Assembly: GCA_017463615.1 (NCBI GenBank)
Contig: JAFTOU010000019.1
Location: 1-38,645, forward strand
Length of the DNA: 38,645 nucleotides
Reading direction: 5' to 3'
DNA from: Alistipes sp.
Lineage (GTDB): Bacteria > Bacteroidota > Bacteroidia > Bacteroidales > Rikenellaceae
The position numbers and the translations under genes are program-made. Positions within the stretch are counted from its first letter, which is position 1. The number at the start of each line of letters is the position of its first letter. Shown one piece after another: positions 1-38,645 of the stretch. A model generated the notes under the pieces. The model saw nothing but the letters and a program-made list of their open reading frames with translations, searched no databases and had not been told where the DNA came from.

Positions 1-48
1 CGACGATGTTTAGGGGTGTGGCTTGCACCGTCGGTTATTCCTTGCACC

Positions 49-178
49 ATTTTATCGTCAAAGTGGTGCAGTTACAACGCTCGGCAAAAAGTGGCAACGA
101 TGGATAGTACTAAAGCGTACAGCCATTGTTGCCACCTTTTTGTTAGCGGAAGTAGATGCGCCGCTATCACGATAAAAT
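49..178. repeat. Nested palindromic intergenic element, copy 1
   Basis: The element is bounded by an inverted repeat, ATTTTATCGTc at 49-59 and cACGATAAAAT at 168-178. Inside is a 13-bp hairpin, GTGGCAACGATGG (91-103) with CCATTGTTGCCAC (123-135), having one G-T wobble. It is flanked by an A-tract on the left and a T-tract on the right, like a bidirectional terminator. The hairpin tip holds GTAC-TAAAGC-GTAC. A further small hairpin, TAGCGG/CCGCTA, lies near 144-166. The right terminal repeat covers the stop codon of lrgB. Copies 2 and 3 share the plan but not the stem sequences. It may act as an lrgB 3' end or be a mobile miniature element. Confidence 0.75.
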
Positions 179-859
179 CCTATCTACTAATGGGAGGAGC
201 AATGCAGTTCCGAAACCAGTGAGAGCCATTGCAAGGCCGGACATGGCGCCCTCTACGGCGCCGAGTTCAATGGCGCGGGCGGTGCCGATGCCGTGGGAGG
301 CTGCTCCAAGGGCGAAGCCGCGAGCCATAGGGTCGGTAACGCCACAGAGTGAGAGGAGTTTTGCACCGCAGATGCTGCCCAGTACGCCTGTACAGAAGAC
401 CACGACGGAGGTCACAGCCACAATGCCACCCAAAGGCTCGCTGACAGCAATAGCGATAGGTACGGAGACCGACTTAGGGGCGATGGAGGTGATTATACTA
501 TGTTCCAGGCCGAAAAGCATAGCGATACCAACCACAAAGCCGATACCTACAACGCACCCAGCCACGGTAGCGCCAAGTACTGGCAGCGTTGCACTCTTAA
601 GTCGCTCCACTTGCTCGTACATAAGGTATCCCAGTGCGACTACTGACATACCGAGGGCGAAGTCCAGCAGAGCGACAGACTTCTTATATGTCTGATAGTC
701 AATATCGGCGAAATTGAGAAACACAATCACAGCCGCAGCGGTAAGCAACACCGGGTGCAGCAGCATAAATCGCGTACGGCGAAAGATGTAGCCACTAAGC
801 AGATAGAGGCCTATGGTCAGGCAGAGCAGGAAAATATCCGAAACAACTATCTCTCTCAT
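167..859 (-). CDS. lrgB: LrgB/CidB family membrane protein
   Basis: This 230-residue polytopic membrane protein belongs to the LrgB/CidB/YohK family, the partner of LrgA. The family was first described as antiholin-like; later work in other bacteria links LrgAB-type pairs to pyruvate uptake and plant homologues to glycolate export. What is seen: several hydrophobic segments, a Gly/Ala-rich C-terminal half with the family-like stretch ALGAASHGIGTARA, and the full usual length. The start ATG (859-857) overlaps the lrgA stop by 4 nt (ATGA), so translation is probably coupled. The last three residues (I-L-S) and the TGA stop are encoded by the terminal repeat of the palindromic element at 49-178. 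Substrate cannot be told from sequence. Confidence 0.9.
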   Translation of the reverse strand: MREIVVSDIFLLCLTIGLYLLSGYIFRRTRFMLLHPVLLTAAAVIVFLNFADIDYQTYKKSVALLDFALGMSVVALGYLMYEQVERLKSATLPVLGATVAGCVVGIGFVVGIAMLFGLEHSIITSIAPKSVSVPIAIAVSEPLGGIVAVTSVVVFCTGVLGSICGAKLLSLCGVTDPMARGFALGAASHGIGTARAIELGAVEGAMSGLAMALTGFGTALLLPLVDRILS

Positions 860-1194
860 TGTCTTTTACGATTTAGCAGTTGAAACACCCACCCTACTGC
901 CACAATAACGGCAAAGGTACTCACAACCGTAGCCACGCTAATAGCCACGATATTATCCATAATAACGCCGTAAGACTCTATCAGTCCAACGCCAAAGGGG
1001 ACAAAGAATAGCGCCATAGTCCCCAGCAAAAACTTAGCCGTTGGTCGCACAGTCTCGCCCTTAACCACACCCGAGCAGAGTAGCGCAAAGAGCAGCAACA
1101 TACCGATAATATTACCCGATATATAGCCATCTATCAGCACCGACAAGCAGTTGCCAACAAGCCAGCAGGCAAGAATTACAAACAGTCCCTTCAT
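856..1194 (-). CDS. lrgA: LrgA/CidA family membrane protein
   Basis: A small protein of about 112 residues with four predicted membrane segments, matching the LrgA/CidA/YohJ family (holin-like fold, partner of LrgB). It sits directly before lrgB with a 4-nt ATGA overlap. Upstream, the end of the beta-galactosidase reads GTGATGA: the lacZ stop TGA is 1196-1194 and an ATG is 1194-1192. I chose that ATG; a GTG at 1197 would add one residue. LrgA and LrgB are expected to form one complex in the inner membrane. It is slightly short for the family, but no segment appears missing. Confidence 0.88.
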   Translation of the reverse strand: MKGLFVILACWLVGNCLSVLIDGYISGNIIGMLLLFALLCSGVVKGETVRPTAKFLLGTMALFFVPFGVGLIESYGVIMDNIVAISVATVVSTFAVIVAVGWVFQLLNRKRQ

Positions 1195-4100
1195 CACTTA
1201 ACAGGTATCAGCACAAACTCAAACTCCTGCTCAGCGTATGGTATTCGGTACTGCTCAAGAGGTATTGCGCCCCAGCTATTCTGGCAGATAATACCCGACT
1301 GAGTCTTATCAATGTTGATATAGGTATTTCCGTCTCGCTCAAGCAGTTGCGGATGCTTGCGGTAGTTGTCCGAAAGAATATCTATCTGGCTGAGCGAGTA
1401 TGGAATAGCGGTTGCGGAGAAGAGCACAGGGGCTACTACCTTGAGTCCACAGCCAGCCTTATCTGTAATCTGCCAGTATCTCAAATCGCAGTGCGCACCC
1501 GACTCCTGAGGACGAACATAGGTCATACAGAACTGCTCATCAACGCTCTGCTTATAGAATCCCACCGGAGTACCGCTCTTACGGTCTACATAGCTCTCCG
1601 AGCCACCTGCACCGTAGAACTCAATAGTGTCAAAACTCTCTGGCATAGCGAAGTAGACGCCATAGCGCAACATTGCCCTGATATCCAACTTATGCTTACC
1701 CGGGCGCATATGCTCCTTAATAGCCACGCGGCCGTTGCTATCAATGGTGTAGGTCATATAGACACGCATACCCAGCTCGCTATAGGAGTATGTGACATTT
1801 ACCTCCACGCAATCGCCCTTCTGCTCCATCAGGAACAGTGCCATCTCGCGCTTAGGGTTGCGGAAGCTCTTCCACGAGTGGTAGTATACGGCATTAGAGC
1901 CTCGCTTGCGCACGCCGTAGTCATTCTCGGTCATCGCGCGGTAGAAGAGCGGCTCTATAGGTTTGGAAATAAGTTGCTTACCTGCAAGGGTGTAACTATC
2001 AATGAAGCCATTGCCCGCAAAGTGAATCTCAAAATCTACGCCGCGAACTATCCTATTGTCGTAGTCCATAGCAAGGGCACCACCGACTGGAAGCATTACT
2101 GCTGCAAGCTGCGTCTGAGCATCATAAGGGGTAAGCACAAACTGGTTATATGCCACGCAGTGACCCTTCTCAAGCAGTGGCTCGTCGCTCTTAAGGGTAT
2201 AACGCACCGTAAGGATAACCTCCCCCTTAAGCGCGCGAATATCAAGCTCCGAGTAGTCCAACTTGATATTCATTCGCATCTGCGCAGGGATATCAAGCCT
2301 CTCAACCGTACCGCTCAGAGCCTTAACGCCGTCGGCAGTGACCTCCCACTCAAGGCGGTAGTTGCTAAGGTCGCGGAACATATACTCGTTGTAGACCTCA
2401 ATGCCGCCATTTTTCAAATCTACGGCAGAGGTCCAGATATTCTGATACTGATGCCACACCTCGCGGGCACTTGGATGCGGAGTGCGAGAGGCGGAGATAA
2501 AGCCGTTGTTGCAGAATGTCTCGTCGCTTGGGTCTACATCGTTGTAGCAGCCTCCATAGCGGTAGATGGACTTGCCCGTCTGAGGGTCTGTCCACGCCAA
2601 TGCTTGGTCTACAAAGTCCCAGATAAATCCACCCTGATAGTGCGGATATTTGCGCACCAAATCCCAGTACTCCTTAAGGCTACCGAGCGAGTTACCCATC
2701 GCGTGTGCATATTCGCACTGGATAAGTGGTCGCTTAGGGTTGTTATTCACATACTTCTCGCACTGGTCGTAGGTCGCATACATCGGACACTCAATATCCG
2801 AGTTGTAGTTCTTAGGCTTGTCGCCGTATGTTACATGGCACGCCTGCTCATACTGCACTGGGCGGCTGCTGTCGTAGCTCTTTATCCAGTCGTAGCAAGT
2901 GTGGAAGTTAGCACCATTGCCAGCCTCGTTGCCTAAACTCCAAACTATTACAGATGGGTGGTTGTAGTCGCGCAACACAACGCGCTGATTACGAACAAGA
3001 TGTGCCTGCTTGTAGCGAGGATGATGTGCAAGACTCTTGTCGCCATAGCCCATACCGTGCGACTCCACATTCGCCTCGTCTACGACATAGATACCATACT
3101 TATCGCACAGGTCGTACCAGAGTGGCGAATCTGGATAGTGGCATGTGCGCACTGCATTGAGGTTATGCTGCTTCATAATCTTTATGTCGCGCACCATATC
3201 CTCGTACTTAACATAGTAGCCGCGCTCTGGGTTCATCTCGTGGCGATTTGCGCCCTTGATAAGCACCGCGCGACCATTTACAAGCAGCTGCGAGCCGATA
3301 ATCTCAACCTTGCGGAAGCCGACATTGAACGCTGCCGCCTCGGTAGGTGTAGAGACGGTGAGCTTGTAGAGGTTTGGAGTCTCGGCACTCCAACTCTTCA
3401 CATCCGCGAGCTTGATAACCGTATTCACCTTGCCCGCCTTTGGGGTAAAGCGTTGCTTATAGAGCGGGTTGTCGTTCTCGTCAGTCAGCAGAGCCTCCAC
3501 CCACTTTACACCCGCCGTTAGCGATACATCAAGCGTCAGCACGCCATCGCGGTACTCATTCTCAAGGTCTGCCACAAACTTAACATCCGCTATATGAGCC
3601 TTGTCGCGGGCATAAATATAGCAGTCGCGGGCAATACCCGAGAGTCGCCAGAAATCTTGGTCCTCAAGATATGAGCCGTCGCACCAACGGTGGCACTCCA
3701 TAGCAAAGAGGTTGCTGCTGCCAGCCTTGATATACTTGGTGATGTCAAACTCAGCCTCCAACTTGCTATCCTCGCTATAGCCCACGCGCTTGCCATTGAC
3801 CCACAGCGCAAGGTTTGAGGTCGCCGAGCCGATATGGACAAATACCTGCTTGCCACGCCACTGCTCAGGGATGTCTATGTAGCGACGGTATCTACCCACA
3901 TGGTTGCGATGCTCAGGAACGAAAGGCGGATTGCTGATATAGGTATTCTTCCACGCATAGCCGTGATTTACATATAGCGGGTCGCCATAGCCGTTCAGCT
4001 CCCAAATACCCGGCACTGGCATCTTGCCCCACTGCGCATCGTTGTACTTTACAGAGTAAAACTCCTCCGCAGGGGCATCGGTCAGATGGTTGTACCAGAT

Positions 4101-4325
4101 AAAGTTCCACTCCCCCTCTATCGTTTGGTAGGCTGGCGCAGCGCGATAACAACTGCCCGCCACAGCCTGAGCAGATGATGGATAGACAATAAAACTTGAA
4201 CGCATAGGCTCACGATTCTGCTCCACAATCGTCGGATCCTCATACGGCTTCACCACACCAGTAGCAGTTGCCGTAGTAGCGGAGAGCAACAATAAACCCG
4301 CAAGTAAAGGTAATACTCGTCTCAT
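1194..4325 (-). CDS. lacZ: Secreted glycoside hydrolase family 2 beta-galactosidase
   Basis: This 1043-residue enzyme would hydrolyse terminal beta-galactosides. An N-terminal signal peptide (basic MRR, then a Leu/Ala-rich core to about residue 22) points to export to the periplasm. Family order is visible: sugar-binding jelly roll (about 60-230), Ig-like domain, TIM barrel from about 340, and the C-terminal small-chain domain. The acid/base Glu lies in SLGNEAGNG near residue 467 and the nucleophile in QCEYAHAMGNS near residue 538, as in E. coli LacZ. Length is normal. It starts a series with lrgA and lrgB. A promoter-like TAACTTTG lies just upstream (minus strand, 4351-4344). The physiological substrate, such as host glycan or plant galactan, cannot be read from the sequence. 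Confidence 0.93.
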   Translation of the reverse strand: MRRVLPLLAGLLLLSATTATATGVVKPYEDPTIVEQNREPMRSSFIVYPSSAQAVAGSCYRAAPAYQTIEGEWNFIWYNHLTDAPAEEFYSVKYNDAQWGKMPVPGIWELNGYGDPLYVNHGYAWKNTYISNPPFVPEHRNHVGRYRRYIDIPEQWRGKQVFVHIGSATSNLALWVNGKRVGYSEDSKLEAEFDITKYIKAGSSNLFAMECHRWCDGSYLEDQDFWRLSGIARDCYIYARDKAHIADVKFVADLENEYRDGVLTLDVSLTAGVKWVEALLTDENDNPLYKQRFTPKAGKVNTVIKLADVKSWSAETPNLYKLTVSTPTEAAAFNVGFRKVEIIGSQLLVNGRAVLIKGANRHEMNPERGYYVKYEDMVRDIKIMKQHNLNAVRTCHYPDSPLWYDLCDKYGIYVVDEANVESHGMGYGDKSLAHHPRYKQAHLVRNQRVVLRDYNHPSVIVWSLGNEAGNGANFHTCYDWIKSYDSSRPVQYEQACHVTYGDKPKNYNSDIECPMYATYDQCEKYVNNNPKRPLIQCEYAHAMGNSLGSLKEYWDLVRKYPHYQGGFIWDFVDQALAWTDPQTGKSIYRYGGCYNDVDPSDETFCNNGFISASRTPHPSAREVWHQYQNIWTSAVDLKNGGIEVYNEYMFRDLSNYRLEWEVTADGVKALSGTVERLDIPAQMRMNIKLDYSELDIRALKGEVILTVRYTLKSDEPLLEKGHCVAYNQFVLTPYDAQTQLAAVMLPVGGALAMDYDNRIVRGVDFEIHFAGNGFIDSYTLAGKQLISKPIEPLFYRAMTENDYGVRKRGSNAVYYHSWKSFRNPKREMALFLMEQKGDCVEVNVTYSYSELGMRVYMTYTIDSNGRVAIKEHMRPGKHKLDIRAMLRYGVYFAMPESFDTIEFYGAGGSESYVDRKSGTPVGFYKQSVDEQFCMTYVRPQESGAHCDLRYWQITDKAGCGLKVVAPVLFSATAIPYSLSQIDILSDNYRKHPQLLERDGNTYINIDKTQSGIICQNSWGAIPLEQYRIPYAEQEFEFVLIPVK

Positions 4326-4343
4326 AGCAAAAGATATTTTCTA

Positions 4344-4351
4344 CAAAGTTA
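4344..4351 (-). promoter_or_regulatory. -7 box upstream of the lacZ-lrgA-lrgB unit
   Basis: The minus strand reads TAACTTTG, matching the Bacteroidetes -7 consensus TAnnTTTG, 18 nt before the lacZ ATG. A T-rich stretch about 20 nt further upstream is a weak -33 candidate without a clean TTTG. Confidence 0.5.
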
Positions 4352-4375
4352 CTATTTTTTTTGATAGCATAAAAT

Positions 4376-4406
4376 TTTGTAGGCTGAAAAAGTTTGCCTA
4401 TCTTTG
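4376..4406 (+). promoter_or_regulatory. Promoter of tRNA-Gln
   Basis: TTTG (4376-4379), a 19-nt spacer and TATCTTTG (4399-4406) form a perfect Bacteroidetes housekeeping promoter. The predicted start at about 4412-4414 leaves about 15 nt before the mature tRNA 5' end. Confidence 0.85.
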
Positions 4407-4428
4407 CACCCGCTTACGAGCACTTGTT

Positions 4429-4499
4429 TGAGCTGTGGTGTAATGGTAACACAGCAGATTTTGGTTCTGTCGTTCTGGGTTCGAGTCCCGGCAGCTCAA
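4429..4499 (+). tRNA. tRNA-Gln (anticodon TTG)
   Basis: A 71-nt cloverleaf can be folded by hand. The acceptor arm is TGAGCTG/CAGCTCA (7 of 7 pairs, with the U1-A72 pair typical of tRNA-Gln). The D arm is GTGT/ACAC, the anticodon arm GCAGA-TTTTGGT-TCTGT with TTG at 34-36, and the T arm CTGGG-TTCGAGT-CCCGG. The CCA end is not encoded. It reads CAA (and CAG by wobble). A promoter lies upstream and a terminator hairpin directly downstream, so it is a single-gene transcript. Confidence 0.96.
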
Positions 4500-4502
4500 C
4501 AC

Positions 4503-4538
4503 ACACAAGCACCCGCAAAAGGGTGCTTGTGTTGTTTT
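4503..4538 (+). terminator. Terminator of tRNA-Gln
   Basis: ACACAAGCACCC (4503-4514) pairs perfectly with GGGTGCTTGTGT (4521-4532) around the loop GCAAAA, followed by a T-rich tail. It begins 4 nt after the tRNA end. Confidence 0.8.
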
Positions 4539-4653
4539 GTATGATTGGTGTAGCCTTCGGCTATAGTTAAAAAGCGATATGCTGGCAAATGAGTAAACTC
4601 AAGCCTGCATATCGCTTTTTTAACACCATCTGCGATGGTACACCAATCATACA
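4538..4653. repeat. Composite palindrome (multi-arm cruciform) behind tRNA-Gln
   Basis: The outer arms are a perfect 15-bp inverted repeat, TGTATGATTGGTGTA (4538-4552) and TACACCAATCATACA (4639-4653). They enclose three hairpins: GCCTTCGGC (4553-4561), a 14-bp AAAAAGCGATATGC/GCATATCGCTTTTT stem (4569-4582 with 4607-4620), and ACCATC-TGC-GATGGT (4625-4639). The central hairpin with its A- and T-tracts could stop transcription in both directions. No coding potential is seen. Confidence 0.75.
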
Positions 4654-4654
4654 C

Positions 4655-4781
4655 TGAGCTGTCGGGATATGTGAAGGGTTACCTCAGTCGTGTATCTCCG
4701 CACCGCGCCAGCGCGACTGCGGCACTCCTTCGGTGATGACGCGCAGTTGGGTTCAACTGCGCGTCATTCGAGTCCCGGCAG
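4655..4781 (+). pseudogene. Possible tRNA-Gln remnant or attachment-like duplication
   Basis: TGAGCTGT at 4655-4662 equals the first 8 nt of the tRNA-Gln gene. The 15 nt TTCGAGTCCCGGCAG at 4767-4781 equal its T loop and acceptor 3' part (4480-4494). The segment between does not resemble a tRNA. It holds CCGCA...TGCGG around 4699-4722 and a perfect 14-bp hairpin (ATGACGCGCAGTTG, loop GGTT, 4736-4767) that ends exactly where the tRNA-like 15-mer begins. This could be a decayed tRNA duplicate or the scar of an element that targeted the tRNA 3' end. Confidence 0.4.
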
Positions 4782-4802
4782 GGCCTATTACACCATTGAC
4801 TT

Positions 4803-5171
4803 CTAAAGTTTTGCTAAGAAGCGGTCGCGGTCTACGATGAAGCGGGTGTGGGTGCCGGAGCCGATGAGGGTGGTGCCGTCGTGGGCTTCAACAGCGAAGG
4901 AGAGCTTGCGGCCCTCTATGGCTGTGAGGGTGGCGGTAGCGGTGATGGTTGCGCCGAGGGCGGAGGCCTTGATATGGCTTGTCTCTACCTGTGTGCCGAC
5001 AGTTGTTTGACCCTCTGTAAGGGCTGGAGCTACGGCATTCATAGCGGCGTTCTCCATAAGGGCTACCATTGCGGGTGTTGCGAAGACATCCATATCGCCA
5101 GAGCCGAGAGTGCGAGCTGTATTTGCCTGGCAAACGGTTGTAGTAGAGGTATAAGTGAGTCCGATTTCCAT
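4803..5171 (-). CDS. FlK-like hotdog thioesterase
   Basis: This 122-residue single hotdog-fold protein resembles fluoroacetyl-CoA thioesterase FlK and its many housekeeping relatives, which hydrolyse acyl-CoA thioesters in the cytosol. The FlK catalytic set (Thr, Glu, His) has plausible matches: Thr32 in FATPAMV, Glu40 in ALMENAA and His66 in TSHIKAS. No signal peptide is seen. It ends beside the tRNA-Gln palindrome region. A TATCTTTG -7 box lies 23 nt before the start codon on the minus strand, back to back with the promoter of the DUF4294 gene. The true acyl-CoA substrate is unknown; fluoroacetyl-CoA is unlikely here. Confidence 0.85.
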   Translation of the reverse strand: MEIGLTYTSTTTVCQANTARTLGSGDMDVFATPAMVALMENAAMNAVAPALTEGQTTVGTQVETSHIKASALGATITATATLTAIEGRKLSFAVEAHDGTTLIGSGTHTRFIVDRDRFLAKL

Positions 5172-5193
5172 AATTTTCGCTATTTTATTTGTG

Positions 5194-5230
5194 CAAAGAT
5201 ACTACTTTGTTCTTGATTTCGTTATCTTTG
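5194..5230. promoter_or_regulatory. Divergent -7 boxes between thioesterase and DUF4294 genes
   Basis: The minus strand carries TATCTTTG at 5201-5194 (thioesterase side) and the plus strand carries TATCTTTG at 5223-5230 (DUF4294 side). No clear TTTG -33 box is seen for either, so the strength is uncertain. The plus box ends only 12 nt before the DUF4294 ATG. Confidence 0.55.
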
Positions 5231-5242
5231 TAGCGAAAAAGT

Positions 5243-5824
5243 ATGCAGAAAAGGCGCTACATATTGCTATTATTACTGTTGCTGCTAATGCTTCCCGCAT
5301 CGGCACAGAGGCGCAGGGAGCGAGCCTATTGGCACAGCGAGTGGGTGGTAGAGAATGGGGACTCAATACCCGTATTCCACCTCACGCCAGTGCGAAAATA
5401 TGCCCGCAAGCCTGATATGCGTCGTTATGCCCGTATGGTCAGGGCGGTAAAGCGTGTCTACCCTATTGCTGAGGAGGCTAAGACGCTGATGGCGAGCATG
5501 GAGAAGGAGCTTGTTGCGCTGCCGAACAAGAAGCAGCAGAAGCTCTATATCAAGGGTATAGAGAAGCGACTTGTGCGCGAGTATACACCAGTTATCAAGA
5601 AGATGACAATTTACGACGGTCGCGTGCTACTAAAACTCATTGACCGCCAGATAGATAACACAGCCTTTGAGATTATCAAAGAGTTTCGCGGAGGCTTTGA
5701 GGCGGGCATTTGGCAGGCGCTTGCTAAGGTCTTTGGCAACAACCTAAAGACCGACTACAACCCCGAGAAAGACGACCAGCTATTGGAACAGATTGTCGTC
5801 CTCTACGAGAAGGGGTTGCTATAA
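5243..5824 (+). CDS. DUF4294 family exported protein
   Basis: This 193-residue protein has a signal peptide (basic MQKRR, a run of Leu, then PASAQ near residue 22), so it is exported. The rest is charged and helical, with the stretch MRRYARMVRAVKRVYPIAEE characteristic of DUF4294, a Bacteroidetes family without known function. The context gives little: it is alone between a thioesterase on the other strand and a convergent phosphodiester glycosidase that ends 10 nt after its stop. The short 5' leader (about 7 nt from the predicted transcription start) suggests near-leaderless translation. Confidence 0.8.
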   Translation: MQKRRYILLLLLLLLMLPASAQRRRERAYWHSEWVVENGDSIPVFHLTPVRKYARKPDMRRYARMVRAVKRVYPIAEEAKTLMASMEKELVALPNKKQQKLYIKGIEKRLVREYTPVIKKMTIYDGRVLLKLIDRQIDNTAFEIIKEFRGGFEAGIWQALAKVFGNNLKTDYNPEKDDQLLEQIVVLYEKGLL

Positions 5825-5834
5825 CAGTTTCTTC

Positions 5835-6695
5835 CTATTTCTTAACCCTTATCACCGCCAATCCATTCGGTACAGAGCGCTCGCCCGAGCGGTCAGAGGG
5901 ACGGTTTGCAGGGGCAAAGAGACCCTTGCTGCTCTTAAGGCAGAACGAGCTACTGCCACCACCGTCAAGATTTATCGCATCATAAGCGCCTAACTGCTTA
6001 AAAATCACAGCCATATCGGCATACGAAAGTCCATTTGAGTACTCCTTACGACGGCCATCGCCCACAAGGATAAACACGCGCTTTCCATCCTCGGTAACAC
6101 CCACCGCCGTACGAGGTTCAAGGCGAGTATCACTACTCTGCGCCACGCCATCGTTCAGCAGCATCTGGCGACCGCTAACTGCCTCAGCGATAGTGCTTTT
6201 ATCGCACTGGCGGTACTCCTCGTTTGTCATACAGCGCGCCGAGCCATCCTTGAGCACCGCAAAGACCGTAGTAAGGTCATCACACTCGCTCTTGAGCGCC
6301 TTGCCACCGCGATAGACCACGCCACAGACCATCTGGCTACTCCTGATATGGAAAAAGTCGGCATTAACACCGCCCAGCACCTCCACATCGGGGCGATTGG
6401 CCTGCATAGCATTCAGCTGTGCGGAGATAGGCGCTACGGCCGTAGCTACCTGATGCGTCGGCTGTATAGAGCTATCGCTATCCCCCACTGCTGTCGCTAC
6501 TAGAGTGATACGCTCCGAGAGCTGCACATCCAGCAGGTAGATCTTTGTCGGCATCGTCTGCCCATCTTTAGTTACGGTGTAGTCCATAGTCACCACCTCC
6601 ACCCCCTTAGCGATGGTTGCACGAGGGGCTACAGCCTGTTTTGGGGCTGCGCAGGAGAGAAAAAGTGACGCAAAAAGTAAGATAATCAATTTCAT
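5835..6695 (-). CDS. Phosphodiester glycosidase (NAGPA domain) lipoprotein
   Basis: This 286-residue protein has a lipoprotein signal, with a lipobox-like LFLSC near residue 15, so it is probably anchored in an envelope membrane. The mature part matches the phosphodiester glycosidase (NAGPA/DUF2233) family: GGVNADFFHIRSSQMVCGVV, the RTAVGVTEDGKRVFILVGDGR strand pair, and YDAINLDGGGSSSF, with the conserved Asp-Gly-Gly-Gly-Ser site near the C-terminus. Family members remove phosphodiester-linked sugars (the mammalian uncovering enzyme) or act on envelope glycans. The bacterial substrate here is unknown. It converges on the DUF4294 gene. A TACATTTG -7 box ends 4 nt before the ATG, suggesting a leaderless message. 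Confidence 0.87.
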   Translation of the reverse strand: MKLIILLFASLFLSCAAPKQAVAPRATIAKGVEVVTMDYTVTKDGQTMPTKIYLLDVQLSERITLVATAVGDSDSSIQPTHQVATAVAPISAQLNAMQANRPDVEVLGGVNADFFHIRSSQMVCGVVYRGGKALKSECDDLTTVFAVLKDGSARCMTNEEYRQCDKSTIAEAVSGRQMLLNDGVAQSSDTRLEPRTAVGVTEDGKRVFILVGDGRRKEYSNGLSYADMAVIFKQLGAYDAINLDGGGSSSFCLKSSKGLFAPANRPSDRSGERSVPNGLAVIRVKK

Positions 6696-6699
6696 AAGG

Positions 6700-6707
6700 C
6701 AAATGTA
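6700..6707 (-). promoter_or_regulatory. -7 box of the phosphodiester glycosidase gene
   Basis: The minus strand reads TACATTTG, ending 4 nt before the start codon. If used, transcription would begin at or within a few bases of the ATG. Confidence 0.5.
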
Positions 6708-6776
6708 CGAAAAATTTTCGTATCTTCGCGCCGTTATATGGACTTATGTAAATAAGATAATTAAAAGATATAAACT

Positions 6777-8108
6777 ATGTTTGAAAATTTAACCGAGAAA
6801 CTTGAACGATCGTTCAAAATCCTCAAGGGCGAAGGTCGTATTACCGAAATCAATGTTGCCGAGACTCTCAAGGAGATTCGCCGTGCACTCATTGACGCCG
6901 ATGTGAACTACAAGGTTGCCAAGACATTTACAGACCAGGTAAAGACCAAGGCGCTGGGACAGAATGTGCTCACAGCTGTAAAGCCAGGTCAGATGCTTAC
7001 AAAGATTGTCCGCGACGAGTTGGCTGCGCTGATGGGTGGCACTGCTACCGACATCAAGCTGGAGGGCAACCCTGCCGTAGTGCTTATCGCAGGTCTTCAG
7101 GGTTCTGGTAAGACCACATTCTCTGGCAAGCTCGCTTCGTTTATCAAGAGCAAGAAGGGTCGTCAGGTACTGCTCGTTGCAGGCGATGTATACCGTCCTG
7201 CAGCGATTGACCAGCTCAAGATTTTGGGTCAGCAGATTGGCGTAGAGGTCTACACCGAGGAGGGCAACAAAAACCCTGTAGAGATTGCACAGAACGCTAT
7301 CGCCTACGCTCGTCAGAAGAGCATTAACACCGTTATCGTCGATACCGCAGGTCGTCTTGCCGTAGACGAGGCGATGATGGTTGAGATTACCGCTATCAAG
7401 GCTGCCGTAAACCCATCCGAGACCCTCTTTGTCGTTGATGCAATGACTGGTCAGGATGCAGTAAATACCGCCCGTGAGTTCAACAACCGCCTCAATTTTG
7501 ACGGCGTAGTACTCACCAAGCTGGACGGTGATACCCGCGGTGGTGCTGCTATCTCTATCCGCTCGGTTGTGGATAAGCCACTCAAGTTTATCTCCAGTGG
7601 CGAGAAGATGGATACCCTGCAGGTGTTCCACCCAGAGCGTATGGCAGACCGTATTCTGGGCATGGGTGATGTCGTTTCCCTCGTTGAGCGTGCGCAGGAG
7701 CAGTACGACGAGGAGGAGGCTCGCCGCCTGAAGAAGAAGATTGTCAAGAACCAGTTTAACTTCAATGACTTCCTCGCTCAGATTGGACAGATAAAGAAGA
7801 TGGGTAACCTCAAGGACCTGGCATCTATGATTCCGGGTATGGGCAAGCTGCTGAAGGATGTTGAGATTGGCGACGATGTATTCAAGCAGACCGAGGCTAT
7901 CATCGGCTCTATGACCCCTCAGGAGCGCGAGCACCCAGAGATTATCAACGCCCGCCGTCGTGAGCGTATCGCTAAGGGCTCTGGTACTACTATGGCAGAT
8001 GTAAACCGCCTGCTCAAGCAGTTTGAGGATATGCGCAAGATGATGAAGATGGCAGCCGGCGGCAAGATGGGTATGCCAAAGGGTATGCCACGCGGTTTCC
8101 GCCGTTAG
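6777..8108 (+). CDS. ffh: Signal recognition particle protein Ffh (SRP54)
   Basis: This 443-residue GTPase binds the SRP RNA and signal peptides of nascent inner-membrane and exported proteins and delivers ribosomes to FtsY. All parts are present: N-domain helices (1-85), G domain with P-loop GLQGSGKTT (about 106-114), DTAGR, TKLDGD, and the Met-rich M domain with FNDFLAQIGQIKKMG, SMIPGMGK and a C-terminal KMGMPKGMPRG tail. The length is typical. The 5' region has only a weak -7-like TATCTTCG. It is followed after a 140-nt gap with inverted repeats by era. No oddities. Confidence 0.98.
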   Translation: MFENLTEKLERSFKILKGEGRITEINVAETLKEIRRALIDADVNYKVAKTFTDQVKTKALGQNVLTAVKPGQMLTKIVRDELAALMGGTATDIKLEGNPAVVLIAGLQGSGKTTFSGKLASFIKSKKGRQVLLVAGDVYRPAAIDQLKILGQQIGVEVYTEEGNKNPVEIAQNAIAYARQKSINTVIVDTAGRLAVDEAMMVEITAIKAAVNPSETLFVVDAMTGQDAVNTAREFNNRLNFDGVVLTKLDGDTRGGAAISIRSVVDKPLKFISSGEKMDTLQVFHPERMADRILGMGDVVSLVERAQEQYDEEEARRLKKKIVKNQFNFNDFLAQIGQIKKMGNLKDLASMIPGMGKLLKDVEIGDDVFKQTEAIIGSMTPQEREHPEIINARRRERIAKGSGTTMADVNRLLKQFEDMRKMMKMAAGGKMGMPKGMPRGFRR

Positions 8109-8248
8109 CCAATAGCCGAAGTAATTTTTAGGTTTTAGGAGAGGAATTACAACGCTACTGAGGAGCGGCAATGGGAGCATAGGAGGAGCTATGTGACCGA
8201 AGGCGCGACGAAGTGAAGGCAGTAATTACCTCATAAAAGCAAAAATTT
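8109..8248. other. ffh-era intergenic region with imperfect palindromes
   Basis: A nearly perfect outer pair, GAGG-AATTAC (8142-8151) and GTAATTACCTC (8221-8231), encloses a CATAG...CTATG hairpin around 8179-8194 and GC-rich purine-heavy DNA. It resembles in style, but not clearly in sequence, the other nested palindromes of this window. No terminator with a T-tract is seen. Confidence 0.4.
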
Positions 8249-9133
8249 ATGCACAAGAGTGGTTTTGTAAATATCATAGGCAACCCCAATGTCGGCAAGA
8301 GTACGCTGATGAATGCGTTGGTGGGCGAGCGTCTGTCTATCATCACATCCAAGGCGCAGACTACGCGTCACCGCATTATGGGTATTGTCAATGGCGAGGA
8401 TTTCCAGATTGTCTACTCCGACACTCCAGGTATTCTCAAGCCCAACTACAAACTTCAGGAGTCAATGATGAAGTTTGTGCGCGGAGCTGTATCGGATGCG
8501 GATGTTATCCTCTATGTGACTGACACCGTTGAGCAGCCGAGCGACCGCAACAGCGAAATATTGGAGAAGATTGCCCTCAGTGGCATTCCCGTACTGCTGA
8601 TTATCAACAAGATAGACCTCACTACGCAGGAGAAGTTAGAGGAGCTTGTAGCCTTCTGGCAGCAGCGACTGCCTATGGCAACAATCATCCCTGCATCGGC
8701 AAAGGAGAGCTTCAACATCGGCGCAATATTTGACCGTATACTCTCGTTACTTCCCCAGGGAGAGCCCTTCTATCCGAAGGATACACTTACGGACAAGACG
8801 CTGCGTTTCTTCGCCTCGGAGATTATCCGCGAGAAGATTCTCACGACATACGAAAAGGAGATTCCATACTGCTGCGAGATTGAGATTGACTCCTACAAGG
8901 AGGAGCCAGCTATAGACCGCATAAGCGCGACTATCTATGTTGCCCGCGACTCGCAGAAGGGTATTGTTATCGGTCACAAGGGCGAGAAGCTCAAGAAGGT
9001 TGGTCAGGCAGCTCGTCAGGACCTTGAGCGTTTCTTGGACAAGAAGGTCTTTCTACAACTCTTTGTTAAGGTGAATGACGACTGGCGCAACTCAGACCGT
9101 CAACTTCGCCGTTTTGGATATGAATTAGAGTAG
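8249..9133 (+). CDS. era: GTPase Era
   Basis: Era is a 294-residue GTPase that binds the 3' end of 16S rRNA and helps assemble the 30S subunit. Motifs seen: P-loop GNPNVGKS (11-18), switch region TTRHRIMG, DTPGIL, NKIDL and SAKE, followed by the KH domain with IGHKGEKLKK (about 245-255). It starts at the ATG beginning HKSGFVNIIGNPN, which leaves the normal short N-terminus. The TPR gene begins one base after its stop, so the two are probably co-transcribed. Complete and ordinary. Confidence 0.97.
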   Translation: MHKSGFVNIIGNPNVGKSTLMNALVGERLSIITSKAQTTRHRIMGIVNGEDFQIVYSDTPGILKPNYKLQESMMKFVRGAVSDADVILYVTDTVEQPSDRNSEILEKIALSGIPVLLIINKIDLTTQEKLEELVAFWQQRLPMATIIPASAKESFNIGAIFDRILSLLPQGEPFYPKDTLTDKTLRFFASEIIREKILTTYEKEIPYCCEIEIDSYKEEPAIDRISATIYVARDSQKGIVIGHKGEKLKKVGQAARQDLERFLDKKVFLQLFVKVNDDWRNSDRQLRRFGYELE

Positions 9134-9134
9134 A

Positions 9135-11135
9135 GTGAGGCGTTTTTTTCACATATTTATAGCCCTTATTGCGCTGCTGAGCACCACAGAGGTAAAGGCT
9201 CAGTATAACCGCGAGTACTTCTTCTGGGTAGGTCGTCAGCAGATGATGGAGAATGAGTTTACGGAGGCTATCCGTACGCTCAATGTTCTATTGCGCTTTG
9301 ACCAGGATGCCTACGAGGGCTACTTCCTGCGCGGCATTGCCAAGTACAATCTTGACGATTTGATTGGTGCCGATGCGGACTTTACTATCGCCATTAACAA
9401 GAACCCCGTCTTTACTACAGCCTATACATATCGCGCCATAACACGCTCAAGATTAGGAAATTACGACGATGCACTCAAGGACTTCCGCGAGGCTATAGAC
9501 CTTCGTCCTGACCTTCCTAACCCCTACTTCAGCCGTGGTGTTACGCGACTACTAAATCAGCAGTTCAAGGATGCGATAGCCGACTTTGACAACTTCATCC
9601 GCTATGAGAAGAAGGTTGCCGATGCCTACATCAACCGTGGCGTGTGCTACCTCTACCTCAAGGATACTGTTCGTGCGTACGAGAACTACGAGACCGCCAT
9701 TCGTACAAACCGCGAGAATCCATCCTCCTACAACCGTCGCGGAGCGCTCTACTTTGAGCAGAAGCGATATGCAGAGGCTGAGGCGGACTTCAACAAGGCC
9801 ATAGAGTGCGACTCTACCATGCCACTCTCCTACTTCAACCGCGCGCTGGTCTACAACGAGACCTCGCGTCCGCAGCTATCGCTCAAGGACCTTGACCGCG
9901 TAATTGAGCTTGACTCTACAAGCTCTATCAGCTACTTCAACCGTGCTATTATCCGCAGCAATATCGGCGATTTGAACCGCGCCTTGGAGGACTACAACAA
10001 GGTGGCTCAGTACTCGCCAAACAATGTGTTGGTATACTACAATCGCGCCATTCTTCGCACTCAGTTAGGCGATATCAAGCAGGCTGTGGAGGACTACACA
10101 CGCGCCATTGAGCTATATCCCGACTTTGCAAATGCCTACTTGGGCCGTAGCCACCTGCGCCATCTGCTCAAGGATAACTCTGGTGCTAAAAAGGACCGCC
10201 AGACTGCCGAGCGTAAGATTGCCGAGTACCGTTCTCGCCTGAGCGACAGCACATACTCCATCTATGCCGACACGACCCAGAAGTTCAACCGTCTGCTCTC
10301 CTTTGAGAGTAAGATTGCTGGCTCGTCGTTTGAGCGTATCAAGAGCCGCGGAGGAGATAAGGGCGATAATATGACCCTGCTGCCGCTCTATCGCTTTACG
10401 ATGCGTAATCGTGACTCTATAGATATTGAGCAGTCTACACGCCGCTTCCACTCGCAGCGTGCCGAGGACTTTATCGCAAATCTTGACAACCCACTGCTCC
10501 AGATTTCGCGCCTTGAGAGCAATATCGCCCCAGATTCGCTTGTGGAGATAAACCACAACTACCGCGAGGCGGTGAAGAGCATTGAGGGCGAGAGTGCTTG
10601 GAAGACCCTCTTTGAGTTGGCTATCAGCGAGTCGCTAATCAAGCAGTATACCAACGCTGTCAATACCTACTCGCAGGCTATTGCCCTCAATCCGTCTAAC
10701 CCATTCCTCTACCTCAATCGCGCAGCAACACAGGCGGAGATGATAGACTTTATCTCCTCTATTGACAACGGCTACCAGCGTATGTCTATAGAGAGTGACC
10801 CGGCTCGTCGTCTGCACAACTCGCACACCCGCACTTACGACTACAGCGAGGCTATATCCGACCTCAATAAGGCTATAAAGCTCCACCCGGGCTTTGCCTA
10901 CGCATACTATAACCGCGCAAACCTCTATGCCCTATCGGGTATGCTACCAGAGGCGGCGGATGACTACACTAAGGCTATTGAGCTCAACCCTCACTTTGCC
11001 GAGGCGTACTACAACCGCGGACTGCTGCAGATATATATGAAGGATACGCGCAAGGGGTGTCTTGATATCTCTAAGGCTGGCGAGCTTGGCATTACAGAGG
11101 CTTATCAGGTGCTGAAAAGTTACTCAAATCAATAA
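9135..11135 (+). CDS. Exported tetratricopeptide repeat protein
   Basis: This 666-residue protein has a signal peptide (MRRFFHIFIALIALLSTTEVKA region) and many TPR units, for example repeats of the type AxxxYNRGxxYxxxxxYxxAxxDFxxAIxxxP from about residue 30 to 360 and again from about 500 to 650. A charged linker lies between. TPR arrays are scaffolds for protein binding; in Bacteroidetes many such proteins act in the periplasm or outer-membrane processes, but no specific partner can be named. It starts with GTG one base after the era stop, which suggests coupling. No catalytic domain is visible. Confidence 0.85.
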   Translation: MRRFFHIFIALIALLSTTEVKAQYNREYFFWVGRQQMMENEFTEAIRTLNVLLRFDQDAYEGYFLRGIAKYNLDDLIGADADFTIAINKNPVFTTAYTYRAITRSRLGNYDDALKDFREAIDLRPDLPNPYFSRGVTRLLNQQFKDAIADFDNFIRYEKKVADAYINRGVCYLYLKDTVRAYENYETAIRTNRENPSSYNRRGALYFEQKRYAEAEADFNKAIECDSTMPLSYFNRALVYNETSRPQLSLKDLDRVIELDSTSSISYFNRAIIRSNIGDLNRALEDYNKVAQYSPNNVLVYYNRAILRTQLGDIKQAVEDYTRAIELYPDFANAYLGRSHLRHLLKDNSGAKKDRQTAERKIAEYRSRLSDSTYSIYADTTQKFNRLLSFESKIAGSSFERIKSRGGDKGDNMTLLPLYRFTMRNRDSIDIEQSTRRFHSQRAEDFIANLDNPLLQISRLESNIAPDSLVEINHNYREAVKSIEGESAWKTLFELAISESLIKQYTNAVNTYSQAIALNPSNPFLYLNRAATQAEMIDFISSIDNGYQRMSIESDPARRLHNSHTRTYDYSEAISDLNKAIKLHPGFAYAYYNRANLYALSGMLPEAADDYTKAIELNPHFAEAYYNRGLLQIYMKDTRKGCLDISKAGELGITEAYQVLKSYSNQ

Positions 11136-11160
11136 CTCAAATTTATAAATATAAACCATT

Positions 11161-12567
11161 ATGACTCAAACAATTCGTAAAAATCTCAACGACCACGCTT
11201 GGGCGCGTTGGACAGCGATGGTTCTCATTGCGCTGATGATGCTCTTTGCGCACATGTTCGTTGATGTAATCTCTCCTATCAAGGAGCTGATTCAGGTTCA
11301 GCGTGGCTGGACATCGGATATCTTCGGCACCTATGCAGGCTCGGAGTATCTGCTCAATGTATGGGGATTCCTTATCGTGGCAGGTATCATTCTTGATAAG
11401 ATGGGTATCCGCTTCACTGGTCTTACATCGGCAATCGTGATGATTATCGGTGCGGCAATCAAGTTCTACGCCGTCTCTGAGGCTTTTATCGGCACTGGCT
11501 TGGAGAGCTGGCTCAACAGCTGGTGGGTAGACTTCCCTGCATCGGCAAAGCTCGCATCGGCAGGCTTTATGATTTTCGGCTGCGGCTGCGAGATGGCAGG
11601 TATTACCGCCTCTAAGGCTATGGCTAAGTGGTTTGAGGGCAAGGAGATGGCTCTGGCTATGGGTCTGGAGATGGCTCTGACCCGCGTGAGCGTGTTCCTT
11701 ATCTTTACAATCTCGCCTCGCCTTGCAGGTATCGGTGGCGCTAACCCTTCGGTAGTTCGCCCTGTGGCATTCTGCCTGGCTCTGCTCTGCATCGGCCTGC
11801 TCTTCTACTCTATCTTCTGCGTTATGGATAAGAAGCTGGATAGCCAGACTGGCGCTGCGGAGAGTGCAGACCCTGAGGAGGAGTTCAAGTTCTCTGATAT
11901 CGGTAAGATTTTCAGTAGCAAGCTCTTCTGGATTGTAGCTATGCTCTGCGTGCTCTACTACTCGGCTATCTTCCCATTCCAGAAGTTCGCAGCAAATATG
12001 CTCCAGAGCAACCTTAACCTGGACGCTACTACCGCTGCCGACATCTTCCGCTGGTTCCCTATCGGTGCCGCTTGCGTTACCCCATTCTTGGGTTGGTATC
12101 TTGACCGTAAGGGTAAGGGCGCAACTATGCTTATCCTCGGTGCACTGCTGATGATTGTCTGCCACTCTATCTTCGCCCTCGTGCTGCCTGCAGTACCAAG
12201 CAAGATTATCGCTTACGCAGCTATCATCCTGCTCGGCGTATCATTCTCGCTCGTTCCTGCAGCCCTCTGGCCATCTGTGCCAAAGATTATGGATAAGCGC
12301 TTCCTCGGTAGCGCATACTCGCTCATCTTCTGGGTGCAGAACTTCGGTCTGAGCTTCACCCCAATGCTTATCGGCTATGTCCTTGAGAAGACCAACCCAG
12401 GTGTAGCAGAGCAGATTGAGGCAGGCGTTACCGGCGTAAACTATAACTATACAGCCCCAATGCTCGTATTCGTTGCCCTCGGCGTTCTGGCACTGCTCTT
12501 CGCACTCTACCTCAAGGCCGACGACCGCCGCAACAACTACGGCCTCGAGCGACCAAATATCCAGTAG
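11161..12567 (+). CDS. Major facilitator superfamily transporter
   Basis: A 468-residue inner-membrane protein with about 12 hydrophobic segments in two halves, a soluble loop with acidic residues near 235-250 between them, and MFS-like basic turns such as DRKGKGATMLILGALL. The substrate is not evident; some relatives are annotated as nitrate/nitrite or sugar-phosphate permeases, but I see no diagnostic motif. It follows the TPR gene by 25 nt, so it may be in the same transcript, and it is followed by a TAGGGTG/CACCCTA terminator. Confidence 0.85.
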   Translation: MTQTIRKNLNDHAWARWTAMVLIALMMLFAHMFVDVISPIKELIQVQRGWTSDIFGTYAGSEYLLNVWGFLIVAGIILDKMGIRFTGLTSAIVMIIGAAIKFYAVSEAFIGTGLESWLNSWWVDFPASAKLASAGFMIFGCGCEMAGITASKAMAKWFEGKEMALAMGLEMALTRVSVFLIFTISPRLAGIGGANPSVVRPVAFCLALLCIGLLFYSIFCVMDKKLDSQTGAAESADPEEEFKFSDIGKIFSSKLFWIVAMLCVLYYSAIFPFQKFAANMLQSNLNLDATTAADIFRWFPIGAACVTPFLGWYLDRKGKGATMLILGALLMIVCHSIFALVLPAVPSKIIAYAAIILLGVSFSLVPAALWPSVPKIMDKRFLGSAYSLIFWVQNFGLSFTPMLIGYVLEKTNPGVAEQIEAGVTGVNYNYTAPMLVFVALGVLALLFALYLKADDRRNNYGLERPNIQ

Positions 12568-12636
12568 GACGGCTGGCTATTGGCTGTTAGCTATTAGCTA
12601 TTGGCTTTTTAGAGGTATCGCCTACGGCGATAGTTT

Positions 12637-12668
12637 TATAGGGTGTAGAGATGCACCCTATTTTTTGT
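12637..12668 (+). terminator. Terminator after the MFS gene
   Basis: TAGGGTG, an 8-nt loop, CACCCTA and then a T-tract. A second small hairpin, TATCGCC-TAC-GGCGATA, precedes it at about 12617-12633. Between the MFS stop and these hairpins lies a short tandem motif (GGCTATT/AGCTATT units, about 12574-12606) without apparent coding role. Confidence 0.65.
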
Positions 12669-12720
12669 TTTCAAAGCACTACCCTATTTTGTCGTCAAAG
12701 TGCGTCAGATAGCACTGTCC

Positions 12721-12930
12721 AATTTGGCGTCAGAAGGGCGTAGATGCAACGCCGCGATTAAGCCGAGCGCAATCAAACTTGTTTGAATTGCCGAGGCGGA
12801 GCGGTGAAGGGTCGCCAAAGGCGAGCCAACGCTCGGCAAAAAATCCCAGCGATGGATAGTACTAAAAGCGTACAGCCATTGCTGGGAGTTTTTGTTAGCG
12901 GCGGCAGGTATGCCCTTATCACGCCAAATT
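12721..12930. repeat. Nested palindromic intergenic element, copy 2 (extended form)
   Basis: The terminal inverted repeat is AATTTGGCGT (12721-12730) with ACGCCAAATT (12921-12930). The shared hairpin is TCCCAGCGATGG (12844-12855) with CCATTGCTGGGA (12876-12887), tip GTAC-TAAAAGC-GTAC, between A- and T-tracts. An extra arm, GCCGAGCG (12762-12769) with CGCTCGGC (12830-12837), contains two sub-hairpins, one being GGTCGCC-AAA-GGCGAGCC. A second left-end-like sequence (ATTTTGTCGTC, 12686-12696) lies just outside. The right repeat lies over the stop of the glycosyltransferase gene. It fills most of the 350 bp between the MFS and glycosyltransferase genes. Confidence 0.75.
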
Positions 12931-14034
12931 AAGCACTTCTGTAATCCTATCACACATCGCACTCCAACTAAATCGTTTGCGCTCGGTGACAATATTCTGG
13001 CGGAAGCGGGTGAGGTTATCGTCCTTGTAGAGGGACTCAATAGAGTCAAGGACGCCTTCAACGGTTGGGGGGCAGACATAGCCGACCCTATCGTCGGGGA
13101 CAATCTCGGGGAGGCCACCGACCTCGGTGACAATCATAGGGGTGCAGAAGTTATAGGCTATCTGTGTCACGCCGCTCTGCGTGGCTGTCTTATAGGGCAG
13201 CACAAGGGCATCGGCGACGGAGAAGTAGTACTTAACATCCTCGTCTGCCACAAATCTATCGTGGAGGATTACCCTATCGCCCAGCGCCTCAAGCAGTGGC
13301 TCGTACTTCTCTTTGCTCTCGTAAAACTCGCCCGCAACGATTAGTTTCAGACCATCGCGGCGCACCTTGCGCCACGCCTCAAGGAGTATATCCAAACCCT
13401 TATACTCGCGCACAAGACCAAAAAAGAGGAGGTAGTCCACATTGGCATCCAACCCCAAGTGACGGCAAGCCTCAGTGCGCTCCACGCGGTTGCCGAAGTT
13501 GGAGAACATCGGGTGTGGCGAGAAGAGTGCAGGGGCTGAGCTGTAGTGCTTCAGCTCACCGTGCACCTGCTCCGACATATAGACAAAGCCATCCACAGCG
13601 CCGAGGTAGTAGTGGTTGAACGGGCGGTCGGTGATATGGTGCTCGTGCGGCTCAACATTATCTATCTGGCAGATGACCTTCGTTACGCCATTTCGGCGAG
13701 CTATACGGGCGATTGTTCCGAAGCAGGGAGCCATAAATGGGGTCCAGTACTTCATCAGCACCATATCGGGAGCCTCGCGGCGGATACGATTGCCGACAGT
13801 TATCCAATTTATTGGGTTACAGGTGTTTACAATGCGCTCTATGTGCAAATCTTTCGGCGCGGGGGTATCTACCGTCTGGCTCTTGCCAGGGAAGAGGAGC
13901 GAGGGGTACTGCAACGAGAAGGTGTAGATTACAACCTCGTCGCCACGCGAGATATACTCTCGCGCCATAGTCTCCATAATTGACGCCAAACCACCACGAT
14001 ACGGGTGCGCAGGTCCAAGAATTACTATCTTCAT
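12919..14034 (-). CDS. Glycosyltransferase family 4
   Basis: A 371-residue GT-B fold enzyme that would transfer a sugar from a nucleotide donor, probably to a surface glycan. Seen: the N-terminal MKIVILGPAHPYRGG acceptor-side motif, FGLVREYKGLDILLEAW at the second Rossmann domain, the Asp-rich VADEDVKYYFSVADALVLPY region, and GLPEIV near the donor site. I chose the ATG at 14034 because it gives the usual GT4 N-terminus; an upstream in-frame ATG would add 20 unrelated residues. Its last residues (N-L-A) and TGA stop are read from the terminal repeat of the element at 12721-12930. It stands alone, away from the polysaccharide operon. Confidence 0.9.
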   Translation of the reverse strand: MKIVILGPAHPYRGGLASIMETMAREYISRGDEVVIYTFSLQYPSLLFPGKSQTVDTPAPKDLHIERIVNTCNPINWITVGNRIRREAPDMVLMKYWTPFMAPCFGTIARIARRNGVTKVICQIDNVEPHEHHITDRPFNHYYLGAVDGFVYMSEQVHGELKHYSSAPALFSPHPMFSNFGNRVERTEACRHLGLDANVDYLLFFGLVREYKGLDILLEAWRKVRRDGLKLIVAGEFYESKEKYEPLLEALGDRVILHDRFVADEDVKYYFSVADALVLPYKTATQSGVTQIAYNFCTPMIVTEVGGLPEIVPDDRVGYVCPPTVEGVLDSIESLYKDDNLTRFRQNIVTERKRFSWSAMCDRITEVLNLA

Positions 14035-14111
14035 ATCAAAATCTTTCCGTAAAGGTACAAAAAAAGAGAGCAGATTCCAAAAATCTGCCCCCATTTTCTA
14101 TCATCACAACC

Positions 14112-14840
14112 CTATCGCCACTCAAACGATGCTCGGCAAGCCGCCACACCATCCTCGCGCGTAATCTCAAAGAGGGTCGTATTCTCCACCACCTGCATAC
14201 CCACCTTGAGCGTCTGCCCAAAGAGGCACTCGTGCATAAAGTGCACATCCAGACGGAACGGGCGGTTCTGCTTGAGGTACTCAATCGGCAGCATATCAAC
14301 CATCAGGGCGATGTAGCGCATGGTGTTCATGTGGTTGTTGAAGTCAATGTCACTGTAGACAATCTTGTGCTCGCGCGTCACCTCCGCCTCAATGGCCGTC
14401 AGTCGGCGTGGCTGCTCGCACGGAGACTCCACAAGGCTGACATAGGGCTCAAACATCTCCTCAATAGTATTGAGCGCCACCGGCACACGCTTCACATAGT
14501 CCAACATACACCACTGCGAAAGCGAACGAACAAACACATTGCCCTCCATATCCGACAGCGTAAAGTTACGCGTTGAGAGCAACCTGGCATTGTGATTTAC
14601 CCATGTTGTAAGGTCAAATTCTGCAAACTGCTCAGGACGCGAATCCACCTCAATAACAAACTTTGAGAGCACCCATGTGCGGTTAAGCGGCGTGAGCGCA
14701 TCCACACCAAAACCCTTTCCCTGCGCATCTATACCCGCAGTATTGAGGATATAGTTACCCAGCGAGTCAATGGTCGCACGCAGCGTAAAATCAACATTCT
14801 GCGTCGCCACCTGATAACGATATGTAGTCTGATTTTTCAT
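14112..14840 (-). CDS. Acyl-ACP thioesterase (FatA/FatB type)
   Basis: A 242-residue double-hotdog enzyme that releases free fatty acids from acyl carrier protein. The N-terminal hotdog ends near residue 140. The C-terminal hotdog begins with DIDFNNHMNTMRYIALMVD, which matches the Asn-x-His-x-Asn active-site loop of plant and bacterial acyl-ACP thioesterases. Length fits the bacterial branch. A perfect promoter (TTTG, 19 nt, TATCTTTG, minus strand 14875-14845) ends 4 nt before the ATG, so the message is probably leaderless. It lies 77 nt upstream of the glycosyltransferase and the two may share a transcript. Confidence 0.92.
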   Translation of the reverse strand: MKNQTTYRYQVATQNVDFTLRATIDSLGNYILNTAGIDAQGKGFGVDALTPLNRTWVLSKFVIEVDSRPEQFAEFDLTTWVNHNARLLSTRNFTLSDMEGNVFVRSLSQWCMLDYVKRVPVALNTIEEMFEPYVSLVESPCEQPRRLTAIEAEVTREHKIVYSDIDFNNHMNTMRYIALMVDMLPIEYLKQNRPFRLDVHFMHECLFGQTLKVGMQVVENTTLFEITREDGVAACRASFEWR

Positions 14841-14844
14841 ACCG

Positions 14845-14875
14845 CAAAGATAGCAAAAATTTACGGAACAGCAAA
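14845..14875 (-). promoter_or_regulatory. Promoter of the acyl-ACP thioesterase gene
   Basis: On the minus strand TTTG (14875-14872), a 19-nt spacer and TATCTTTG (14852-14845) match the Bacteroidetes consensus exactly. The predicted start falls on or beside the ATG at 14840. Confidence 0.8.
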
Positions 14876-14881
14876 TTTTGC

Positions 14882-14923
14882 CGTTGGCTCGTCTACGACG
14901 ACCCTTCCTCCTCGCGGCTCGGC
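14882..14923 (-). repeat. Partial copy of the palindromic element arm
   Basis: Read on the minus strand, this segment matches the extra arm of copy 2 (12790-12831): GCCGAG, then GAAGGGTCG, then CGAGCCAACG, with a hairpin GGTCGTC-GTA-GACGAGCC where copy 2 has GGTCGCC-AAA-GGCGAGCC. The stem change is compensatory. Terminal repeats and the TAAAGC hairpin are absent. The remaining gene-free DNA to 15060 holds a GTCGCT-GAAGCGAC hairpin (about 14980-14995) and a short GGTGTTAG direct repeat (about 15030-15055). Confidence 0.5.
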
Positions 14924-15067
14924 ATAGTCTGCAAGCAGTCTCTGCTCTCGCTCCGCAGCGTCGGTTGGCTATTCATAGGTGTCGCTGAAGCGACAAGTAT
15001 TGAGGGGGGGGGTGCGGAGAGTTCCCAAAGGTGTTAGAGTTATTAGAGGTGTTAGGGCACTACGCAA

Positions 15068-15097
15068 CAATAGCGAGAGCCTGAACTCTCGCTATTG
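15068..15097 (-). terminator. Hairpin after the small lipoprotein gene
   Basis: A perfect 12-bp stem, CAATAGCGAGAG and CTCTCGCTATTG, with a 6-nt loop, lies 16 nt beyond the stop. There is no T-tract, so it may stop transcription weakly or protect the 3' end. Confidence 0.5.
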
Positions 15098-15112
15098 ATT
15101 AGGTACTAATTG

Positions 15113-15667
15113 CTACTTAAACAAGTTTAACAAATCTCTTTCAAACTTTCCAGTAGAAACACATGCCTCCTTAGCTGGTATCTCTTGTAAATACTTTTTG
15201 AATGTAAGAGTGTTTAGTATCTCTAAAATACGGATACCTTGCATTCCTCCTAAATTCACACTGATTGAAGTTTTAGTATCATCAACCTTTCTTACTCTAA
15301 CATTAAATGAGCAGGTCGCTTTGTTTCCAACGCATTTGCAGCCATTATATTTATTGAGATAAGGTAAAACAAACCATGCGTTATCATTCTGTAGTTTTCC
15401 ATACTCATCCTCCATTGTTACTAATGATTCTCCAATATTTACCGCATTTGCAACAATGATACCACTATCTTTTTCCAAGACTCCTATGGGCAGATTATTC
15501 ATCGCAAAGAAATCTATTACATTAGCCCAAACAGCATCATAAGGGGTATTAGTCTCTACCGAGTTACTAATAGGATAGCTGCTTTTAAGAGTGAGCAATG
15601 GTGCAGAACAAGAATTAAAACACAATACTGCCGTACACAACAACACCAGTCCAAAAATCTTTTTCAT
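15113..15667 (-). CDS. Small lipoprotein of unknown function
   Basis: A 184-residue protein with a lipoprotein signal: MKKIFGLVLLCTAVLCFNSC, with Cys20 as the likely lipidated residue. The mature part begins SAPLLTLKSSYPISNSVETNTPYDAVWANVIDFFAMN and has a predicted mixed alpha/beta pattern with KDSGIIVANA, which resembles the small envelope domains in which a substrate-free alpha/beta fold follows a conserved Trp helix. I do not recognise a family with confidence. Its DNA is more AT-rich than the flanking genes. It lies directly downstream of the candidate structured RNA, with a hairpin (15684-15725) between them and no convincing promoter of its own, so it may be transcribed by read-through from the RNA promoter. 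Confidence 0.75.
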   Translation of the reverse strand: MKKIFGLVLLCTAVLCFNSCSAPLLTLKSSYPISNSVETNTPYDAVWANVIDFFAMNNLPIGVLEKDSGIIVANAVNIGESLVTMEDEYGKLQNDNAWFVLPYLNKYNGCKCVGNKATCSFNVRVRKVDDTKTSISVNLGGMQGIRILEILNTLTFKKYLQEIPAKEACVSTGKFERDLLNLFK

Positions 15668-15683
15668 AATTTTTTGATATTTA

Positions 15684-15725
15684 AGTTAAACATAAGTGGC
15701 TGCCTCAGATGGCAACCGTTTAACT
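15684..15725 (-). other. Hairpin between structured RNA and lipoprotein start
   Basis: AGTTAAAC and GTTTAACT form 8 outer pairs, enclosing TGCC-TCAGAT-GGCA. It lies 17 nt before the lipoprotein ATG and directly after the U-tract of the structured RNA. It could fold in a read-through transcript and affect translation or stability. Confidence 0.5.
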
Positions 15726-15726
15726 C

Positions 15727-15919
15727 AAAAAAAGAAAAACGCGGGTCACGCTTAATACTGAAGGTACGACCAAGCACCCATACACATAAGCACAACCCAC
15801 GCCGTATATACCAGCGTGAGCATTTAGCGTGCCTATTGCTTGTGTACTTGAATAAATTGGTCGTTTTTCAGTATAGCAACAGCCTAAATGCCATCTAAAG
15901 AACTGCGTATCCCGCAATC
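15727..15919 (-). ncRNA. Candidate rod-shaped structured RNA, about 180-190 nt
   Basis: On the minus strand, a perfect promoter predicts a start near 15918-15920. The 5' end GCGGGATACGC (15915-15905) pairs with the 3' end GCGTGACCCGC (15751-15741), which runs directly into GTTTTTCTTTTTTT (15740-15727). Inside, TTCAGTAT/ATACTGAA and CGACCAA/TTGGTCG stems (15857-15874 with 15755-15773), TACACA/TGTGTA with AGCA/TGCT (15837-15846 with 15781-15792) and an apical CACGC/GCGTG hairpin (15798-15818) stack into a rod. One strand has a roughly 30-nt bulge (15875-15904). Size and closed-rod shape recall 6S RNA; an attenuator leader of the next gene is the alternative. A 65-codon reading frame exists across it but looks incidental. 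Confidence 0.65.
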
Positions 15920-15924
15920 CATCA

Positions 15925-15955
15925 CAAAGATAGTCAAATTTAATCTAATTACAAA
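15925..15955 (-). promoter_or_regulatory. Promoter of the structured RNA
   Basis: On the minus strand TTTG (15955-15952), a 19-nt spacer and TATCTTTG (15932-15925) match the consensus exactly. Confidence 0.85.
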
Positions 15956-15990
15956 GCGATAAAGCTATTTTTTTGCTTTTATCCGTGAGT

Positions 15991-16040
15991 CCGAACACCG
16001 AACGAACAAGGGTGTTCGCATTTCCGAACAAAACCGAACG
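15991..16040. promoter_or_regulatory. Cluster of CCGAACR repeats upstream of the structured RNA promoter
   Basis: CCGAACA (15991-15997), CCGAACG (15998-16004), CCGAACA (16024-16030) and CCGAACG (16034-16040) lie in 50 bp, ending 36 bp from the -33 box. GAACACC and GGTGTTC (about 15993-15999 with 16011-16017) can also form a hairpin. They could be regulator binding sites or part of a repeat; neither is proven. Confidence 0.4.
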
Positions 16041-16046
16041 CTGCCC

Positions 16047-16173
16047 GTTTTATCGTCAGAGTGGTGTAGGTGCGGTATATCGTGAGAAATCCCCGGATGG
16101 GACATACTAAAGCGTATTTCCCATTCGGGGATTTGAGGGATGTGCAGCTAATGCCGCCTTTTCACGGCAAAAC
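16047..16173. repeat. Nested palindromic intergenic element, copy 3
   Basis: The terminal inverted repeat is GTTTTATCGT (16047-16056) with ACGGCAAAAC (16164-16173), two mismatched positions. The central stem is ATCCCCGGATGGGA (16089-16102) with TCCCATTCGGGGAT (16119-16132). The tip is ATAC-TAAAGC-GTAT, where copies 1 and 2 have GTAC/GTAC, again a compensated change. It directly abuts the stop codon of the AspT-type transporter gene. Confidence 0.72.
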
Positions 16174-17892
16174 CTACAATAAGAATAGTATCATAGACTG
16201 CGCTATAACCACTCTCAGGAACATCACGAGGGGGTAGACGGTGGCGTAGCTGATGGCGGGCATATCGGAGCCTGCGATGTTGTTGGCGTAGGTGAGGGCG
16301 ATAGGGTTTGTCATACTGCCCGCGAGGGTGCCCATGATGGTATAGTAGTCCATCTTATAGGCTTTGCGGGCGAAGATGCCGACGAGGAGCAGTGGCACGA
16401 TAGCGATAATGAGTGCGTAGAGCATCCAGACATAGCCTCCCTCCACGACAGCCTCCACAAATCCCTCGCCCGAGGCAAGACCTACGGAGGCGAGGAACAT
16501 AGCCAGACCCACCTCGCGCAGCATAAGGTTTGCGCTCACGGTGGTATAGGTTATCAGGTGCCAGTGCGTTCCGAAGCGACCGATAAGGATAGCCATAAGC
16601 ATAGGACCTGCAGCCAAACCGAGCTTTATCTGTGGCGACTCCACAAGTGGAATAGAGCCGACAAAGACGCCCAGGGCGATACCGAGAAAGATGGTAAAAA
16701 TATGTGGCTGGTGCAACTTCTTGAGCGAGTTTCCGAGCAGCTCAGCGACCTTCTCAATAGCGCTCTCAGAGCCGACAATCATAACCTTATCGCCCAGCTG
16801 AAGCTCCATACCCTGATAGGGAATCATATCCACGCCCGCGCGATTTATTCGGGTGATATTTATGCCGTACTTCGTCCTCAGGCGCAGGTCGGAGAACTTC
16901 TTACCGTTAATCTCTGGGCGGGTAACAACAATGCGACGCGAAACGAGCTTGCCGTCAAACTCGCCCCACTCCTGCTCCAGCATATCAACTTCAACTCCCA
17001 GAAAGGCGAGTATAGCCTCCTTGTCCTCTACCGCGCTGACTATAAAGAGCTTATCGCCGCAGTGAACACGGCTCTCCGAGTCGGCTATAAATGCCTTATT
17101 GCCGTCGTGCGAGATGCGCGAGATGACAAACTGGCGGGCGATGATATTGCGAATCTCGCTAACCGACTTGCCGTCAATCTGGCTATTCTTGACCTCCAAC
17201 GAGAACTTGGCTGCAAACTTATTCTCCGCCCTCAGCGCCTTGAGCGCCTCGCTCTCCTTGTTAAGGTCTATCTTGAGCAGGGCCTTGAGAATCAGGTAGG
17301 CGATAATCACCGCAACAACACCGAATGGATAGGCTATGGCGAAGGACATAGGTATTGAGCTGTCCTCCGTGCCCGTAATGTCCATATACGCCTGCTGTGT
17401 AGCACCCATCGCTGGGGTGTTCACCGCTGCGCCATCCATCACTCCGACCATAGTCTGCAACGGCGTGCCCGTAATCTGGGCGATGATGAGCGTCACCACA
17501 ACACCCACCGCCATAACAAGCACCGCGAGCCACATCTGCCTCAATCCTCCCGCACGCAACGAGGAGAAGAAGCCCGGACCAATCTGCAAGCCGACCGAAA
17601 AGACAAAGAGCGTAAGGCCAAAATCACGCGCAAAGGCGAGCATATCCTCGCTCACTACCATCCCGAAATAGCTGGCTGCAATACCCGCAAAGAGAATCCA
17701 CGTACTGCCGAGCGAAATGCCGCCAATCTTAATCTTCGCCAGCGCCGTACCCACAGCAATCACCACCGCAAAGATAAATATCGAGTGGGCAATCCCGCCC
17801 CCAAATAGCATACTTTCAACAAATTCCATAGCTATCAATCCAATAACAGCGACAAAGGTATACAAATATTTTGAAAGCCAAAATTTTTGCAT
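16174..17892 (-). CDS. AspT/YidE/YbjL family transporter with RCK C-domains
   Basis: A 572-residue inner-membrane protein with the duplicated AspT/YidE/YbjL domain of the aspartate:alanine exchanger family. Two blocks of hydrophobic helices (about 1-200 and 390-572) flank two cytosolic TrkA-C (RCK-C) domains (about 210-380, with VSRISHDGNKAFIADS and ITRINRAGVDMIPY). The Gly-Pro-Gly-Phe motif of the family appears as QIGPGFFSSLRAGG in the first block and KLGLAAGPMLMAILIGRFG in the second. Substrate is unknown; small carboxylates or amino acids are usual for the family. The gene ends with TAG, and the next codons (GTT TTG CCG TGA) are the terminal repeat of the palindromic element, in frame. 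Confidence 0.92.
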   Translation of the reverse strand: MQKFWLSKYLYTFVAVIGLIAMEFVESMLFGGGIAHSIFIFAVVIAVGTALAKIKIGGISLGSTWILFAGIAASYFGMVVSEDMLAFARDFGLTLFVFSVGLQIGPGFFSSLRAGGLRQMWLAVLVMAVGVVVTLIIAQITGTPLQTMVGVMDGAAVNTPAMGATQQAYMDITGTEDSSIPMSFAIAYPFGVVAVIIAYLILKALLKIDLNKESEALKALRAENKFAAKFSLEVKNSQIDGKSVSEIRNIIARQFVISRISHDGNKAFIADSESRVHCGDKLFIVSAVEDKEAILAFLGVEVDMLEQEWGEFDGKLVSRRIVVTRPEINGKKFSDLRLRTKYGINITRINRAGVDMIPYQGMELQLGDKVMIVGSESAIEKVAELLGNSLKKLHQPHIFTIFLGIALGVFVGSIPLVESPQIKLGLAAGPMLMAILIGRFGTHWHLITYTTVSANLMLREVGLAMFLASVGLASGEGFVEAVVEGGYVWMLYALIIAIVPLLLVGIFARKAYKMDYYTIMGTLAGSMTNPIALTYANNIAGSDMPAISYATVYPLVMFLRVVIAQSMILFLL

Positions 17893-18064
17893 CCTAACAT
17901 TCTATAAATAAACACATTTAGCCAATCTATAAATAACAAAAATTATCTTCAATATTGATTTTCATAACACTTTTACCCAACTTTGCAGACGAAAAAGGTC
18001 GGTTTCAATCAAGCAACAGCAAAAAAAAATGTCTGCAAAACTGCACAACCTGCGAAAAGTTTGC

Positions 18065-18355
18065 TATCTTTGTAGCAACATATTACGCGGAAAGTGTAAG
18101 TTTATTCTTGAATTGTGAACGTAGGAAATTCATCAGAAGAGAGAATAAGCGGACATTATCTCGCGTCATATCCCCTATTTGGGATATAGGCGTGAGGCTG
18201 TTGCTTATTTTATCTTCAAGGTTTCCTACGACCTACAATTCTAAAATAAGCCTTCAGCACCACGCTTTCTTTATTTACGCAAACAATTAACATATTGCTA
18301 TCGGGGTGCGGATAGTTTTGAGCGAGAATTTATTAACTCAAAAACATAATTGCGT
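18065..18355 (+). promoter_or_regulatory. Promoter element and structured leader of the peptide-BspA unit
   Basis: A TATCTTTG -7 box (18065-18072) lacks a clear -33 TTTG. Downstream, a long rod can fold: GTAGGAAA (18121-18128) with TTTCCTAC (18222-18229), AATAAGC (18144-18150) with GCTTATT (18203-18209), CTC...GAG (18160-18196), and an apical ATATCCC-CTATTT-GGGATAT (18168-18187). The remaining 120 nt to the peptide start is AT-rich without clear structure. It could be a regulatory leader or a processed small RNA. The rest of the gap (17893-18064) holds AT-rich DNA with no gene seen. Confidence 0.55.
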
Positions 18356-18484
18356 ATGAAACAAACAAATCAGCGGTGTTACCTCACGCCCCAAATTGAG
18401 GTCTGGGAGATAGAAACAGAACGGGGTTTCGCAATCTCCAATATGGAGCCTATCAACCATGAAAAACCTGAACAAGATTGGTAA
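18356..18484 (+). CDS. 42-residue peptide with conserved-looking Bacteroidetes motif
   Basis: The ATG at 18356 opens 42 codons to TAA at 18482. The product reads MKQTNQRCYLTPQIEVWEIE and continues with TERGFAISNMEPINHEKPEQDW. The pattern (basic start, Tyr-x-x-Pro-x-Ile-Glu-Val, then an aliphatic/Ala-Ile-Ser stretch and an acidic, Trp-ending tail) matches short genes I know to precede surface lipoprotein or fimbrillin-like genes in Bacteroidales; their function is unknown. No signal peptide. It lies 17 nt before the BspA-like gene and behind a structured leader, so it may be a leader peptide or a small partner protein. Confidence 0.6.
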   Translation: MKQTNQRCYLTPQIEVWEIETERGFAISNMEPINHEKPEQDW

Positions 18485-18501
18485 ACTAACAAAACAATGT
18501 T

Positions 18502-21474
18502 ATGAAAAAATTATTCTTTATAGTGGCTATACTGCCAGTGTTATTTTATAGTTGCTCTTCACTTGAAGAGCAAGACGATATCATTATTCCTCAATCAACA
18601 AAAGAGTTGCGTGCGGGTTTTGCCGAGGATACTCGCACCTATATTGAGAACGACAAACTACTTCGTTGGCACGAGGATGACCGATTGACAGTATTCTATG
18701 GCAATACCCTAAATGACCAATATAAGTTTAAGGGTAAGACTGGTGATAATAGTGGAACATTTGCCCTTATACCAAGTGGAGAACTAGGTACAGGCAATAC
18801 ACTCCCTAATATCTATGCGATATATCCATATAATGCTGATGCTAAAATTTCAGATAATGGCATTATCACATATAGTTTCCCTGCCATCCAAAACTATGCA
18901 GAAAACTCATTTGCAAAAAATGCAAACACAATGGTTGCTGTAACCAATGGTATCTCTGATACATTCCTCTCTTTTAGAAATGTGTGTGGATTCCTAAAGC
19001 TCAAGTTGTATGGTGATGCCACAATTAAAAGCATAGAAGTTAAGGGCAATTTTGGAGAGAAAATCGCAGGTGCATCAACCATAACTGCAATATATGGAGC
19101 GGCCCCGTCATTCACAATGAATAGCGATGCAACTGATACCATAATCATAAATTGTGGAGAAGGTGTTACATTGGGTACGACAGCAAATGAGGCAACTATA
19201 TTTTGGGTTGTTATTCCTGCAACAACTTTCAAATATGGTATAACCATCACTGCAACGAGTATAGACAATAAAGTATTCACTAAATCTACATCAAATAGTG
19301 TGGTCATTGAAAGAAACACCCCACTCCCAATGAGTGCTTTGGAGTTTATAGGTGAATCAAATGAAATATCCCCGATAGCAACATCAGCAATTACTTATAC
19401 CACAGATGATGGCAATATTGTAGATCTATTTACCACAGAGGGATTTGGTGCAAATTATGTATCTAATGTCTATGACACAGAAAACAATATAGGCACAATC
19501 ACATTTGATGGAGAAATCACAACTATTCCTGCTGAGGCATTTTTGGTGTGTACAAACTTGACAAGTGTGCAAATCCCTAATTCAGTTACAACTATTGCAG
19601 AAAAGGCATTTTATGGTTGCAACTACATGGAGAAGATTATTATTCCAGAATCTATAGATACTATTACAGAAACTGCTTTTGAAGGATGTTCGGGAGAAGT
19701 GCATATATTTTGTAATATAAATGACAGAGCATTTGTAGGATCATTGTTTACAAAGGTTGTAATGTCTGACTCTGTTACATCTATTGGAAAAGAATCTTTT
19801 ATGGATTGTGTGGAGCTCAAGGATATTATTCTATCAAATAGCTTAATAAGTCTTCCATATTATGCTTTTCAAAATACCAACATAGAGACTATTATTATTC
19901 CAGAAGGAATCGTATCTATTGATGAAGGTGTATTCTACCAATGCGCGAAGCTGAAATACATATCACTCCCAGAAAGTGTAGATATTCTTGGACCTGCTGC
20001 ATTCGCAGATTGCTCCTCTTTAACGGAAATAAAAATGCCTACAAATATGGTTAGTATCGGCAGCGAAGCCTTTCTTAACTGCACATCTTTAATTGAATGT
20101 ACAATACCAGAAGGTGTTACAGATATCAAAGACAAATTATTTCACAACTGCCCGAATTTAACAACGCTATCTTTACCATCCACCATAACCTCTTTAGCGG
20201 GAGCTTTTTATGGCTGTAAAAAACTTACGCGACTTAATCTTGCAGATATTAATGCATGGTTAAGGCTTGAACCTACTAATCCGACTGGATTTCTTGGTGG
20301 AGAATGCCCATTCGGCGCGAGTGATATGGGAGACATCTATATAAATGGAGAACTATTAACAGACTTAGTTATCCCTAATAATATTACTACCATCTACGGC
20401 AGTGCGTTTAGGAAGGTAACATCGTTAAAATCTGTTACGTTTGGTTCAAGAGTTACCACTATTGGCAATTACGCATTTGACGGTTGTTATAATATTGAGA
20501 ATCTCACTTTCTCTAAAAGTCTATCCATTATAGGAAATGGTGCATTTAGAAGAACAGGTATCTCAGAAATCACCATTACTAAAAATATTGCCAACAATAG
20601 TAGTGGTGCCAGCATCTTTGCAGCTTGTGCGAAATTATCAAAGGTCTACATTGAAGAAGATGTAACAATCTTACCACCTTGGCTATTCGGAGATGCGGTA
20701 GGTGGCTGCTCTTCACTAAAAAGTATAACAATCCCTAGTAGCGTAACAACAATTAACAAAGGTGTCTTTGCAGGTTGTACAAATCTTTCAAAAGTAATCT
20801 TTAATGGCACAACTCCTCCGTCAATGCACTTTTCATCTATTTTCCGGGATAAGAATTCAACAGCTGCATATGCATACATACCTCCTACTATTTATGTACC
20901 AGAAGGATATTATGATACTTATATGAATAGCGACTGGGATATCTACTTGAAGAATATTATATCAAAAGATGGTAATCCTGTTTATTTTACAATAGAATAC
21001 GAATCATCTGAAAAGATTGAACCAATTGATTATACTTCATGGTCTACGGAGGTTGCTTCGTACATTGTAAAGAATGAGTTTAATGATGAAAAAGGCTGTT
21101 TGTACTTCTCTAATCAACTTAATTACATCCCACAATCTGGGTTTTCTGGTGAAACCACCCTAAAAAGAATACAACTACCACAGACTATAGTTTCAATTAA
21201 GAATAGAGCATTTGCAAATTGTTTTGAGTTAAGCGAAATTGTTATACCTGCAAATGTTACAAATATTGGCGATGCTGCATTTTACTTTACGGATAGTCTA
21301 ACAAAAGTTTATATGCAGCCTATCACTCCTCCAGCCATTGGAGATGGAATATTTGAAGGTAACAAAAATTTTGACAACTTCACAATATATGTTCCTCGTG
21401 ATTCGGTAGAGGAGTACAAAAACGCTACTGGTTGGAGTGATTATGCTGACTATATAGTCGGATATGATTTTTGA
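18502..21474 (+). CDS. BspA-like leucine-rich repeat surface lipoprotein
   Basis: A 990-residue lipoprotein. The signal MKKLFFIVAILPVLFYSC puts the lipidated Cys at 18, followed by SSLEEQDD, an acidic stretch typical of surface-exported Bacteroidetes lipoproteins. Residues about 30-290 resemble a fimbrillin-type beta domain (EDTRTYIENDKLLRWHEDDRLTVFYG). From about 320 on there are many BspA-type LRR_5 units of the form LTxVxIPxSVTxIxxxAFxGC, with a break near 830-870 and more repeats to the end. Such proteins mediate adhesion to host matrix or other cells. The gene is AT-rich relative to the flanking metabolic genes, which suggests transfer. It follows the 42-residue peptide and precedes an unknown gene. 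Confidence 0.9.
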   Translation: MKKLFFIVAILPVLFYSCSSLEEQDDIIIPQSTKELRAGFAEDTRTYIENDKLLRWHEDDRLTVFYGNTLNDQYKFKGKTGDNSGTFALIPSGELGTGNTLPNIYAIYPYNADAKISDNGIITYSFPAIQNYAENSFAKNANTMVAVTNGISDTFLSFRNVCGFLKLKLYGDATIKSIEVKGNFGEKIAGASTITAIYGAAPSFTMNSDATDTIIINCGEGVTLGTTANEATIFWVVIPATTFKYGITITATSIDNKVFTKSTSNSVVIERNTPLPMSALEFIGESNEISPIATSAITYTTDDGNIVDLFTTEGFGANYVSNVYDTENNIGTITFDGEITTIPAEAFLVCTNLTSVQIPNSVTTIAEKAFYGCNYMEKIIIPESIDTITETAFEGCSGEVHIFCNINDRAFVGSLFTKVVMSDSVTSIGKESFMDCVELKDIILSNSLISLPYYAFQNTNIETIIIPEGIVSIDEGVFYQCAKLKYISLPESVDILGPAAFADCSSLTEIKMPTNMVSIGSEAFLNCTSLIECTIPEGVTDIKDKLFHNCPNLTTLSLPSTITSLAGAFYGCKKLTRLNLADINAWLRLEPTNPTGFLGGECPFGASDMGDIYINGELLTDLVIPNNITTIYGSAFRKVTSLKSVTFGSRVTTIGNYAFDGCYNIENLTFSKSLSIIGNGAFRRTGISEITITKNIANNSSGASIFAACAKLSKVYIEEDVTILPPWLFGDAVGGCSSLKSITIPSSVTTINKGVFAGCTNLSKVIFNGTTPPSMHFSSIFRDKNSTAAYAYIPPTIYVPEGYYDTYMNSDWDIYLKNIISKDGNPVYFTIEYESSEKIEPIDYTSWSTEVASYIVKNEFNDEKGCLYFSNQLNYIPQSGFSGETTLKRIQLPQTIVSIKNRAFANCFELSEIVIPANVTNIGDAAFYFTDSLTKVYMQPITPPAIGDGIFEGNKNFDNFTIYVPRDSVEEYKNATGWSDYADYIVGYDF

Positions 21475-21497
21475 CAAATTATTAAAACTTAAATACC

Positions 21498-22157
21498 ATG
21501 CAACTCAAACAAAAAATAGCCAAATATGTAGCACGCGACCGCAAAGTTGTGGCTAATAGTTATAATAGTTTTACAAATATTTACGATTGTGCCGATAGCC
21601 ATTATAGCGAAGGTACAGTCTGCTACAAATGTACTCCCTCAAACAAAAACCCACATCAGTTCCGACTGAACAACCAATCTCTTCAGGAATTTGCATTGCA
21701 AGTGAAAAACGCGCTGAATAATTGGAGCGAAATAAACTCGTTTGAAGATTTATTTGCGAAGATAAAGGCGGTGGTAGAAGAGATAAAAGGAGAAGATGAT
21801 AAAAAATATAAATTAGGAGAACTGGTTGTATATGATTGTGCTGCACGTATTGCATTCTTGAAATATATGCGTAATGAGGGTGATTATCGTCCAAAAGAGC
21901 AAGTGTATATTCATGCGGGTGTGTACAAAGGTGCGAAATGGTTATTTGACCACAAATACATAACGATAAAACCTAAGTGCAACAATGTAATACCAGTAGA
22001 GGCATTCTGCGACGAGCATTTCAAATCGTTATTTGAGGCTTTAAGCCTAGCTGAATTTGAAGGCTTCACTAAATCCATGATTTTAGAGTCCTTTATGTGT
22101 ATGATGATGGAAAAAGAGCCTCCAAAGTTCTGCAAAAAATGCAGATTAAAGTACTAA
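21498..22157 (+). CDS. Hypothetical protein with two Cys-x-x-Cys pairs
   Basis: A 219-residue protein I do not recognise. No signal peptide or membrane segment is seen. It has Cys pairs at CYKC (about residues 42-45) and CKKC (near the C-terminus, about 212-216), plus further cysteines, which could bind zinc; the middle is helical and charged. It starts 24 nt after the BspA-like gene, has similar AT-rich codon use, and ends before a strong terminator, so it is likely the last gene of that transcript. A role with the lipoprotein is only suggested by position. Confidence 0.65.
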   Translation: MQLKQKIAKYVARDRKVVANSYNSFTNIYDCADSHYSEGTVCYKCTPSNKNPHQFRLNNQSLQEFALQVKNALNNWSEINSFEDLFAKIKAVVEEIKGEDDKKYKLGELVVYDCAARIAFLKYMRNEGDYRPKEQVYIHAGVYKGAKWLFDHKYITIKPKCNNVIPVEAFCDEHFKSLFEALSLAEFEGFTKSMILESFMCMMMEKEPPKFCKKCRLKY

Positions 22158-22172
22158 ATGTGATTTTACCCT

Positions 22173-22207
22173 CACCCACAAGCATCTGTTTGTGGGTGCT
22201 TTTTTTG
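22173..22207 (+). terminator. Terminator of the BspA-like transcript
   Basis: CACCCACAA and TTGTGGGTG pair in a 9-bp stem with loop GCATCTG, followed by CTTTTTTTT. Confidence 0.85.
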
Positions 22208-22238
22208 GTAATTATGGCGGAGGTATCTATTTTTTGAT

Positions 22239-22246
22239 TATCTTTG
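22239..22246 (+). promoter_or_regulatory. -7 box upstream of the aminotransferase
   Basis: TATCTTTG lies 30 nt before the chosen ATG at 22277. No clean TTTG -33 box is seen at the right distance. Confidence 0.5.
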
Positions 22247-22276
22247 CAAGGTGAAAATTATAAACCACACGATATT

Positions 22277-23461
22277 ATGAGCAAAGTAGACATCCAGCGT
22301 GCCCACCGTATGGACGGAACGGGCGAATACTACTTCTCGCGACGTCTGCGCGAGATTGCAGAGATTGAGGCCTCTACAGGTCGTCAGATTATTAAGCTTG
22401 CAATGGGTAGTCCTGACCTTCCTCCGCATCCATCTGTTGTGGAGCGTCTGTCTCAGGAAGCATTGCGTCCTGATGTGCACAAGTATATGTCCTTCAAGGG
22501 CGAGCCAGTGCTTCGCAAGGCATTTGCCGACTGGTATGCCAAATGGTATGGCGTAGAGTTAGACTACAACTCTGAGGTGCTGCCACTCATCGGCTCGAAG
22601 GAGGGTATTATGCACATCTGCCAGACATTTATCAACCCAGGCGACAAGGTGCTTGTTCCAAACCCAGGTTATGCGGCATACAAGGCTGCGGTAAGTATGA
22701 CTGGCGGTATTATGCTCCCATACTCACTCAACAAGGAGAACGACTTTATGCCAGACTTTGACGCCATTGAGGCTGCAGGTGTTGAGGGCGTGAAGATTAT
22801 GTTTGCCAACTTCCCAGGTATGCCTACGGGCAAGACCCCAACCCGCGAGTTGTTTGAGAAGATTGTTGCCTTTGGTGCAAAGCACAACATCCTTATCATC
22901 CACGATAACCCATACAGCTTTATCCGCAACGCCGACAAGCCTATGAGTATCCTCTCCGTTCCAGGTGCGAAGGATGTGGCTATGGAGATGAACTCACTCT
23001 CTAAGGGTCACTCTATGGCTGGCTGGCGTGTAGGTGTTATTATGGGTAAGAAGGAGTGGATTGACTCTATCCTCACATTCAAGAGCAATATGGACTCTGG
23101 TATGTTCTACCCTATTCAGGCAGCGGCAGAGACTGCACTTGCGCTGGGCGAGGATTGGTTTACAGAGCTCAATGCCATCTACCGCGAGCGCGAGAAGGAG
23201 GGCAACGCACTGCTTGATGCACTGGGCTGCCACTATCAGCCAAATCAGGCAGGTCTGTTCATCTGGGCAGAGATTCCAGAGGACTACCAGGGCGACTGCT
23301 ACGACTTCTCGGACGAGGTTATGGAGAAGTGCGATGTGTTCCTCACCCCAGGTGGCATCTTCGGCACCGAGGGTAAGCGTTATGTTCGCATCACACTCTG
23401 CTGCCCTGCGGAGCTTCTGCGTCGCGCAACAGAGAATGTAAAGGCTCGCTTTGTAAAGTAA
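22277..23461 (+). CDS. PLP-dependent class I/II aminotransferase
   Basis: A 394-residue cytosolic aminotransferase. Seen: GSPDLPPHP substrate-site motif near the N-terminus, VPNPGYAAYKAAV, the Asn/Asp pair binding the cofactor ring (HDNPYSF), and MNSLSKGHSMAGWRVG with the Schiff-base Lys. The C-terminal Arg (RYVRITLCC) that binds the substrate carboxylate is present. It is close to LL-diaminopimelate or alanine-type aminotransferases, but the exact substrate cannot be told. I chose ATG at 22277; an upstream in-frame TTG falls in the promoter. It ends before a terminator that also contains part of the rfbA promoter. Confidence 0.93.
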   Translation: MSKVDIQRAHRMDGTGEYYFSRRLREIAEIEASTGRQIIKLAMGSPDLPPHPSVVERLSQEALRPDVHKYMSFKGEPVLRKAFADWYAKWYGVELDYNSEVLPLIGSKEGIMHICQTFINPGDKVLVPNPGYAAYKAAVSMTGGIMLPYSLNKENDFMPDFDAIEAAGVEGVKIMFANFPGMPTGKTPTRELFEKIVAFGAKHNILIIHDNPYSFIRNADKPMSILSVPGAKDVAMEMNSLSKGHSMAGWRVGVIMGKKEWIDSILTFKSNMDSGMFYPIQAAAETALALGEDWFTELNAIYREREKEGNALLDALGCHYQPNQAGLFIWAEIPEDYQGDCYDFSDEVMEKCDVFLTPGGIFGTEGKRYVRITLCCPAELLRRATENVKARFVK

Positions 23462-23473
23462 TCGGACCGAAAT

Positions 23474-23516
23474 ATTGAAAAGCACAATCGCCAATTTGGT
23501 AGATTGTGCTTTTTTT
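23474..23516 (+). terminator. Terminator after the aminotransferase
   Basis: GAAAAGCACAATC and GATTGTGCTTTTTT pair around a 12-nt loop with a T-tract. The loop holds the -33 TTTG of the rfbA promoter. Confidence 0.8.
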
Positions 23517-23526
23517 ATTATCTTTG
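23495..23526 (+). promoter_or_regulatory. Promoter of the polysaccharide operon
   Basis: TTTG (23495-23498), a 20-nt spacer and TATCTTTG (23519-23526) match the consensus. It overlaps the preceding terminator: the -33 box is in its loop and the T-tract forms part of the spacer. The predicted start is about 23532, leaving a 30-nt leader before rfbA. Confidence 0.85.
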
Positions 23527-23564
23527 AAAGTTAATTGTGTACAAACCAAAATTACGACATAGTT

Positions 23565-24443
23565 ATGAAAGGAATTGTATTGGCAGGAGGTAGCGGAACA
23601 CGCCTCTACCCTATCACCAAGGGGGTAAGTAAGCAGCTGTTGCCTATCTACGACAAACCGATGATCTACTACCCAATCTCTGTCCTTATGCTCGCCGGCA
23701 TCAAGGATATCCTTATCATCTCCACCCCGCACGATTTGCCGGGTTTCCGCCGTCTACTGGGCGATGGTAGCGACTATGGCGTCCATTTTGAGTACGCCGA
23801 GCAGCCATCACCAGATGGTCTGGCTCAGGCATTTATTATCGGTGAGCAGTTTATTGGCAACGATAGTGCTTGCCTTGTGCTGGGCGACAATATCTTCTAC
23901 GGTCAGGGCTTTACCGGCATGCTTCGCAAGGCTGTGGAGACTGCCGAGGTGGAGCATAAGGCGACCGTATTCGGCTACAGAGTACCCGACCCAGAGCGTT
24001 TTGGCGTTGCCGAGATTGACGAGCAGGGCAATGTGCTGAGCATTGAGGAGAAGCCTGCAAACCCAAAGAGCAACTACGCCGTAGTGGGCCTCTACTTCTA
24101 CCCTAACAAGGTTGTAGAGGTGGCAAAAAATATCAAGCCTTCGGCTCGTGGCGAGCTGGAGATTACCACCGTAAACGACCGCTTCCGTCAGGATGGCGAG
24201 CTGAAGTTGCAGGTCTTTGGTCGCGGTTTTGCGTGGCTTGACACAGGTACGCAGGAGAGCCTCTTTGATGCTTCCCGCTTCGTGGAGGTTATTGAGAGCC
24301 GTCAGGGCGTGCAAGTGGCGTGCCTTGAGGAGATTGCATGGCGCAAGGGTTGGATTTCGGATGACGATATGCTGCGCCTTGCCGAGCCGATGAAGCGCAA
24401 TGCTTACGGTCAGTATATGATTAACCTTGTAAAGGGTAAGTAA
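23565..24443 (+). CDS. rfbA: Glucose-1-phosphate thymidylyltransferase
   Basis: RfbA (RmlA), 292 residues, joins dTTP and glucose-1-phosphate to dTDP-glucose, the first step to dTDP-L-rhamnose. Motifs: [20 protein letters not shown] at the nucleotide site, [16 protein letters not shown], and EEKPANPKS near the sugar site. The start at 23565 begins MKGIVLAGG as in the family; an upstream in-frame ATG would add ten unrelated residues. It opens the operon, with the rfbC ATG sharing a base with its stop (TAATG). Confidence 0.97.
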
Positions 24444-25015
24444 TGGAGATTGTAAAGACAGATATTGAGGGCGTTGTAATCGTTGAGCCTAAGATTTTCG
24501 GCGATGAGCGTGGATACTTCTACGAGAGTTTCAACGCTGCCGAGTTTGAGGCTAAGACGGGCGTAAAGACCACCTTTGTGCAGGATAACCAGAGTATGTC
24601 GTGCTACGGCGTGCTTCGCGGTCTGCACTTCCAGCGTCCACCATACGCACAGTCAAAGTTGGTGCGCGTGGTTAAGGGTGCGGTTGTAGATGTGGCGGTA
24701 GATATTCGCAAGGGTTCCCCTACATTTGGCAAATATGTGGCTGTAGAGCTTACCGAGCAGAACCATCGCCAGCTATTTGTTCCGCGTGGCTTTGCTCACG
24801 GATTTATCGTCAAGAGCCCTACGGCAATCTTCCAGTACAAGTGCGACAACCTCTACGCTCCACAGGCGGAGGGGGCTATTGCGTGGAACGACCCGCAGAT
24901 TGGCATTGATTGGGGTGTGGATGTGGAGGATATAATCCTCTCGGAGAAGGATAAGCACCACCCTACATTGGCAGAGGCGGAGTATCTGTTTGACTATAAC
25001 GAAAACCTCTATTAG
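24443..25015 (+). CDS. rfbC: dTDP-4-dehydrorhamnose 3,5-epimerase
   Basis: RfbC (RmlC), 190 residues, a cupin-fold epimerase acting at C3 and C5 of dTDP-4-dehydro-6-deoxyglucose. Family motifs: PKIFGDERGYFYESFN, VQDNQSMSCYGVLRGLHFQ with the catalytic His, and VPRGFAHGF. It starts one base into the rfbA stop and rfbD begins 1 nt beyond its stop, a tight coupled order. Complete. Confidence 0.97.
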   Translation: MEIVKTDIEGVVIVEPKIFGDERGYFYESFNAAEFEAKTGVKTTFVQDNQSMSCYGVLRGLHFQRPPYAQSKLVRVVKGAVVDVAVDIRKGSPTFGKYVAVELTEQNHRQLFVPRGFAHGFIVKSPTAIFQYKCDNLYAPQAEGAIAWNDPQIGIDWGVDVEDIILSEKDKHHPTLAEAEYLFDYNENLY

Positions 25016-25016
25016 G

Positions 25017-25877
25017 ATGAATATTTTAGTAACTGGAGCAAATGGGCAGTTAGGTAGCGAGATGCGTCGTGTAGGCTCGCTGTCGCCCAATAACTATATC
25101 TTTACCGATGTTGCCGAGCTGGACATCACCGACTCTCAGGCTGTTGAGCAGTTTGTGGCGGCAAACAATGTAGCGGTGATTATCAACTGCGCTGCCTACA
25201 CCAATGTAGACAAGGCGGAGGATGACGAGGCTACTGCCGAGCTTATCAACGCCACGGCTGTAGCAAACCTCGCGCGAGCAGCTAAGGGCGTGGGCGCTAC
25301 GCTGTTCCATATCTCTACAGACTATGTCTTTGGCACCGACGGCAACACCCCTCGCACAGAGGATATGGCAGTAAACCCGCTGGGTGCTTATGGCAGAACT
25401 AAGCTCAATGGCGAGCGCGCTATTGCCGAGGTGGGTTGCAAGGCTCTTATCTTCCGCACAGCGTGGCTCTACTCGGAGTTTGGCAACAACTTCCTCAAGA
25501 CTATGCTTCGCCTGACAGCTGAGCGCGAGCAGCTCAGTGTGGTCTTTGACCAGGTGGGTACACCTACATACGCTGCCGACCTTGCGGTGCTGATATTCTC
25601 AATTATTGAGTACGGCATCTACGAGGGTAACGAGGGCATCTACCACTTCTCTAACGAGGGTGTATGTAGCTGGTACGACTTCGCACGCGAAATTGCCGTT
25701 GCGGCAGGAAATACGAAGTGTCAGATAAACCCTTGCCACTCCTCGGAGTTTCCGTCAAAGGTCTGCCGACCTCCATACTCGGTGCTTGACAAGAGCAAGG
25801 TTAAGCGCGTTTTTGGCGTAGATATTCCGCACTGGCGCGAGTCTATGCTTCACTGTATCAAACGATTAAAGCGATAA
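25017..25877 (+). CDS. rfbD: dTDP-4-dehydrorhamnose reductase
   Basis: RfbD (RmlD), 286 residues, reduces dTDP-4-dehydro-L-rhamnose to dTDP-L-rhamnose. Seen: NAD(P)-binding GANGQLGSEMR at the N-terminus, STDYVFGTDG, and the Tyr-x-x-x-Lys pair in GAYGRTKLNGE. The start at 25017 gives MNILVTGANG as expected; an upstream in-frame ATG overlaps rfbC and adds unrelated residues. Confidence 0.97.
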   Translation: MNILVTGANGQLGSEMRRVGSLSPNNYIFTDVAELDITDSQAVEQFVAANNVAVIINCAAYTNVDKAEDDEATAELINATAVANLARAAKGVGATLFHISTDYVFGTDGNTPRTEDMAVNPLGAYGRTKLNGERAIAEVGCKALIFRTAWLYSEFGNNFLKTMLRLTAEREQLSVVFDQVGTPTYAADLAVLIFSIIEYGIYEGNEGIYHFSNEGVCSWYDFAREIAVAAGNTKCQINPCHSSEFPSKVCRPPYSVLDKSKVKRVFGVDIPHWRESMLHCIKRLKR

Positions 25878-25883
25878 AACTAT

Positions 25884-27014
25884 ATGAAAAGTATAATCAT
25901 CACCGGCGGTGCGGGCTTTATTGGCAGCCATGTAGTTCGTCTATTTGTGAACAAGTATCCTAACTACCGCATCATCAACCTTGACAAGCTGACATACGCT
26001 GGCAACCTTGCCAACCTCAAGGATATTGAGAGCAAGCCAAACTACACCTTCGTGAAGGGTGACATCTGCGACTTTGACGCCGTACTCGCCCTAATGCAGC
26101 AGTATGAGGTTGATGGCATTATCCACCTTGCTGCCGAGAGCCATGTAGACCGCAGTATCAAGGACCCTTTTACATTTGCCAAGACAAATGTTATCGGCAC
26201 ACTCTCGCTGCTTCAGGCTGCACGCCTCTACTGGGAGTCACTACCAGAGAGGTACGAGGGTAAGCGCTTCTACCACATCTCTACCGACGAGGTCTATGGC
26301 GCGCTGGAGATGACACATCCAGAGGGTATTGAGCCTCCATTCTCCACCTCCGCATCCTCGGAGCACCACTTGGCATACGGAACAGACTTCTTCTACGAGA
26401 GCAATAAGTACAATCCGCACTCGCCATACTCGGCGTCAAAGGCTTCGTCCGACCACTTCGTGCGTGCCTTCCACGACACCTACGGTATGCCGACCATTGT
26501 GACCAACTGCTCTAACAACTACGGCCCATACCAGTTCCCAGAGAAGCTCATTCCGCTCTTTATCAACAACATACGCCACCGCAAGCCACTGCCCGTATAT
26601 GGCAAGGGCGAGAATGTGCGCGACTGGCTCTATGTAGAGGACCACGCCCGCGCTATAGACACCATCTTCCACAACGGCAAGGTGGCTGAGACATACAATA
26701 TCGGCGGCTTTAACGAGTGGAAGAATATAGACCTTATCCGCGTACTTATCCGCACCGTAGACCGCGCATTGGGCAACCCAGAGGGCTCAAGCGAGGAGCT
26801 GATAACCTATGTTACCGACCGTGCCGGTCACGACCTGCGATATGCTATTGACTCCACAAAGCTACAGAAGGAGTTGGGTTGGGAGCCATCGCTGCAGTTT
26901 GAAGAGGGCATTGCCAAGACCGTTGCTTGGTATCTTGAGAATCAAGCCTGGATGGACAACATCACCTCGGGCGAGTATGAGAAGTACTACGAAGAGATGT
27001 ACGCAAATAGATAA
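25884..27014 (+). CDS. rfbB: dTDP-glucose 4,6-dehydratase
   Basis: RfbB (RmlB), 376 residues, an extended-SDR enzyme that makes dTDP-4-dehydro-6-deoxyglucose. Motifs: GGAGFIGSHVV (7-17), HLAAESHVDRS, STDEVYG, and the catalytic YSASKASSDH. Slightly longer than E. coli RmlB because of an insertion around PPFSTSASSEHHLAYGTDFF, seen in Bacteroidetes members. It completes the four rhamnose genes in the order A-C-D-B. Confidence 0.97.
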   Translation: MKSIIITGGAGFIGSHVVRLFVNKYPNYRIINLDKLTYAGNLANLKDIESKPNYTFVKGDICDFDAVLALMQQYEVDGIIHLAAESHVDRSIKDPFTFAKTNVIGTLSLLQAARLYWESLPERYEGKRFYHISTDEVYGALEMTHPEGIEPPFSTSASSEHHLAYGTDFFYESNKYNPHSPYSASKASSDHFVRAFHDTYGMPTIVTNCSNNYGPYQFPEKLIPLFINNIRHRKPLPVYGKGENVRDWLYVEDHARAIDTIFHNGKVAETYNIGGFNEWKNIDLIRVLIRTVDRALGNPEGSSEELITYVTDRAGHDLRYAIDSTKLQKELGWEPSLQFEEGIAKTVAWYLENQAWMDNITSGEYEKYYEEMYANR

Positions 27015-27033
27015 ACACCCACGCCTAACCTAA

Positions 27034-28341
27034 ATGAAGATAATCTCCAACATAATTTCCGCCATCAGAGATAATCGCATTATGCGCGACTCGTCGTGGG
27101 CTGTAATAGGCAGTGCGGTGAGCAAGTGTGCAGCGATGGTTGTGGGTATAATCATCGCCCGTCTGCTGGGCGTGGAGGCCTTTGGCGAGTACGGAATGGT
27201 AAAGAGCACACTATTCTACATCGCCGTATTCTCCACCTTCGGACTGGGTAGCACCGCCACCCGATATATGGCGCAGTGCGAGGAGCAGGATTACAGCTCT
27301 ATTGCCAACATCATCCGCAACTCAATATCAATAACCCTCATTACCAGTTTAGTGATGGCGGTATTGCTATTCACCTGCGCACAGTATATCACCGACGAGC
27401 CACACCTTATATCCATACTCCGATATACCGCCCTAATTGTAATCTTCAACGCCATAAATACGACCCAGCTCGGGTTGCTGTCGGGTCTGAAGCTCTTTAG
27501 GACTATAGCCATAAACAACACCATTTCGGGCTTTGCAACCCTGATACTTGGCATTGCGCTGACCTACTACCTGAACCTTGTCGGTGCGGTGATGTCGCTC
27601 TTTGCAACCACCTTCCTGCAGTGTATTCTCAACCAGATTGCCCTGCATAAGTACCTTGTCAAGGCGCGTGAGGCGAGCGATAAATCTGCGCAGAAGAGCA
27701 GCATCACATCTATCAAGAACCTATTTAAGTTCTCGCTACCTATCGCTCTGCAGGAGAGCGTATATGCCAGTGCCAGCTGGATTCGTATTATGATGATAAC
27801 CTCCTTTGCTGGCTACGACGAGTTGGGACTCTACACCGCCACCAACCAGTGCCACCTTATCATCATCTTCATCCCAAATGTGCTGCGTAATGTGATTCTC
27901 TCGCATCTATCAAGCTCGCTCAAGGACGACTCGCACCACAAGCAGACATTCTCTACGATGCTAAAGATAAACCTCATTTCAGCACTTCTGCCGGCGCTAT
28001 TTATCGCCCTACTCTCGCCAGTAATTGAGCAGATATATGGCGACTCATTCGTAGGTCTTGCACCTGTGATTGTGGTCTGCGCCATATCAAGTATATTTGA
28101 GAGTATCTGCGATATCTATGTGCAGGAGTTTATCTCGCAGGGTCGCAACTGGATCAACTTCGTCGGTTATGTATTCAGAAACTACGGCTCGCTGCTCGTT
28201 GCCCTGCCATTGCTGATGAAGTTTGGCAACCACCACGGCGCATTTATGGCATACGGTGCAATTATGGTTATCCAGATTGTATACTGCATACTGCTGCATA
28301 TACTCTATAAGCGAACAACACACAAACCTCAAGCTGCATAA
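27034..28341 (+). CDS. Polysaccharide flippase (Wzx-like)
   Basis: A 435-residue membrane protein with about 12-14 hydrophobic segments, of the polysaccharide biosynthesis/MATE-like export family. The start MKIISNIISAIRDNRIMRDSSWAVIGSAVSK is typical: an amphipathic N-terminus, then the first membrane helix with IIARLLGVEAFGEYGMVKS. It would flip lipid-linked repeat units across the inner membrane. It lies 19 nt after rfbB and 2 nt before the polymerase-like gene. Confidence 0.9.
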   Translation: MKIISNIISAIRDNRIMRDSSWAVIGSAVSKCAAMVVGIIIARLLGVEAFGEYGMVKSTLFYIAVFSTFGLGSTATRYMAQCEEQDYSSIANIIRNSISITLITSLVMAVLLFTCAQYITDEPHLISILRYTALIVIFNAINTTQLGLLSGLKLFRTIAINNTISGFATLILGIALTYYLNLVGAVMSLFATTFLQCILNQIALHKYLVKAREASDKSAQKSSITSIKNLFKFSLPIALQESVYASASWIRIMMITSFAGYDELGLYTATNQCHLIIIFIPNVLRNVILSHLSSSLKDDSHHKQTFSTMLKINLISALLPALFIALLSPVIEQIYGDSFVGLAPVIVVCAISSIFESICDIYVQEFISQGRNWINFVGYVFRNYGSLLVALPLLMKFGNHHGAFMAYGAIMVIQIVYCILLHILYKRTTHKPQAA

Positions 28342-28343
28342 CA

Positions 28344-29603
28344 ATGGGAGGCACCTTTTTCTGTATAATATCCCTGCTATACATGCTGTTCGGAGTTCTA
28401 TTCTACGAGCTGCGTGTATTCACTTATATAGATGAGGTGGTAACTATCGCCATTGCTGCATACGCTTGCTATAGGATGTTCACCCGCCGTATTCCACTCA
28501 GCAAGCCGTTTATCATCTGGCTAATCGTATCGTTCTTCTACCTGATATACTCCTTTGTCATTGAGTCCAATGTCCCCGAGGCTATTGTCAATGACTTTGT
28601 GATGCAGTCCAAGCCATACCTCACATTCTTCGGACTCATGTGCATCAAGCCGAAGTTGGAGCCCAACCACTACACTGCCCTGCAGGGTATCTGCTGGATG
28701 AGCTTCTTCCTCACTATTCTGATATACATATACCACCCTAACGACCGCGTAGTGGCTACACACGGCGTTATGCTTACGGGCGAGGCCCTCTCTGCTGTAG
28801 CAATACTTATCGGCACGCTCTACTACCTGAGCTGCGACAGGGACGACTGGGTAAATAGATTCTTTACGATACTTATTATGAGCGTGGGTGTTCTCTCACC
28901 AACATCTAAGTACTGGGGAACGCTGATTTTCGCCATCATGATTATCTTCTTTGTCAATAAGCCGATAAAGCTCAATATCAAGTATCTCGTTGTCGGTGCA
29001 TTGGCTCTTGGCGTCACATTCTATGCCGTTAAGGACGAGTTTATATACTACTTTATTGAGGACTTTGAGTACAACGCCCGCCCGATGCTCTACATCAAGA
29101 TGTGGGATGTACTTGCGGACTATATTCCATTCGGTAGTGGCTTTGCAACCTTTGCCAACCCCGCCTCTATGATATGGTACTCAAAGATATATACCAAGTA
29201 CGATCTGGACAATATCTGGGGTCTTGACCAGGGTAACGAGGAGCACTTTGCATCCGACGCCTACTACCCTATCTTCGCACAGTTTGGCTATGTGGGTATT
29301 GTGCTGTTTATCTGGTTCTTCGTCTACCTATTCAAGCAGATAAATGGTTTTTACAGCCTCAGTGGCGACCTTAAACGATACAAGACGGCGCTTATCATCG
29401 TTGCCTACATACTGATACAGGCAACCTCCAACGCCTTTGCTAACGAGCGCTGCGTGCTGGCGATGACAATACTTGTTCTGGCGCTATTCAAGTATAAGCC
29501 TAAACCACGATTTACGGCACTCAATAGCTTCGGACTTGACTTTGCCAACTTTGCACCTAATACCGAAAACGAGAAGAGCGATGAAGATACTGTTAATAAA
29601 TAA
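28344..29603 (+). CDS. O-antigen polymerase-like membrane protein (Wzy)
   Basis: A 419-residue protein with about 10-12 hydrophobic segments and a larger periplasmic loop near residues 265-310 (GSGFATFANPASMIWYSKIY and following), typical of Wzy polymerases and O-antigen ligases. Its position directly after the flippase supports polymerisation of repeat units. Sequence similarity in this class is low, so the call rests on topology and context. Its end overlaps the next glycosyltransferase by 23 nt. Confidence 0.78.
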   Translation: MGGTFFCIISLLYMLFGVLFYELRVFTYIDEVVTIAIAAYACYRMFTRRIPLSKPFIIWLIVSFFYLIYSFVIESNVPEAIVNDFVMQSKPYLTFFGLMCIKPKLEPNHYTALQGICWMSFFLTILIYIYHPNDRVVATHGVMLTGEALSAVAILIGTLYYLSCDRDDWVNRFFTILIMSVGVLSPTSKYWGTLIFAIMIIFFVNKPIKLNIKYLVVGALALGVTFYAVKDEFIYYFIEDFEYNARPMLYIKMWDVLADYIPFGSGFATFANPASMIWYSKIYTKYDLDNIWGLDQGNEEHFASDAYYPIFAQFGYVGIVLFIWFFVYLFKQINGFYSLSGDLKRYKTALIIVAYILIQATSNAFANERCVLAMTILVLALFKYKPKPRFTALNSFGLDFANFAPNTENEKSDEDTVNK

Positions 29604-30795
29604 CTTCCACTATATCAAGGGTGGCTCGGAGGCTGTATACTTCAATATGGCGCGTATGTTCACTGCGGCAGGTCACAGCGTTGTCTTCTTCAGCTGCAAG
29701 GACGAGCGCAACGACACTTGGGGTGCAAACGACTATTTCATCCAGTCCAACAACAGCGTAAATCCGCTCTTGGGCGCTATGCGGTATGTATACAACGGCA
29801 GCGCTAAGCGAGCCCTTGAGCGTCTTGTTGCAGCCGAAAAGCCAGATATTGCACATATCCACCTCTTTTGGGGTGGGCTCTCGTCCTCTATCCTCGGTGT
29901 GCTTAAGCGACACAATATTCCCGTTGTTCACACCGCGCACGACTACCGTATGGTCTGCCCTGCGTACACCTTCCGTCGTCCGGATGGCACTGTGTGCGAG
30001 GATTGCATATCGGGGAGCTACATCCACTGCCTTACAAATCGCTGCTCAAAGGGTCGCCTATCCTACAGCGCACTGATGGCTGCCGAGGCATACTTCCGTC
30101 GCTGGTTCATTCGCCCTGCTGAGGCTATTGACGCCTTTGTCTTTGTCAGCCGATTTAGCTACGAGCAGCACCTCAAGGCTATGCCTATGCTCAAAGATAA
30201 GCCGTGCATCGTGGCTCACAACGCCATCGCTCCCCTACCGCAAAGTGCTATGAGCGAGGGTATGGGCGACTACTACCTCTACTTCGGTCGTCTGAGTGCC
30301 GAGAAGGGCCTTCAGACGCTTATAGCCGCCTTTAACGCCATGCCGCACCTAAGGCTAAAGATTGTTGGCGAGGGAGATATTGCCGAGCAGTTAAAGGGGC
30401 TTGTAACATCGCCAAACATTGAGTTCTGTGGCTACCAGAGTGGCGATACCCTGCGCACGACTATCAAGAATTGCAAGGCTATCATCGTGCCGTCGGAGTG
30501 GTACGAGAACAACCCTATGACCATCATTGAGGCGCAGAGCGCAGGCATTCCCGCCATCGGCGCACGCATTGGTGGCATACCAGAGATTATAGAGAGTGGC
30601 AAGACTGGTTATCTATTCACCTCAAAGTCTGTAGTGGAGCTCACCGATGCCGTCAAGGCTATGGAGTCGCTCAGCGAGGCTCAGTACAACGATATGAGCC
30701 GCTGCTGCCGAGAGGTTGCCGCCGAGAAGTTTACCGAGCAGGCACTCTATCCAAAGATTATTGAACTTTACAACTCACTGGAACATACCATATGA
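29581..30795 (+). CDS. Glycosyltransferase family 4
   Basis: A 404-residue GT-B enzyme of the polysaccharide operon. Seen: MKILLINNFHYIKGGSEAVYF at the N-terminus, HTAHDYRMVCPAYTFRR, a cysteine-containing insertion (CEDCISGSYIHCLTNRCSKG, four Cys, seen in a GT4 subgroup), FGRLSAEKGLQTLIAAF, and VPSEWYENNPMTIIEAQSAG with the E-x7-E-like nucleotide site. The ATG at 29581 was chosen as it gives this start; upstream in-frame ATGs lie inside the polymerase gene. Donor and acceptor are unknown. Confidence 0.92.
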   Translation: MKILLINNFHYIKGGSEAVYFNMARMFTAAGHSVVFFSCKDERNDTWGANDYFIQSNNSVNPLLGAMRYVYNGSAKRALERLVAAEKPDIAHIHLFWGGLSSSILGVLKRHNIPVVHTAHDYRMVCPAYTFRRPDGTVCEDCISGSYIHCLTNRCSKGRLSYSALMAAEAYFRRWFIRPAEAIDAFVFVSRFSYEQHLKAMPMLKDKPCIVAHNAIAPLPQSAMSEGMGDYYLYFGRLSAEKGLQTLIAAFNAMPHLRLKIVGEGDIAEQLKGLVTSPNIEFCGYQSGDTLRTTIKNCKAIIVPSEWYENNPMTIIEAQSAGIPAIGARIGGIPEIIESGKTGYLFTSKSVVELTDAVKAMESLSEAQYNDMSRCCREVAAEKFTEQALYPKIIELYNSLEHTI

Positions 30796-31259
30796 CACTA
30801 AAACAACGAGGCATAAACCTTGACCTAAGCCATATCCGCGCGGTGCTATGCTTTGCACTTGCCAGAATACCTATGCCACGCACATGGCGTAAGGTCTTTA
30901 TCAGCGCCGCTGGTGTAAATCTTACGGGTAGCAAGTACTTTATCGCCCGCGATGTACAGTTTGACTCTATACATCCGAGCAATATAACTATCCACAACGA
31001 CGCCCACATAGCCTCGGGTGTGCGCCTACTGACGCATCGCTTAGATACCAACAACCCCGACCGCGAGGATATACACTTCATTGAGGGTCACATAACCATC
31101 GGAGAGCACGCCTTCATCGGCTCTGGTGCGATAATTACGGGCGAGGTGACTATCGGTCGCAGTGCGATTATCGGCGCAGGTAGCGTTGTAACAAAGTCTG
31201 TAGGCGACTACGAGATATGGGCAGGCAATCCTGCAAAGTTCATCAAAAAACGACCTTAG
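30792..31259 (+). CDS. Left-handed beta-helix acetyltransferase
   Basis: A 155-residue protein with hexapeptide repeats (ITIGEHAFIGSGAIITGEVTIGRSAIIGAG region), the fold of WbbJ/maltose O-acetyltransferases, and the usual ending WAGNPAKFIKKR. It would O-acetylate a sugar of the polysaccharide. The start overlaps the glycosyltransferase stop in ATGA. The next gene begins 1 nt after its stop. Confidence 0.9.
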   Translation: MTLKQRGINLDLSHIRAVLCFALARIPMPRTWRKVFISAAGVNLTGSKYFIARDVQFDSIHPSNITIHNDAHIASGVRLLTHRLDTNNPDREDIHFIEGHITIGEHAFIGSGAIITGEVTIGRSAIIGAGSVVTKSVGDYEIWAGNPAKFIKKRP

Positions 31260-31260
31260 A

Positions 31261-32361
31261 ATGGCAACTGCAAACTCTATAACCACGCAACGACTCTTTG
31301 CTCTGCTCCGCCTCGGAATATTGGGTGGCGACTATCCACGCCCAATCTTTGAGCGTATGAGCGGCACAAAGTGGCAGGATATCTACAACCTCGCCCTTGA
31401 GCAGGGGGTGCTTGCCTTTACATACGACGGCGTACGAAAATTAGACGAGCAGCACCAGCCAGAGTTGGAGATTAAGATTCAGTGGGCATACAATGTCAGC
31501 CATATTGAGAAGCTGCACAAAAAGCAACTCGCCTCTGCGCAGCGTATTGTAGATACATTCTCTCAACACGGCATAGAGACGATGATTCTCAAGGGGCTCT
31601 CGCTTGCAGCACTCTACAGCGAGCCTTCGCACCGTCAGTCGGGCGATATAGATATCTATCTTATGGGCGACTACGAGCGTGGAAACAAGGTCGCAAGCAG
31701 TATTGGCTGCAATGTGAAGTACGACTACTTTGTCCACTCGGAGTTTGGCGTGGATGGCGTGAATGTGGAGAACCACCACTACTTCATCAACCCCAACATC
31801 AACCACACTGCCCGATATATCCAGAAGGTGCTCTCCGACCTTGTCTGCAACCACAGCCCGCACCCTATCGTTTCTGGGGCACTGATGCCATCGGCAGAGT
31901 TTGCAACGCTATTTCTCACCCGTCACTCCAGCTGGCACTACGCGCGCGAGGCTATACGACTAAGGGATATTTGCGACTGGGGAGTATTTTTGAACCACTA
32001 TAGAGATAGCATTGACAGCGCTACGGTTATGCAGCATCTTGTAAATAGTGGACTGGAGCGCTACGCCTCGGTCATCACCACCCTTGCCGAGCAGGTGCTG
32101 GGTATCAGCTCGCCACTGCCATTTGCTGACAAGCAGAGCGACTTATCGGCGCGCGTACTGGAGGATATACTCACATTTGAGAATGAGCAGAAGCACCGTA
32201 AGATAGGTTTTCTGAGGACATTTATGCACAAGATTCGCAACCGATTCTCGCGCAAGTGGTGCTACGACTTGGTCGTACCCGACAGCTACTGGGGCAATAT
32301 ATGGTACTCCATCAAGACCTATATCACACACCCACTCGCTGTTTTTAGAGCAAAGCTATAG
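31261..32361 (+). CDS. Uncharacterised nucleotidyltransferase family protein
   Basis: A 366-residue protein matching the NTP_transf_5 (PF14907-type) family often found in exopolysaccharide clusters. The nucleotidyltransferase-like core is MILKGLSLAALYSEPSHRQSGDIDIYL, where GDIDIYL supplies the paired Asp residues. The substrate is not known; a role in modifying the polysaccharide is inferred from the operon. It ends at TAG in CTATAG, whose complement is the stop of the convergent SDR gene. Confidence 0.82.
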   Translation: MATANSITTQRLFALLRLGILGGDYPRPIFERMSGTKWQDIYNLALEQGVLAFTYDGVRKLDEQHQPELEIKIQWAYNVSHIEKLHKKQLASAQRIVDTFSQHGIETMILKGLSLAALYSEPSHRQSGDIDIYLMGDYERGNKVASSIGCNVKYDYFVHSEFGVDGVNVENHHYFINPNINHTARYIQKVLSDLVCNHSPHPIVSGALMPSAEFATLFLTRHSSWHYAREAIRLRDICDWGVFLNHYRDSIDSATVMQHLVNSGLERYASVITTLAEQVLGISSPLPFADKQSDLSARVLEDILTFENEQKHRKIGFLRTFMHKIRNRFSRKWCYDLVVPDSYWGNIWYSIKTYITHPLAVFRAKL

Positions 32362-33144
32362 CGAGGCGAGCAGTCGCTTAATTGCCGGAATACGCATCAC
32401 AAGCAGAATGGCGTGCGCCGGCAGTATCTTACAGCCAAATACGGCAATCTTTGTAAACACACCCGGGATAAGCGTTCTGCGACCGCGACGCATAGCCCTC
32501 AGACCTTTGCGTGCCACACTCTGCGCCGAGGACATTACCCCCAGCGCCCTGAGCCACTTTCGGTGACGGTCGGAGAGGTTGTATAGCGGCGTATCTACAG
32601 CGCCAGGGAATACGGTTGTGACCGATACGCCATACTCGCGCATCTCGTACCACAACGACTGGGCGAAACTCTTGAGTGCCGCCTTTGTAGAGCCGTAGAG
32701 CGACATTGTCGGATATGGAGTCCAAGCGGTCATTGAGCAGGTAATGAGTATCTTACCCTCGCAGCGAGCCGCCATATCAGCGCTGAATAGTCGGCAGAGC
32801 TTTATCGGCGTTGTGCAGTGAAGGGCGGTGATAAAATCTGTATACTCGTCCGTGGTCTTGCTCAGCTTGCCGAAGTGCAACACTCCCGCATTGGATATCA
32901 GCTTGTCTACAACGCCATAGCTGCAAGCCGTGTCGTAGACCTCGCGCGCGGCATTCTGCTTGGAGAGGTCTACGGTTATAACCTTTGCATCTACCCCATA
33001 CTGCCCTGCAATCTGCTCGGCAGCCGCATTGTTCGCCTGCTCCTGATTGCTCACGATGATGATATTCTCCCCCGCCGCTGCACTCTGACGGGCATACTCA
33101 AGACCCATGCCCGAGCTGGCACCTGTAATTAGTGTGTAACGCAT
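32356..33144 (-). CDS. Short-chain dehydrogenase/reductase
   Basis: A 262-residue classical SDR: nucleotide-binding TGASSGMG at the N-terminus, SNAGVLHFG, Ser in TCSMTAW, the catalytic YGSTKAAL, and PGAVDTPLY. The substrate is unknown. ATG at 33144 was chosen; a GTG three bases earlier shares a base with the DUF486 stop. Residues after about 200 (LRALGVMSS onward) end in hydrophobic stretches near 230-262, which may bind the membrane, as in lipid-acting SDRs. It is the last gene of the minus-strand series. Confidence 0.88.
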   Translation of the reverse strand: MRYTLITGASSGMGLEYARQSAAAGENIIIVSNQEQANNAAAEQIAGQYGVDAKVITVDLSKQNAAREVYDTACSYGVVDKLISNAGVLHFGKLSKTTDEYTDFITALHCTTPIKLCRLFSADMAARCEGKILITCSMTAWTPYPTMSLYGSTKAALKSFAQSLWYEMREYGVSVTTVFPGAVDTPLYNLSDRHRKWLRALGVMSSAQSVARKGLRAMRRGRRTLIPGVFTKIAVFGCKILPAHAILLVMRIPAIKRLLASL

Positions 33145-33146
33145 CA

Positions 33147-33515
33147 CTACTTCTTAAATATAAAAAATACAGCTGCTACAAGACATAAAAAACCTACAAG
33201 ATGGTTCCATCGCAACGCCTCGTTCTTCATCACAAGCAGGACAATAACGGTAAATACCGTCAGCGATACCACCTCCTGAATAACCTTGAGTTCCCATATT
33301 GAGAATGGACCGCCATACTCGGCACTACCCAAGCGATTTGCCGGCACCATAAAGCAGTACTCAAATAGCGCCACAAGCCAACTTACGGCAATCACTGCCA
33401 GTATTCCAAAACGCTCAAATCGGCTCTTAAACATTACCTGACCATACCACGCCAGCGTCATAAACAGATTTGAACACACCAGAAGCGCAATCGCCCCCAA
33501 ACCCTTTGTAAGCAT
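33147..33515 (-). CDS. DUF486 family membrane protein
   Basis: A 122-residue protein with four hydrophobic segments, including VSWLVALFEYCFMVPANRLGS and EVVSLTVFTVIVLLV, which match DUF486, a small-transporter-like (DMT-related) family. Function unknown. It lies between the TIR-domain gene (31 nt upstream) and the SDR gene (immediately downstream) on the same strand. Confidence 0.85.
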   Translation of the reverse strand: MLTKGLGAIALLVCSNLFMTLAWYGQVMFKSRFERFGILAVIAVSWLVALFEYCFMVPANRLGSAEYGGPFSIWELKVIQEVVSLTVFTVIVLLVMKNEALRWNHLVGFLCLVAAVFFIFKK

Positions 33516-33546
33516 ATATTTCTCCTATTATCTAAGTCTAAATCCT

Positions 33547-34512
33547 CTAAAAAACAGCAACTGCGCGGACATAGTGATAGCTGTTCTTATTACTGCAAAA
33601 AGCTTTACCACTCAACATATTAACACACCACGCACTGAATTGCTCTGTAATATTATTCTGCTTATAAGATTCTGTGGATGTCCAAAAACTAATCCATTCT
33701 CCCTCTTTTTTAAGTTTAACCCCTCCTTTTACAGAGAGTGTGCGATTAACAATAGTGCGAACGGTGGCATCAAGTGTAAATATTTTAAGTTCATCTATTG
33801 CAGGCAAGCACCAGGTATCTCCAAGACTTGCACACCAAGCAAACGCTGGATATTTATCTTGCCAACCTAATATTTCTTTAACTTCTGCCGTATTGTAAAC
33901 CCCATATGATTCGTGATTTGCACCTATTATTCGCCTTTGTTCATCATCACTGGAAGACCATGGCATCTCCTCATCTGACTGCGTCATACTTACAATCTTA
34001 CCGTGGAAACCATCTTCCGTAACCTCAAAGACTACACCTTCTCGCACACCATCGTTATAGTAATCGCCAACTTTGTATGTCTTAACGGTTGCAAGGGTCG
34101 GAGAAGCAACCCCAACGAGGTTAGAAATAACCTCTATCAAATCAGCAAATCGCGTTTTGAAGTCGGGGTATGACTCTATCCAGTGACGATTATTGAGCAT
34201 TAGATAGAACTCGTCGTAGTTTTCAAGAGCCGCTTGGTCAATCTTATATGGGACGATTGGCTTACGGTTGGAAAAGGCGATATTTATCTCGCTCTCCACC
34301 CACTGAGAGATAGCTGAATACTCAGAAAAGACCAACACAACAACCTTACACCCTTTGATAGCCTGGGTAATAACCGAAGCGTATTTTGCCCCTACAGGTA
34401 TATCTCGCGGAGCCATCCAACATTTGATATTACTATCTTCCAGCCGATGACAAATAGCCTGCGCTGCCGCCGAGTTCTTGCTTGAATAGCTTATAAATAC
34501 TTCGTGACTCAT
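33547..34512 (-). CDS. TIR domain protein with C-terminal DUF1566-like domain
   Basis: A 321-residue cytosolic protein. Residues about 3-125 are a TIR domain: EVFISYSSKNSAAAQAICHR, CWMAPRDIPVGAKYASVITQ, and SQWVESEINIAF, where Glu75 aligns by spacing (Trp+4) with the catalytic Glu of SARM1-type NADases. Residues about 145-321 resemble DUF1566/FISUMP domains, a C-type-lectin-like fold: GDTWCLPAIDELKIF, FWTSTES, AWCVNMLSGKAF and YVRAVAVF. TIR enzymes often act in phage defence, but this fusion's role is unknown. The gene is more AT-rich than obg and argS, 11 nt after obg, which suggests insertion into that operon. Confidence 0.88.
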   Translation of the reverse strand: MSHEVFISYSSKNSAAAQAICHRLEDSNIKCWMAPRDIPVGAKYASVITQAIKGCKVVVLVFSEYSAISQWVESEINIAFSNRKPIVPYKIDQAALENYDEFYLMLNNRHWIESYPDFKTRFADLIEVISNLVGVASPTLATVKTYKVGDYYNDGVREGVVFEVTEDGFHGKIVSMTQSDEEMPWSSSDDEQRRIIGANHESYGVYNTAEVKEILGWQDKYPAFAWCASLGDTWCLPAIDELKIFTLDATVRTIVNRTLSVKGGVKLKKEGEWISFWTSTESYKQNNITEQFSAWCVNMLSGKAFCSNKNSYHYVRAVAVF

Positions 34513-34523
34513 AGTAGTTCTAA

Positions 34524-35534
34524 CTACTGCAGAATCTGCCAGAGTTTGTCTTTGAGTTGCTGGATGCCCATACCTGCGACGGAGGAGATGAAGAGGGTCT
34601 CAATGCCCTCGGGCAGTTCGGACTTCATCTGCTCAATGAGCTCCTCGTCAAGCATATCGCACTTTGTGACAGCAAGAATGCGCTGCTTATCAAGCAGTTC
34701 GGGGTTATACTGCGTAAGCTCGCCCAGCAGCACGCGGTAGTCCTCGGCGATATTGTCGCTATCGGCAGCAATCATAAAGAGCAGCACCGAGTTACGCTCA
34801 ATATGGCGCAGAAATCGTGTACCGATACCCTTACCCTCGTGTGCGCCCTCAATAATACCAGGGATATCCGCCATAACGAAGGAGTGGCCATCGCGCACCT
34901 CCACAATACCCAGATTTGGCTCAAGGGTTGTAAAGGCGTAGTCGGCAATCTTAGGTTTTGCAGCCGAGACAACCGAGAGCAGCGTACTCTTACCCGCATT
35001 TGGGAAGCCCACAAGACCTACATCGGCAAGCACCTTCAGCTCAAGGATGAAAGCGCCCTCGTCGCCCTCCTCACCCGGCTGTGCGTAGCGCGGAGCCTGA
35101 TTTGTAGCGGTCTTGAAGTGCCAGTTACCCAGACCTCCACGGCCACCCTTAAGCAGTACAAGCTCCTCGCCATCCTCCGTAACCTCGCCAACATACTGAA
35201 GCTCAGTCTCGCCATCCTCGGTCTCCACAACGCGGCGCGCTACAGTGCCCAGTGGCACAGGAATGATAATATCCTTGGCATCCTTGCCGCTTGAACGAGC
35301 ACCCGAGCCACACTGACCATCCTCAGCAAACTGGTGACGCTGATACTTAAGGTGGATAAGAGTCCAATACTGGCGCTCGCCCTTAAGGATGATGCTACCA
35401 CCCTTACCGCCGTCGCCACCATCAGGACCACCAAAGGCAACAAACTTCTCACGACGGAAGTGTGCCGAGCCCGCACCACCATGACCTGAGCGGGCAAATA
35501 TCTTTACATAGTCTACAAAATTAGAACCTGCCAT
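34524..35534 (-). CDS. obg: GTPase Obg
   Basis: Obg (ObgE/CgtA), 336 residues, a GTPase for large-subunit ribosome assembly and stress signalling. The glycine-rich Obg domain is clear ([20 protein letters not shown] and following [12 protein letters not shown]). The G domain has GFPNAGKST (about 176-184), switch and DIPGII motifs, and TKCDM. The extra C-terminal OCT domain of longer Obg proteins is absent, normal for Bacteroidetes. It lies 6 nt after argS. Confidence 0.97.
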
Positions 35535-35540
35535 ACTTTT

Positions 35541-37319
35541 TTACATTCTTTGTGGAACCTCAATACCGAGCAGTGCCATAGCTGTGCGGATAACGCGCGC
35601 TACCTGAGCAGCCAGCTGCAGACGCATCAGCTTTGTATTCTCGTCCTGCTCGCGAAGGATTGAGTGGTCGTGGTAATAGCCGTTGAACATCTTACAGAGC
35701 TCGTATGTATAGGCTGCAGTGGTTGAAGGGGCAAAAGCCTCGCCCGCAGCAGCAACGATCTGTGGATAGTCGGCAAGCGTCTTTACAATCTCAACCTCCT
35801 CTGGCAGATAGTCGGCAGTAACTACGCCGCTATAGTCAATACCCTGCTCCTCTGCCTTACGCAGCACAGAGCAGATACGAGCGTGTGTATACTGGATAAA
35901 TGGACCTGTGTTGCCGTTGAAATCAATACTCTCGCGTGGATCAAAGAGCATGGTCTTCTTAGGGTCTACCTTGAGGATGAAGTACTTGAGCGCACCAAGA
36001 CCAATCATAGAGCAAATCTTGTTCGCCTCCTCCTCGGTGCAACCGTCTAACTTACCAAGCTCGGCAGACATCTCGCGGGCGGTATCAACCATCTTCTCCA
36101 CCAAATCGTCTGCATCTACTACAGTGCCCTCGCGCGACTTCATCTTACCCTCTGGCAGCTCAACCATACCGTATGAGAGGTGGTAGATATCGTCACTCCA
36201 CTCGTAGCCCAACTTCTTGAGCACCAGCTTAAGTACCTGGAAGTGGTAGTTTTGCTCGTTACCAACCACATAGGTGATACCATCCAGCTTATTCTGCTCA
36301 AAGCGCTCCAGTGCTGTACCCAAGTCCTGAGTCATATATACCGAAGTACCATCGCCACGCAGCAGCAGCTTCTGATCCAGACCATCGGCGGTAAGGTCAA
36401 TCCATACCGAGCCATCCTCCTTGCGGAAGAAGATGCCGCGCTCCAGACCATCTGCCACAAGGCTCTTACCAAGCAGATATGTCTGGCTCTCGTAGTAAAC
36501 CTTATCAAAGTCTACACCCAGAGTCTTGTAGGTCACATCAAAGCCCTCGTACACCCAGCCGTTCATCATCTCCCACAGCGAGCGTACAGTCTCGTCCTTA
36601 GCCTCCCACTTGCGGAGCATATCCTGCGCCTCAAGCAGAATTGGAGCAGACTTCTTAGCCTCATCCTCGCTCATACCGGTAGCAACGAGCTCGGCAATCT
36701 CTGCCTTGTAGTGCTTGTCAAACTCAACATAGTAGTCACCCACAAGGTGGTCGCCCTTGATGCCTGTGCTCTGCGGAGTAGCGCCATTGCCATAACGCTG
36801 CCAAGCAACCATAGACTTGCAGATGTGAATACCGCGATCGTTTACAAGGTTAGCCTTGATGACATTGTGACCATTTGCAGCCAAAATCTGCGATACCGAG
36901 TAACCGAGCAGGTTATTACGGATATGGCCCAAGTGGAGCGGCTTGTTGGTATTTGGCGAAGAGTACTCTACCATTATTGTGCGACCTGTAGGTGCGGCTA
37001 CGCCGTAGTTCTCAGTAGCTGCAATCTCGGCAAAGCGAGCCTGCCAGAACGACTGCGAGAGCGAGAGGTTCAGAAAACCCTTGATAACATTGTATGCGCT
37101 AATATCGCTGCAAGAAGCCACTACTGCCTCGCCAATCTCTGTTGCTGTAGCCTCTGGAGACTTACGCGCCAACTTAACCAATGGGAAGCAAACGAGGGTA
37201 TAGTCGCCCTCAAACTCCTTACGAGTCTTCTGTATCTGAATCTGCTCGGCAGATACCTCGCCATAGAGTGACTTTGCCACTCCCAACACAACCTCTGAAA
37301 TGTACTTATCAATAATCAT
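35541..37319 (-). CDS. argS: Arginyl-tRNA synthetase
   Basis: ArgRS, 592 residues, charges tRNA-Arg. The N-terminal additional domain, the class I signature HLGH (about 129-132), the KMSKS-like loop KMKSREG, and the C-terminal anticodon-binding domain with ARVIRTAMALLGIEVPQRM are all present. Length is normal for the family. It heads the argS-obg-TIR-DUF486-SDR series. Its upstream region holds a perfect 10-bp palindrome of two opposing -7 boxes. Confidence 0.97.
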   Translation of the reverse strand: MIIDKYISEVVLGVAKSLYGEVSAEQIQIQKTRKEFEGDYTLVCFPLVKLARKSPEATATEIGEAVVASCSDISAYNVIKGFLNLSLSQSFWQARFAEIAATENYGVAAPTGRTIMVEYSSPNTNKPLHLGHIRNNLLGYSVSQILAANGHNVIKANLVNDRGIHICKSMVAWQRYGNGATPQSTGIKGDHLVGDYYVEFDKHYKAEIAELVATGMSEDEAKKSAPILLEAQDMLRKWEAKDETVRSLWEMMNGWVYEGFDVTYKTLGVDFDKVYYESQTYLLGKSLVADGLERGIFFRKEDGSVWIDLTADGLDQKLLLRGDGTSVYMTQDLGTALERFEQNKLDGITYVVGNEQNYHFQVLKLVLKKLGYEWSDDIYHLSYGMVELPEGKMKSREGTVVDADDLVEKMVDTAREMSAELGKLDGCTEEEANKICSMIGLGALKYFILKVDPKKTMLFDPRESIDFNGNTGPFIQYTHARICSVLRKAEEQGIDYSGVVTADYLPEEVEIVKTLADYPQIVAAAGEAFAPSTTAAYTYELCKMFNGYYHDHSILREQDENTKLMRLQLAAQVARVIRTAMALLGIEVPQRM

Positions 37320-37357
37320 AATATCTAATTTTATATTTTCTTCTCAATTTGGGCACA

Positions 37358-37378
37358 AAGATAATAATTATCTTTGAT
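37358..37378. promoter_or_regulatory. Palindromic pair of -7 boxes upstream of argS
   Basis: CAAAGATAAT and ATTATCTTTG meet around one A, giving a perfect inverted repeat. Each strand thus carries TATCTTTG: the minus one 38 nt before argS, the plus one pointing towards the end of the DedA gene. No TTTG -33 box is evident for the argS side. Confidence 0.55.
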
Positions 37379-37382
37379 AGTT

Positions 37383-38009
37383 CTATCGCTTAACGCCCTT
37401 GTAGATAACAAAAGCGAGTGCGAGAGCCACAACAGCTGCAATTCCGTAGCCAATCTCGTGGCTATACTTCGTTACGGTCTCAATAAGCATCTGCTCTGGC
37501 ACAACAGCCTCAAGGTAGTAGCCCATAGCTGCCAGGATAGCATTCCAGATACCCGCACCGATAGAGGTATAGAGGGCAAACTTGGCGATATTCATCTTCG
37601 CCAGACCCGCAGGGATAGAGATTAGCTGACGCACAGCCGGCACAAGGCGACCCACAAGGGTTGCAACAACGCCATAGCGAACAAAGAACTGCTCCGCCTT
37701 AACAACCTTCTGCTCGTCCAGCAGGCACATGTGACCCAGACGGCTATTGGCAAACTTATAGACAATAGGCTTGCCCAACCACAGGGCAAGGAAGTAGTTT
37801 ACAAACGCACCTATCAGCGCACCTACGGTAGCAAAAAAGATTACTAACCATACATTCAGCTCTCCCGTAGCTGCAGCCTTATATGCCGCAGGAGGTACCA
37901 CAACCTCGCTTGGGAATGGAATAAATGAGCTCTCAATGGCCATCAGCAATGTGATAGTCCAATAGTTCAGATTCTCCAAACACCACTCTATAAAACCTAA
38001 TGACTCCAT
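37383..38009 (-). CDS. DedA family membrane protein
   Basis: A 208-residue inner-membrane protein of the DedA/SNARE-associated family. Seen: the N-terminal ESSFIPFPSEVVVPPAAY, a family hallmark, and GRLVPAVRQLISIPAGLAKM with the conserved Arg residues, then GIWNAILAAMGYYLE. DedA proteins help maintain membrane potential and recycle undecaprenyl-phosphate or phospholipids. It lies upstream of argS by 63 nt, and the palindromic -7 pair between them suggests a separate transcript for argS. A TACCTTTG box (minus 38049-38042) is its own promoter candidate. Confidence 0.9.
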   Translation of the reverse strand: MESLGFIEWCLENLNYWTITLLMAIESSFIPFPSEVVVPPAAYKAAATGELNVWLVIFFATVGALIGAFVNYFLALWLGKPIVYKFANSRLGHMCLLDEQKVVKAEQFFVRYGVVATLVGRLVPAVRQLISIPAGLAKMNIAKFALYTSIGAGIWNAILAAMGYYLEAVVPEQMLIETVTKYSHEIGYGIAAVVALALAFVIYKGVKR

Positions 38010-38041
38010 ATAACTCTCCTATTTTCTACACATTCAAGACG

Positions 38042-38049
38042 CAAAGGTA
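38042..38049 (-). promoter_or_regulatory. -7 box upstream of the DedA gene
   Basis: The minus strand reads TACCTTTG, 32 nt before the DedA ATG. No clear -33 TTTG is seen. The surrounding 38010-38210 contains no gene. Confidence 0.45.
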
Positions 38050-38210
38050 GTGATTATTTCCTGAATTTCCTCGCCTTTGTTCTATGAACAAAAATAATAC
38101 TGCAATCAGCAACAGGGATTAACCGATTGATTTTCGCTTTTAGCCGCCACAAAAACTCAAATTTCAGCAGACGAGGGTAATTGTGAATAAAAAATGGCGT
38201 CATTATCCCC

Positions 38211-38252
38211 CTAAAAAAAAACGACCACGCAAATCATTTTGCGTGGTCGGCT
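38211..38252 (-). terminator. Terminator of the right-edge gene
   Basis: On the minus strand CGACCACGCAAAA and TTTGCGTGGTCG pair with a short AT loop, followed by a run of nine T. It ends the transcript of the P-loop gene. Confidence 0.85.
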
Positions 38253-38270
38253 CATTGAATATGGCAAAAA

Positions 38271-38645
38271 TTATGGTTTAAGTATTTGTTTTACAACAGC
38301 TTGCACAAACTTTGTCAAAGCTGTATAATTGGATTTCTGCTTATTGAATACAATAGGATTATAGACATTACGAACTGCCTTGTCGAAAGTTGCATAGTTG
38401 CGACTTGTAACTACAACGACATCAAGATCAATATAAGTAGTTATATTCGTTAATACCCAATTCAATTGATCGCCACGAGAGCATATGGCAATTCTCTTTT
38501 TTTTATATTCAATTACAGCAACAAAATCACCTTTAAGGTTGCCCAATCCGTTCAATGCGGTGTAACTAACCAACTTTGCGCCTTGATATAGCAACACTTG
38601 TAGTATAAACCTCGATGCGGTGGTTTTTCCCGCATTAGGATCGCC
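38271..38645 (-). CDS. P-loop NTPase, cut by the window edge
   Basis: The reading frame is open from the window end to TAA at 38271 (124 residues). Its first visible residues, GDPNAGKTTASRF, form a Walker A motif (GxxxxGKT), so the true start lies outside. Later YIDLDVVVVTSRNY resembles a Walker B or sensor strand. The rest reads as an alpha/beta P-loop domain with a C-terminal helix ending KQILKP. I do not recognise the family. The codon use is AT-rich compared with argS and dedA. A strong terminator follows. It may be a small stand-alone NTPase or the end of a longer protein. Confidence 0.7.
   Translation of the reverse strand, partial: GDPNAGKTTASRFILQVLLYQGAKLVSYTALNGLGNLKGDFVAVIEYKKKRIAICSRGDQLNWVLTNITTYIDLDVVVVTSRNYATFDKAVRNVYNPIVFNKQKSNYTALTKFVQAVVKQILKP

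Follow-up and report, generated by a model that had tools for sequence, protein, structure and literature searches.

R1, a dispersed palindrome family in contact with stop codons in Alistipes: a candidate mobile element dependent on its fold

Background

What are the nested palindromes that recur between the genes of an Alistipes genome, and what keeps them folding while their sequence changes? The question arises from a stretch of DNA of 38,645 nt, analysed here as a whole (the window), in which a preliminary description had placed three copies of an element with an ATGG/CCAT upper stem and a TAAAGC or TAAAAGC loop, had proposed selection on its structure, as RNA or as cruciform DNA, and had assigned it to no named family. 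In the analysis of this family, denoted R1, we lean towards the view that it is a mobile palindrome of approximately 130 bp, non-autonomous and dependent on its structure, which, on the best reading, resembles REPINs or attC sites in its working and yet belongs to neither.

Results and discussion

Copies, family size and spread

All three copies are present where they had been described, upper stem and loop included, and their lower stems vary in sequence yet stay paired, as claimed (Table 1). The right ends of copies 1 and 2 supply the final codons, each with its TGA stop, of the LrgB-like and glycosyltransferase genes, respectively. The 210 nt of copy 2 comprise a complete 130-nt element split by 80 nt between CAACG repeats (12747-12751 and 12827-12831); among the matches listed, many in relatives are 91-96% identical to 12747-12831.

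Table 1. R1 copies and adjacent features of the window. Gene calls follow a simple ORF rule, and a short motif distinguishes type 1 from type 2.
Feature	Positions	Strand	Remarks
R1 copy 1, type 1	49..178	+	130 nt
LrgB-like protein gene (PF04172)	167..859	-	3' end is R1 copy 1
Short match to R1 left end	12686..12702	+	17 nt, 94%, E 1.75; possibly an R1 remnant or, given this E value, a chance match
R1 copy 2, type 1	12721..12930	+	130 nt plus 80-nt insert; family-search match 12810-12930
Foreign repeat piece inside R1 copy 2	12752..12831	.	80 nt, counting one CAACG
Glycosyltransferase gene (PF13692)	12919..14094	-	3' end is R1 copy 2
R1 copy 3, type 2 (second inner subtype)	16047..16173	+	directly 3' of the permease gene's TAG stop
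Asp-Al_Ex permease gene (PF06826, TrkA_C)	16174..17892	-	followed directly by R1 copy 3

In the 2.38 Mb draft source genome (G000), R1 occupies 134 places, a slightly inflated count because it includes contig-end fragments (C35, C65 and C52) as well as two places, C52:6122 and C57:3026, whose flanks are identical. Further copies exist in relatives, with R1 matches in 37 of the 61 sampled genomes of the genus, the source genome included, and in 57 of 200 genomes of the family; the numbers of copies in relatives are minimum values, as no more than 56, 17 or 11 candidates were scored per genome. The family is thus high in copy number and patchy in its occurrence within one group of gut bacteria. 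Viral contigs yielded no exact match to one R1 core pattern, and plasmids no near match to positions 1-6000 of the window. At gathering score, Rfam recognized only a tRNA in the entire window, elsewhere than R1, and the four matches from a permissive scan of 1-260 all fell far under their gathering scores.

Conservation of the fold and the strand that carries it

As + strand RNA, copy 1 folds at -65.4 kcal/mol (z -11.2), copy 3 at -56.6 kcal/mol (z -6.4) and the right part of copy 2 (12800-12930) at -61.1 kcal/mol (z -5.8), none of which was equalled by any of 200 shuffles; the left part of copy 2 alone (12721-12850) is unexceptional (z -1.4; 14 of 200 shuffles as good). In an alignment of 35 type-1 copies from the same genome, compared with 500 shuffles and six slid versions, 97.4% of the pair cells are paired, both partners have changed in 21 of the 45 pairs, and double-change cells number 185 as against 59.2 in the shuffles. 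The covariation score, 0.333 compared to 0.120 for shuffled and at most 0.063 for slid alignments, lies above that of every one of the 500 shuffles and of the six slid versions; among the five measures, the number of further pair types (49 versus 41.3) was the weakest, with one shuffle in 500 reaching it. The stem changes are, accordingly, compensated, which lends strong support to the proposed selection on folding.

The strand antisense to the neighboring gene folds better than its complement in 130 of 131 places with RNA parameters and in 131 of 131 with DNA parameters, three short places having been dropped from the 134 for this test and for those of flank hairpins, target duplications and attC cores. 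The same strand is favored in 54 of 55 places in three other species (91 matches minus the opposite-strand matches of the same place). The imperfect pairs on the antisense strand are predominantly G.U (88 cells) rather than A.C (16 cells; alignment A2), with one conserved wobble pair supplying 30 of the 88. Because of the better folding of the antisense strand and the preference for G.U over A.C mispairs, a strand-symmetric cruciform is insufficient as an explanation, and the original proposal is supported in part. An alternative hairpin, in which the left box of R1 would pair with the TGCACC flank upstream, was also tried and rejected (mean complementary run 4.17 versus 4.10, sd 0.08, with shuffled flanks, n=131).

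Contact with stop codons and terminators

Besides the better folding of the antisense strand, features of the family that were not part of the preliminary description are contact with stop codons, replacement of native terminators and bias with respect to the replication strand. In the source genome, 102 of the 134 places lie -12 to +6 nt from a stop codon; the 32 outside this range count against a mobile element. Contact is also seen in 8 of 9 places in G028 and 10 of 14 in G189, and in only 14 of 32 in G039, where 9 more lie directly behind another copy, which again counts against mobility. In the commonest class, the stop codon contributes its third base to the outermost stem pair, complementary in 31 of 33 cases, a hint that a cut may occur inside that codon; RelE-like cleavage of mRNA at the stop codon has been considered for the -1 class. 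Plain targeting of TAA, TAG or TGA is disfavored inasmuch as most copies away from gene ends, judged by eye, have none of these triplets in front of them. We know of no single-stranded DNA element that hits stop codons with such precision, a point that also weighs against a mobile R1.

Orthologous gene ends differ in the presence or absence of R1 or in the copy they carry, and those that are free of R1 often have an ordinary terminator. A native terminator was found behind R1 in none of 20 comparisons, which involve orthologs of 13 genes of the source genome and include one place (C53:49) with just 48 nt behind R1, too short to show loss, and one terminator (L217) that resembles a reduced R1 hairpin; in these and the ortholog comparisons, a decayed R1 may be scored as absent. 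R1 seems to take the position of the native terminator. In the gene direction, the hairpin is followed by a run of five or more T in 63 of 75 type-1 and 28 of 56 type-2 copies, and the lack of such a run in half of the type-2 copies counts against mobility. Like intrinsic terminators, R1 has a hairpin directly 3' of the gene, with an A-run before it and, in many copies, a T-run after it; unlike them, it is a repeated 130-nt family with two outer stems and a fold conserved on the antisense strand, and it is missed by a simple terminator scan, which yielded 20 hits in positions 1-18000 of the window (15.0 in shuffled sequence) and named none of the three R1 hairpins.

Orientation

In contigs of the source genome that hold three or more places, the orientation of the contig is shared by 114 of 119 R1 copies. 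The corresponding figure in G039 is 81 of 90, with one of the six contigs in disagreement, which counts against mobility. R1 occupies 41 of 89 free gene ends on one strand and 1 of 52 on the other (Fisher P 2e-9), although the share of 41/89 overstates the genome-wide value because the 20 stretches sampled were chosen as R1-bearing. The leading strand is defined here by the majority orientation of R1 in a contig, with GC skew as the sole, imperfect, independent support; 3 of the 9 stretches with - elements have a skew close to zero, and 4 of 49 downstream neighbor genes share the direction of R1, both observations that count against mobility.

These locations bring up the possibility that R1 constitutes a family of functional RNAs or insulators whose + strand hairpin, transcribed antisense to the gene, stops head-on or convergent transcription, the copies being kept by selection. 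Such a role would account for the conserved fold of the antisense strand, for the T5 run that follows the hairpin in the + direction in 58 of 75 type-1 copies, and for the position of R1 at the ends of genes of one strand, on the border of genes co-directional with replication. Nevertheless, we consider it unlikely, given that the + direction T5 is present in only 18 of 56 type-2 copies, that in only 17 of the 45 cases with a downstream gene on the opposite strand is this gene convergent, the other 28 not being so, with the result that there is often no obvious source of + strand transcription, and that the occurrence of R1 among genomes is patchy.

Comparison with known mobile elements

ERIC, Correia and RUP elements are MITE-like, about 100-170 bp long, with inverted repeats, many copies and intergenic locations. 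R1 has all these traits in common with them, and its terminal inverted repeats, length of about 130 bp and copy number would suit a conventional MITE that a DDE transposase mobilizes, with strand bias and stop contact arising from selection after insertion. Still, such an origin appears quite improbable: there is no target duplication above the shuffled level (mean longest flanking repeat 2.44 versus 2.45, n=131), the terminal repeats, which form helix 1, differ among copies with compensation, unlike fixed transposase sites, and selection alone could hardly produce such precision at stop codons. In general features, R1 is set apart from ERIC, Correia and RUP by the lack of a target duplication, by its strand-specific orientation and by its stop contact. 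Mechanical compensation, in which replication copies one arm from the other (quasi-palindrome correction) and structure is not selected, would fit the variable outermost helix, 98.3% of whose cells are paired, almost all Watson-Crick, and is nonetheless highly improbable as it would wipe out the conserved G.U pair (30 of 35 copies), the asymmetry of the internal loops and the difference between the strands (130/131).

The attC sites of integrons are located directly behind genes. R1 similarly has a bottom-strand fold conserved by structure; however, it is dispersed over the genome rather than gathered in a cassette array, the integron integrase TIGR02249 was above cut-off in none of 24 genomes (sub-threshold matches occur in 24 of 24 and in 14 of 14 controls), and attC cores (RYYYAAC/GTTRRRY) were found in 0 of 131 places in the gene sense and in none on the other strand, 0.2 being expected from shuffles. 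In VCR-type attC sites, the bottom strand folds and the structure acts independently of sequence (PMC5371416).

REPs and REPINs are likewise dispersed intergenic palindromes, mostly 3' of genes, for which single-stranded DNA mobility has been proposed; in Escherichia coli, 446 of 4,072 predicted REPs lie at most 15 nt from a stop codon, and CGTC super-family repeats are known from Bacteroidetes too, with no known transposase (PMC3733652, PMC6006769, PMC12306157). REP units measure 20-40 bp and, in E. coli, are on both strands in similar numbers, in contrast to the single nested hairpin of about 130 nt and the one-sidedness of R1. Moreover, REPs have an unpaired GTAG or CGTC foot, whereas the CGTC of R1, judged from the alignment, is inside the paired base stem, and they are mobilized by RAYT, whereas the RAYT/Y1 transposase (PF01797) was detected neither in the source genome nor in 23 relatives, the 24 genomes comprising 12 rich in R1 and 12 without or nearly without it (control positive in 5 of 14). 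Among the matches listed, there is no longer R1 copy and none with a gene, which, like the lack of a Y1 transposase, counts against mobility. Finally, HMP2_4205, a 132 bp palindromic candidate structured RNA and predicted terminator of Bacteroidetes from human microbiomes (Fremin and Bhatt 2021, PMC8040213), is similar to R1 in being palindromic, about 130 bp long and from Bacteroidetes; it may represent the same family or a different one.

A possible route of spread

By analogy with attC sites and REPs, the folded single-stranded DNA of the antisense strand would be recognized by a recombinase or transposase, and a new copy would be inserted between the stop codon and the terminator. New copies may be tolerated because the inner hairpin with its T-run can end the transcript. 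Subsequently, older copies and other repeats would shift further out or decay. The orientation would place the well-folding strand on the leading-strand template, perhaps through a coupling of insertion to the replication fork or, alternatively, through the loss of copies in the opposite orientation. The stronger claim, that R1 represents an undescribed class of mobile DNA, a palindrome folding as single-stranded DNA that a recombinase would insert precisely at stop codons, in genes co-directional with replication, and that would assume the role of the terminator, is one that we make only tentatively and hold to be rather doubtful.

Implications

Dispersed palindromes are common in bacteria but, to our knowledge and in the open-licence literature searched, there is none that joins stop-codon contact, near-complete replication-strand specificity and covariation for a fixed folding strand. 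The copy number of R1 makes the question of its mobility open to strain comparison and RNA-seq. If R1 moves, it is a natural system for finding gene ends, and its enzyme would be worth finding; if it does not, some 100 structured elements, placed where co-directional genes end, would constitute an unrecognized layer of transcript-end control in gut Alistipes.

R1 copies in the window and their fold

The three nested palindromes claimed in the preliminary description are all present in the window, as copies of a family of hairpin elements here denoted R1. None of 200 dinucleotide shuffles folds as well as copy 1, the right part of copy 2 or copy 3; the left part of copy 2, folded alone, does not beat all 200. 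The extra length of copy 2 comes from 80 nt of another repeat, flanked by two CAACG repeats; minus this insert, copy 2 has 130 nt, the same as copy 1. The inserted repeat has the appearance of a small mobile element of its own, with a target duplication of 5 bp. Copy 3 represents a second subtype (type 2, copies 1 and 2 being type 1), in which the middle part differs and the ends and tip are of the same kind.

Features in the window and in other contigs of the same draft genome (G000; C numbers are its contigs, other G numbers are genomes of relatives)
Position	Feature	Remark
49-178	R1 copy 1, type 1	LrgB-like gene ends at it
12721-12930	R1 copy 2, type 1	glycosyltransferase gene ends at it
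12747-12831	segment of copy 2	many matches in relatives, 91-96% identity among the matches listed
12752-12831	80-nt repeat (counting one CAACG)	in copy 2, between CAACG direct repeats
12919-14840	glycosyltransferase gene and next gene	near an R1 site; flipped relative to neighbours in G027, G189 and G028 versus G000
16047-16173	R1 copy 3, type 2	permease gene ends at it
18502-21474	990-aa protein	BspA-type leucine-rich repeats (PF13306)
19625-19920	direct repeats	likely stem from the BspA-type repeat protein
C64:105283	mosaic of repeats behind R1; tandem left-end units
C36:5050	mosaic of repeats behind R1
C64:21844, C64:264416, C51:216495	tandem left-end units

In an alignment of 35 type-1 R1 copies, both sides have changed in some copies at 21 of the 45 pairs. 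Paired cells amount to 97.4% (shuffles, 85.9%), and covariation scores 0.333, compared with 0.120 for shuffled alignments and no more than 0.063 when the partners are slid. The effect is large, though this is not a formal test, given that covariation was measured on paralogous copies from which the structure itself was derived.

Copy number and distribution

When copy 1 was compared with G000 (2.38 Mb, 67 contigs, 93% complete) by BLAST, 45 matches were obtained, and a covariance model built from 35 type-1 copies yielded 146, corresponding to 134 places once both-strand matches to each palindrome were merged. Within the genus, R1 matches were detected in 37 of the 61 sampled genomes, the own one counted, with numbers per genome ranging from one or a few to at least 56. 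In the family, 57 of 200 genomes had matches, spread over 3 of 22 genera; in the order, 2 of 295 did, one being the own genome and the other showing three hits that were weak (38-40 bits). An exact 22-base core pattern was found in 25 stretches of named reference genomes, all from seven MAGs of Alistipes or Rikenellaceae; where the title names a host, as it does for five, this is cattle, sheep, goat or water deer. Scanned viral contigs contained none. Contigs C53, C28, C65 and C35 start with the same 48 bases followed by R1, or within R1 itself, and therefore assembly breaks fall in these repeats. No description of the family turned up when an open-licence library was searched for palindromic or intergenic repeats in Alistipes or Bacteroidales and for stop-codon or strand-biased palindromes; Bacteroidetes palindromic candidates, one of 132 bp, are listed in PMC8040213.

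Contact with stop codons and orientation

At 122 of the 134 places, the right end of R1 lies close to the end of an opposite-strand open reading frame of 90 codons or more, and at 102 of the 134 the end of the stop codon lies -12 to +6 nt from the R1 edge, with peaks at -1 (33), -2 (14), 0 (12), -12 (12), +1 (11) and -7 (9). At -12 and -7, R1 itself contributes the stop codon; where the offset is -1, the outermost R1 pair takes in the stop codon's third base, and the two members of this pair are complementary in 31 of 33 cases. No comparable contact exists at the left end, where same-strand stops within 400 nt are 13-388 nt off, one overlap excepted. The same -12 to +6 range holds 8 of 9 stops in G028, 10 of 14 in G189 and 14 of 32 in G039, a genome in which 9 further copies lie directly behind another copy. 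Among 49 elements with two called neighbours, the downstream gene is on the opposite strand in 45 and not in 4.

In contigs with at least three places, R1 has the majority orientation at 114 of 119 (27/0, 22/0 and 16/1 in the three richest contigs; 0/8, 0/7 and 1/9 in contigs of the opposite kind), as do 81 of 90 elements in G039. Across 21 G000 stretches, 20 picked for containing elements plus the window, R1 is present at 41 of the 89 free ends of genes on the favoured strand and at 1 of 52 for the opposite strand. Negative GC skew was seen in 11 of the 12 G000 stretches that carry + elements; of the 9 that carry - elements, 6 have positive skew and the remaining three lie between -0.008 and -0.003. 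On five of six G039 contigs, the skew agrees with R1 orientation. If the G-rich strand is taken as leading, the genes that R1 favours lie on the leading strand, and the strand that folds well is on the leading-strand template, where, according to PMC5371416, the bottom strands of attC sites are likewise placed in 25 of 30 sedentary integrons.

Turnover of R1 at gene ends

Full R1 is absent from the three window sites in the close relatives examined (7, 8 and 8 of them, G189 being ambiguous at the LrgB-like gene). Behind the permease gene, G172 has remnant-like R1 ends; an R1 match abuts a related permease gene (55-56% identity) in G043 and G020, and, judged by eye, R1 also lies behind such a gene in G058. 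Four further gene ends were compared: at one, R1 is of type 2 in G000, of type 1 in RGIG1781 and missing from G028; a second carries R1 in G000 and lacks it in G028; at a third, each of three species has a different element; and at the fourth, R1 is common to G028 and G189.

The comparison covered 80 orthologous gene ends for 38 R1 elements. At a protein identity of at least 75%, 21 ends looked R1-like and 44 did not, and 20 of these 44 (orthologs of 13 G000 genes) had an intrinsic terminator 0-43 nt after the stop. In none of the 20 was the ortholog's terminator found within 900 nt after the G000 gene, one case having too little sequence to tell. In gene direction, the R1 hairpin is followed by five or more T in 63 of 75 type-1 and 28 of 56 type-2 copies; a simple terminator scan named none of the three window copies.

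Behind R1 (gene sense), other repeats form a mosaic in the intergenic space, and their order frequently recurs; they too are oriented, less strictly than R1. These include GGTGCAAGGAATA.., TATTAAAGGCTATTAAGGGT.., GACGCTGCGGAGCGAG.., AGCCAATAGC heptamers and GGTGTCGGCAAGCCGACA.., several being inverted repeats themselves, and are possibly older element families. Tandem units of ~25-40 nt that resemble only the left end of R1 are found next to full copies and look like leftovers of elements since replaced.

Possible nature of R1

The + strand of R1, antisense to the neighbouring gene, is the more stable one in 130 of 131 copies with RNA parameters (type 1, 74 of 75; type 2, 56 of 56), in 131 of 131 with DNA parameters, and in 54 of 55 copies from three other species; there are 88 G.U cells, 30 of them from one conserved pair, against 16 A.C cells. 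The main rival explanation, a + strand RNA acting as a block to antisense transcription, accounts for the strand of the fold but leaves both many tandem-gene contexts and the patchy distribution unaccounted for. The models that come closest to how R1 may work are REPs and attC sites, but R1 fails the tests of membership in both: in the 24 genomes scanned, no Y1 transposase was found and no integron integrase exceeded the cut-off, and R1 copies have no attC cores. R1 is numerous and patchily distributed, with stacked copies and replaced sites; its single-strand fold is conserved, and no target duplication was seen. Together, these features point to R1 being a mobile palindrome that would be recognised in the form of folded single-stranded DNA.
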